A stretch of DNA of 64,000 nucleotides, taken from NCBI GenBank assembly GCA_026874595.1, contig CM049309.1, positions 53,480,079 through 53,544,078 of the forward strand, given 5' to 3'. This DNA comes from Sipunculus nudus (lineage: Eukaryota; Annelida; Sipuncula; Golfingiida; Sipunculidae). Made by a program: the position numbers and the translations under genes. The notes under the pieces were generated by a model. That model ran no database searches, was not told where the DNA came from, and was given only the letters and a program-made list of their open reading frames with translations. Of the stretch, positions 1-64,000 are shown one piece after another (positions within the stretch are counted from its first letter, which is position 1; each line of letters opens with the position of its first letter).

Positions 1-1129
1 CTCAGTGTATTGTTCTATATTGTGGATGTCAGACTGGGAACCAGTCCCATGCAGCCCAAACAGACTACTTGTGCAGCCTACAAATGCTCTTAAATGGTGA
101 TGTCTTGTGCAAATTCCAAAAATCTCGCATAAAATACTATGCTTTTTGAGACAACACTGAGAATTATACCCTTTTCATAGGGCAAACACAAACTGTTTTT
201 AAACCATTTTGAAATGTTTTGAGCGTTCACACAGCAATCCAAAGCGTTTACAAACCATTTTGGCCATTTTGGATCAAGCTCAGGAGGTGGTTTTGAAAAG
301 TTTGCGGTTCCTTTTCTGCGGTTGCAAATAAAATGTGTTTTTATATGTAATATACACAATTTGTTCATATGACATATATGATATTAATGTATGATATACC
401 AGTAGATTATATATGTATGTATCCTTAAATTGTGAATGTAAAAAAAATTATGGCAGTAAAAAATGTAGAAAACCAGCTGCTTGAATTGAAACATGTACCT
501 GTATTGAGCAGATCATTCACCAGTGTATGATCATTCACCAGTGAATGATAGGCAAGTTTCAAGTGTTTACAGTGATTTAAATCAATATTTTCAGGGTGAG
601 AATGGTTTTTCACGTGGCATATGCTGAAAAACAAGTTGATAATTGGGGAAACCCCTATGTGACGTAAACAGTTCAGATTGGTTCCTCATCTGACCCCATC
701 CGTTTGAATTCTTTGTTGGACCAGTCGCTACATGATCAGACAAAAATTTTGTCCGATGACCAGTCGAAATGCTGATAACAAAAAAACATATTTGCATCAC
801 TGGGAAACTGGTTATATGGTCCAATGGCCGAAACCGCAAGTATAAAGGCTTTGCATCTCGAAACACTGTCGTTCACAAGATCGGGTTCAGCTCTCAAATG
901 GCATGGCTGGGTCTCCGCTGCTGGGATCAGAAGAAGGAATGTGGGTTGCTTCTGGCTTTGCGGCTGTGGATGCTGTGGCGTTCCTGAAAGATCACCGACT
1001 CGGGATGGATGATGGCGGCCTTTGCAGCTCTCTGCTTGGCTTGGTGTGGCATTGTGACTGTTGGCTCAGAGAACATGCTTAAGGAGTGCACAGTCTTGAC
1101 CGCAGCAACCTGTAGCTGCTCGAAGAGGG
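1..1129. other. No confident feature; GC-richer patch near 880-1090
   Basis: I see no recognisable gene or repeat here. The stretch at about 880-1090 is richer in G, C and CpG than its surroundings, and one plus-strand frame stays open through it (reading ...GMWVASGFAAVDAVAFLKD...), but I do not recognise the product and see no splice sites that would make it an exon. It could be part of an older transposon into which the foldback element at 1130 inserted. Confidence 0.3.
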
Positions 1130-2002
1130 TATATGTCGAGGGAAGAATGAGAATCTGGGAAGATTCGAAATCCTCCCGGGAAAAATGAGAATTCTGATTT
1201 TTCTCGGGAAAAATGAGAATCCAGAGATGGTATGAAGGGATTCCCATTCTTCCCAGGAAGAATGAGAATTCAAGTCTCTCCCGGGAAAATTGAGAATTCT
1301 AATTTTTCCCGGGAGAGAATGGAATTCAGTTTTGAATTTCAAACCTGGGAAAAATGAGAATTCTCATTCTTCCCGGGAAGAATGGGAATTATTGATGCCA
1401 ACTTAACTCTTTTAATTTTTTTAATACTTAGTCAATCTAACATAGATGTTTATTTTCATTGAATTGTAGATTAAAAATATTCACATTTAGAAATCTTTAT
1501 AACTGAATCATGTGTGCTATGAACTAATATGTAAATATCCGGTGTGGTTGTTTTCAACTGACATGGGTTTAGTACTATCATGTGTGAATAAAACTGATTT
1601 TAACAGAAATGGGTTTTTTCATGACAAAAAATGTTACTGTTCTTTAAGCAATAGTCAGTTAATAACACAAAAATTTGGTTATAATACCGTAGTAAAATAT
1701 GCAAACTTAACCCTCCTTAACTATTAAAAGGATATCATTTAACAAATTGGAGCTGGCTGGGAAAAATAAGAATTCTGGTTTTTCCCGGGAAAAATCAGAA
1801 TTCTCATTCTTCCCGGGAAAAATGAGAATCAAATCATAGTATGAAATATTTAATGATTCTCATTTTTCCTGGGAAGAATGGGAATTCCCATTATTCCTGG
1901 GAAAAATCAGAATTCTCATTTTTCCTGGGAAAAATCAGAATTCTCATTTTTCCCGGGAGGATTCTGAATCTTCCAAGATTCTCATTCTTCCCTCGACATA
2001 TA
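1130..2002. mobile_element. Foldback/MITE-like element FB1 with long inverted repeats
   Basis: The left end reads TATATGTCGAGGGAAGAATG and the right end is its reverse complement. The inverted repeat runs about 95 bp with few mismatches. Each arm consists of a short unit repeated in both orientations, built from the palindromes CCCGGG and AGAATTCT joined by 'aaaaatgag'. The arms (about 1130-1390 and 1750-2002) flank roughly 360 bp of AT-rich DNA with no coding capacity. The ends fit a TA or TATA target site; no longer target duplication is visible. No transposase is encoded, so it is non-autonomous. Open frames in the arms are by-products of the repeat. Confidence 0.8.
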
Positions 2003-2487
2003 CTTTCTTTGGCTTGGCTGACCAGTTGAATAGGTACCGCGACCACAATTGCATACAAGAAATGGGTCCTTCATAATTTCATATGTTCTACACTATCAGC
2101 AACCGAACTGCGGCCACAACTGCATAAAAGGAATCGTAGCTTTAGTCTTTCTTGTAGCTGTAGGGTGTGCTCATGGACAAGTATGTACTTGGAATCAGAC
2201 AAACTACTAAAACTGTTTTAATCGTTCTGTGTAATGTTTCATGCCATATTCATACATACAACAGACAGAGATTTATGCTATAGCATTTAATGCTAGGGTC
2301 TGTTTATGATGTGGGTAAACACCCATACCTGCAACACATATCAGAGTTACCAGGTCTTTATCAATACACCTATCTTTAACTAGGTGAACATGTCTCTGGT
2401 AAATACAAGCAATGACCCTTGGTGACTATGCGAGTGCCACTGCTATACCATTCTCTTTTTCAATATAATGTTGCTTTAAATTTGTTT
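2003..2487. other. No feature seen
   Basis: AT-rich non-coding sequence; I see no gene, repeat array or inverted repeat. Confidence 0.4.
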
Positions 2488-2690
2488 ACCTCCGCTATGG
2501 AGGTTATGTTTTCACCCTAGTCTGTTTATTTGGTACCAGAATATGCTAAAACTGCTGAACCTATTTACACCTGACTTTAAACAAGGTAGGAATATGTGCC
2601 AGGGCAGGACTAACTAAATTTTTGTGTGAGTTTGTGGTGTTCGGGGATCAAGTGGGGTTTTACCTTGGTGGAGGTATGTGCACTACTCCT
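2488..2690 (+). repeat. Degenerate 'acctccgc' dispersed repeat
   Basis: It begins with the near-palindrome acctccgctatggaggt (2488-2504) and ends with accttggtggaggt (2662-2675), an inverted match to the start. This boundary pair, with an interior reading 'ttttgtgtgagtttgtggtgttcgggatca'-like text, resembles a short non-coding repeat that I recall as common in molluscs and other invertebrates. That recollection was not checked. A decayed relative appears at about 39195-39415. Confidence 0.5.
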
Positions 2691-4059
2691 ACCAAAGGTA
2701 TGGCCTTTACTACTGGTGAAATAATGCCCTCTCCTTTATGTGTTTGGTTCAATGTGCATAATTTTATTATACTCATTATAGGAGCCTTGTAAGCTCCATT
2801 CAAGGCCCAGGATTAAATATGGTCGAACTAGTTTATATCATTACACTTTGCAGTGTTCACCTGACTATTATGAATACTCTCAGGTCCACTGGGCCTACTA
2901 ATATATAAATGTCAGGGCTAAACCTGACATTACCAGTATAGAACCTGCAGGACCTTTATAATTTCAGTCCCTCCACAGTAATAATTCCATCCAGTGGTGG
3001 ACTTATATGTGTTATATTATAAAGACTGATCACATATTTCTAATAGGGACTTTTCTAATGGCAGCATTTTTAACCCAGTGTTCATCTCTTTTCCATTTGT
3101 ATATGAGAGGTTGTGGTAATAAGCTTGAGACAAAAATTTGAACCAGACTGGTCTGATATATAAGGTTACATTCAGCAATTGTTTTCCTCATGTCTGGTGA
3201 AACTCTTCTCTAGAGAACCTGAACCTTGGTACAGCAGATGAATGAATCTCTGCTCTATTTGTAAGGGGCCTTAAGAATTCTTTTGTTTACATAAATTTAA
3301 GATTCATGTCCTTGTAAATAAGTTCATAGTGGTCAAGGATTAAAAATTGTTTGTTCACATGTTTTCTCTCTTGTTGCTGCATAGAGCACACAGAATATAA
3401 AGTGAATACAATAAGATCCTAAGCAAACCAAATCCCATAAATCAAACACTATCAGTATACGTGCAATACATATAAAAATATCTTCCTTGTTACTAATACA
3501 ACAAATGTTAATGGCTGTGTTTTTAAGGTTTTGTTTTCTTGGGAACACTCCTTCAAAATGCAGTTTATTGTTCATTTACACCACACACCATATGGTAACC
3601 TATAAACAGCACATTTCAGATTACTGTGTGCCAGCTGGCTCCAGGGATACATGAATGAACATGCAGTTGTGTGGTTGGTCGTTACTACACTACCTGTGTG
3701 TTCCTTTTAACTTTAACATGAATATATCAAGGTTTATACCCCCTTCAGAATGCTTCAGACATTAAAAACACTTTTACTGCAGGAAGTGAAGGCAAAAGTG
3801 CAAAGACCCAAGCTTCCAGAAGCAGACTGGGAAGTAAACCAATGATAACTACAGTGCACTCATTAACACACCTTACCCCGTGTGCTATATAATAAAATGG
3901 CATTTTGAATGTATTTTTGCTTATTTAAACAAATCTGTTGATGGCTGAACCTTTGAGTCAAGCTTTTTATATGCAATTAAATGGGAATTTAATGCACAAT
4001 GTTGCTTAATGCACATAGCCCTCTGCAGCAGGGTCAGTTAAGTCAATGTACAGAGTCCT
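2691..4059. other. No feature seen (probable UGCG intron)
   Basis: AT-rich sequence with no recognised gene or repeat. It lies downstream of the UGCG exon in transcription direction, so it is probably intronic. I looked for the next UGCG exon on the minus strand and did not find it. Confidence 0.4.
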
Positions 4060-4073
4060 CCACTAGAGGGCAG
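4060..4073 (+). promoter_or_regulatory. CTCF-consensus site
   Basis: The 14 bases CCACTAGAGGGCAG match the bilaterian CTCF core consensus CCASYAGRKGGCAS at every position. The site lies about 520 bp past the donor of the UGCG exon, in non-repetitive DNA. CTCF and its motif are conserved across bilaterians, so function is plausible; occupancy is not shown by sequence alone. Confidence 0.5.
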
Positions 4074-4592
4074 CGTCATCAACCTTAGGATCTTATCTCC
4101 CAACAGATGGTATCATCATCAAAGCAGCATATCCACTGGGGCAGTACATGTTTTTTTTTAAAGATTAACTGAAGGAAGTGAAGAGTTAAATATGTGTTTA
4201 ACATATTCATAACTTAACTGGTTCATATGCTTTTGAAAGGATATTAAAATTTTTTTTATAAAGATTATGACAGCCTGATCCTTCAGCAACAAAGAAAGAG
4301 TTAACACTGATAAAAGCCATGGGTTAATAAGCTGACTGCAATGCAAGGTATACATACCAGTCCTTGTCAGCTACACTTTAAAGTTATATATGTGGAATGA
4401 TTATTGCCTTTGCAATATTTTATTTTGCAACTATACAGAATAGTCACTAAATGAATTTGTGAGAACAAGATACATGTGGAGCATGTCATTATGTGCAAAA
4501 CTGACAGGAATGGTGAGAATGTATATGCCCCCATCCAATAATTTCAGGAATCCACAATAAATTTAGTGACAACTGTCTGCAGTATCACTCAC

Positions 4593-4731
4593 CGCTGGAT
4601 AGTCCATGTTAAAAAATGTCTCCAGGTTCTCATAGAGATGCGGGTCAACTCCCGTCAGAGGTTTCAATATGGATACCCCGGGTAGGTCCACGTCGGGTGA
4701 GATCTGGGGTTTTTTGTGTAACCTCCATTTT
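4593..4731 (-). CDS. UGCG: Ceramide glucosyltransferase, one internal exon
   Basis: Partial gene: one 139-bp minus-strand exon coding for 46 residues. UGCG (GT21) transfers glucose from UDP-glucose to ceramide on the cytosolic face of the Golgi, the first step of glycosphingolipid synthesis. The translation contains [15 protein letters not shown] and then [11 protein letters not shown], a hallmark of the family just after its N-terminal membrane anchor; in vertebrate UGCG this block is also an early exon. The acceptor is strong (a T-rich tract then ttttcattt-like sequence ending tttcag, at 4732 and above) and the donor is GTGAGT (4587-4592). The first base completes a split codon and the exon ends on a codon boundary. 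The catalytic Asp motifs and the QxxRW motif lie in later exons, below position 1. The first exon should lie above 4731, but I could not find it. An intact exon with both splice sites argues against a processed pseudogene. Confidence 0.88.
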
Positions 4732-7051
4732 CTGAAATGACCAAAAAAAAAATAAAAATTAAATGTTAGTGCACTGCTGAGTAAATAATGTTCACTGTGA
4801 TATAATAATGCTATTGTGCTGCTGCTGTCAATAACACCTGTACAAAAAGTGTCAACACCTGTGCTAAAAGTATGAAAGGTGAACAGATATTTAAGTGATA
4901 TATATATTATATATGTGGCATGAGAGGCATAATGACTGATGGAAAATTGAGGTACACATGAAACATGACTATAAACCCAAATCTATGCACACAGAACACA
5001 AAGCAGTTCTGGAATTTTATTACAGCTTAGCTCACATAGCACTCTCAAGAGTCCCTGCTTCTGGTAGAGCAGTTAACAGACAACTGGTCATTTTAATACA
5101 GAAGCTTGTGCAGTGAGGGTGACAATTTTAATAGTAACTTCAACACAACAAAAGCAAAGATCATCAGATTTTTAAGAATTCAACATCATTAGCAATACTT
5201 TTATCTGACATTAATATTCACTGCAAAATGCTAAACAGTAAAATGGTTCAAATTTGGTGAAGTGCTGGGCCTGCACACTGAACTGTCAGTAGGTTTTATA
5301 TTTAATCCATAACAGTGCACCCTGGTACCAAGTGGCAGATTTTTTGGGATCAGGTGGCTTTTAATAAATACATTTTGTTTCACTTGCTTATTTTCTGCTT
5401 CAGTTCAGAATACAGGATTTGTTTCTCCTCAACTAAATCCAATAATGCACTCCAAGTGGTAAATGGAGAGATGTCATAACAGGAGGTATAATCCACAGGG
5501 TATGAGGGATATCAGTGTGTGGATGGCATATATATAGTTACTTATGTATAAAACCATGGTGTCTCTACTTCCATTAAGAGGTTGAAGCTGAAAGTGACCT
5601 TACTATTACCATACAGATATTTCTAAAGCAGTTGACAATATTTACATCATGTACTTCATGCATCTGCCAAACATCCAGGGACATACCATCACCCTAAATC
5701 TTCAACAAGTGGAAAGAGGTCATGACATCCTGGGAATACTGATATCATCCACAGATTCAGTGTTAATTTGACTTTAATTTTATAATATTATCAGAAATGT
5801 TATCAAAATGTTTAAGGTTATCATCAAGTTAATAAATTCCAGCAAGCCACTCTGGTGTTGTTTGCATGACTAAATGAACAAGCCTGCCAGTGTTCAGGCC
5901 TAATTCAAAACTGAAAACCAAATCCCACAAACACAATGTAAACAATGTTTAGACTGTCTGAAGAAGAACACTTGTGCATCCGGTATGGGACAGGTTTATA
6001 GGACTTTATTTTGGTCAAATTATCGATGCCTTCCCAGTAATACTAAAGGTTAAGTCTGGAACTAGCACCAAATCTGCTCCAAAAGCCTTGTAAAACAAGT
6101 TTACACCAGTCCCTTGATTGGTCTAATTGCTTTGTTCATGATTTATGAAACAGACGCAGGTGTGGCTCACTGAAACAAGGTCTGTGAAAGCGTGGCTGCC
6201 ACAAACTTGATAGTATTATGACCATTTGGTTGTTAGGCTGGTAAAGGATTTATTTGGCTGGGATCCATCCAGAGGCAACACAACTTGCTTTGATTGTCAC
6301 ATAGTTTATTTCTTGAATCAGCTCTCTTTGGTTCCTATGCTTCTCCCTTTTACTCTCTACCCCACCCCTACATCGACATATATCCTACCGCATAGACCAC
6401 ATACCAGAGGTCTTAGAAAATAACCAATCTTAGGGTTTGGATCTAAATATGAATACTAAATACAATTACGTTGGCCAATTGCTTCCTAGAACTAGTTATT
6501 GATATTAAGATAGCTTCATTTGGAGAACTCAGTCTCTAAGACAGAACATAAGATGCTTTTGTAAAATTACCATTTTTATGGCCACTGCCCTACTACCCTG
6601 TCCTGACAGTAGACCATTGTCATCACAATGGAATGTGCTTGTGATTTTGATAACAGCTTACCCTAATGTATGTCACAACCGTACATGGTTCAGTATTAGA
6701 AATTGTATTTATATTTCTGACTATTTTTAAAACTGTTAATTATATTCTTCATGCTGGGGTCCTACTATCCATACATGTACTTTTAATTTTTTTTGCTTTC
6801 CCAAATCTGCTGGTCAGCATTTGTGTTAGGTTAGTTTAGATATTAAGGTATCACATTTCTAATGTATTTTGTATCAACTATTGATGGAAATGGGAGATAC
6901 CACCACATGATTTTATAAAGCACCAATGGAGATTTGTAAATATCATAGGTATACTGTAACTGGGAAATTCATTAAGTTTTTCCAATAGCCTAAAACGATT
7001 AATGAATTACTTTCAACAATGTAAAAATGTCCAGGACTAGTGCCAACTATG
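4732..7051. other. No feature seen (probable UGCG intron 1)
   Basis: AT-rich DNA without recognised coding sequence or repeats, directly upstream of the UGCG exon and so probably part of its first intron. Confidence 0.4.
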
Positions 7052-7053
7052 TA

Positions 7054-8034
7054 CAGTGAAACTCCCCTAAGCCGGTCACTCAAGGGACTGGAGGATTTTG
7101 TCTATATTAGTGAGTTGTCCTGTTTAGAGGAGTTTGGCATACTGCGTCAATTTGTCATTGAATGTTTGGGATATCCTATGTTTCAATTAAATTTATGCCT
7201 AATTTGAAATAGGCTACATAAATTTGATTTAAATCATTTTCAAAATAGCGTAAATATGCACCTGCAATTTATTAAATATAATTATTTTAAAAAAGGACAA
7301 ACATCAGGTAGGCCACCCAAAATAATCGTTGCAGTTTCACTTAAACGTACCATGCTTCATCTTCTAGGCAAGCGGCAGTTCATAGATGGTTGCACTTGGC
7401 ATACTGAAGATTTGATTATTGACAGCATGATTATTTGTTAAAGGAAAGTCATTACCTCGCACTCACCATAACAAAGGCAAATTGTCGCAAACTATAATTA
7501 CAGCTCCCCAGGCCGGATACCAATCACAAAGTATGAATAGCAGTCTTTGATGGTGGTCTTGTCGAATGAAAAGCTGTTTCAGTTTGAAAGCTTATTTTTT
7601 TCCTAACTGACCTGCTAATCTTAATTTAATAATGATTGTGTAATCAACATATTTATAGAAAAAAACAACAATTTCAATACTGTATATTTATATATAACAT
7701 TCCAAAGTATCACCAAACTACGCTTGTCCCTGGGCTGTCGCTTTAAGTTTAACCAAAACAGGTCATAGGCGGTCATGACCTAAGAGCTCCATCTTTCAGC
7801 AAATATATGAAGAAAATAGAACTCGCGATGTCTGTCTGCTTTTGAGGGTCGTAATATATTCTGGATATGCTGGCGGGATGGGAAAAATTGTCTGTTGTCC
7901 AGGATAGTGAGTTGTCCGCTTTACTAGATTTACGTTAAACATTATACAGAGGCAAAATGAAGGGACTGAGATTTAGTGTCCGCATTTGTGAGTTGTCCGC
8001 CTTACAGAGTTGTCCGCAAGTAGGAGATTCACCG
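7054..8034. mobile_element. Non-autonomous TA-target DNA transposon, pogo/Tigger-like ends
   Basis: The left end reads CAGTGAAACTCCCCTAAGCC; the right end, reversed and complemented, reads CGGTGAATCTCCTACTTGCG, and TA flanks both (7052-7053 and 8035-8036). Both subterminal parts repeat 'gagttgtccgc' or close variants, as expected of transposase binding sites. Starts like CAGTGAAACTCC are typical of pogo/Tigger members of the Tc1/mariner superfamily. At 981 bp with no long open frame it is a deletion derivative or MITE. The pogo assignment is inference. Confidence 0.72.
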
Positions 8035-8566
8035 TATTATTAAAATACTATAGAGAAATTTTATTCCATATTTTACCATTAGGACTACAGCACTTAAAGA
8101 GCTCACATCAATGTTTCTTATTAGTGGCTGACAAGTTTCAGTTTCACACAGCTGGCAGGACATCTTCTGCCATCATTTGACATTTACGGTTGGATTTAAT
8201 CTATAAATAAGTCATGAGCATTAAATGTCTGGAGATTCTAAGTGGACAACCCAACCGGAACCTAATTTAATCACACACAATGAATAATGCAGGCTGGTTC
8301 TGTAATATTCATTGATCAAGGAAGCCTCAGACAGACCCATGTGGAATACAAATTCACTGATGAATCAAATAGTAAAATAACAAATTCAGGGAATTTATGA
8401 GAGACTTTTTTGTTTCTTTCATGGCAGCCGTTTAAGCAGGTAATAGTACCCGAAAGTCATTATTCACAAGACAGTTAACATGATCAGCCAAATGACAAAC
8501 ATAACTAGTAAGTAACAATTTCTATCTTGACACTTTACAAGACCCATTCTGAAAGGATTTTAAAAT

Positions 8567-8572
<6 letters not shown>
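8035..8572. other. No feature seen
   Basis: AT-rich non-coding sequence between a DNA transposon and a TA microsatellite; nothing recognisable. Confidence 0.4.

Positions 8573-8644
<72 letters not shown>
8573..8644. repeat. (TA)n microsatellite, left part
   Basis: About 70 bases of uninterrupted TA. It continues on the far side of element FB2 (about 9126-9152), so one array was probably split by the insertion. Confidence 0.9.
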
Positions 8645-8648
<4 letters not shown>

Positions 8649-9122
8649 AGAGACGAGATTGAAATCCAGACGGATTTTAAATTCGCCTAGACGAGATTGC
8701 GATTATGATCTTGCCTAGGCGAGATTGCAATTGTGATCTCGCCTAGACGGATTTTAAACTCGCCTAGACGAGATCACAATCGCAATCTCGCCTAGGCGAG
8801 ATTAAAATCCATCATGGAGCAGGCCAGGATTTTAATCTCGCCTAGGCCAGTTTAAAATCTGTCTGGTGTCATCCAGGCGAGTTTAAAATCTGCCTGATAT
8901 TACTTAGGCGAGTTTAAAATCTGCCTAGGCGAGATTAAATAGTGATCTGATCTAATTTCCTAATATATTAAGCATTGTTACTGACATATGAAAGATGTCT
9001 TCAGTCGGTTTTTTCAATATTTTAACACTGAATGGTTATGTATAGTTCACAAGTAATATATTTATTAATCGCAATCTCGTCTAGGCGAATTTAAAATCCG
9101 CCTGGATTTCAATCTCGTCTCT

Positions 9123-9130
<8 letters not shown>
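8641..9130. mobile_element. Foldback/MITE-like element FB2
   Basis: The left end (8641-8704, starting tatatgtcagagacgagatt) and the right end (9065-9130) are inverted repeats of about 65 bp with one mismatch seen. The interior to about 8940 repeats a unit based on the palindrome CCTAGG and the strings GCGAGATT and TTTAAA in both orientations, followed by about 120 bp of unique AT-rich DNA. There is no coding capacity. It sits inside a TA microsatellite, consistent with a TA target. It shares terminal TATATGTC and the overall design with FB1 at 1130, but the subrepeats differ. Confidence 0.82.

Positions 9131-9152
<22 letters not shown>
9126..9152. repeat. (TA)n microsatellite, right part
   Basis: TA repeats immediately after FB2, matching the array on its left. 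Confidence 0.85.
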
Positions 9153-9153
<1 letters not shown>

Positions 9154-9271
9154 CATTTATTCCCCTGACAGGTAGATTAATGAGAGTACTAATCATGTAA
9201 ATGTTCACTGTCTGCCAGACAATATAATCTTCTTCGGCATGGCCAATAGCTCTGTCAAAATAAATCTTAAT

Positions 9272-9506
9272 CAGGGCTTGACATTGACTTTTGAAAGTAC
9301 TTCCCCAGTCAGGCAAGTGACATCAAACTTTTACTTGAACTACACAAAGTTTTAATTGCCCTACTGAAATCTTGGTTAAAGCTCGGACTCATTTGCCCAG
9401 TTGGGAAAGTATGCTCATTTGAGTTTGCACTGTGTTGCTCCAACAATATTTTCTGGAACTTTTTACTTTCTCTGGGCAAGTGGTTAACCACTGAAGTGAA
9501 GCCCTG
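9272..9506. mobile_element. Short TIR element, hAT-like (CAGGGCTTGACATT family)
   Basis: It starts CAGGGCTTGACATTGAC and ends ...GTTAACCACTGAAGTGAAGCCCTG, so CAGGGCTT is inverted at the two ends. It contains 'ctctgggcaagtgg', shared with a fragment at 59978-60103. CAGGG ends suggest the hAT superfamily, but I could not find a matching 8-bp target duplication. No transposase is encoded. Confidence 0.6.
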
Positions 9507-10888
9507 TAAAAGTATCGACCTGAATTCTGTAATCAAAGAGAGAAAGTGGATAAAAAAAAGAGGGCACCAAGATCATTTCCTGTTGACTCCTACATCATAC
9601 AGAGTGCATCCAAGTGAGAAATACCTGACATGCTGTGAAATATTATTTGAATCCACCATTCTCAAAGACAGTTAATTTTGAAATTTCTTCTCAACAAATC
9701 AATTCAATAAGACATACCTTTTTTCCAGCACTCGAGCTGATACAAAATGTGATCATGCTAAGCTTCTGTTCATCTGCTGATACAGTTATGGTCAGGTTCA
9801 TATACATATTGCCTAAATCAATTCCTCTAGACTTAAGACGCAATTCTGACAGTGGGTTAGTTCCAATCCAGCAGGAAATGGCCGAGATCATCAAAGTGAT
9901 GACAAAACATTTCCTGAATTCAGTCAGCCAATGATAACAGCTCGCATGATGTGACTGCATACTATTTTTAAAAATTTTCTCAATTATGAGGTCTCCAATA
10001 CCAAAGGCAAAACAATGATTATATAAAATGTTTTTCCAGTTATGGGACCATGGGAGATACAGAGTTCTAAAAATTTTCCAATTTTTTATTGTTCTGTACC
10101 AGAACACCAAACTTAAAGTATTATGGTCCATATTATGTAAATATTTCAGGATCCATTAAATAACCAGTGATCAGCAAACAATTACAAGTTAAGATTCAAC
10201 AAGGAATGAATATCTGATGAAGGCCATTATTAATCATTTATTGACAAGCAGGGTATAAGTGAGTCAAACTCATAACTATGACCCAGTCACTAATATCAGT
10301 ATTCTTATCACCTGAACCACATAAAGTGCTAGTAAATCAAGAAGTAAATGCTTACCTAAAAAGTATAATCTGTAAAAAAATTAAAGGGCACTGGCAAATG
10401 TTGCACACTTTCAGTTCAGTGATGATAAAGTAAACCAACCATAAATGGTGTGACATTTAACTAATGAGACAGCAAAAGGTACAACTAAAAGTGACAATGT
10501 ATAAAATGCTACAATTTTTAACAAATTTATTTCTTAACTGAGGACATAACTTGACATTCTGGTTCCTTAAATCAAATAAATCAATATATACAGACATCTT
10601 CAGACATCTATTTACCTGAATACCTGCATGAACTTTAATCTGTTTTAATCAATTACTTGTCACATTCCTGCTGCAGTCTTATCATGAATATCAGACCAGA
10701 CAAGTTCCTTGGGCAAGTAGAGACACACATCTTTGTTATCAGAAGAATATCTAGGCCAAAGCTTAAATACTGTAATGTGACTGTATTTGTAACATGATAT
10801 ACATTCCATAACATCCACAATATTTTCCATGGTGCTCATATTTCACATGCCACAAACATCCAACCATGAGGACTAAGTGCTAGAGATA
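9507..10888. other. No feature seen
   Basis: AT-rich sequence. Opposed open frames at about 9635-10131 have no recognisable domain and look like chance. Confidence 0.4.
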
Positions 10889-11586
10889 ACAAGGGACCTA
10901 TGGGTCACTGTGCTCAGCTGACGTTAACCTTGAAGGTAAAAATCTAAAATAATATCTAATGGAGATAAAGTGTAAGAGGAAGAGGTAATAAAGGCCATGG
11001 TTGGTTTATATGATTGGTTTGTATTGATGAGCACGAAATTGTTGCAAAAAATATTTTGTGACCTGACCATGTGTTTCCTAATGTTGAAACTAAAGCATGT
11101 GAGCAGTTTGTGAACAAATGATCTGTACTATTACCATGATCATTAGTTGGTTTTTCGATTAACTGTTGACATTTCAGTAGTTTACACATTTGTTCAATTG
11201 AATCTATTCTTTTTGTATAATATATATTATTAAATATATATGTATTTTTTTATGAAATGATTACAGTTGAAATATAGCTAATTAACAACATAAAACAGGG
11301 CAAACAAAGCCTGATCTCAAATTCTGCTGAAGCAGGAAAATAATGAACAAATGTTTGTATTAAATCCTGATTTTTTTATCACATCAATTATTTTCTAGTT
11401 TAAGTTTATATTTCTAAACATTTCCAATTTAACATATATATCTGAATATAAAAGTTGTTTCATAATTCTCAATTGCATCATCATAAATGTCAATCTTGTC
11501 AGATAACACCACATCATGCATACAAATGTTTATTTATTTTTACCACAAAAATATATCTTTTAAATCTGCAAAACAATAAATATCTA

Positions 11587-14235
11587 ACAAGGGACCTATG
11601 GGTCACGGCGCTCAGCTGTTATATATGATTAAAAAATATGATTTAGGAATGAGGCATATGCTGGTTTGGTGTGGTAATAAATATAAGCTTTATTATGAGT
11701 TGTTGGTGTTTAGCTTATGTATGATTATGATATTATCTTTGGAGACAGGTAAAAGGATTGATTTCATTTATTTTATTAACAAATGGAGTACTATTGTCAC
11801 ACAGATTTTGACTTGGCCATATAACTTATAAGCAGAACATATGATATAAGAGTTTAACTATTTATTAAAAAAATTACAAATATTGTCCCAAATATAATTT
11901 TTTGTTAAAAATAACAAGAGAATCTTATGATTTTTTAAAATGAAATATAACTGAAATGATTATTAAAATAATATTAAAGAATATATTCATGAATGCATTC
12001 ATGAATACATTTTGAAAGTATTTGCACTGGTATTCATATACTTTCATTTTTACCTGAATTCCAATTCTTTATGCAAGACATTTTATAATGGAGTACATAT
12101 TAATATTCGTATTTAAATACAATTGCAAAGTTTTCCCACCATTACTGGCATTTATTCAGTTTTCACTAAACAATTATGTTGAGAATCCAGAATATACAAA
12201 ATTCACACATTTAAATTATGATCAAAAGTACCTGGTTTTATGGCTTTTATTTATATTAAAAAAAAATGTAATATATTCATTTTGGACTAATTTCACATCA
12301 ATGTACACACTAGACACAGTAGGAATCTAGATTAATAATATCAACTGCATCTTTGTCTATCATTAATTTCCTTCATATGATCCCTAATGATTAGTAATGA
12401 ATAATATGATTTACTTTTTTATCATTAAAATTGAACTGAAAAATACCATAGGTGACTGCATGGTGTTATTTGGAGTACGTGACATTCTATCCATCGATAC
12501 AAGATTCTTTTATCATCAGTAACTGCAAGTTGATTTCCTGTTATTATAAACTAACAAATTCTTTTTTATTTTTCTTTAATTTGTTATTAAAAAAACATTA
12601 AAATTTATTAATTTATTGTTAATTGTTATGTTGTTGGTTAAAACTACTAGATGAGTTGGGTTGGACACCTGGATCAACTGTGGCTGGCCATAAGCTGCCT
12701 ACCTGCAACAGTGTATGGCTCGCCTCAAGCATGCATAATTTGCTGAAAGTTCAACAAGGTCAACATACAGGTGACTCAAGAGGGGCTGGAGAGAGTTAAG
12801 GTCTGACATGGTCTCATAAAAACATTAATAAAAGCTACAATTTTTGGCCAATTTCTTTCAGCTTTCTAAACTAAAAAGCTGAAATCCTTGTGTGCATGAT
12901 ATGAAAATTATATCAACCGTGCTCACAGGAAACAAATGTGCCATGGTCAAAGTTGGGCAAAATTTAAGGTACTTATTTTATATTTATACTAATAACAAAT
13001 AAAATTTGAAAAATTCAGGACTAATTTGGGGTATTCAATTGAATCTTGATTAAATAATGTTACATCCCTGGCAAAAAAACTCTAGCTTCAGCAATCCCCT
13101 TGTTAAGGGAGTAAATATATTTCTTGATTTTTTACATAGTGCATTATGTTTGGGCCCATAACTTAAAACAATTACGCAATACTGACATCATTTCTGGCAT
13201 ATGCATAGAGAATGTATAGAAAAATATGTATATTATATATGATTAAAGTCACATCAGTGGTTTTGATATTAGGCAGTCTTGAAGTGTAACAATGGGTTTT
13301 TAATGGAAAAATGAAGTTTTTCATTAATATCTCAAAGGTATTAAGTCCTAGTGACATTCTTGGCATGGTAGGGAATTTTGGAGACATCTAATTGTATGCC
13401 AAATTTTAGGAACTGAGAGCTGAAGCTGGGGAGCTGAGCTCTTGCAAACTGCATAACACTAGCTTGATGTAAACAATTTGTTACATGGTGCTTGAAAACT
13501 TGAATAAAATCTACAGTTTTTGATCAACTGGTTTCAAATTTTTGGTGTTAACAGACAAAATGCTAACAAAAACATGCTGAGAAAACTAAATCCACAGTAC
13601 TTACAGTAAAAAAACGTGCCATGGTCAAAGTTGGGCAAAATTTAAGGTACCAATTTTTTATTTTTGTTAATATTTTAAAAAATTTAAAAGATTTTGATCT
13701 AATTTTGGGTATACAATTTAATTTTGATAAACTAAAGTTATATTACTGGAAAAAAAGTCCATAGCTTTAACAAGTTTTGTGTTAAGTGATCAAATATCTT
13801 TCCTGATTTTTTACAAAATGCATTATGTTTGGGGCCATAACTTTTTTAAATTATATAATACAGACATAATTTCTGGCATGTACATAGGAACTATATAGAA
13901 GAATATTTATGGTAAATATGAGGGAAAACAGATGAGTGGTTTGGATATTAGGCAGTCCTGAAGTGTGAAAATAGGTTTTTAATAAAAAATTGAGGTTTTT
14001 CCTTAATTTCTCAAAGGAACGAAGTCGCAAAGACCCAGTTTTCGGCTTGGTAGGAGATCTTGGGGACATCTAACATTATGCTGAATTTTGGATTCCTAGG
14101 TCTTACGGTTTCAAAACGTGCCACATCTACGGACGGACGGACGGACGGACGGACGGACGGACGGACAGACGGACGGACGACGGACAATGGACCACGACTA
14201 TAGCTCAGATGACTTATAGTCAGCTGAGCTAAAAA
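11587..14235 (+). mobile_element. F1 element, inner copy (Helentron/HINE-like, non-autonomous)
   Basis: The 5' end is acaagggacctatgggtcac followed by GCGCTCAGCTG. The 3' end has an (ACGG)n-like tract (about 14127-14180), a spacer 'acaatggaccacgactat' and a hairpin at 14202-14230 with arms AGCTCAG and CTGAGCT around GACT-TAT-AGTC, then CTAAAAA. The arm matches the 5' inverted repeat. The interior is AT-rich with two diverged modules (about 12950-13390 and 13620-14085). No Rep/helicase coding was found, so it would depend on an autonomous partner. Helentron-type classification is inference from the ends. Confidence 0.65.
11984..12007. repeat. Perfect 24-bp palindrome
   Basis: An exact palindrome with half-sequence TATTCATGAATG inside the inner F1 element. 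It has no assigned role. Confidence 0.8.
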
Positions 14236-14536
14236 TAATACTTGATTTAGATTTCACAATTTTTAATTGTGTCTTTATTTCTCCATAATGTGCTTCATAT
14301 TTTATAATAATTTAAGCATACTGATGGGTTCATTTATATTTGTTAAAATCATTTAAAAGAAAATTGATTTCTTTAAAAATGCTACATTACACAACGTTGC
14401 ATCTTCTGGATTACACCTTGAATTATTTTTTTTCAAGGAAAGTTTTTGCATGTCGGAGTGGAAACAGCATTACAATTTAGGAGATACAGTGAAAACAATA
14501 ACAATTACTGCATAACACTTGGTGGGTTGGGTTTAC

Positions 14537-14562
14537 GGGGGGGGGGGGGGGGGGGGGGGGGG
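14537..14562 (+). repeat. Poly-G tract (26 G)
   Basis: An uninterrupted run of 26 G within F1 sequence, able in principle to form a G-quadruplex on the plus strand. Its exact length may be a sequencing estimate. Confidence 0.85.
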
Positions 14563-15508
14563 TGATTGGGGTGGTGATATGAGAATAACTGTACACCTGT
14601 CACAGCAGGGGATCTCCCCCAGTGACTGTAACAAATCAGAAACCCTGGCATAGCTGATTTCCAGTGACCTGGAGTGGGACCCTGCATCTGTAATCAAAGC
14701 AAGTGACTACAGAAAAAAAATCAATAACTAGCTTAATTTTCAAGCTATTATTTTTAAATTTCAGATTTAGACAAATTAAATATTTATGTTTACATGCTGT
14801 GAAAATTAAATCAATGATGCTAACAGGAAAAAAACGTGCCATGGTCAAAGTTGGGCAAAATTTAAGGTACTGATTTTTTTTTTATGCTAATAACTTAAAA
14901 AATTTACAAAATTCAGATCTAATTTTGGGTAAACAATTGAATCTTAATTAAACATAGTTATATACTTGAGAAAATAGACTCTAGTTTCAAAATTTTTCAT
15001 GTTAAGTGAGTTATTATTTTTCCTAATTTTTTACAAAGTCCATTATGTTTGGGCCCATAACTTAAAGAATTTATACTTTACAGACTTAATTTCTGGCATG
15101 TACATAGGAACTATATAGAGGAATATTTAAGGTAAATATAAGGAAAAACAGATGAGTGGTTTTGATATTAGGCAGTCCTGAAGTGTGAAAATAGGATTTT
15201 AATCAAAAATTGAGGTTTTTCCTTAATTTCTCAAAGGAACGAAGTCGCAAAGACACAGTTTTCGGCTTGGTAGGAGATCTTGGGGACATCTAACATTATG
15301 CTGAATTTTGGATTCCTAGGTCTTACGGTTTCAAAACGTGCCACATCTACGGACGGACGGACGGACAGACGGACGGACGACGGACAATGGACCACGACTA
15401 TAGCTCAGATGACTTATAGTCAGCTAAGCTAAAAATAAATTCAACATAATCCTGTTTTTGTATCAGACTATGGTTCACTGCTGACAGTCACCCAGTACAA
15501 TCAAACTA

Positions 15509-17514
15509 CCGTAAAAGTCGTTGCAGAAGTCGCATCCTTATTACAAGTCGCACCATGAATTTTAGGATACCCATGGGGAATAGCCGTTCAAGTTTAGTTT
15601 CAGGAAAAGTCCATAATATAGGTCGCACCCAGACTTCGGAGGCGTCCCAACCACCTGATACTTTTGGAATCTGAGTATCATTCCTTGCGATGCAAGACTA
15701 CAACCAACGTCCCCGTGGTACTTTTGTGGTTTATAAACTAGATAAGCCATAAAAACGTAAAAATAATTGGACAGCTTTAATACAATGCTTATATTTAAGG
15801 AAAGCAACAGAATCTTAACATATAAAGTCGGGGTTCAATTGTCAGGTAAGATTTGTACAGTGCCAAAGTCAGCTGCGTCGGATAACATTTTGTGCTGTGA
15901 AACGATGTCATTGTTGCCGTTTCTTACTAGTTTAAGTAACATTAGATTGCAAATATCAAGTTAAATCACTGTATTAATAAACTAAAAGAGTCTGAGGCAA
16001 AATACTATCACAATCGAGCAACTCTTTAAATTGTTAAAGATCGTCAAACGGAGGGTGGATTCATTACACTATGATTAGTTTGCGTACGCGTGACGAGTCC
16101 CAGTCCGTCGCACTGGGCATGATTTGAACTGACTTAAGACAACTGAAAGATGGAAAGAATAATTCAGTTTGAATTTATTCACCTAATTTCTTATATGGGC
16201 TCTAAAACTGAATTTATTATCCCTTCAATTAAGTGTTACAACTTACCATCTAGGCGCGGCACATGCACGGTATTACTGAAATCACTGAAATATATGTCAG
16301 TCAACAGGGGAATAATGAACGCTTTATTGACCGGTCAGTTAACGTAAAATAAATATAATTGAATTTACAGATATTATATTTACTGAGACTAATGATTTAT
16401 TTTTCTTTGATAATATCTGGAAAACCCAATTTCCATCGTTATCAGTGATTATATTCAAGTGGCTTGGATGTATGGCAAACTCAGCCGTGTTGAACCAGAT
16501 CCGTCATGACACCAAACGGTGCCGGTTCCCGTGGAATTTAGGTGTGTATGTGGCATTTTAAGTAAATAAAATATATACCTATATGGTGTTTGTTATTTCA
16601 TTGTATTGATTAATGTGTCTTCATTAAAAATATCACGAATACGTCAACGCACGATTGAAAGCAATGCATGCGTGCCGCCATATTGCTGGGCATACGACCG
16701 TCCTGAAACAGACACGGGTAACACTCGAAACAAATCGTATATTTGTAGCTCACGTGAAACGTTATTACATTGTTATCCAAAACGCTTGAAAACCACGAGA
16801 TGGTGACAGTGACCTAATGGTTCTCAATATGAGAGTTTATAATTGTGGATATCAGTCACGGAAGGCTTAGTTGACATGGGGATGTAAAGGTCATTGCACG
16901 GGTGACCCGGGGCTTGAACTTCCGCTACACGGCTTCAAAGGTCAGCTGGTATTCAGCGATCAACCGGGCAGGCAAAAGAATTCACGACGTATGTGTAGTG
17001 GATCAAGCTTGAATGTGACGCAACTTTACATGCATAAACGGATATGGAACCGCGAGTTTTTCATAATGGAAAGCATACCCATATAGTTAAACGGAAAGAA
17101 AATGTACATCAAAGAGCGGCAGACTGGCATATGCGTCAAATTGACTCGTGCTATAATAGTAACGCAGATTAGGAAGTGTCACTTGAATGGCGACTTGACA
17201 GAACGGGTAGGTCTTGAACTGGGCAAATTTAAAATTTGCATTTAATGTTAATAAAATGAAAATTACGTCAGTTCACAAAATATAAAGCATAATAGATGGT
17301 TAAAAGTGTAAATTATTGGGGAAAGACGTTTTACAAAGCACTGGTTAAAGGTATTGCCGATTATCGCTCAACTGACGTCGTTCCAGTTACCGGGAAAGCT
17401 GACAGAACGGGATAAGTACGTATTACAAGTCGCACACCGACTTTGCTAGAAAATTCTAGTTTTTAGAATTCGATTTCCTAGTACAAGTCGCGACTTCTGC
17501 AACGACTTTTACGG
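15509..17514. mobile_element. 2.0-kb DNA transposon with 25-bp TIRs (pogo-like, non-autonomous)
   Basis: Both ends carry a perfect 25-bp terminal inverted repeat beginning CCGTAAAAGTCGTTGCAGAA, flanked by TA on each side (15507-15508 and 17515-17516). Subterminal copies of 'acaagtcgcac' recur inside both ends, as expected for transposase binding sites. TA target duplication places it in the Tc1/mariner superfamily; resemblance to pogo/Tigger elements with 'aagtcg' subterminal repeats is inference. Open frames are at most 81 codons with no DDE/D or CENP-B-like domain. The interior is notably rich in CpG for this window, suggesting a fairly recent insertion. A truncated copy in reverse lies at 38598-39147. 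Confidence 0.82.
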
Positions 17515-17516
17515 TA

Positions 17517-18767
17517 TGTCTTAATTGCTTTAACATGATATATATGATTCAGTCTGAGTATGGAATAATACATTCCCATCTTTTCTGTTGGAAGAAATAT
17601 GCTACACCTTATATAGTGTATAACAGAAAAAGGCTGGAAACAGGTCATGCAGCTCAGCAAATTTTATTATTTGGCCATGTTAACTATATTTTTGCAGATT
17701 ATAAATGAATATAAGATTAAGAAGTAGAATCTTTGGCTTGAACACACAGGCCATTTGGGACAGTTCTGGACTGTCACAGTTGACTGTTTTTGGTGTCCAT
17801 ACTGCAATATCCAGGATAAGGTCCTGAACTCTCATTTAATATGGATACAATGTAACAAAATGCAAGATATCTATATGTCATTTAAAATATAAAGGTATGA
17901 TCATTAGTGAGACTATCAGTGATACACATGATAAAGATAGGGGTAATACACACGTCACAGCTCTAGAGAAGATTAAAAGGTGAGATACATAGATAATGAT
18001 AGGACCACAGCTGACTAAGACAGCATGAATGGTGAAAGACAGAGACAGCCACTGCCTCAGTGAATTCTGGCACTGGACATACCTAAGTGTCAGAAGGGTG
18101 TGCTAAAAGTTCAGATACACATATACTGTGCACATTCTGGTAATTTGTAGAAAGTTATGCTGTACATCATTATACTAGGGTCTGATAATACTGAAGCTTC
18201 CTTGTAAATGTAATGTCTGCAAAAGACGTCTTTCTTACATTTAATCTGTTAAATGTTAAATATGACACCTGCTGTTGTTTTTGTATCTGCATTATAAGTT
18301 ACACATGAAGAACTTGTTGAAATCACCAAAATTGTAAATGTAACACTGTAACAGGAGTTACAAAACATATCTTGTTAAGAGCAATTAGGATACAAGCAGA
18401 AAATTAAGACAGGTTGCATTAACTCAGTTGAACTATAGTCTCAGCTAAGAATAACCTTGGTATCAATAACCAATGGATATAGCATTCTAGTGGGTGTACA
18501 CGTAATCACAATGACAGCACAACTGATCAGTGATATTATCAATCATTCTAACATTTAAAGATGGCTTGATTACACATGTGACCTTAATGTGCTTGGGTCC
18601 TTTTAATTTCAAGAAACATGGACAGACAGTATGTTAACTGGATTGTCAGCACTGATCTCACTTTGACCCATGACCTGTAAACTTAATCATGTCCACAACT
18701 TTATTATGAGTAATCCTGGATCAATCATATTCATTGTGCAGCTCTAAAACACACTCATATTATACAA
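17517..18767. other. No feature seen
   Basis: AT-rich non-coding DNA with nothing recognisable. Confidence 0.4.
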
Positions 18768-18769
18768 TA

Positions 18770-18938
18770 CAATGAAACCTTTGTTATAAGACCACCTGTA
18801 GTACTGGCCACATGTAGTCTTATTTCACAAGTGGTCTAATTATATTTATAACATATGTTATTGATTTTGGTTCACTCTAGGTTGGTCTTAACAGACAAGC
18901 TGTCTTGTGAGACAGGTGGTCTTTTAGACAGGTTCTAC
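18770..18938. mobile_element. MITE, 169 bp, TA target
   Basis: The left end CAATGAAACCTTTGTTATAA and the right end, which reads GTAGAACCTGTCTAAAAGAC when complemented, form imperfect inverted repeats that continue into a shared GACCACCTGT. TA dinucleotides flank both ends. The size and ends fit a Tigger-like MITE of the Tc1/mariner superfamily. Confidence 0.68.
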
Positions 18939-18940
18939 TA

Positions 18941-21094
18941 AATATATTTTTAATTTGTACGCTTTTTTTGTCAGTGTAAGCACAAAATCAGATAATGGCT
19001 ATATGACAATCCATAATGATTTGAAAGCTTCTTCATAGCAGCCAGTCAGATTCTTTGACAAGGAAGTCCAGTTTTATCTCTGCTGTCTGCTGTTTACTAG
19101 ATCGTATCATAATAAATGTGAATGAATTGACAAGTTATTAGCTGGGTTCAGACCATGTTTGATATAAATCACCGCTAATGAAATCAAATGGGCTCTGTAT
19201 ACTAGATACCTAGATAAGTATGGAGTGTGCTGTACAAAGCAAGTGAAAAAAAAAAGAAAGACAAACAGTCTGTATAAATGATATGTACCAGACAATCAGT
19301 ACATCCAGTATCTATTATAAGTCATTAATAAACTAAACTTGTATATTTTTCATATGTATAACCATAAAAAAGCAGCAAGTATGATAACCTTGTACTAGTT
19401 TTAGATAAAGAACTTCATGAACCTCACACACAGTACCACACTACAAGAACATTTATATTTTTCATTTAGACACAGACATTCAATTCAACCAGAGGAACAA
19501 ATCTCAGAGGGAAAAAACAACCTTTTTAATAAAAATACAGTATATGTATATTATACATATATTGTATTTCAGTAAAAATATAAAAAGTGACAAAAAACTA
19601 GTAAATGTTCATATAATAAGTGAAATGTACATATCATTATCAAACACTTACTCAGGTGAGGAGACTCCAAAGATGCTCATGTGATTTCATCAGAAGAGAA
19701 TCTGAGCATCAACTTTTGAAATACTCAACTCAACCCCTATACCAAAGGCATGGGATAAATACATTAATTCACAAATGTAAATTGTCCATTATAACCCCCC
19801 CCCCACACACACACACACACACACACATAAAACACAGACACACACACTTTTTCAAATCCAATACACAACAAAAATATTTTTGAAATCAACCTGCAGAAGT
19901 ACATAAATGATTAAGTAGCATGGTAATGGTGTTCCATAATACAAAACTGTATAGATCTCATGATGTAATTCTTGAAGAATTCTTGATAAACTGACAAAGT
20001 CACATTAGATCTGCAGGGTCATGGTGTATGTACATATATCTGGTAAGATCAAGCTGCACCATTCTATGTGGTCAACAGCTGATGATAATTATTTGTCTCC
20101 AGCTTGCCCAGGAATCAGGTCACACCTTTTTATGACAGTACAACATATATCTCTCCTGTACAGGGAAGTGTCTGTGGTCCTTATCACAGGGGAATCTGGT
20201 ACATGTACATATATTTAGCCCATATCTGTGCTTTATCTCTTACAGCTGCTAGAACAGCACCCTAACATGCTCTACTCAATCATATTAAAAGAGTGAGTTT
20301 TTTTAAAGATAATCTAAGCAAATATTAATAAATTAAGAAGACAGGAAAGCCAACATGTATTCAGTAATATAGAATAAAGATGATAGTGGCAATTTAACAT
20401 CATGCTAATATGAAATCTCCCTACTGACACCAGGTCCAGATTTACATGTTCTGATGCCCAGTAAAAAGTAGAATAATATTTATTGCTATTTACCAAGCTT
20501 AACAAAGTTCAGTTTGCATTCCAGATAATAAGAAACATCAATACTGGTACCTATCAGACAAATATATCTGCAATTATTTTTGTTAAATCAAGCAAAAGGT
20601 AAACTGTTACTTTATGTCTTACTCAGTCTCATGTAAAAGACAACTCCCAAGTACAAACACTGCCAGCAGTGTAAGACTGTTAGTGATGGTGATGCCCTGG
20701 TAGGCTAGTTGCCAAACTATACACCTTGGTCCAACAATAACTTCCTGTTTCTGCGATCCTTCCTCTTCATCTTAGGAAACAGGTTCTCCAAAAATAAAAT
20801 CATCACAAACTATCATAACATTTACTACATACACCAAAAAGATTGCCTGTTTTAGTTATTTTGTGCAGATGCAAAACATTTCTGAGTTTCAACAGCAGAA
20901 CACAAATGCATCTTTTTTGCTGATTCTGCTTTTTTTAGTATCACATGCACACTCATCAGTTGACATAACCATGTTTATCCATAATCTGGGAGGGAAAGCA
21001 TAGTTTCGTTTCAAAAATAAGATTCTCTTTCACCTTTACTGAACAATGATTAAATGTTTCTGGTTTAAGGAAGTGTAAAATTTCATTACAAAAG
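18941..21094. other. No gene seen; C run and CA microsatellite at 19795-19828
   Basis: AT-rich sequence. The only landmark is a run of C (19795-19804) leading into (CA)n to about 19828. This is the insertion context of the LINE that starts at 21106. Confidence 0.45.
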
Positions 21095-21105
21095 GAAGAG
21101 GGCTG
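21095..21105 (+). repeat. Target site duplication, left copy
   Basis: GAAGAGGGCTG, repeated exactly at 25978-25988 on the other side of the LINE. It fixes both ends of the insertion. Confidence 0.85.
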
Positions 21106-21127
21106 ACATGGAGACAAAAGAGCCGAC

Positions 21128-21949
21128 ATGGAGGTAACAACTACAAATGCTCGTTTAATTGCTGCACTAACCACAGCTCTCCAAAATGACGCCGTGCAAC
21201 AGTCACTCAGAACAGCGTTAATAGACCCACTGAAAAACTCACTTGAGAGAAAAATTCTTAACCTGGAAGAAAAAATATCAACCAACAAGGAGAAAGCAAA
21301 ATCAAACGAAGAAAAAACTACAATCCTTGAACGGAAAATAACCAACATAGAAGATACTTTAAACGACCTTCAAAACAAGTATGGAGATGTCGTTAATGAG
21401 ATGAAGATACGGAAAAATCACCAAGAACTAGAGGCTAAACAGAAAAACATCATAATCGAGGGACTACCAGAAAAAGAAAACGAAAAACCGCTGGAGCGAG
21501 CCGTGGAATTCCTCAGCCACACCATGACCCTGAACATCGATAGGTCAGAAATAAGCCAAGCGTACAGAATAAAACCAAAAGTTCAGGATGACGAAACAAA
21601 TTGGAGAAAAACAAACACAGGGACCACTAGAAAATTGATGATAAAATTCCACAACAGGCAAACGAAGGAGTTGGTCTATAGAACTAGATCAAAACTGAAG
21701 AACGTCCGAGTGGACAGAAACATTATCTACATAAATGAAGATCTTACCGAAGAAAAGACCAAATTATTCCATGATACAAGGGAACTAAAGAAACAAAAGA
21801 GGATACATTCAACATGGACCCAAAACGGACAAATTTATGCAAAACAAGAGAAAGAGGATATCCCTACATTAATAAAAAATGCGTCGACACTCCAGAAATT
21901 TAAAGAATGGATCGCGCTGACAGAAGGGAACAAGTCTACACAGAACTAA
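21128..21949 (+). CDS. LINE ORF1 protein, 273 aa
   Basis: ORF1 products are nucleic-acid-binding chaperones that coat LINE RNA. Residues about 36-105 are rich in E, K, L and I with heptad-like spacing and should form a coiled coil. At residues 107-115 the string NIIIEGLPE resembles the start of the RRM-like core of L1-type ORF1 proteins. A basic C-terminal part follows, including RKLMIKFHNRQTKELVY and KNASTLQKFKEW. No stop or frameshift is present. An earlier ATG at 21108 is in another frame and stops after a few codons, so 21128 is the likely start. ORF2 starts 234 bp later in the same direction. The whole gene is part of a transposon, not a host gene. Confidence 0.88.
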   Translation: MEVTTTNARLIAALTTALQNDAVQQSLRTALIDPLKNSLERKILNLEEKISTNKEKAKSNEEKTTILERKITNIEDTLNDLQNKYGDVVNEMKIRKNHQELEAKQKNIIIEGLPEKENEKPLERAVEFLSHTMTLNIDRSEISQAYRIKPKVQDDETNWRKTNTGTTRKLMIKFHNRQTKELVYRTRSKLKNVRVDRNIIYINEDLTEEKTKLFHDTRELKKQKRIHSTWTQNGQIYAKQEKEDIPTLIKNASTLQKFKEWIALTEGNKSTQN

Positions 21950-22183
21950 ACCGGAAGCTAGAAAATTCCCATAATGCAACAACCATAAACAAAAAGAACT
22001 TCCTTTTTCTTAACGCAGAACTACACAATCAAATGAGAGACAAAACAAGGTAACCAAGCCGAATTTTGCACAAATGAAAGCTGCACAAACGTTTGTCGGA
22101 CTATATTTTCCCCTTTTTTATATATATTTATATATTTACGTCCCACTTATTATTTTACTGACAGTTTCGCCGTTGACACAATC

Positions 22184-24175
22184 ATGGGTAACAGAGACAT
22201 GAACAAATCAGAAATCCCCCCCACAGCTCCCACCCAATCGTCCACTACAGATGATGAGTTTATCATAGGTAAACATCTTAAAAATACTAAAAACAAAACC
22301 TTTAGAATAATTACCGGACCTCCTTACTTAAGCTATTTACTAACGCAAACCAGACGCAGAAACGGAACTTGCACCAGCAACCCCACAAGAATTTCCAACA
22401 ACTCATTTAGTATGAAAACAACTGAAAAACCACCTGTTATTATTAAACAATACCACCACTATCAGTATCATATTTATCACAATAATTTCCTCATAATACA
22501 GCTAATATTATCAGGTGATATAGAAACAAACCCAGGCCCTCAAAACACAACATTGGACTTCTACCATATTAACATAAACAGTCTAATCAACAAAATAGAT
22601 GATATCATAATAGAAATTGAAAAATTTGACGTAATCTGTTTCACAGAAACACATCTCGATCACAACTTACCAAATGATGATTTACTAATACCAGACTTCC
22701 AAGAACCGATACGAAGGGACAGAAATAGATATGGAGGTGGCATTGCAGTATATGTAAAAAGTAATCTGCCATTTAAAAGAAGACATGACCTTGAAAATGA
22801 TAAAATTGAAAGTGTCAGTATCGAAATCCTGAATCAACCCAAAAAAATAATATGTACAACTATCTACAAACCCCCAAATGAAAACATTGAAAGTTGGGAG
22901 ATGTTAAAGGACTACTTCTTTGATCTAAACTCAATACCGATAATGAACCATATCATACTAGGGGACCTAAACAGTGATTTACTCATTGAAAATCCTAAGC
23001 CAAAACTGAAAGTCATATTACAAGAACTTGGCCTAATCCAACATGTCAAGGAACCAACAAGGATAAATGATAAAAGTAAAACCCTACTAGATGTAATAAT
23101 AACCAATTTTAATGATCAAATTTCACAATGTGGTACATTCCCCAAACACTACAGCGACCATAATGCAGTATACATGAAACTATATTGGAATAAACCTGTC
23201 CATGCACTCCATCCCTTTAGAGTTTGGAAATATAAAGAAGGAAACTATATTAAAATGAAAGACATGCTCCAGAAAATTAACTGGGATAATATTGTAGACA
23301 AAAAAGAATATATCGACATAGTTTACGAAAAATTTACATCCACAGTCCTCTGTATATCAGAACAATGCATCCCAGTAAAAACAGTTAAAAACATAACTAC
23401 CAATAAAGAATGGTTCACTCATGAACTAAAATTAATAAAACGCAAGTGCTTAAGAATCAGATCCAAAGCAATGAGAACCAAAAATACAAATGATTGGGAA
23501 TTATACAAAAATTCACGTAACAAATTTAATGCTGAGGTCAGAAAAGCCAAAAGTAAATATCCTTTAAAACTAGCAAATGATCTGAAGGAAAATCTTCATA
23601 ACAAGACATACTGGTGGAAAACCATAGAAGGCCTTATGAAAGGAACAACACATAAGACACTACCACCACTGGACAAAGGAAATGAATTGTATGTTACACT
23701 ACCCAAAGAAAAAGCAGAACTGTTAAACAACCAATTTATACAACAAACAATACTTAACCACAATAGCAACTATGTTCCCTTAACACCAAGAAAAACAAAT
23801 AACAAATTAGGAGAAGTACAATTCGAAATAAATGATATAGAATCAATTATGAAATCCCTAGATGCAAGTAAATCTAAGGGACCAGATGATATACATCCCT
23901 TCATTCTAAAGACATGTTATAAAGAATTATCATACCCTATTAAAAAAATCGCTGAACTTTCCTTTAACACAGGAAAACTACCCACCCTATGGAAAAAGGC
24001 AAATGTCACACCTATCTTTAAAAGTGGTGATCCTAAACAACCAGTAAACTACAGACCCATATCACTAACAAGCTGTATATGTAAAATAATAGAGAAAATT
24101 ATATTATTATTAACAGAATTATATCAGCATACCAATCAGGATTTTTACCTAGAGACTCTGCAGTGTATCAATTAA
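22184..24175 (+). pseudogene. LINE ORF2, N-terminal part: endonuclease and start of RT (broken by frameshift)
   Basis: The polyprotein should nick target DNA and copy the LINE RNA there. Residues 112-119 are DIETNPGP, a 2A-like ribosome-skipping motif just before the endonuclease. The APE-type endonuclease follows: ININS (129-133), the catalytic Glu in CFTETH (E155), RYGGGIAVY, GDLN near 260 and SDHN near 330. Reverse transcriptase begins near residue 560 with SKGPDDIHPFILK, TPIFKSGDP and NYRPISLTS. After EKII the frame goes wrong (about 24100-24112) and ends in an out-of-frame tail at 24175; the original frame resumes in the ORF at 24163. Some residues usual at this point seem absent, so a small deletion that is not a multiple of three is likely. 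The start at 22184 is the first ATG of the open frame and is uncertain. Confidence 0.88.
22517..22540 (+). other. 2A-like ribosome-skipping motif in ORF2
   Basis: It encodes DIETNPGP, matching the 2A core D(V/I)ExNPGP, preceded by a hydrophobic stretch (IIQLILSG). The G-P junction is where a 2A peptide would separate the first 118 residues from the endonuclease. Similar motifs are known at the N-terminus of ORF2 in some non-LTR elements. Confidence 0.8.
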
Positions 24176-25635
24176 CAGACTTGTACAATACTATCACCTA
24201 TGATTTAGACAATGGAAAAGAAGGAATAGGAATCTTTCTAGATATAAGTAAGGCTTTTGATAAAGTCTGGACAGATGGCCTTCTCAGTAAGCTACTCTCA
24301 GCAGGAATAACAGGTAAACTGCACAGATGGTTATACAACTATTTAACAAATAGACAACAACGAGTTATTATATGGAAATGGAAATGGAAATTCCTACAGG
24401 CAGGGGTACCACAAGGATCGATCCTAGGACCCCTGCTCTTCTTAGTCTTTATCGACGACATAGGAGAAAAACTCACAAGTAATATTCGTCTCTTTGCGGA
24501 CGATACAATGTTATACCTAGCCATAGAAAATCCCATCCGAGCAGCCCAGATACTAAATGCTGACCTTGAAAAGATTTACCAGTGGTCAAGGAAATGGCTA
24601 GTCACTTTCAATGCAGGAAAAACTGAATCGGTACTCTTTTCAAGGAAAACAGCACCTGTAAACCTCCCTGACTTATACCTAAATAAAACAAAAATAACTA
24701 GACTCAAAATGCACAAACATTTAGGAATAATCCTTAGCCATAATTGCAAATGGCAAGAACATATAAACTACATTGCAGCTAAAGCAATGAACAAACTTCT
24801 AATCTTAAGCAAGTTAAAACATCTCCTTGATAGAACAACCTTACAAAATATATATTTCTCATATATCAGACCCCTCTTAGAATATGGAAACATCTTATGG
24901 AGCAACTGTACCCAGGAACAAGACCAGACACTTGAAAAAATACAACTGATAGCTGCAAGAATTGTAACGGGAGGGGTAAAAGGAACATCACATGAACTCT
25001 TATATCTTGAATCAGGATGGGAAACTCTCCAAAAGAGAAGAGAAAACAAACAAATCCTCCTTGTACATAAAATGATTAACAACGAAAGTCCGCAGTATCT
25101 ACGCATTCTTCTTCCACCTCCACATAGTAACATATACGAAACCAGATTTGTAATACACAACCTTACTCCAATACAAGCAAGAACTGATTTATATTTCAAC
25201 TCTTTTCTCCCAAAATCAATCAGATTATGGAACCAAATGGATCTTGATAAGAAAGCTTGCTTAACAAGTGCCTCATTAAACTACCAATTGAAAAAATCAG
25301 CTCTTAGAACTAAAACACCTACGTACTACAACTCAGGAACCAGAAAATCACAAATAATCCATGCACGCATGAGAATGAAATGTAGTGATCTAAATTATCA
25401 TATGTACACAAGACATATTAGTGACACCAAAAAATGTCAATGTGGCCACCCATCAGAAGATCCCAACCACTACCTACTGCAATGCCACCTCTATAACTCC
25501 ACTAGGAAAACATACTTACCTAGGGATACCCCATTAAAAGTTTTACTTTTTGGTAACCCAAAAATAGATGACAAATCAAACAAGGAAATATTCGAATCGG
25601 TAGCAAACTTTATTGAAAACTCAAACAAATTCTAA
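24163..25635 (+). pseudogene. LINE ORF2, C-terminal part: RT catalytic core and zinc-knuckle-like tail
   Basis: This continues ORF2 after the frameshift; its ATG is incidental. It carries the RT core: IFLDISKAFDKVW (first catalytic Asp), GVPQGSILGPLLF and the catalytic FADD at residues 111-114 (24493-24504). Between RVII and LQAGVPQ a short sequence repeat gives WKWKWK where a more varied segment is usual, so local slippage or loss is likely. Near the C-terminus CQCGHPSEDPNHYLLQC fits the Cys-His segment of Jockey-superfamily ORF2 proteins. It ends at a TAA (25633-25635) 340 bp before the element's end. A decayed homologue of this region lies reversed at 40625-42310. Confidence 0.9.
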
Positions 25636-25799
25636 CATAAAATAATTTGACGATTTTGACAAACTCATCCCACACCCACCAAAACTCTCTCTCTCCTCTC
25701 AACTGGCACCTTACACTTTCCAAATCACAACTAAAAACATAGTCATTATGCTATCCACATCTTCCATGATACTCCAGTCATCAATATGTTAACATCACA

Positions 25800-25811
25800 C
25801 CCCCCCCCCCC
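25800..25811 (+). repeat. Poly-C tract in the LINE 3' UTR
   Basis: Twelve C in a row within the 3' UTR; a slippage-prone site. Confidence 0.8.
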
Positions 25812-25977
25812 TTGCCATGCATCAGAAAATTACCACTTTAGAATTCAGGAGCGAGCTTCATAAGCTTTAAGTAGCTTGCGCTCAATCTATTGATACATGT
25901 TTATATTTATATATGTGCTTAGGTAGAATACCACATGAATGTACTTACTATGTATTGTGTCAATAAATCATTCAAAC

Positions 25978-25988
25978 GAAGAGGGCTG
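25978..25988 (+). repeat. Target site duplication, right copy
   Basis: GAAGAGGGCTG, an exact repeat of 21095-21105. Confidence 0.85.
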
Positions 25989-28900
25989 GGGGTTACATAC
26001 CACAGCCACACCAGCTGTTTGACTTTCTTTTAAGTTTTTACTAATACTGTTTATTGATTGCACTTTTTATATTACGCTGCCTGTCTACCCTATAATTATT
26101 AAATCATGTACCAGTTGCTACCAACAAAGCTAAATAAATGCTGATAATATGCTAGGAATGCCCATGGTGTACACACTGCAAGGTCACCTGATATCAAAAG
26201 ATCAAATAACCATATACCCTGCCTCAATTAAACATGAAATTTCTGCTAAGTGTTTAGTGTTTGCTTAGTTTTCATAAGCATGGTATCTGTGAAACATCTA
26301 AATCTGTGCTGGGCCAAATGATGAAGTAATGCAAGTTGTATGTGAATGAAGCCTTCACAAAGAGTCAGCAGCAAACAATACATAACTCCAAGATAATTAT
26401 CTGTTACCAGTTATCTTTTTAACAAAACCTGCTGTGACAAGGAAAACATGTATCTTACAATATAATTCCAGGTAATTGGTTCCCTCAGGTATAGTTTGTA
26501 GAGTAATTGCTGTATCAATTACTCTCTGTAGGGTTGTTCAACTCATAATTGGCTTCATGGGACACCACACTTCATGTTTAAGCTGTCCTTTTCATAAAAA
26601 GCCATTGTCTGACATTTCAGTCTTGTTCAATCTACCTGGTGTCATATCTGTCTTATAAGCCCTGCATAACAAAGCAGATCTATAGCTCATATAGAGAAAT
26701 ACTGTTGTACAGTTGAGTAATTATCTGTATTAAATATCAAAAGTATACCATTCCCATCAAGCTCCGTAAATAAACAACATCAATTATAGGCCATGAAGGA
26801 AATAATTTACATACTTATATCATGTTTTGGTGTAAGGTTAGAGGTATTGTGTCAAATTCAAGAAACCCTGTTTCTCTGACCTTCAAGTCTATGGCCCATT
26901 ACTTAAGCAGCTAGGACACCAGCATACACAGACAGCAATCAGCAAATCAACAAAAACAGAAACATGCCCCCCCCCCCCAACAAAGTCATTAACTTAAGGT
27001 GAGAATTAAAGTCATGACTTCTGGAGTCAGATTGGCAGATGACAATTTCAAGAGCAGTACTTTTCCATCATGTAGTCCGCAAACGTGATCAAATTATTGA
27101 CTTGGGGAGATGTTGAGTGCTGGACCAACAAACCAGAAGTAACACAGGCCTCCAGACTGAATCCAGCATCATCAGCGGATCACACCTAAATCTGATTCTG
27201 GAGGGATGAGTGGGTGGAAAGGGAATGCTTGTCTGGGCCAGATCTGATGATAAGCACAAGCTGTGGCTACAAGTTCACAGACTGCTAAATTTGCCAACCA
27301 TGAGAACTCAATACAGTTATAATACTACCCAGACTCCAATCAGACCAGTTATACTAGGGGGGAAGCAAAGAGACAATACCCAGTTATCAGATCTCCTAAA
27401 TACTGAATTCTGGACTGCCAAAAAAGAAGAGGGATTCTCTCTGATTCTGAAAGGACTTTGGAATCTACCCCAAAGAAATATTGAATCTGTTCACAAAGTC
27501 TGTTGAATCTGTCTACAAAATCTGAGAATAATCCACCAAAATGCACACATTTTTAAACAAAAACAATGGAACCTACCCACAAAAAAAACTGGAATCCACT
27601 AGAAACCTGGATGCTATCCAAACAGGATTCTTTAGTGGACCCCTAAAAGAAACCTTACTGCAGACATTTTGAGAAATCCTTGGATTATATAAAAGAACAT
27701 CAGGCAGTTTATGAGAACCCTCACTGCATATAAAAGTCACCTGAAAACCAACTGCTGACTCACAGTTTCCGCATCTCATGGCCTTACTTAATAATAAATT
27801 TATATTCTAATTTTATAAATTAAATCTTTTATTGATTTTTTTCTGTATATATCTTTGAAATCATACAACATTAAACATAAATAGTTCAGCTGAAAATGAT
27901 GGCACTGTGTACAAGACTTTGAGCTTGCTGTAATGAGGACACCATATCCCCGACATACTACTCCACATGATAAGGGTCAGAAGAGACATCACACCACTTC
28001 CAAATCCTACTGACACAGTATATAGGTTAATATATCACAGGCTGTATGGTATCAACATAAACATCCCAAAACAAACTCATTCTTGAACTGGTCCAAAAAA
28101 CGCCATATGGAAATTTTATCAATATGAATAATCACAAAGTCAATTCTTAAAACTAGTAAACTCTTAAAACTGAAGTCAAGTCAGAAAACCTGTATGAAGC
28201 AACTCCACAAATAAAATGTGTCAAAAGGCAGCATGTAAGAAAAGTGAACACTGGGACATTAAATTCCTTTTGAAATGTCCTTGTCAGACCCTCAGAACAG
28301 CACTTGAAATCTCAAAAGTTTGTCATATGGTATTAGAGACACTATCACTTACTAGCTATTTCTGAACACCATACACACAAATGGTACTCTAATTTTAAAT
28401 ACCATTAATGATATGAAGATACAACAAAACCAATGTGTGATCTTTTATAAACAAGTAACAGCATGTAAAATATCAGATGTTAAAGTAAACCAGTTTTTAT
28501 AAAATACCAATAACAAGAACCAATCCCATGGGCTCTACAAAACCAAGAATTACTGAGTCATACTTTTTTCCTAAAAAAAATTTGTCAAAGAATCAAACAC
28601 ATTATGGACGTCTGCCTACAACATTTTAGAGAACTATTCTGTAATGATATAACATGGATAAATGAAATGCTCCAAAGCTCTGAATACTGTGGTCAGTCCT
28701 TCACTGGTGAGAGATTGTTCTTTCAGGATAATAACACACAATATAGACCACTACTGAACAATCCAAAATGTCAGTAATAGGCATCAGTAAGTGGCACTGG
28801 GCATGACATATCATGTATCATACCATTAGTTACTGACCAGTTCCAGACACATAAGATATCCCCGGTCTACAGGTTATTGTCAGCTGTTTAGATCTATGTA

Positions 28901-30315
28901 TGATTCTATAACTTGCCCACGGTGGTGGTAAACGAGCTGGGAGCTCAGCATGACAAACCAACAAAACCCAGCATATTGCATGGCAGGTAACCCTAATCAC
29001 ATACTAATAATGCATTCTGGATCTGTGCTTTGTGCCATGCCCCATACAAGTATCTTTAATGGTGTACCATTGTGGAAAGCTGAATGAGTCTGGTACAGGT
29101 TTTAGGGGTAATTTTTGCTAATGGAATATTTTGTATCTGGAAGATTTGCTCCGAGGGCATTAAATATTTCCATTACATAAATGTTACTTTAAAAAGATAT
29201 TAAGGCGTGCTGTTGTCAACCTGTCATACTGTTACTTAAGACCTGAATAAATGTGTAGGATAGAAATATTTCTTTCTGTAAAATGTATCTACAGCCAAAT
29301 TCAAGAAATAAACATGTCCAAACACTGCAGTTTACACAATCTTGACACAATATACTGACTAGTAAGAAATTACTGTCACAATTGAAAAATCAAGTATCCT
29401 GTTCAAAAACATTTTACTCCAAAACAATAGTATGATTGAAAGTTCACCATATTTCCAACTGTGGCCTGTAAGAATTGGTTCATGATCCAGGGTTTTAATA
29501 ATGAAACATACATGGTTAAAATGTATAAGGTTGAACACATTGCTGAAACATACAACTTTTAAAAAAGCTGAAATACATGTTTATTTCTTGGACTAGTTCC
29601 TGGTGCAGTGCACCTGTTGACCTCTTCCATTCATGAGGTTTTTACCATCACTTATCACTTGACCCCGAGTGTCATTCATCTCATAGGATATCATGACAGA
29701 GCCAACACAGCAGACAGTAAAATTTACCTTTGCTTTTATAACAACCGAACTGGGTGACCTCTAGCAAACAGTGCCTGTCTTTTGGTTAAGTACACTCAAC
29801 GTTTTCTCTTATCAGGTCACTGGGATCGGCCACAATTGCCAGTGTTCTGGTTACCACATTTAATTCTTATACTTCCTGTCTGATGAGGACCTTTTCATAC
29901 AGCAAAGACCAGAAACTATGCACTCAATAATCTGTCACTTCCTTGTGTCTGGTGGTTTTATGATAATTCTACAGGATTGGTAAACTATCAATTTGATAAC
30001 CATGTTATCTGCATCTTGTTGAAATACTTTTTTTCCCTTCTTTTTCAAAACTTACACCCCTTTGTATACATATAATTTTTCTTTGCCCTGAGTGCTTAAT
30101 ATAATTCACAGCCTGAAGCTTTTTAACTTGGAGACATCAGTTTTTCATGCTTGTAAGTTTGATTTTTTTATACTGCCTAAATGAAAATTTATATTCAGCT
30201 CTCAATTTAAGGTACTGCAATGTGGAAAAAAAGCTGAGGATATTACATTTTAAAACAGTATTTATCAATGCATTTGGCAAGCCTTAAAGTTGACTGCTGT
30301 GTAATACCAATACTA
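25989..30315. other. No gene or element seen; poly-C at 26967-26978
   Basis: About 4.3 kb of AT-rich DNA without recognised coding sequence, inverted ends or tandem arrays. A run of 12 C lies at 26967-26978. The longest open frame (27210-27506, 98 codons) lacks any domain I recognise and overlaps a low-complexity region. Confidence 0.4.
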
Positions 30316-31772
30316 AACTAGAATACGGGTAGTCGACAAGCAACTACGTGTATCCGCCTAAATCAGAGTGGAACGGGTGAAGTGAGGCATGGACTGAGTG
30401 GCAAGGGGAAATAGAGTGAAGTGTTGCATATTAGCATGGATGTCTGCAGCCAAATGTTGTATGTAGGTTGCGCCACCTACCACAAAATCCAGAGAGCCAT
30501 CCAAGTTGTATACATATGCAAAATTTGAGGCAGAAAAGTCAAACCACTATATGTTTATGAGTGATTTTAGCCCGTGGCAGACAAACAGATGGACGCTGTG
30601 CAAAAATGGTTGAAGGTGGCGCCACCAGTTTTGCGTATGATAAAGAGCTATGTGAGAACTATACACATGCAAAACTTTGGCCCAATCGGTCAAACGGTTC
30701 CCAAGATATGAGCTTGGATGTCTGCTGCATAAACTAGAATGCAGGTGGCGCCACCTGTCATAAAATCAAGAGAGCTGTCGGGGATGTATAAACCTGCAAA
30801 ATTTTAGGCAGATATGTCAAACCACTGCCGCGATATGAGTGATTTTATCCCATGGCAGACAAACAGACGGGAGCTGTGCAAAATGGCTGCAGGTGGTGCC
30901 ACCAGTTTTGCGTATGATAAAGAGCTATGTGAGATCTATACATATGCAAAATTTTGGCCCAATCGGTCAAACGGTTCCCAAGATATGAGCTTGGATGTCT
31001 GCAGCGTAAACGTGAATGCAGGTGGCGCCACCTGTCATAAAATCAGAAAAGCTATCTAGGATGTATACGCATGCCGAATTTCAGGTGAATTAGTCAAATC
31101 ACTGCAGAGATATGAGTGATTTTATCCCATGGCAGACAAACAGACGGGAGCTGTGCAAAAATGGCTGCAGGTGGCGCCACCAGTTTTGCGTATGATAAAG
31201 AGCTATGTGAGATCTATACACATGCAAAATTTTGGCCCAATCGGTCAAACGGTTCCCGAGATATAAGCTTGGATGTCTGCAGCGTAAACGTGAATGTAGG
31301 TGGCGCCACCTGTCATAAAATCAGAAAAGCTATCCAGGATGTATACGCATGCCGAATTTCAGGTGAATTAGTCAAATCACTGCAGAGATACGAGTGATTT
31401 TAACCCAAGGCAGACAAACAGATAGACACTGTGCAAACATGGTTGCAGGTGGCACCACCATTTTTTGTGCATGTTAAAGCTCTCCAAGGGCTACATTTGT
31501 GCAAAAAAAATTTCCTGATCGGTCAAACGGTTCCCGAGATATGTGGGTTTATGTGTGGAAACAGACGCACAAACGGACACAGAGCGCAGAGGAAAGGTCA
31601 GAGGTCAAAACAAAATCAGGGCACAGCAGTTCACATGTCACCCGAACATAATCCCGGGTTTCGTAAAATTCCGCCCAGCGGTTACGGAGGAGTTCTCCGG
31701 ACAACTACGCGGCCGCGGCGGAGGCGTGCAGCTGAAAACAGTGTATCTGCAAAATTCTGTTTTGGCGGATAC
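30316..31772 (+). mobile_element. F3 element (Helentron/HINE-like, non-autonomous)
   Basis: The 5' end reads AACTAGAATACGGG, then a small stem (GTAGT...ACTAC), then GTATCCGCC (30350-30358). The 3' end has a CGG-rich tract (about 31709-31728), the spacer 'tgcagctgaaaacagt', and a hairpin at 31743-31772 whose right arm GGCGGATAC is the exact complement of the 5' GTATCCGCC. The interior is mostly a tandem array. F2 at 60278-63168 has the same 5' tag, the same spacing to the inverted repeat and a related 3' spacer. No coding for replication proteins is present. Confidence 0.7.
30440..31540 (+). repeat. Two-part tandem array (about 277 bp per full unit) in F3
   Basis: The palindrome GGTGGCGCCACC or a one-base variant recurs at about 30465, 30615, 30744, 30893, 31021, 31170, 31299 and 31446, at alternating intervals of about 128 and 149 bp. 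The two half-units (one starting 'agttttgcgtatgataaag', the other 'tgtcataaaatcag') are distantly related: both contain a 'tatac.catgc.aaattt' string, then 'gtcaaa', then a 'gagatatgag' end. Open frames of 81 and 93 codons across the array are shadows of the repeat; I see no evidence that they are translated. Confidence 0.85.
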
Positions 31773-32929
31773 AATGACCACAGATTCCATTTGAAAACAA
31801 GAACATTTCACCCCAAAAAGCTTACATCAGGTGTTTCAATTTTTAGCATGTGTGTCTTTTATCTTTTTTTTAAACATACATATAAAGAAAGATGCTAATA
31901 CTACTGCAGCCTCTGTGGGTAATTAATCACAACTTAGCAAATATTTTACTCACACCATACAACATATTAAAATTACATCCATAAAAACTGTTATATTTTC
32001 TTGAGTTGATATACTGAGTTAACCAGCTGTCACTCTGCAAGTGCAGTAAAAAGATAACTTAAAATGTAGGTTTGTTTTATTACCTAATCTCAAGCATGTT
32101 TGGTCTGGAGGCAATGTTTATATACTTGGCTGACCTTATATTGAAATTGGGATGGTCAGATGTACACCACCCAGACCAGGATCTGGCATGTGTGGATTCC
32201 TGTTAAAGCCCCTGGGTATACACACTTTAAATTTGTGACTGTGTGCTTGACTTACCAGGGACTTATCTACCAGCCCTGCTAACAGACCTCTCAGACTGTT
32301 CAGAATCCATCCATAGATCATACAGTATCTCAAAGGTCACAGTGATGTTCAGAATACATTAGGGACTGGTTTCTTTCTCTTCCTGTTCAAGATATTCAGG
32401 ATGAGCAGTTACCCTGATTAAAATGGAAAACAAACTGAATACTGTAATTTGCATCATGTAAATACATGTATACAGCCATTATGTATTATTATATTAATAG
32501 GAAATAGGTATAGACATATCCAAGATAATGAGAAAACTGACATGGGAGTGGGTATATAACCATGATGTCTATTCGGGCTACATGTATAATCATTAGAAAA
32601 TACTCGTACAATTTTAGTAAAACAAAAGCGGTGGTAACTGGTAAGTAGACTTGAGGTAACCTGGGATTTTTTTGGGGAAGTGGAGTTTGCGGTACACAGT
32701 ATATAATTACATTTACATTAATAATTGTAATTACAGTAACCACACAGATTAACTGTAAGAATTAAATATAGTAATTACAGTGTTGTAAATTGAAATCAGT
32801 CAAGTAAAAGCAAACTCATTAGTTCACAACTGCTTTGCTATGTAACAACGGATGATCTAAATTTCCTTAAAAAGTTATGTTACTTGTCAAGTATAGAATG
32901 TGTTTTTGCCGAAATGAACAATGGCAGAC
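31773..32929. other. No feature seen
   Basis: AT-rich non-coding DNA. Confidence 0.4.
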
Positions 32930-33345
32930 TATGGCATTTTAATAGTTTTCCTGAAATAAGCCATAGATAACTAAGGCAAGTTTATGATTTTCCTGAAAAA
33001 AGCCATGAGCCCATGGCAAAATAAGCCATGGGCCCATGGCAAACTAAGGCAAGCTCATGGTTTTCCTAAAATAAGCCATGTCACACTAAGGCAAATTTAT
33101 TATTTTCCTGAAATAAACCATGGCATACTAAAAAAAGTTTATGGTTTTCCTCAAATAATCCATGTCACACTAAGGCAAGTTCATGGTTTCCCTCAAATAA
33201 GCCATGTCACACTAAGGCAAGTTAATGATTTTCCTTAAATAAGCCATGTCACACTAAGGCAAGTTAATGATTTTTTTTAAAAAGGCCAAAATACACTAAG
33301 GCAAGTTACTTGTTTTCTTGGCATGACCCTTGGCATCCTAAGGAA
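32930..33345 (+). repeat. 42-bp minisatellite, about nine imperfect copies
   Basis: The unit is roughly 'ggcaagttaatgattttcct' followed by 'taaataagccatgtcacactaa'. The 42-bp length keeps a reading frame open, which explains an 84-codon frame with a 14-residue repeat (ISHVTLRQVHGFPQ); it is not good evidence for a gene. Confidence 0.85.
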
Positions 33346-34135
33346 ACTTAATAGTTTTCCTGTAATTAAGGTTTTAATTTACTTAAACTGCAGTAAGACT
33401 AGATTAGTTATCTGGAGTAAATTACCATAGGAAAAGATGATCAAGAACAATAATCTAAAATCTTTATTAACAATAAATGAAGTCATGAAAGCAGTTTTTA
33501 TGGTTTCCCATTACTGGAAAGACTTGGATATAGAACTGTATGAACTCCATGATATTAAAAAATCTGAAGTTTTATACAAATCCTGGAAAACAAAAGAGCT
33601 GACTGCTGCAGCACCTGCGTCCCACTGAGTGCTGCAGGAATAATGCTATGTAGCTTTCTTTCCAACTGGACACGAACTGTTTATGAATTATTAAGGACAT
33701 CATTTGGTTCCATAATATCCATTCCATTAATCTTATCAAATCATACACACTTATTCTGATGTACTCATGCAGTAGGATGACTGCTTTCACAGCAGATATT
33801 TTCACAGTGAAGTTCTGTGAATTCAGCTGGTTCACTGATTAAATGGCAATCTACTTACACCAAGATGCCACAAGGGCATTACATGCGAATGCATATATAT
33901 CCCCTACACCTTCCCGGCCAGACAGATGTCCATTTGGAGTTTCAGAGGACTACTTGGCTACATGAAAGTGAAGTAACAAAAAACTCCTTGTTGGATGTGT
34001 TCTTGCTAATAAATGCTGATCTATAGACTTTGCACAATGAATCACTTGAACTGTAATGCCTAAATACACATACAGGTTTCAGGCTGATTTGGTGATATAT
34101 GAAAATGGATTACTGATATTCCAGGTTTATTTGCA
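33346..34135. other. No feature seen
   Basis: AT-rich DNA with overlapping short open frames on both strands and no recognisable product. Confidence 0.4.
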
Positions 34136-35008
34136 ACAAGTGTCTCATGGGCAATGACGCTCAGCTGAATTCAACAAACCTTGAACAATGGGTAAAATGA
34201 CTCCCAGAGAGCTCAAAATCATGCATTTTGCCAACAGAGCTTAGTTGTAGGGTACAGTCACCTTATTTTACATCCAACTGCTACCATTTTGTTCCAATCT
34301 GACTATATTTGAATGCTAAAGTCATGTTCTTTCACAAAACTCGCAGTGACCTAATTTCAGGTTTCCAAAGACAATTTTTATGGACCTCCATGGATGCTCG
34401 ATAGATGTTTCTTGGCCAAATCATCACCATTTGTACCTCATCTGACTCACTGGGTGCTTAAAAATGTTTATGGCCCATAATTTGCAAAATATAGGTCACT
34501 ATGACTTAATTTCAGGTTTCCAGGGAGAATTGCCAAGGACCTCCCTGGATGTACCTGTAGTTAAAAGTTTCTAGGTCAAAAGTTACAATTCGTGTCCTAT
34601 TAACAGCTAGACTGCTTCATAAGAAAGGGTGAAAAATAAAGAAAAATTTGAAAAAATACAGGTTGAGCCACCATTCTGCTGGAACTGATGAAACACTTCA
34701 TGATCAACATGCATGCAAGTGATCATGGTGATCAATCCATTATTTATTCAGATACTGGAGCTTTTGTATCAAATTTTTAATTATTTGGGGGGGGGGGGGT
34801 TACTTTCGAGCACCATAGCTTGGAGGATATGTAGGTCACAGTGACCTAATTTCAGGTTTCCATGGAGATTTTATGGACCTCCATGGATGATCAGTTGGAT
34901 GTTTCTAGGTTCAGCAGTTACGAATTGTGCCTTGTTAATGGCCAGACAGCCAACAAACAAATAGTGATTACTATAGCTCAGATGACTTCCCGTCAGCTGA
35001 GCTTAACA
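34136..35008 (+). mobile_element. F1 element, short copy (about 0.87 kb)
   Basis: The 5' end is acaagtgtctcatgggcaatg followed by GCTCAGCTGA (34159-34168). The 3' end is a hairpin at 34975-35003 with arms AGCTCAG/CTGAGCT. Inside are three diverged copies of a module containing 'tgacctaatttcaggtttcc', at about 34347, 34504 and 34842. The internal poly-G run (34787-34799) is typical of the family. Confidence 0.7.
34833..34847 (+). promoter_or_regulatory. Perfect estrogen-response-element palindrome
   Basis: AGGTCA-CAG-TGACCT is an exact IR3 of two nuclear-receptor half-sites, the ERE consensus. It lies in the third module of an F1 element; the second module has a one-base variant (AGGTCA-CTA-TGACTT, 34494-34508). 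Binding in this organism is untested. Confidence 0.5.
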
Positions 35009-35234
35009 CTTAAATCCAAACTAAAAATTAAAATGAAACTCATAACAGGATATAAGCCAATTTTAAAAGAAAGTAGAAATGTATGGTTTATATTTCTGAG
35101 ATTACATTACTGAGTGCCAAATAGTCTAAAGAATTTACATTATCAACACCAACCTGCTAAAATTGATTTTACAAAGCATCCTGGCAGGGTCTTCCATTAA
35201 TGAGGTGTTTTTTTAACCAGACCCAAATCCTTAA

Positions 35235-38200
35235 ACAAGGGACCCATGGGTCACGGTGCTCAGCTGATCGTGATTGGACTATAAATGTTTCTCCACTGTG
35301 ATACTATATCGAGTCGATAAAACTTATGAATATCATGTTCATGTTGGGTTATTATAAAGGAATGTAATGTAATATGTGAGTAAATGATAAATGAAATTAC
35401 CTGACTGATGGATTAAAAGAGTCAAATAAAGTGGTTTATTTTTTATTTATTTAGGAGGGGTTGAAAATTGTGATATATTTAAGCAAATATGAATGCAATG
35501 ACAGCAGTAATAAGCAGTAGTAGAATGATGATAAGGCTATTTGTTGAAGGATCTAAAGTGTATGGTAGTCTGCAAGCGTTCAATTTGACAGATATGATGT
35601 TATGATTAACTATGCTGATGAAGTGATTTATGAATATGTGACTGTATGACAGAATATCTCTTTAGTCTTGACAAGGTACATTATTGTGATGCCCACTATG
35701 TCTACATATTACACAATATTGACATAATTTCTGGCATGTACATAGGTACCTATGGACGAATAGTTATACAAAATATTAAAGTATGAATATATCTGATTCA
35801 TCTTGTTCTTGCTTACTGAGGCTGACTTTGGGATGGGGTTCGGAGAAGGGAAAAGTGAGGGCAGCACGAAAGTGGATGTAGAAATATTCTATTGTAATGT
35901 TTTTCATTTATATAAGAATATGAAAAGCTAAGAGGAAAGGGGCCCTCCTACTTGGTTATAGTAAAGTTCTAAATATATGATTGCAAACTAATACTCTGAC
36001 AAGACTGTCATGAAGAAAAACGGTAAAAGTTTTGAGATACTGTGTTGCATACGAAAATTTACAGATGGACAGGCAAGTGGACAGAATGGACTAATACCTT
36101 TATTTCACTTTCAAGAGAATAATGCATTTAAGTTTATATATAATCCTATTTTTTTAGGCAGATCCACTTTTTCCATTAAGAAGTTTTTATCTGAATCATT
36201 TACAGGTTTATAAATTTTTAATGAAAAAACCTGAAAATATAAGTTAAAATATTAGAATTGTTGCAAAAGTTGCAATCATTATATATACAGAGTAAAAACA
36301 TTGAGTCATATTATGCATACACATATATTTTATTATTTTTAAATCATAACTGTTTAAACTGATTTTAAAAGAAAATAATGCCACAACATGGCATCTACAA
36401 GAATATTCCTTGAATCACTATTAAAAAGTTTTGCACATTGGAGTTTTCAGGACATGCTTAATTTTATTCACCAAAATAAAATAAAAGTAAATTTGATAAA
36501 ATAAAACATCTTTTCAAATAAAGTATACACACTGTTGGTTGAATGAGGGACAAACAATATCATTGTGCTAATTACTATCCAAGTTTTAATTAATTACTGA
36601 AATTAATAGTCAATTAACACCTGGTGAAGTTTTTACTCTTCTGAAGTAAGGAATTACTTATCTCATGAACATCCACACTTTCACAGCAATACACCACTTT
36701 GTGGACACAATTAAATGTACACTTTAATCATTGTAACCCTGGTGGTTCAATACAAAATCTAAAATGTAGCATGTCCAAGAATAAAATAAAATACAGAAAA
36801 AATTATAACATTCATCTAGTTTATGTACCAGCTGGGGGGGGGGGGGATGAGTGCAGGGCAGAGGGGAAGCCTGCTAGTAGTGGCCAAGCTGGGCCAAGGT
36901 AAGCTGCCTGGGGTGGGTTACATAATGCAAGTGAAGGCTGTACTACTAGGTGGACTAGATGTAAACAACACTTGACATGGTGTATGAAAACATGAATAAA
37001 AGCTATTCATTCCAATCAATTTCTTTTGAAAGTTCAGATTTTAAAAGATTAAATCCTTATGCATATATACTGGGAAAATTAAATCAACAGTGCCAAAGTT
37101 GGACAAAAATTAAGGTATTGATTTTTTATTTATGCTAATAACTTGAAAAATTTGCAATATTCAGATCTAATATTGGGTAAACAATTGAATCTTGATTAAA
37201 TAAAGTTATATTCCTGAAAAAAAGTCTCTAGGTTCAGCAATTCTCATGTTAGGTGAGTAAATATATTTCCTGATTTTTTTAAAAATTGCATTATGTTTTG
37301 GCCCATAATTTCAAAATAATACCCAATACTGACCTAATTTTTGGTATGTTCATAGAAAATGTATAAAAGAATGTGAATACTAAATACAATCAAAAACAGA
37401 TCAGTTGTTTTGATATTAGGCAGCCTTTAAGTGTAACAATGGCTTTTTTTTTATGGAAAACAGAGTTTTTTTTCCTTAATATCTCAAAGGAACAAAGTCC
37501 TAATGACCCAATTTTCGGTATGGTAAGAGATTTTGGGGACATCTAAAATTATGCAACAGCCTGGGGAGCATAGAGATGTGCACTGAATGACCTACAGTGG
37601 ACTGCTTGACAATGTAAGGGAATACAACAAGAGCCTCCAAAAAAATTCAATAACTAGCCTAATTTTGCAGCTTTTATTTTCAAATTTCAGATTTTAACAG
37701 ATTAAATCCTTATGTATACATGGTGTGAAAATTAAATCCACAGTACTTACAGGAAAAAAACGTGCCATGGCCAAAGTTGGGCAAAATTTAAGGTACCAAT
37801 TTTATATTTTTGCCAATATTTAAAAAAATTTAACAAATTTTGATCTAATTTTTGGTATACAATTAAATTTTGATTAATTAAAGTTGTATTACTGGAAAAA
37901 AGTCCCTACCTTTAACACTTTTGGTCTTAAGTGACCAAATATCTTCCTGATTTTTTTATAAAGTCCATTATGTTTGGGCCCATAACTTTTTTAAATTATA
38001 TAATACTGACTTAATATCTGGCATGTACATAGGAACTATATAGAGTAATATTTATGGTAAATATGAAGAAAACCAGATGAGTGGTTCTGATATTAGGCAG
38101 TCCTGAAGTGTGAAAATAGACTTCTAATAAAAAATTGAGGTTTTTCCTTAATATCTCAAAGGAACGAAGTCCTATTGACCCAATTTTTGGCATGGTAGGA

Positions 38201-38292
38201 GATTATGGGGACATCTAACTGTATGCCGAAATTCAGATTCGTAGGTCCAACGGTGTCGAAACGTGCCAGTCTTACGGACGGACATCCAGACG

Positions 38293-38324
<32 letters not shown>

Positions 38325-38385
38325 GACGGACGACGGACAATGGACCATGACTATAGCTCAGATGACTTGTAGTCAGCTGAAAATA
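35235..38385 (+). mobile_element. F1 element, long copy A (about 3.15 kb)
   Basis: It starts acaagggacccatgggtcac then GCTCAGCTGA and ends with an ACGG-rich tract (38274-38336) and a truncated hairpin (38355-38380; the right arm stops at 'cagctga' and the CTAAAAA tail is altered). The same sequence occurs in the same orientation at 42609-45744. Two diverged modules lie at about 37085-37560 and 37765-38225. A 67-codon open frame (36010-36213) is identical in both copies, but so is the surrounding non-coding DNA, so it does not argue for a protein. A poly-G run is at 36834-36846. Confidence 0.75.
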
Positions 38386-38597
38386 TAAGCACCACTTAGA
38401 GGTCAAGGTCATTGGCCACATGAAAAAACATCATGATTTTGAAATTCTCAATTTAAAACAATTAACTACAGTATTTAAAAGCTGTATTTATTTAGCTGTA
38501 TTTGCTAACAAATACTGGAATCACCCATTCACACCTCTGCCATGTTATAAATTTTAATTTTTAAATGAAGGGCCAATTATGGCCTTCCAGTATAACT

Positions 38598-39147
38598 AAT
38601 CGTTTGACGATCTTTAACGATTTAAAGAGTTGCTCAATTGTGATAGTATTTTGCCTCAGACTCTTTTAGATTATTAATACAGTCATTTAACTTGATATTT
38701 GCATTCTAATGTTACTTAACCTAGTAAGAAACAGCAACAATGACATTGTTTCACAGCACAAAATGTTATCCGACGCAGCTGACTTTGGTACTGTACAAAT
38801 CTTACCTGACAACTGAACCTCGACTTTATATGTTAAGATTCTGTTGTTATTCCTTAAATATAAGCATTGTATAAAAGCTGTCCAATTATATTTATGTTTA
38901 AATGGTTTATCTAGTTTATAAACCACATAAGTACTATGGAGAAGTTGGATGTAGTCTCGCATCGCAAGGAATGGTACTCAAATTCCATATGTATCAGACC
39001 TGTGGTTGGGACGTCTCTGAAGTCTAGGTGCGACCTATATAATGGACTTTTCCTGAAACTAAACTTGAATGGGTATTCCCCAGGGGGTTCCTTAAAGTCA
39101 GGGTGCGACCTGTAATAAGGATGCTACTTCTGCAACGACTTTTACGG
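38598..39147 (-). mobile_element. Truncated, CpG-decayed copy of the 15.5-kb DNA transposon
   Basis: This is the reverse complement of about 15509-16050, ending in the same inverted repeat (ttctgcaacgacttttacgg, then TA at 39148-39149). The rest of the element is missing. Several CpG sites of the 15.5-kb copy are TpG or CpA here, for example gaaacgatg to gaaacaatg and ttgccgttt to ttgctgttt. Confidence 0.85.
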
Positions 39148-39194
39148 TAAATTTGGAAATGAGTGAATGTTCATATATCAAATATAAAACACCC

Positions 39195-39415
39195 TTGACT
39201 GGAGGAGGGATATGCCCCTTTATAGGATATCTAGCAGACTCCTTCATGAGGGTACACGCATTCAATCCTGTTTGTGTGTTTGTGTGTGTTTGTTCACATC
39301 ATAACACATGCAATCATGAATGGAATCTCATGAAATTTTCAGGGTATTTTAGGAACAGGCTCATGAAGAATTGATTAGATTTTGGTGTGGATCCAGCACA
39401 TGATCGAGATCAAGG
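39195..39415 (+). repeat. Decayed 'acctccgc' family repeat
   Basis: It starts 'actggaggagggatatgcccc', contains 'gtttgtgtgtttgtgtgtgtttg', then 'atgaaattttcagggtattttaggaacaggctcatgaagaattgatta'-like text and 'ttttggtgtggatcca'. This order resembles the dispersed repeat at 2488-2690. The assignment is by text resemblance only. Confidence 0.4.
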
Positions 39416-39944
39416 AATGTCATCAATGAATAGTCCAAAACCTACAGTCACTTATGCACTATCAAACCTGGGAATTTTGGCCAAATAAGTGAATGACAAC
39501 AGCTTTCATTCATTAGAATGCAGATTTCTTAGTTCTACATATTTTTAATGTAGGCCATGAGGGCAGAGGGTTGCATCACATACACAGGAGGTCATAAGAA
39601 TTTGACGATGTTTTAATCCCTGACACAATCAGCAGACACATGTAGGAACAGATGGCTGGCATCATAACCTGACCTAAACAATTGCTGGCAAGGTCTATTA
39701 ATGTACTCCGACTGAGTGGTCTCAGCTTCTGTTAGCTGGTTTAATCATCTGTTGCTACAGATAAACAACCACTTTAACACCGAGTGCAAGTACACTTTCT
39801 TCACTCTGAGCTTTCTAAAGAGCACCAAAGTAAAATCCTTTCATTAATCTCATTTCCAAACCTCTTTGCAATCATCATTAATAGTATCACTGAAATGTTA
39901 CCGAACTTTAAACACACATAGCTACTTAGTATTTCCATGGCTAC

Positions 39945-40310
39945 CAGGGCTCAAAATACACACTAGCAAAAATTTGCAAGCTTTTTCAGTGAGGTCCAGC
40001 AAAATTTGGCTGGTGCCAGCCCACTTGGCTGGTAAATATGTTTGCTGGGTTTAATCCAAGTCATGTTTGTACAGGAATCACACAAATATTTTATTAGTTG
40101 TACAATGAATCCATGTCATACAGCTAATTACCAGGTTAATGACCCCTCATGTATTTAGATATTACAAAATAGTAAAATGTGTATACAGCTGATGTGTAGT
40201 ACATTACTGATTCATACATATTACCAGTAAAATCCTTTGGGGGTCGGGTAAATTTTCTGCCTTGCTATACCCAAATGTCTGGTAGGAAATGTTGCTAATT
40301 TCAAACCCTG
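39945..40310. mobile_element. Short TIR element, hAT-like ends
   Basis: It starts CAGGGCTCAAAATACACACTAGC and ends GCTAATTTCAAACCCTG, which are imperfect inverted repeats. The ends resemble the CAGGGCTT elements at 9272 and 59978. It has no coding sequence and no clear target duplication. Confidence 0.5.
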
Positions 40311-40624
40311 GTTACAGTTTATGGCCATAAGGTAGAGTGATGGTTCTTGAATTTCTAGTCCTCCCAGTTCTTCAGACCTCTTTGAAGCTCTTTCCCTGTC
40401 CCATTTAACAATTCAGAGCATTCCTGTTTTGGTCAAGACACGTGGATCAAGAAAAGTTTGAAATATAAGGTATACAGCAGTGTCTATACACACATAAAGG
40501 CTACAAAATTTCAAGACATTCCTGAGACTTTTTTTTTGCATTTTCAGGAATTAATGATTAATCAAGGTATGATGGCTCTAACAGGTGTGAATCAGAGATC
40601 AACCTGTAGTTTGATTTTGTTTTT

Positions 40625-42310
40625 TAGAAAGATTTTATTGATACATAAGAATGCAATAAACATAGAGTGATAAGAATACAAGTATACTAGCAGTGTATCA
40701 AAAGGATTTGGGTGCAAGCTGGAGGGCTAAGGTTTGCCCATTCCCATGCAATACAGACAGATATTAATTTACAGAAATGACAAAGTTGGAATAGCATATA
40801 ATGAGTTATTCACAGACAGTAATGGCTGAAGTGTTAATGAGCTTAATATTGTATGTGTTGGCAGTGGTGTGAAGTTGGTGGATGATATATAGTGGAGGAA
40901 ATTTAGTTTTGGTAACAACCCAGTCGGGTGTAATTAGGTGAGAAGAAACTGTTTGAATCAAAGTTTGAATTATTAAGTTCACCTATTTGATAATGAATAT
41001 ACTATTTTATAATCTTTCGAAACGATATGTCTAAGCAATGAATTATGAGACTTGTTTGAAGATTTTAATATTATATTTTTTATTCATTTTGGCATCACCA
41101 AACAGCAAAGTCTGAACAAGTACGTTTGTTGGTAAGTACTTATCCCTATGGGTGGAGTATAAAGGACATCACAGGAAGCAGGGATTTCATCTTCAACTGG
41201 ATGTCCGCACTCACAGGACTTGGTTTCAGATATATGGAGGAGGAATTTATGGTAATTTAGGTTACTGCATCTCATCCTAAGTCGAGTGTGTATTATTTGA
41301 GATGTTCTCGTGCCAGTGTTAAAATATTTTGGTGCTTTAATGTTCTTACGCTCTTTACACAGCGCTTTACCCATAGGCCACCTACCTATATCATAAGCGC
41401 TGTTTGTAATGACCCTGAATCCTGAATCTCTACACCAGAGGGGAGCACTGTATTTTGGTCCAATCAGATGAGACCCTGCTCTGGAAGCAGAACGGTTTAC
41501 CAGCCAAGCGAGGAATACACAAGCCAATGTTGTTCATTTCATTTTGAGTGACAGCTCATCGCCAAAGGCTCAGACAGAATTGCCCCCGCACGTGGTTTCT
41601 GGGCGGAGCCCGATGCCTGTCGAGTGTTTTTTTACTTGGATTTGGTTGGCTGATGGTCACATTAGCAGTTTCTCGAGCAGACAGGCCCATGTGCACAACC
41701 AGTTGTTTAAATGCATCATAAACGGTCAAAGCAGGCAGTGTGAAAATCAGTAGCTTCTTTAGAAGTGCAAGATTTCTGCTGCCTTGGGAGCGTATAATGT
41801 TCTAAGTATCTTCCATTTGAGTATGCTGGGTGATGATATACATTTTTTTTCTGTATCAAGTGCATTCCATAGCCTGATGATTTTAGGGACAAAAGATTCA
41901 TAGTACAACTCAGTTCAGGACTAGATTGGTGTAATATTGTAAATGTGTCTGAGCGGGTGAAGTAAGTTTGGGTTCTGGGAGGAGGTAGATGGAGGTAAAG
42001 ATATTGGGGTACCTCTCTATTTATACTTTGCGAAGAAGAAATGGTTCTATTCTCTCCTTTGTTTGAGTGTTACCCATTTTTTTCGATATAAAGTAGATCA
42101 TGGCTTGTGCCTTTCACTCCCCCTGTAACTATTTGAGCTGCCTCAAGTTGTACATTTTCTCTTTTATTGGCAAGGTTGTGAGACAAATTAGACCAAAAAT
42201 TGTTGGCATAATCAAGAATAAGTCTTATGTAGCTGAAGAAAATGTTTCCTGCAGACTGAAGGTCTAATGGGTATTTACATTTTTAATAACATTTGAGGAT
42301 TTAAATTTGA
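40625..42310 (-). mobile_element. Decayed LINE 3' half, reversed, with an insertion
   Basis: Minus-strand translation in shifting frames matches the C-terminal half of the 21-26 kb LINE ORF2: NIFFSYIRLILDYANNFWSN, TGGVKGTSHDLLYI, SFVPKIIRLWNAL, and after the insertion KYFNTGTRTSQIIHTRLRM and CECGHPVED, in the same order. Stops and frameshifts are present throughout. In this orientation the element ends near 40628 with 'tcaataaaatctttct', similar to the intact LINE's 3' end. It is a 5'-truncated, inactive relative. Confidence 0.85.
41347..41785. mobile_element. SINE-like insertion inside the decayed LINE
   Basis: About 440 bp, richer in GC, splits the LINE remnant. The junctions carry a diverged direct repeat: ggtgctttaatgttct (41331-41346) and gggagcgtataatgttct (41786-41803), as expected of an old target duplication made by retrotransposition. 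I recognise no tRNA-like promoter boxes, so SINE is a guess. A 147-codon minus-strand frame starting at 41527 runs through insertion and LINE and is a chance fusion. Confidence 0.5.
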
Positions 42311-42608
42311 TACCTGACTTTGTATCACATTATATTGTGGCACTGGTGAATTGTTACAGCATTAAATACTGGGCTATGTCAAACCTGATCAATTCACTCT
42401 TGTGATTATCAAATGATGAAAGCAAGTACAAAAGAGAAACATGCCATTATACAGTATGTTATTAGAACATGAAATATAACTCAGCTATCCACAAAACAGT
42501 AAATAGCAAAACTTCAAACAATGCAATAACATATGACCATTATACAGAAATGATTTCTAAAATAATTCAACTGGTATGACATGGAAGTGGCCATAACTGG
42601 TCTTTAAA

Positions 42609-45600
42609 ACAAGGGACCCATGGGTCACGGCGCTCAGCTGATCGTGATTGGACTATAAATGTTTCTCCACTGTGATACTATATTGAGTCGATAAAGCTTA
42701 TGAATATCATGTACATGTTGGGCTATTATAAAGGAATGTAATGTAATATGTGAGTAAATGATAAATGAAATTACCCGACTGATGGATTAATAGAGTCAAA
42801 TAAAGTGGTATATTTTTTATTTATTTAGGAGGGGTTGAAAATTGTGATATATTTGAGCAAATATGAATGCAATGACAGCAGTAATAAGCAGTAGTAGAAT
42901 GATGATAAGGCTATTTGTTGAAGGATCTAAAGTGTATGGTAGTCTGCAAGCGTTCAATTTGACAGATATGATGTTATGATTAACTATGCTGATGAAGTGA
43001 TTTATGAATATGTGACTGTATGACAGAATATCTCTTTAGTCTTGACAAGGTACATTATTGTGATGCCCACTATGTCTACATATTACACAATATTGACATA
43101 ATTTCTGGCATGTACATAGGTACCTATGGACGAATAGTTATACAAAATATTAAAGTATGAATATATCTGATTCATCTTGTTCTTGCTTACTGAGGCTGAC
43201 TTTGGGATGGGGTTCGGAGAAGGGAAAAGTGAGGGCAGCACGAAAGTGGATGTAGAAATATTCTATTGTAATGTTTTTCATTTATATAAGAATATGAAAA
43301 GCTAAGAGGAAAGGGGCCCTCCTACTTGGTTATAGTAAAGTTCTAAATATATGATTGCAAACTAATACTCTGACAAGACTGTCATGAAGAAAAACGGTAA
43401 AAGTTTTGAGATACTGTGTTGCATACGAAAATTTACAGATGGACAGGCAAGTGGACAGAATGGACTAATACCTTTATTTCACTTTCAAGAGAATAATGCA
43501 TTTAAGTTTATATATAATCCTATTTTTTTAGGCAGATCCACTTTTTCCATTAAGAAGTTTTTATCTGAATCATTTACAGGTTTATAAATTTTTAATGAAA
43601 AAACCTGAAAATATAAGTTAAAATATTAGAATTGTTGCAAAAGTTGCAATCATTATATATACAGAGTAAAAACATTGAGTCATATTATGCATACACATAT
43701 ATTTTATTATTTTTAAATCATAACTGTTTAAACTGATTTTAAAAGAAAATAATGCCACAACATGGCATCTACAAGAATATTCCTTGAATCACTATTAAAA
43801 AGTTTTGCACATTGGAGTTTTCAGGACATGCTTAATTTTATTCACCAAAATAAAATAAAAGTAAATTTGATAAAATAAAACATCTTTTCAAATAAAGTAT
43901 ACACACTGTTGGTGCTAATTACTATCCCAGTTTTAATAAATTACTGGAATTAATAGTCAATTTAACACCAGGTGAAGTTTTTACTCTTCTGAAGTAAGGA
44001 ATTACTTATCTCATGAACATCCACACTTTCACAGCAATACACCACTTTGTGGACACAATTAAATGTACACTTTAATCATTGTAACCCTGGTGGTTCAATA
44101 CAAAATCTAAAATGTAGCATGTCCAAGAATAAAATAAAATACAGAAAATTATAACATTCATCTAGTTTATGCACCAGCTGGTGGGGGGGGGGGGGGGATG
44201 AGTGCAGTGCAGAGGAGAAGCCTGCTAGTAGTGGCCAAGCTGGGCCCTGGTAAGCTGCCTGGGGTGGGTTACATAATGCAAGTGAAGGCTGTAGGACTAG
44301 GTGGGCTAGATGTAAATAACACTTGACATGGTGTATGAAAACATGAATAAAAGCTATTCATTCCAATCAATTTCTTTTTAAAGTTCAGATTTTAAAAGAT
44401 TAAATCCTTATGCATATATGCTGGGAAAATTAAATCAACAGTGCCAAAGTTGGACAAAATTTAAGGTATTGATTTTTTATTTATGCTAATAACTTGAAAA
44501 ATTTGCAAAATTCAGATCTAATTTTGGGTAAACAATTGAATCTTGATTAAATAAAGTTATATTCCTGAAAAAAAGTCTTTAGGTTCAGCAATTCTCATGT
44601 TAGGTGAGTAAATATATTTCCTGATTTTTTAAAAAATTGCATTATGTTTTGGCCCATCACTTCAAAATAATACCCAATACTGACCTAATTTTTGGTATGT
44701 TCATAGAAAATGTATAAAAGAATGTGAATACTAAATATGATCAAAAACAGATCTGTGGTTTTGATATTAGGCAGCCTTGAAGTGTAACAATGGCTTTTTT
44801 TATGGAAAACAGAGTTTTTTTCCTTAATATCTCGAAGGAACAAAGTCCTAATGACCCAATTATGGGTATGGTAGGAGATTTTGGGGACATCTAAAATTAT
44901 GTCAACAGCCTGGGGAGCATAGAGATGTGCACTGAATGACCTACAGTCATCAAAGTGGACTGCTTGACAATGTAAGGGAATACAACAATAGCCTAAAAAA
45001 ATTCAATAACTAGCCTAATTTTGTAGCTTTTATTTTCAAATTTCAGATTTTAACAGATTAAATCCTTATGTATACATGGTGTGAAAATTAAATCCACAGT
45101 ACTTACAGGAAAAAAACGTGCCATGGCCAAAGTTGGGCAAAATTTAAGGTACCAATTTTATATTTTTGCCAATATTTAAAAAAATTTAACAAATTTTGAT
45201 CTAATTTTTGGTATACAATTAAATTTTGATAATTTAAAGTTGTATTACTGGAAAAAAGTCCCTACCTTTAACACTTTTGGTCTTAAGTGACCAAATATCT
45301 TCCTGATTTTTTTAACAAAGTCCATTATGTTTTGGCCCATAACATTTTTAAATAATAAAATACTGACTTAATATCTGGCATGTACATAGGAGCTATATAG
45401 AGGAATATTTATGGTAAATATGAAGAAAACCAGATGAGTGGTTTTGATATTAGGCAGTCCTGAAGTGTGAAAATAGATTTCTAATAAAAATTAAGGTTTT
45501 TCCTTAATATCTGAAAGGAACGAAGTCCTACTGACCCAATTTTTGGCATGGTAGGAGATTATGGGGACATCTAACTGTATGCCGAAATTCAGATTCGTAG

Positions 45601-45744
45601 GTCCAACGGTGTCGAAACGTGCCAGTCTTACGGACGGACATCCAGACGGACAGACAGACAGACGGACTGACAGACAGACGGACGGACGACGGACAATGGA
45701 CCATGACTATAGCTCAGATGACTTATAGTCAGCTGAGCTAAAAA
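42609..45744 (+). mobile_element. F1 element, long copy B (about 3.14 kb)
   Basis: It starts acaagggacccatgggtcac, including the palindrome GACCCATGGGTC (42615-42626), then GCTCAGCTGA (42632-42641). It ends with an ACGG-rich tract (45634-45695) and a complete hairpin (45711-45739; arms AGCTCAG and CTGAGCT, inner stem GACT/AGTC, loop TAT), then AAAAA. It is near-identical to copy A at 35235, with offset 7374 over the first 1.3 kb. It carries two diverged modules (about 44440-44890 and 45115-45600) and a poly-G run at 44183-44197. No transposition protein is encoded. Confidence 0.78.
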
Positions 45745-47829
45745 AGCAGTATTCATGTGCAGACACTGGTAAACATTGTTTGTTTGAATTTTGAATTATC
45801 ACATTTCCTATAGTGTTTTATTTCTATGGACATGAAGGAATTCGTTGAATCCATTTGAGGCAATTATATACAACATAATATAGGTAATCTTTTCATGAGC
45901 TTAACATATGACAAGTTGATAAGTTATAAATGATATATATGATCAGTTCTTTTATCAGAATAATTCATCAAGGTTTGGCAGATTCTACTTCAGTGAAACT
46001 TTCTGCATAAGTTTTCACTGAGTTTGATTAAAAATAATACATTAAATATGAATTTATACTTCAATTATATATATATGTCAAGTGTCTGGTAAAGAATGCA
46101 GTGAATGTTTTTCAATTTTTTATACAGCAATTCGGTTTATGATTAAAGAAAGAATATTCCAGGCACATATCTTGAAAAATAAGCTCCATATAGGTAAGTA
46201 AATAAAACATTGCAATTACATTGTCTATACACCCTGAGCATACAAGTACAATGTCAAGTACGCTATTATGTACACAACTTATACATGTGTAAAACATGAC
46301 CATGCTTGTTTGAAATAAATACTCATATATGCATGAATGTAGATATTGATTTGAGCCAGGAATTTTGGCATTCAGCCAGACAGGTGCTATGTTTTTGTAG
46401 GTGCTTTGACCTGGTGTACAAACCTAATATGGTTAGCATATGAGAAGCCTTGTAAACAGAGTAAGACTAGGGTGACAAACAAATAACCACACGTATTCAC
46501 CTATTAACTTTTGGCCTGTTTCACTGAGATTACAAAATTCTATTCCATGGAATATTCTGACATTGAATTATATAATAAAATTGTTTTATGATATTATCCT
46601 GCTATAGTTAGAGGTTTTGGGTATGACAAAAAAGTGTAACTTTGCTCTAAACATGTCCTCTTGCAACAAAACTGTCTCTGCATATATAGATTTTTGCCTG
46701 GGGACTGTATTCAGAGTACTTTTGTGTTGTATCCTGACATTCTTATTCAACCCTGTGGTTCATTCTTCAAGTTCATTCTTCCAGTATAAGGAACAGCAAA
46801 AAATTATTCAATCAACATACAGTTTATATTTATGGCTCATCACCCCCCGCCCCTCCCCGCAAAAAAAAAGACAACATGCTGCAGTTATTCATCATGCCTG
46901 TCAAGAAAATTAAGTAATGCCCTTAAGCAATGCATACATGTACTGATGTATTTAAATACAAAATCAACATTTATTTAAAATCAAGCAAGCTAAATAATTG
47001 TATATCATGCTGATCATCTGGTTCTTTCATCCTTTTTCTTCAGACAATGCCATATACCTACAGGCCATGAACATATCCTATATAAAGCTAACAAAACAGA
47101 CTCATCATTGTGGCCTTCCCTGGTACTGGTGTAATTACAAACAAGATTTTCTGGAGATGATCTTAATCAGTAGAAAGTTCCTGGAAGGAAAACTAACACA
47201 TCTGCACTGTATGACTTATAACTGGTACTTATAATCATGTAAACTAGTTAATGAATCATTGAAATCTGATGCTCAAGGACTAACAGGGTGCATTTCATTT
47301 CTGTGTAAGACTGATTATCTGTGATTAACTATCCACAGACTTGGCTGTATCATCTTTCATGTCTGTGTGACCATCAGTGGGCGTCAGCACATCTGTTATA
47401 TTACAAGACTGATTATTTTCTATTGAAAGATCTCATACTGAGCATGCCTTCACTGCACTGATCAGATACAATGGATTTCCCTGATGGTTGTCCATGAACT
47501 TTTCATACATGGTTTTGACTTTTGAGCAATATCTCATTATCTCATCCAGTCTCCCAAGGAAACAATACTTACTGGTAATTGAATACTCTTTCAGTCAAAT
47601 CAGTTGTAAAGTAAAAGACACTGGCCTAACAATCACAAAAAAAAACTATTCTGAACACATATTTTACCTGAAAGGCGACAAGAGAAGGCACTATTCTTTT
47701 TTAATTACTATGAATACTTTTACCATGAACCAGTGATGAAAAGCTGGCAGATGAATATCCAAGACTCTCCAAAGACAAACTGACTTGTTGTGATATTAAC
47801 TTACCAAATGTCATAATGTTTCATGTAAA
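45745..47829. other. No feature seen
   Basis: AT-rich sequence with no recognised gene or repeat. Confidence 0.4.
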
Positions 47830-48005
47830 ATGATGAATAATGATGTAATCATGCAGTTATTAAAATCTGTCATATCCAGAACTATTCTTATTTTGATTTT
47901 ACATGTCATAATATTACATCTTAAATGATGGCTGATGAAGTAATCATGCAGTTATTAAAATCTGTCATATCCATAACTGTTCTTATTTCTATTTTAAAAG
48001 TAGAA
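47830..48005 (+). repeat. Tandem duplication, 95-bp unit, two copies
   Basis: 'gtaatcatgcagttattaaa' followed by 'atctgtcatatcca' occurs at 47845 and again at 47940, with similar flanks. Confidence 0.8.
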
Positions 48006-48264
48006 AACTATTTAATGATATATCTAGCTTTGTTTTTGACAGTTCTTGATTAATTAATCCACTGATGTTCATTTAAGCCAGGATTCAGCATCAAACCATC
48101 ATACCTTTGATTTACTACTACTAGGTCTTTCATGCATGCACTTTATCAATAATTTCATAACTAATTACATCTGTAATGAGTTCAATATTACAATTTACAT
48201 TAAATTCATCAAATTGTTTTTATTAAATACCAATCCCTAAAAGGAATAAAGCAGGCCTTAGTGA

Positions 48265-48700
48265 TAGGGGTGTAAAAATGCTTAAAATAATTGAGGCATT
48301 TAATTGCAACCCCAATTTTATTGTAATTGATTATAAAGCTCCAAATCAACTTGTTTAGACTGATATCCTTTTATTTGCATACATGTACCAACCGTAGCTC
48401 CCTTTGGGCTGTTAAATTAAACAGGGCTGTTCACAATGTCAAGGTACTAGCACTGTTAGTGTATATGTATACCCTGTGTCAAGTTTCAACGCATACAGGT
48501 ATACAGCTATACTCACATAGCAACGAAAAACGGTGGCTATAAACATAGGGAGAGCTATATTGTCCCTTTACTTGTTGTTAAATAGCATCCGTTGTGGTAA
48601 AATATTTGCTTTCATTTAAATTCTAAAACACCTAAATTTACTACTGAAGTAATAACTGAATCGATATTTAAATAGAAAGACCCTCACAATTCACAGGACT
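48265..48700. mobile_element. Relic repeat beginning 'taggggtgtaa', hAT-like
   Basis: It starts taggggtgtaaaaatgc, passes through an A/T palindromic zone (aattgaggcatttaattgc) and ends near caattcacagg. The repeat at 53101-53515 has the same start, order and end, so the two are members of one family. Starts like 'taggggtgtaac' are seen in hAT non-autonomous elements; that link is inference. Confidence 0.5.
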
Positions 48701-51595
48701 ACTTCATAGCAGTGAACTTGAACTGAATCATCAAGTTGTGTGGTTTTTCAGTGTTATTGATGATCTGGCTGTTCTACCATCTGATCGTCCTTGTGATATT
48801 TACCAGACTGCAATAAGCATCATACTCAGTACATCTAAGATATATAAAAAGCATCAGCCAATGAATGCAAACTGTGTTATGACACAGATATATATATCTT
48901 TTTCACACACAAAATGGTTCCAAAATCTTGTGTATTCACATGGGCATAAACCAGAATTGAATGACAGCTACTTAACAATCCACACACAATCCAACACGCA
49001 GCAACAGTACCTAATGTACCTTTCCTTAAAATGTTAAGACACATAAGTCATGCTGATGCACTGGCTGCAGTTCCTTTTAAACACTGAAAACCTTTGAGAA
49101 AGTCCACACCCAAAATACAATTAGACTTTAACTTATTAGCAAATATTTTGAAACCACGGGGCAGGTATACACAGTTTTCACTTGTTAGAAACACATATCT
49201 GAAACAAGTTTCCAATATATGTACTCTGTCCATGGAAGAAAGGTTAAATCACATTGAACTTGCTACAATGTCACTTTATGCACAGACAAGATCTGTCAGC
49301 CCAGACTGATAGTACAGAGAGTAATTTTGGTGCAGTCTGAAGCTGCATGAACTGCTGATGGAGCATCTGCCCAGCACTGCTGCCCAGGTGGCAGCCTTCA
49401 GCATATACCAGCCAATCAGAAGTAACATGTGGTCTCTGTCATTCAGAGACAGGTGAAGAGCCTGATAAAAAAACTACAACCTACATGACCTTCAAAACCA
49501 TATGTTACTATACTGATAGTAAATGGAGTCTCCCATCACAGCATGTGCAGCCAGCCAGAAAGGTCACTGTGTGCACAAACACAGCCACTTCCTTGATTTT
49601 TACAGGATATAGTTAGCAGCCTCATGGCATCATACACTGACATGCACAGTGCATTAAGGGTAGATACTCCATTTGTCTATGACATGCTTGTAAATCAAAT
49701 ACACTCCTCCACAGCTGACTGCAAAAGTTATTAATACCTCTAACAAAAGGGTTCAACTTTCAGTCCTATTTGCTTGATGCAACAATACTCGGGCAGTTTG
49801 GGAAATGGCTTTACCTCGATCTAGAGGGAGTACTATGCATACATAACTCTACATAATCTAACAGCAGTCTGCTGTCAGCAAAATACATGATCTGCAAAAC
49901 TCAGTTTACCACTGGAATTTATAAAAGCTATTATAATATGTACAGTTTATTACATTTAAAATCACAAGTGAATCTTCCTGCTTTTAAAAACAACATTTTT
50001 TGAAGGGGGGAAAAATTTCAAAACCTTAAAATCTTATTCAATTTAATTCTTGATTATTCCTGTATAATTTAGGAATAATGGATCATGCATCTGAAAAAGC
50101 CTCTTTAATCATGTGGCTATAGATTATATAAATATTATATATGCCTTTCAACTCTTTTCTACCCAATTTCACATAACCCTATGCCTAATAATAAAATGGC
50201 AATGAGAGAAGGGATGTAATGATGCAATGATGCTCTGATATATCAAATACCAAATAAAAAAAGGTCAAATATCATATCCGTATTGTAAGATGGCCATGTT
50301 TCACTATTTCAGGTCATAGGAAAGTCAAACAGTTAACTAGTAACCTCTGGCATTTAATAATAGTCGGCACTTATAAAGCAAATCAGCACTGGCCAGGAAT
50401 TAGTTATTCAGCATCTAATTGGCTAACTACTGAATGATAAAGAAATAGGAAGGGTTGCTTCATTATTCATCATTCATTAAGCTTAGGGGCAACTGCATGG
50501 CAAACGTGAATGAAGAAGAACTTGGAATGTGAATTCTGATATTAACTGATTTGATTCACATTGTGTATCATACGAATAAAAGTATCTTAATACAAAATGT
50601 ACCGGTTGATGAAATATCATCAATGCATCAATAGAGTGAAATCTGATGATACCAATCTAGAAAACCATCCTGTTTTGATTGTTACTCTTTCAATTTTACT
50701 TAACAATCACCACTGTTAAATCCATCAACCACACACTTTCATGCGCAATAAACAGTGACCAGGAAGGCCAGCCTTTGGAATTTCCCATGATGAACATTTG
50801 TCCATGAGACACTGGCCTGACTGAGGACACTAATTACCCTTTCATTAATTAGAATGATGAATACTATGTTTGGTTCCCTTGGGACACCTGCTAATGCAAC
50901 TAACAGCTTGTTCACACAGGGCTCATGATAAACCAGATGTGTCCCCATATGATGTCATCCTGATTTTAGTTACTCAACATTAGCTTATACAGTAAAAGTA
51001 TAGTGAGAGATCTGAATCACACTGAGGTACTCCCAATGTTAACCAATGTCTTTAATGTATCAAGATGTTAATCGATGTCTACTAAATCAGTGAGTTATCC
51101 AGATGAGTTATGTTATAATGATATTCCCCTGTCTGATCTTGTCAATATCACTACAATAACAAAAATATTATTGGGAATATTTTGGCATGTTAAAAATTCC
51201 TGATTCTCTCCACCACTTCTCTCCACCATTTCTTCTTAATGTTACTTGCCATTTCTTGATTATTCCCAACATGATTTCTGATTTAAATCCCATGTTCCAT
51301 AAGACAAAATCACAGACAACAATGGACAAATGTAAGCTCTCTTAAAAAACCCTGTATTTATTATTCCATCCCATCCCCCCCCCTAAATATGAGTTTTTGC
51401 AACTTAGGTTCTCTTACATTTATGTCGCAAGCAAATAAATTTGCATATATCAGGACAGACAGGTTGGCATTTAATGGTAGCATAAACATTTGTAATTTAT
51501 ATTATCTTTGTGACCTGGCTGATTTGTCTCTGAAGTATCATGAGTTATCCAGGCATCCTTTGAAAGTGGCCAAGTTTGTTTATAGCTCTGATGTT
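48701..51595. other. No gene seen; CCAAT-type motif near 49410, poly-C at 51375-51383
   Basis: AT-rich non-coding DNA. A GC-richer patch at about 49360-49450 contains 'cagccaatcagaag', an exact NF-Y/CCAAT-type site, and 'cccaggtggcagc', a partial CTCF-like match. No first exon is visible beside it. Confidence 0.35.
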
Positions 51596-52115
51596 GAAGG
51601 ATGTATGATTTAATACAATGTGATGTAGAAGTATGTATGATGTAATACAATGTGATATAGAAGGACGTATGATGTAATACAATGTTATATAGAAGAGCAT
51701 GTGATATGTAATACCATTAATGTGATGCAGAAGGATGTATGATGTAATACAATGTGATGTAGAAGTATGTGTGATGTAATACAATGTGATCTAGAAGGAC
51801 GTATGATGTAATACAATGTGATATAGAAGAGCATGTGATATGTAATACCATTAATGTGATGTAGAAGGATGTATGATGTAATACAATGTGATGTAGAAGT
51901 ATGTATGATGTAATACAATGTGATATAGAAGAGCATGTGATATGTAATACCATTAATGTGATACAGAAGGATGTATGATGTAATACAATGTGATGTAGAA
52001 GTATGTGTGATGTAATACAATGTGATCTAGAAGGACGTATGATGTAATACAATGTGATATAGAAGGGCATGTGATATGTAATACCATTAATGTCATGCAG
52101 AAGGATGTATGATGT
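51596..52115. repeat. Higher-order minisatellite of 32- and 38-bp units
   Basis: The basic 32-bp unit is about 'gtgatgtagaagtatgtatg' plus 'atgtaatacaat'. After two or three of these comes a 38-bp variant containing 'catgtgatatgtaatacc' and 'attaat'. The variant recurs about every 103 or 134 bp, so the array is organised in higher-order blocks. Minus-strand open frames of 111 and 150 codons (rich in H, Y, I, T) are products of the repeat and not credible genes. Confidence 0.88.
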
Positions 52116-53100
52116 AATACAATAAGTCAAAGATGTGTACATGTGTAAGTGACACAAACCATATTTCACTCAAGAGTAAATGTCACAGCAAAAACTTAAA
52201 TGTAGACAGTGCCCTGATACAGTTATTCTTAAGAGTACTGGTACCTGTTATGCCTCTTGTTCTTCTTACCCTTGTTTCCCACACTAGCAGTGTTTTGTTG
52301 TTGAACTCCGACAGTATTGCACTGTGATTGTGTATATTCAAAATAACTGATATTTCATTTTCATGTGGTGTCAAATAGTTCATCTTGGTAAAAAAATCTG
52401 ATAAAGGTTTGCACTTGTCTCTACATTTTGTCTGTACTTATCAAATTTATGAAAATTTTATCTGCTTCAACAATCAACGCCAGCTGCAACTTGATTTGAT
52501 TCCTTCATGCATCGTCCCCTAAGTCACTGTATAACACCTATCCAACACTTCATGACATATATCCAACTGTATTTTGAATAATATTTAATTAAATAAAAAG
52601 TTATTTATGTGGTTATTAAAACTATTGTTACCTATTTGCGAATTGCATGATATATTTGTTTTATTGTTTTTTTATTTAATAACATTTGACATTTTATGGA
52701 ATTATACAATAGCATGTACTGCTAGCATGATGTGAAATCTGACAAAATAAGTCTCAGATGTTTATTTTACACAATTTTTCCACACTGTGTAACTTGACAT
52801 CATGCAACTTGAGTCAACATTAGTTATTACATCACAGCATGACATCAAAGATTGGATTCTTATGATGCAAGATTACATTCAACACTGGAACAGCAATGCC
52901 TGGAATGCACTCAGAAAACCTTGGTATGTAAACATCAATTTATGCACCGATTTTAATATAAACAGTCAGATAAACAATTTCGTTAGGCCTACAGAAAGTT
53001 TCATTACGTCTACCGTGAGTTATGTCACAATATAATGTCAGTAACATGGTTCAGCAAGTCAACCATGGTTTTGACACTGTACAGTCTAGGAAAGTAATAT
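52116..53100. other. No feature seen
   Basis: AT-rich non-coding DNA. Confidence 0.4.
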
Positions 53101-53515
53101 TAGAGGTGTAACAAAGCATTGCAGAATTGATGTATTGAATTGCAAACCCTCAATTAAATTGCAATCAATTATTAACCTCTGAATCAATTCATTTCGTTTA
53201 TTTTTTTCTTTTGAATGTACCATCCCCAAGTCATCTGTGAGCTCTGAAATCTGATGGAGCAATTTGTGATGTTGGAGTTCTTTTTCACGTATGTGCCCTA
53301 AATCTTGCTGTGGACCACTCCACTTGGTAGATACATATATGGCAGTGATAAACAGAGAGCTATATATTTCCTTTATATCTGCCGAAATTTATTGACATCC
53401 ATCTTGGTTGTTTATTGCAGTTACTTTTTAAAGTCAGAAATTTACTACTTAAGGTAATGAATCAATAACTGAATCAATTCTATAGGGCCCTCAGGCCAAA
53501 CAATTCACAGGCCTA
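53101..53515. mobile_element. Relic repeat beginning 'tagaggtgtaac', hAT-like
   Basis: It starts tagaggtgtaacaaagcatt, continues with aattgatgtattgaattgc, and ends 'aacaattcacaggcctaag'. Order and ends match the copy at 48265-48700. No coding capacity. Confidence 0.55.
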
Positions 53516-55949
53516 AGTTAAATACTGCAAATGACAACTGACATGGATGGATACCTAAGGGACAAGTTTGCTTCTTCAGTCAGTGCCGGTTATTTTTATG
53601 ACTTATTCATGCTTTTGTTTAACCCATATGGATATATGACCACTACAGAAGCTATGTTTTACTGTGTATTGACCAATGTCTTGTAAGTTGTATACATCAT
53701 AAGTAAACTGACCATTTTATTTAAACTGCTAATATTATCAGCTTACAATTGGCACTGAGTCATTAGTAATAGTTCTAATATCACTATGCAGGACTTATAG
53801 CTTTGTTAAAGATTACTTGCAAGAGGGGTTAATTTATCAATGTGCTCTATGGCATCATAATCCATCCCTGTATAGATACCTTCTGTCAGATACATAACCC
53901 TAACATACATACTAACCCTAACCTTTATCTGATGCCGGTAACACTGACTTGATACCTTCCAGTTACTAATATAATATTTAACATACTCATCTGTAATATA
54001 TCTAACAACTGTATATTTACATTCCTACATCAATAACCAACATAAACTATTTATCTGTGACATAAGCTTAGCCACGACACAGAATCTTGCAATAAGCAGT
54101 CAAACCTTGCAGCCTGTTATCTACAAATCCCAAAATAAAGCATGCTTCCATTCATATCCAATATAGTGATCTTATGTATTCTCTTTGATTCCCAACAGAA
54201 TTTAATCAAGGAAACATGATATACATTTCATGTCTATGCATTACATCAAGGCTGACAGCTGCAGGGTCAGGAACCAGGTTTATGATTAATAATGTAGTGG
54301 ACATCAGAGACAAATGTCCATCAGCCTTCATATGCTTTTAAGATATTAAAATTTCACTACTTTACACAGACATTTATTTTCCATGTATAGACAATATCTG
54401 TTAGTCATCCATGGTGATTAACATGTGCACTCACTTTTGAGTAGTACCTCTTGAGTAGTAGTACCCTTTCAGACTTAACCCCGGCAAGTGTTAAAGATTA
54501 CATTTACATTTCAGACAAGTTCCTTTTCATTTACATGCTGGTTCTTACATGAGAAATTTATTTCTGATTCTGTGATAAAATGTTTAAGAATTTGAATGAA
54601 CCAATGGCACATATCTGTAAGACAATTGCCAGGCAATACTTTTTCATGGCTTTCTGAACAGTTTTCTGCAGTATGCAATGCGATTATGTCATGACTTTAA
54701 GGCCTTTTAAAGGGCATACAAATCATGAAATACCCTTCCCCATTAATGATACTAAAATGTAGATAAAATGTACATTTATTGTTAAAAATATACATGTATA
54801 AGATCTGTTTAAATGATCACAGATTTTGACTTGTTCACTGTACATATCAGGGTCTAACATGAAAATTGGTAAAAAAAAATAAAAATAAATAAAAATCTAA
54901 TTGCTACCAAAGAAGGCTGTAATTTCCTGAAAGCTATTGTGAACCATGAATCATGATGAATTCATAAATGAAATATCACATGGAACAAAGATGAGAGGCA
55001 AACACAATTTCAAGTATATTTAATACATATTAAAAGCACCATTAATATTTGAAGCCAGGTGAAATATCAAGGGACTGCATGGTGATTGATGCCCACAACA
55101 GTATCACAGATGATGTTCTAAGAAATGTCTGCAGCTAACACGGGTAGTTATATAGCTCCTATAATCTTCCGAACGCACGATCAAACGACGCTCCCTGTCA
55201 CCAAAATATCTGATGAATCGGTGATCAAAGTGTCAAAAGTAGCTTTAATCTGCACTTATCCTGTCCTGTTTTACGGAACAGCCCTTCTTACCACCACATC
55301 ATCTCATCAGCAATCGGTCTTTTTCTCTTATACGGTCAAGGAAAACCTGGTGATCCTGCTTTGAAAGCTTGTTGACTGCTGCAATCTCCTTGTTACCTCC
55401 ACAGAAATTTTACCTTTGCCTGTCGTTTAAGGAGAGTCACAAAACAGGCTACAACAGGTGAAAATGTGTCACAACAATTTATACATCTAATTTCAGCAGT
55501 TAGCAAGCCAAAGAAACAGGTCTGATGAAGGACTATTTCACACAATATTTTTTTATCTGGTTTGAAGTTCAAATCAACATTTTAAAGAGACTCCTCAAAC
55601 ATCACTGTGATAAAATGGTCTTTTACACCTGTTAAAGAGTTTTATCACATCATGGTTGAAGAAGACTGAAATCTTGCCCTGTCTGATGATGTACCAGCTC
55701 ATGAAAGTTGTATCATTTACAATAGATATCAACTCTCTTTCAAATCCATCCATAACGTTTTTTTTATTATTGGGGGTCAGAACCACACATAATCACACAT
55801 GTTGATCATTGTAGGAAAATTTTATATGCAACCGTTCCTCAGATACTGCACTAGCCTTAAATATTACAGAAAGAAAACAGATTAAACAGTTGACTACATT
55901 TGTAAAATGACTACATTTTACAGATAATGCCCAACTGATTTTGAACCAA
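53516..55949. other. No confident gene; two weak coding candidates at 55.1-55.8 kb
   Basis: Mostly AT-rich. At 55125-55364 (plus) a 79-codon frame coincides with more CpG than usual here; the reverse strand of the same patch also has a short open frame. At 55595-55786 (minus) a 63-codon frame reads ...GFERELISIVNDTTFMSWYII... and ends near a possible donor (AACAG|GTGTAA), but lacks a convincing acceptor. I recognise neither product. Confidence 0.3.
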
Positions 55950-56214
55950 ACAGCCTGGGAGTCCGATAAAACAATAATTGGCTATATCAAGCACTAGTTC
56001 CGAAAAGAACTGCCTGGTAGTCAGATAAAACAATAACTGGTTAAATCAAGCACTGGTTCTGAACAGACCAGTCTGGTACAGAGCTGGCAAGATAAAACAA
56101 TACCTGACAATATCCACCACTGGCTCTGAACTGAACAGTCTGGTTGTCAGATAAAACTATCTGACTATATCAAGCACTGGCTCTGAACAGAACAGTGTGG
56201 TAGTCGGATAAAAA
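55950..56214 (+). repeat. About 60-bp minisatellite, left part
   Basis: Four to five imperfect copies of 'ctgactatatcaagcactgg' plus 'ctctgaacagaacagtctgg' plus 'tagtcagataaaacaata'. The array continues at 59244 after an F1 insertion. Confidence 0.85.
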
Positions 56215-59200
56215 ACAAGTGACCCAGGGGTCATGACGCTCAGCTGACCAGGAAGACATTGACAAAAGTAATTTTATCATCTGAATGTCAAATTTGAATG
56301 AAATACTTTTTCCAAACTTGACCTTTTGTATAAAATCATCCAATATTCATTGGGGTACTATGGAGCTCTGTAGCATGAAGGATATGGGTAACAGACACCT
56401 ATTTTCAAGGTTTACAAGATGACTTTTCAGGGGTCTCCCAGCATGTCAAAAAATAAAATTCTAGGTCCAGTTATTATGATTTGTGCCCTGTTAACAAATC
56501 CAAATGTTTATTCTGGGGGGTATTTCAAAGCCGCATAGGATGAAGGATATGGGTAACAGAGATGTAATTTCAGGTGCACAAGGCGACTTTTCAGGGGCCT
56601 CCGCGCATATCAAGAAAGGAGATTCTAGGTCAAGTCATTATAATTTGTGCTCTGTTAACAGATGACCAAATCTTTATTCTGGGGAGTACTTTGGAGTCCC
56701 AGAGCATGAAGGATATGGGTAACAGGGACCTTATTTCGGGTTTCCATGTAGACCTTTTATGGGCTTCCCTGGAGGTGAGGACAGAAGATTCTAGGTCCAG
56801 TCATTATGATTTGTGCCCTGTTAATATATGACCAAATCTTTATTCTGGGGGGTACTTCAGAGCGCCATAGCTCACAGAATATGGGTAACAGGGACCTTAT
56901 TTCGGGTTTCCATGTAGACCTTTTATGGGCTTCCCTGGAGGTGAGGACAGAAGATTCTAGGTCCAGTCATTATGATTTGTGCCCTGTTTACAGATGACCA
57001 AATGTTTAAAGATCACAAAAGTAGAGAAAAAAAATTGTAAAAAATAAAAAAAATATAGGTGGCGCCACCAATCTCCAGAAATTGATGAAACACTCCATGA
57101 TCAATATCCATGCAAAGAATCATGGTGATTAATGCATTAGTTGTTCAGATACTTGAGCTTTTGTATTAAATTTTGCATTATTCTGGGGGGTACTTCAGAA
57201 CCCCATAGCTCGACCTAATTTCAGGTTTACAAGGAGAATTTCCATAGACCTCCCAGGATTTCAAGTAAGAAGATTCCCGGTCTAGCGGTTACGATTTGTG
57301 CCCTGTTAACAGACAGACGCCTGGATGGCTGGACGGACGACGGACAAAAGGTGATTCCTACAGCTCAGATGACTTTCAGTCAGCTGAGCTAAAAATTGAA
57401 AAAATACAGGTGGCGCCACCAGAATGCAGAAACTGATGAAACATTTCCTGATCAATACCATGCAAAGAAGCATGGTGATCAATATAATAACTGTTCAGAT
57501 ACTTGAGCTTTTGTATCAAATTTTCCATTATTCTGGGGGGTACTTCGGAGCCCCATAGCTCAGAGGTTATGGGTAACAGAGACCTAATTTCAAGTTTTTA
57601 AGGAAACTTTTCATGGGCCTCTCAGCATGTCAAAAGAGAAGATTCTAGGTCCAGTTATTACGATTTGTGCCATGTTAACAGATGACTGCATCTTATGAGG
57701 TCTCAAAAATAGAGAAAAAAATTCGTAAAAATAAAAAAAAATACAGGTGGCGCCACCATACTGCAGAAACTGATGACACATTCCATGATCAATATCCATG
57801 CAAAGAATCATGGTGATCACTGCAATAGTTGTTTAGATACTTGAGCTTTTGTATCAAATTGTCCATTATTCTGAGGGATACTTCAGATGACTTACAGTCA
57901 GCTGAGCTAAAAACACTTAATGGTCAATATCCATGCAAAGAATCATGATGATCTCCGTATTAGTTGTTCAGATACTTCAGCTTTTGTATCAAATTGTCCA
58001 TTATTCTGAGGGATACTTCAGAGTCCTATAGCTTGAAGGATATGGGTAACAGAGACCTAATTTCAAGTTTCCACAGGCACTCTTCATGGGTCTCCCTGTG
58101 TGTCAAGAATGAAGATTCTAGGTCCAGTTTTTATGATTTGTGCCCTGTTAACAGATGTTCATATCTTTAAAGGTCTCAAAAATAGATAAAACATTCGTAA
58201 AAAATCAAACAATACAGGTTGCGCCACAAGTCTGCAGGAACTGATGGAACATTTCATAATCAATATGTATGCCAAAAATCATGACCATCAGTGATGTAGT
58301 TATTGAGATATTGAAGTTTTTGTATGAAATTTTTGACTACTCTGGGGGGGGGGGGGGTTACTTTGGGGTCCCATAGCTCGAAGGATATGGTTAACAGAGA
58401 CCTAATTTCTGGTTTCCAAGGATATTTTTCATGGACCTCTCAGTGTGTCAAGAATGAAGATTCTAGGTCCAGTCGTTACGATTTGTGCCATGCTAACAGA
58501 TGCCAGCATCCTTAAAGGTCTCAAAAATAGAGGAAAAAATCGTAAAAAATCGAACAATAAAGGTGGCGCCACCAGTCTGCAGGAAGTGATGGAACATCTT
58601 ATGATCAATATGCATGACAAAAATCATGACCATCAGTCAAGTATTTAATGAGATATTGATTTTCTTGTTTGAAATTTTTTACTTTTCTGGGGGATAGTTT
58701 GGGGCCCCATAGCTGGAAGGATATGGGTAACAGAGACCTAATTTCTGGTTTCAATGGAGACTTTTCATAGGTCTCTCAGTGTGTCGAGAATGAAGATTCT
58801 AAGTCCAGTCATTACGATTTGTGCCTTGTTAACAGATGTTCACATTTTTGAAGGTCTCAAAAATAGAGAAAAAAATTCGTAAAAAATCGAAAAATACAGG
58901 TGGCGCCACCAGTCTTCAGGAACTGATGGAACCTCTCATGATCAATATGTATGCCAAAAATCATGACCATCAGTCAAGTAGTTAATGAGATATTGAAGTT
59001 TTTGTATGAAATTTTGGACTTTTCTGGGGGGTACTTTGGGGCCCCATAGCTCGAAGGATATGGGTAACAGAGACCTAATTTCTGGTTTCCAAGGAGATTT
59101 TTCATGGACCTCCCAGGATGTCAAGTAAGAAGATTCCAGTTCTAGCGGTTACGATTTGTGCCCTGTTAACGGACAGACGCCCGGACGACGGACAAAAGGT

Positions 59201-59243
59201 GATCCCTATAGCTCAGATGACTTTCAGTCAGCTGAGCTAAAAA
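56215..59243 (+). mobile_element. F1 element inserted in a minisatellite, with three 3' hairpins
   Basis: The 5' end is acaagtgacccaggggtcat followed by gctcagctga. The final 3' end is the hairpin 59210-59238 then CTAAAAA. Two further F1-type 3' ends lie inside, at 57362-57390 (complete arms) and 57891-57908 (partial). The interior repeats a module containing 'gattctaggtccagt..ttacgatttgtgccctgttaacag' about ten times: first at 165-bp spacing (56620-57000), later at 335-350 bp, the longer units each carrying GGTGGCGCCACC. Open frames of 63-85 codons sharing 'NRDLISGF' arise because 165 is divisible by three. A poly-G run is at 58344-58357. Confidence 0.75.
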
Positions 59244-59525
59244 ACTGACTATATCTACCACTGGCTTTGACTGAACAGTCTGGTAGTCAGATAAAACAAT
59301 ACCTGGCTATATCAAGCACTGGCTCTGAACCAAACAGTCTGGTAGTCAGATAAAACAATACCTGACTATATCCACAACTGGCTCTGAACAGAACAGTCTG
59401 GTCGTCAGGTAAAACTATCTGACTATATCAAGCATTGGCTCTGAACAGAACAGCCAGGTAGTCAAATAAACCAATAACTGACTATATCATGCACTGATTC
59501 TGAACCACACAGCTTGGTAGTTCTG
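59244..59525 (+). repeat. About 60-bp minisatellite, right part
   Basis: Same unit as 55950-56214; the sequence resumes with 'ctgactatatctaccactgg' directly after the F1 end. Confidence 0.85.
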
Positions 59526-59977
59526 AACCAAACAGCCAAGGTAACAATACGATAAAACGACAAAAGCATTTGACTATATATAAAATCAAGTCTAAGCAAA
59601 ACGGCAAAGTAATACTGAAAAATAATTAAACATGTGGCCACCATTATAACAGTAAATGTCAAACCAAAGACAGTTTTGGATGAAATAGGGTGCGATATAT
59701 TATACAAGTAAACAGCCCTGTTCATGAAACATCTGGTCATACAGTCAATAACAACAATGATGTGGAAGGTGCCTGACTTCACCTGATGCTCAGCTCATCA
59801 CGATCAAATAACTACAGCTGTATCAATACCATCACCCTGGTATAGTTAACTGTTTGTCTCCTGGGGGAGGGGTGGTAGGTGATGCATCTTCCCAGTTACA
59901 CTGTGGGGTGATCACAATTGTGGGGTAGGCGAAAAGAAAGGTTCCACTGTAATTAAGTCTTAGTTCGTCCTATTTAA

Positions 59978-60103
59978 CAGGGCTTAACATTAACTGTCAA
60001 CCACTTGCCCGGGGCAGGTGAAAGTTCCAGAAAATTGTACAAGGGCAACTCAAAGTCACCTCCTACTTGCTCGACGGGGCAAGTGGGTCCAACATTTATA
60101 AAC
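59978..60103. mobile_element. Fragment of the CAGGGCTT short TIR element
   Basis: It starts CAGGGCTTAACATTAACTG and contains 'ccacttgcccggggcaggtg' and 'ggggcaagtggg', as in the copy at 9272-9506. The far inverted end is not visible. Confidence 0.5.
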
Positions 60104-60469
60104 CTTGTCTGTAAGGATATATGTTTATGAGGTTTTCCAAAATATTGGTCCTGTGATCAGTTTGAAGCAACCTGTCTACCCAAACTCGAGTTATCATCGA
60201 TAAACTAATTTGTGAATGGATGGGCCCTGTAAATTTGGAAACCAAGACTTCAAACTAAACTGGTGTTATCATCTGGAAACTAGACATTTCTTGGCACCGC
60301 AGGTGCCAGAGTATCCCCAGACATAGTAGGCCCCCACCCCCTTTATAAATAGACCCCCATTTTTAGCAGCATATACTGACACTTGGCATATTCATTGTTT
60401 CTTCCATCTTACAATCCACAATCTTGTTAAAGATGTTGGTCCTGTGACCTTGATCTTTTTAAAGATGTG

Positions 60470-62520
60470 TCCTGTGACCTTGACCTGTGACCTCATGACC
60501 CCAAAATCAAATCTGGTCTTGCTTTTCCAATGGGACATATGCAAGTTAAGTTTGAAATCTATACATCAATAAAGCAGGAATTATCACCAAGAAACTAATT
60601 TTTGGACAGATGGCTCCTGTGACCTTCACCTTTGACCTTAAAATTGATAGTGTTCTTCCTCTCTTATAAGGAGAACTATATGTGCAAGATGAAAGATCTG
60701 AGATGAAATGTCTGGATGAAAATGCATCCACATCTTTTTAAAGATGTGTCCTGTGACCTTGACCTTTGACCTTATCACCCCAAAATCAATTTGGGTCTTG
60801 CTTTTCCAATGGGACATATACAAGTCAAGTTTGAAATCCATACATCAATAAAAGCAGGAACTATCATCCAGAAACTAATTTTTGGACAGATGGCTCCTGT
60901 GACCTTCACCTTTGACCTTGTGACCTCACAATTGATAGGGGTCTTCCACTCTTGGCAGGTGAACTATATATGCAAGAGGAAAGATCTGAGATGAATTGTT
61001 TGGCTGAAAATGCATCTACAATCTTTTTAAAGAGGTTTCCTGTGACCTTGACCTTTGACCTCATGACCCCAAAATCAATTCAGGTCTTGCTTTTCCAATG
61101 GGTCAAATTCAAGTCAAGTTTGAAATCCATACATCAATAAAAGAAGGAATTATCATCCAGAAACTAATTTTTGGACAGATGGCTCCTGTGACCTTCACCT
61201 TTGACCTTGTGACCTCAAAATTGATAGGGTTCTTCCTCTCTTGGCAGGTGAACTATATGTGCAAGATGAAAGATCTGAGATGAATTGTTTGGCTGAAAAT
61301 GCATCCACAATCTTTTTAAAGAGGTTTCCTGTGACCTTGACCTTTGACCTCATGACCCCAAAATCAATTCAGGTCTTGCTTTTCCAAAGGGTCAAATACA
61401 AGTCGAGTTTGAAATCCATACATCAATAAAAGAAGGAATTATCATCCAGAAACTAATTTTTGGACAGATGGCTCCTGTGACCTTCACCTTTGACATTGTG
61501 ACCTCAAAATTGATAGGGTTCTTCCTCTCTTGGCAGGTGAACTATATGTGCAAGATGAAAGATCTGAGATGAAATGTTTGGCTGAAAATGCATCCACATC
61601 TTTTTAAAGGTGTGTCCTGTGACCTTGACCTTTGACCTCATAACCTCAAAATCAATTTGGGTCTTGCTTTTCCAATGGGACATATACAAGTCAAGTTTGA
61701 AATCCATACATCAATAAAAGCAGGAATTATCATCCAGAAACTAATTTTTGGACAGATGGCTCCTGTGACCTTCACCTTTGACATTGTGACCTCAAAATTG
61801 ATAGGGTTCTTCCTCTCTTGGCAGGTGAACTATATGTGCCAGATGAAAGATCTGAGATGAAATGTTTGGCTGAAAATGCATCCACATCTTTTTAAAGGTG
61901 TGTCCTGTGACCTTGACCTTTGACCTCATAACCTCAAAATCAATTTGGGTCTTGCTTTTCCAATGGGACATATACAAGTCAAGTTTGAAATCCATACATC
62001 AATAAAAGCAGGAATTATCATCCAGAAACTAATTTTTGGACAGATGGCTCCTGTGACCTTCACCTTTGACCTTGTGACCTCAAAACTGATAGGGGTCTTC
62101 CTCTATTGGCAGATGACTTACATGTGCAAGATGAAAGGTCTGAGATGAAATGTTTGGCTGAAAATGCATCCACAATCTTTTTAAAGATGTGTCCTGTGAC
62201 CTTGACCTTTGACCTCATGACCCCAAAATCAATTGGAGTCTTGCTTTTTCAATGGGACATATATAAGTCAAGTTTGAAATCAATACATCAATAAAAGCAG
62301 GAATTATCATCCAGAAACTAATTTTTGGACAGATAGCTCCTGTGGCCTTGACCTCTGACCTTTTGACCCAAAAAGGTATATGGATCATCCACTACTGGCA
62401 AGTGAGCTATATATTCAAGATGGAAGACCTAAGATGAAAGTTTGGCTTAAAATGCATCCACAGTATCTTTTAAAATGCCAGTCCAGTGACCTTGACCTTT
62501 GACCTCATGACCCTAGAACC
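60470..62520 (+). repeat. 289-bp tandem array, about seven copies
   Basis: 'tttggacagatggctcctgt' occurs at 60601, 60891, 61170, 61459, 61747 and 62035, with a variant at 62324; most intervals are 288-290 bp. Each unit has two related halves, one with 'tgaccttgacctttgacct', the other with 'tgaccttcacctttgacctt'. Open frames of 60-67 codons on both strands repeat with the unit and are not credible genes. Confidence 0.9.
60754..60772 (-). promoter_or_regulatory. Triple nuclear-receptor half-site (DR0 + DR1), first of eight
   Basis: TGACCTTGACCTTTGACCT contains three AGGTCA half-sites on the minus strand spaced as DR1 and DR0. Exact copies recur at 61043, 61332, 61620, 61908, 62197, 62487 and 63626. 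DR1 is the classical RXR, HNF4 and COUP-TF site type. Binding is inferred from motif only. Confidence 0.45.
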
Positions 62521-63106
62521 TATAGGGTTCTTACTTTAGTGGTGGGCCATACATAAGTCATGTTTGAAATCCATATGGCTATCAACACTGGAGATATCAT
62601 AAGAGGTGTGTGATTTTCACCATATATGGCAATATTCAAGGTCAAGGCCACTATCATAGGAAAGGTCATGACCCCAATTTAAATAAACATCATCCCATAA
62701 CCCATACCTATGTATATGCATAATATAAAAGAAATCTGTCCATTAGTTTTTGACTTATAATGCTTACAGTACTATAAGGTGGCAATTTTGGGGGTATTAA
62801 ACGGCACAAAAACAAGTAAAGAATAATAGGTGGCGCCACCAGTTTCTGGAACATGACAACCCTATCCATGATCTTCCATCAACTTGATTTTGGGATAAAT
62901 CCATGCAAGATTTCTTGAGATATTAAAGAATTTGTGTGATTTTCCCCAAAATTGGACCTATTCAAGGTCAAGGACACTCTCCTAGTAAAGGTCATGACCT
63001 CATTTTAAATAGGCGTCGTCCTCTCACCCATATCTATACATATACCAAGTTTGGTAAAGTTCCGTGAAATATTTTTTGGGTTATCGCGCCAACAAGATTT
63101 ATATGC

Positions 63107-63121
63107 GGCGGCGGCGGCGGC
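63107..63121 (+). repeat. (CGG)n tract
   Basis: About five CGG repeats just inside the 3' end of F2, in the same relative place as the CGG-rich tract of F3 and the ACGG tract of F1. Confidence 0.85.
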
Positions 63122-64000
63122 GGGACCGGTATGAAAACATAGTATCCCCCGACTTTGTCTGGGGATACAACTAATATGTGGATTGATGGCCCCCATGACC
63201 TTGACCTTGTGACCCCAAAATCCATCAGTTACTTCAACTATTGGCAGGTGAGCAACATCTGGAAGATAGAATGTTTGGGACAGAAAGTTTGGCTAAAAAT
63301 ATATCAACAATCTTTTTAAAGAGGTGGGTCCTGTGACCTTGACCTTTGGCCCTATGACCACAAAATCAAAAGGGTTCTTACATTATTAGTGGGTCATATA
63401 TAAGTCAAAATTGAAACCAATATGTCAATCCAAACTGGAGTTATCATCCAGAAACAAATGTGTGGACAGATGGGGCCCTGTGATGATGACCTTTGACCTT
63501 GTGACCCCCATATCAATCAGTTTCTTCCCGTATTGGCAGCTCAGCTATATGTGCAAGATGCAAGGTTTTGGATGAAAAGTTTGGCTTAAAATGCATCCAT
63601 AATCTTTCTAAATAAGTGGGTACTGTGACCTTGACCTTTGACCTCATGACTCCAAAATGGAACAGAATCTTCCCCTATTGGCAGGTTAACGATATCTTGA
63701 AGATTGAAGGTTTGGGATGAAAAGTTTGGCTTCAAATGCATATGCATTCTTTTTAAAGAATTGACAAAGCGCCATTCCTATACCTCAGTTGACTTAGAGT
63801 CAGCTGAGCTAAAAACTAAGAGATGAGCCATCCAAACCTAACTTTTCTCCCTAGCCAATATATAACCTGGGGCAACGAAATGCTTTCATTTCTCCTCACC
63901 AAGCTTAAAAGTTACCGCCAGTTTTTATTCTATCCCTGCCAGGCTTTATCATCTAATAAAATAATAATATTAATAGTTACATAGAAAAGAATCATTAATC

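Follow-up and report, generated by a model that had tools for sequence, protein, structure and literature searches.

Three families of repeated elements, F1, F2 and F3, in a stretch of 64,000 nucleotides of the Sipunculus nudus genome (hereafter the window) are very probably HINEs, the non-autonomous Helentrons of the Helitron2 branch of rolling-circle transposons, with Helentron-type mobilisation; this high confidence refers to identity and type of mobilisation only. Judged from the shared termini and the encoded domains, the source of F1 mobility is a RepHel Helentron that also encodes an endonuclease and persists in the genome with these ends.

Terminal anatomy

In the Helentron sense, which is the minus strand for all F1, F2 and F3 elements mapped in the window, the 5' end is a terminal hairpin that follows a T-run, and the 5' subterminal repeat serves as the outer arm of this hairpin. 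Inside the elements lie tandem repeats and a short tract rich in G+C, which resembles GTCC in F1 and CCG in F2 and F3. At the 3' end, the 3' subterminal repeat, which is complementary in reverse to the 5' outer arm, is followed by a second hairpin and by CTWGTT, with 24 (F1), 33 (F2) or 34 (F3) bases between the end of the repeat and the end of CTWGTT. The repeat measures at least 10 bases in F1, 12 in F2, and 9 in the window copy of F3 (13 in copy L030). CTAG before the final T was observed at F2, F3 and some F1-type ends. Terminal features expected of Helentrons and HINEs were detected. The inverted repeats, about 11-15 bp long in Helentrons, are subterminal, near the end at 5' and internal at 3'; the inner repeat at the 5' end can pair with the subterminal repeat there, and a palindrome comes after the 3' subterminal repeat. 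The F1 palindrome was found by eye in a compensated form, GGCCCATGGGCC, in four of 100 tags and with a one-sided change in two of 100, among the matches listed. An unbiased scan of the window for a 5' hairpin with a downstream repeat and then CTWGT returned minus-strand pairs only. This anatomy is established by direct observation. The orientation of F1 is fixed, because its ends flank RepHel genes in three elements; we infer the same type of orientation for F2 and F3.

A first-pass annotation had proposed three families with a common terminal design, and the motifs it named do exist, in numbers far beyond those expected by chance. Its two ends must be exchanged: the assigned 5' tag is the 3' end, with subterminal repeat, hairpin and CTWGTT, and the assigned 3' hairpin is the 5' end, its outer arm being the other subterminal repeat. 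The proposed start AACTAGA has no signal alone (13 matches against 10.1 expected), but is meaningful together with the repeat. Spacing between tag and repeat, given there as 28-29 bp, was 26 (F2) and 27 (F3) bases when measured from the tag end, and the terminal hairpins are present but imperfect, with the defect in the inner arm.

Elements in the window

The F2 element occupies positions 60278-63168 on the minus strand, with the 5' end at 63168, the 3' end at 60278 and tandem repeats in between; an empty site was found for it. Within the 5' terminal hairpin (63142-63168), the 5' subterminal repeat forms the outer arm (63157-63168), and the inner arm carries one mismatch at repeat position 9. 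The 3' end (60278-60322) includes the 3' subterminal repeat (60311-60322), the hairpin GGCACC/GGTGCC and TCTAGTT. The repeat sequence GTATCCCCAGAC is present at 60311-60322 (+) and 63157-63168 (-), with a one-mismatch copy at 63142-63153, making three matches at up to one mismatch in the window against 0.07 expected. The F3 element (30316-31772, minus strand) contains an array of 278-bp repeats at 30428-31465. Its 5' terminal hairpin (31743-31772) has the outer arm at 31764-31772 and an inner arm one base short, with a G.T pair in addition to the bulge in this window copy, and its 3' end (30316-30358) shows the 3' subterminal repeat at 30350-30358, a hairpin and TCTAGTT. The sequence GTATCCGCC was found at 30350-30358 (+) and 31764-31772 (-), against 0.03 expected in the window.

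The F1-type elements, also on the minus strand, were assigned on several bases, among them the 12 occurrences of GCTCAGCTGA in the window (0.06 expected). An F1b element (56214-59238) has its 3' end tag at 56214-56247, its outermost 5' hairpin at 59211-59237 and inner 5' hairpins ending at 57907 and 57389; its array segment 56733-57884 shows 91.8% identity over 1173 bp with the stretch that follows the 5' hairpins in C17, an autonomous element described below. One F1a element (42608-45739) has its 3' end tag at 42608-42641, an ACGG/ACAG tract at 45630-45695 and the 5' hairpin at 45712-45738; for another (35234-38380; tag at 35234-35267), the 5' end near 38380 was placed from similarity only. 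A short F1 element lies at 34135-35003 (tag at 34135-34168, 5' hairpin end at 35002), and a further F1 element, outside the range annotated earlier, at 10888-14230 (tag at 10888-10921, 5' hairpin end at 14229). The sequence GACCCATGGGTC was detected five times in the window at up to one mismatch, against 0.11 expected.

Genome-wide matches were counted on forward and reverse strands, with the same pattern read backwards as the control. The F2 12-mer gave 4492+4480 matches (control 22+29), the F2/F3 hairpin 3682+3720 (control 3+5), the F1 tag 6062+5988 (control 0+0), and the F1 hairpin 12789+12450, or 25,239 in all, in which a small number of hairpins count twice, once per strand (control 0+0). 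For the F2/F3 tag pattern, the counts of 10275+30572 (control 1533+644) are inflated by the variable gap in the pattern.

An autonomous partner of F1

Three elements, C17, C5 (L058/L022) and C1 (L059/L025), each about 15-16 kb long and on a separate chromosome, have a RepHel gene flanked on either side by F1 ends. The C17 element was read whole, and C5 and C1 at the ends and the Rep match. All three have both ends in the same order within different outer flanks. In the F1 sources the 5' hairpin is present twice, at a spacing of about 0.7-1.1 kb; in C17 the F1 hairpin lies 6-7 kb upstream of the open reading frame, with none in the first 2.6 kb upstream. Inside autonomous elements we also observed an F3-like insert, the ends of which no longer match well.

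Domain searches of the C17 protein detected Helitron_like_N, PIF1 and DUF6570. A C-terminal Exo_endo_phos domain scored 24.9 against the cut-off of 24.5 when the last 300 residues were scanned alone and fell below the cut-off in the whole-protein scan, Exo_endo_phos_2 was above the cut-off in L005, a close relative, and the endonuclease part used as a PDB sequence query gave no endonuclease among its matches. By these domain assignments, the C17 frame is read as Rep, Pif1 helicase and endonuclease. An autonomous RepHel-endonuclease element sharing the F1 ends, as expected for a HINE, is thus represented by C17, C5 and C1, and this partnership is established at the level of the observed ends. 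The RepHel elements of Family A (L001-L004), in which both members scanned showed OTU and endonuclease domains, were considered as partners and rejected, no F1, F2 or F3 end being found in their slices, nor in the windows of L012-L019.

The genome contains 143 Rep matches, and among the 37 Rep loci examined, F1-type 3' ends were located downstream in the right orientation at 11. In the 31 downstream windows these ends were on the coding strand in 10 and on the other strand in one, and no F1 end on either strand was found in 20, including the family with the strongest long open reading frames (L012-L019). As F1 is very common, with 12,050 exact matches of the 3' tag in 1.43 Gb, its ends might be chance neighbours of RepHel genes and the true partner something else, and the one wrongly oriented end agrees with this. 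We consider such a coincidence highly improbable: only about 0.3 exact coding-strand matches are expected in 31 windows of 2.4 kb, against the 10 windows observed with a somewhat looser search expression, and at three loci that differ in their outer flanks both ends recur in the same order. A cut-and-paste origin, in which F1-F3 are MITE-like, the inverted repeats are termini for a DDE-type transposase and the terminal TT is a 2-bp target duplication, would account for inverted repeats close to both ends; the ambiguous number of T at the F2 site is also compatible with TT duplication, a reading formerly discussed for DINE-1 (PMC2374699). It is extremely improbable here. Rather than repeats at both very ends with a duplication of fixed length, the repeat at the 3' side lies inward of the end with a second hairpin after it, the single F2 site shows no duplication beyond the T ambiguity, and RepHel genes are flanked by F1 ends. 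Helentron-type mobilisation, as the first-pass annotation had proposed, is supported, and for F1 it is shown, within the reach of sequence evidence, by RepHel-endonuclease elements that share both ends.

Insertion sites and ends of F2 and F3

At one clean empty site of F2, the flanks rejoin to give array copies, and the number of T alone is ambiguous. Insertion there was into a T-run, and the outcome that would have argued against a Helentron, a long target duplication with a cut-and-paste partner, was not seen at this single site; T-run insertion is established for this one case. The F1b junction in a 59-bp array did not give a clean empty site.

The autonomous Rep/helicase element with matching ends, which the earlier reading had made a check of its proposal, was found for F1 but not for F2 and F3, the ends of which were seen at none of the 37 Rep loci examined among the 143 matches (31 downstream windows and six slices); for these two families we infer a partner. 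Seven F3 tags of the GCAGAAA or CCACAAATT type (L031, L034-L037, L039, L041) had no matching 5' hairpin in the first slice. Longer upstream stretches at six loci (740k, 770k, 2059k, 971k, 444k and the F2 variant 2097k) yielded a matching 5' hairpin solely at 2097k, where 11 of 12 bases agree. F3 3' ends of the GCAGAAA/CCACAAATT type may be passengers in larger composite elements.

Matching of the two ends

All 20 F2/F3 end pairs examined were concordant by family, 16 of them perfect over 9 bases, and family-wise matching of the ends is established. In the sublineage F2', both ends have changed together (32 convergent pairs among the first 100 matches listed). The covariation proposed earlier thus holds between families and in one F2 sublineage, but not for scattered single-copy mutations, and none of the four imperfect pairs was compensated. 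In the F3 variants L032 and L033, the 3' repeat is changed and the 5' hairpin unchanged, with one mismatch between the ends; these two, 2097k and the F3-like insert in autonomous elements depart from strict covariation. Selection for pairing between ends, as the first-pass annotation had suggested, is plausible from the family-wise matching and the double change in F2', but not proven, since F2' represents one inherited event and the four imperfect pairs are uncompensated.

The imperfect 5' hairpin

In the typical copy of F1, F2, F2' and F3, the 5' hairpin has one defect, while the outer arm matches the 3' repeat perfectly; end-to-end pairing is therefore predicted to beat the hairpin. Across the four lineages, the inner arm is always the one affected, with defects at repeat positions 7, 9 and 6 and a bulge at 9. 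At the position of the F2 defect, F2' is paired, and its own, new defect falls on a base that is paired in F2, with both end repeats in agreement.

The matching ends and hairpin defects have about an even chance of being inherited accidents of the source of each family, with neither end pairing nor hairpin imperfection under selection. In 94 of 96 distinct F1 hairpins among the matches listed, the defect base is identical, as from a founder; perfect hairpins do occur (53+62 genome matches for F1, some counted on both strands, and one of 36 for F2, by eye among the matches listed); and single-copy changes are uncompensated. Oyster HINE repeats often differ from each other by one base (PMC7492417), and Fusarium Helitron2 is printed with short perfect 5' hairpins (PMC5148889). 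Against accident stand the recurrence of one typical-copy defect in each of four lineages, at differing positions but always in the inner arm, the displacement of the F2' defect while both end repeats agree, and the presence at the F1 position of a different mismatched base in one of six 5' hairpins of autonomous copies. Another mismatch base in the F1 hairpin gave 151+166 genome matches, against the above count for the perfect base, which is suggestive only of selection against a perfect F1 hairpin. More tentatively, and with a rather low probability, the 5' hairpin might be a metastable switch that is kept one base short, so that the 3' repeat, fully complementary to the outer arm, takes the place of the inner arm and links the two ends of the displaced strand; the repeat would then be an address for joinable 5' and 3' ends, changeable only at both ends together, as in F2', while the defect arises anew at another inner-arm position.

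By extension from the known biology of Helitrons, Rep would nick the T-run ahead of the 5' hairpin, one strand would be peeled away and replaced, the 3' hairpin would act as the stop mark, and the ends would be joined into a circle for insertion into another T-run. On the displaced strand, the 3' repeat could oust the imperfect inner arm and hold the two ends together for strand transfer, a step that we judge to be evenly balanced between right and wrong.

Relation to known elements

Helentrons and HINE/DINE-1 elements (PMC4067079, PMC2374699) resemble the present families in a Rep-helicase-endonuclease source, subterminal repeats, a 3' stem-loop, TT insertion with T ambiguity and non-autonomous copies that outnumber the source. 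A further resemblance is the 5' inner repeat of DINE-1, termed partially complementary. The present families differ in that the 5' repeat makes up the outer arm of their terminal hairpin, and the F1 sources in having a pair of 5' hairpins. Oyster (Crassostrea gigas) Cg_HINE and bivalve Pearl-type elements (PMC7492417) likewise have a 5' repeat with a complementary inner arm, T-rich insertion sites, a left-flank microsatellite (GTCY, GTCC, GTCK), central satellite-like repeats and a palindrome after the 3' repeat. They differ in sequence and in that the two oyster repeats often diverge by one base; moreover, the authors of that study were unable to connect an autonomous Helentron with the oyster HINEs, whereas both ends of F1 link it to RepHel elements. 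Helitron1 (Helraiser, PMC5876387), which has a circle intermediate, shares Rep-helicase, the 3' hairpin and lack of target duplication, but has a TC start, an AT target and no 5' terminal hairpin; in F1-F3 the 5' end is instead a hairpin preceded by a T-run, and the F2 target is a T-run, although CTAG stands before the final T at F2, F3 and some F1-type ends, as noted above.

A parallel in pairing is Helitron2 with asymmetric terminal inverted repeats (PMC3627910), in which the 5' repeat lies within the terminal hairpin and the 3' repeat 20-30 bp from the end, ahead of a hairpin. Compensatory changes were reported there for two Culex elements, and pairing of both repeats was proposed to open the 5' hairpin, so end covariation and end-repeat pairing are already published and not new here; a kept hairpin defect against a perfect end-to-end match is not described in the available sections of that paper. 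Among the partially accessible literature searched, no description was found of such a defect or of an autonomous bivalve partner.

A very abundant HINE family, F1, is linked via both ends to full-length RepHel elements, and source and passengers are therefore comparable and testable. Should other genomes also follow the one-defect rule, the published idea of end-repeat pairing would become a testable strand-displacement mechanism with predicted energies.

Orientation of the ends

The terminal motifs claimed in the first-pass annotation for the repeat families F1, F2 and F3, read as HINEs (non-autonomous Helentrons), were found at the places given and at counts far above chance in the window, except that AACTAGA, named as a shared start, was not above chance there. 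Genome-wide, the motifs gave thousands of matches versus small numbers for reversed-pattern controls, the window being 64 kb of a 1.43-Gb genome. The matches listed for each pattern are the first 100 places; because nearly all of these are on chromosome C1, copy-level counts are regional.

Slices of 10 kb were read at six RepHel genes whose open frames are long. The gene on chromosome C17 encodes 2342 aa with DUF6570, Helitron_like_N and PIF1 domains; a C-terminal Exo_endo_phos domain missed the cut-off when the full protein was scanned and just exceeded it in a scan of the last 300 residues alone. The supposed F1 5' tag is found in reverse complement about 1 kb past the stop, as TCAGCTGAGC ATC ATGACCCATGGGTCA CTTGTT, and two F1 hairpins lie in matching orientation 6-7 kb upstream of the frame. 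These positions place the tag at the 3' end and the supposed 3' hairpin at the 5' end, the reverse of the original assignment. The F1 ends share the anatomy of Helitron2/Helentron elements as described in the available text of PMC3627910: the 5' repeat forms part of a terminal hairpin, and the 3' repeat lies 20-30 bp short of the end with a hairpin behind it. From this shared anatomy, we infer that F2 and F3 are probably oriented as F1.

Autonomous partner of F1

In the joined stretch, the C17 element occupies positions 3641 to ~18524, counted from the first 5' hairpin up to CTTGTT, a length of about 14.9 kb. Copies on chromosomes C5 (L058 and L022) and C1 (L059 and L025) have its two upstream 5' hairpins and its downstream 3' end; each spans about 16 kb by coordinates, with Rep matches between the ends, the sequence read being the ends and part of the middle. 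Since the sequence outside the ends differs, the three are separate insertions. The stretch behind the C17 hairpins aligns over 1173 bp, at 91.8% identity, with positions 56733-57884 of the window, which lie inside the F1 element F1b. In 31 windows of 2.4 kb (17 + 14) downstream of Rep matches, F1-type 3' ends were found on the coding strand in 10 and on the opposite strand in 1; 20 had none on either strand. Two of the windows (L020 and L021) are not independent, because they are identical outside the end too, as far as the sequence was compared. Windows adjoining the strongest intact open frames (L012-L019) contained no F1-type 3' end, and among the six slices the F1 end was seen in C17 and in none of the other five, giving 11 of 37 Rep loci in all. 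F2- or F3-type ends occurred in 0/31 windows. The predicted Rep/helicase partner with the same ends was thus found for F1, and not for F2 or F3 in these windows.

F1, F2 and F3 belong to a kind of element already known, of which they are new members. The linkage of a HINE family to a full-length source through both ends is new as far as the available text of the literature searched goes; the oyster HINE study, in its available part, found no full-length source for its families (PMC7492417), whereas F1 has one.

The RepHel proteins are extended at the N terminus, in family A (L001, L004) by an OTU protease and in the C17 family (L005, L006) by a herpes-tegument-N-like domain; the extra parts also include tandem peptide repeats.

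Insertion site, nested and composite ends

The F2 element (60278-63168) is surrounded by a tandem array akin to the one it carries. Its flanks in the Helentron sense, CACATATTAGTT|...|TCCAGATGATAACACC, rejoin to the form of array copies in the window, ATTAGTTTCTGGATGATAA or near variants; thus F2 entered a T-run. Empty-site mapping, as had been proposed, therefore gave no duplication beyond the Ts at this one F2 site, where Ts of element and target are indistinguishable, an ambiguity also discussed for DINE-1 (PMC2374699, available text). The F1b junction in a 59-bp array is T-rich and not clean.

The 5' hairpins occur in series, two per autonomous copy and 0.7-1.1 kb apart (C17, 3641/4365; L058, 918/1998; L059, 760/1822), and three in F1b (57389, 57907 and 59237). 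Such hairpins could serve as alternative starts with one 3' end, yielding nested element lengths. All three autonomous elements carry an F3-like element upstream of the RepHel gene (L058, 6292; L059, 6137; in the shorter C17 slice, 863-1724, with ~70% identity to F3 of the window), whose own two ends now match poorly. On C1, the F1 tag ACAAGTG shortly precedes an F3 tag at at least 8 places, in 7/8 at 179-182 bases (for example 330372/330551, 474386/474568 and 828320/828499); an F1 subfamily that has acquired an F3 3' end close to the F1 one seems to have spread as a unit. F1-type 3' ends in L024, L065, L067 and L073 finish with CTAGT, as in F2/F3, instead of CTTGT, and in L024, L065 and L073 the 3' hairpin is altered on both arms (GGCCCATGGGCC). 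At L026 (1285-1360), a RepHel gene is followed by a pair of F1-type 3' ends from different subfamilies, within 45 bp of one another, which make a nested or composite end. At C1:1407723-1422081, five F2 elements follow one another head to tail, all in one orientation and separated by short spacers, a tandem cluster that rolling circle or duplication could have produced.

Covariation of the ends

Among the matches listed, 30 hairpins up to 3.3 Mb and 67 unique tags of F2 and F3 formed 20 end pairs. Family agreed in 20/20 (6 F2, 14 F3; Fisher p = 2.6e-5, the units being copies, not events), and in 16 the ends matched over 9 bases. In the remaining 4 the ends differ with no compensating change, which is what dead copies would show. 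The motif of F2', an F2 sublineage, GTATCGCCAGAC, gave 834+839 genome-wide matches versus 10+11 for the control; of 100 matches listed, 64 formed 32 convergent pairs within 3.5 kb, and none was divergent. In the stretch common to both listings, end pairs were C/C 25, G/G 7 and mixed 2 (p = 1.2e-5), and therefore both ends of the F2' source differ from F2 alike. This paired change, new as far as the available text of the literature searched goes, is one inherited event. The suggested covariation holds for family agreement and for the F2' sublineage, not for the scattered changes in individual copies.

One defect in the 5' hairpin

The F1 5' hairpin pairs outer arm GCTCAGCTGACT with inner arm AGTCATCTGAGC. 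None of 96 distinct hairpins among the matches listed (100 rows, 4 on both strands) was perfect, and 94 shared one base at repeat position 7. The 12789+12450 genome-wide matches compare with 151+166 for one other mismatch and 53+62 for the perfect form, some of the latter counted twice. All six 5' hairpins of the autonomous copies have the position-7 mismatch, one with another base. F2 mismatches at position 9, and the F3 inner arm is shorter by one base; judged by eye among the matches listed, 1/36 F2-type rows and 0/64 F3-type rows are perfect. F2' lacks the position-9 defect and mismatches at position 6, its hairpin being GTCTGGAGATAC in 96 of 100 matches listed, with none perfect. These counts are pattern-dependent, since a match had to contain certain portions of the hairpin.

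In each of F1, F2, F2' and F3, the 3' repeat is a perfect match to the typical outer arm. With DNA parameters, energies for the hairpin, the defect-free hairpin and the outer arm with the 3' repeat, the last without the penalty for moving both ends into contact, were -8.3, -13.2 and -13.1 kcal/mol for F1; -8.8, -11.7 and -14.1 for F2; -8.2, -12.5 and -14.9 for F2'; and -10.0, -14.7 and -15.9 for F3. The one-defect regularity, for which we found no description in the available text of the literature searched, may be a founder effect: the cases are few, four lineages in one genome with two of them close relatives; oyster HINE repeats are often mutually mismatched by one base (PMC7492417); and perfect hairpins are printed for Fusarium (PMC5148889), both as far as the available text goes. 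Defect and energies together fit the idea, published in the available text of PMC3627910, that the two end repeats pair and open the 5' hairpin, to which these elements would add that, of the two pairings, the hairpin is the less stable.
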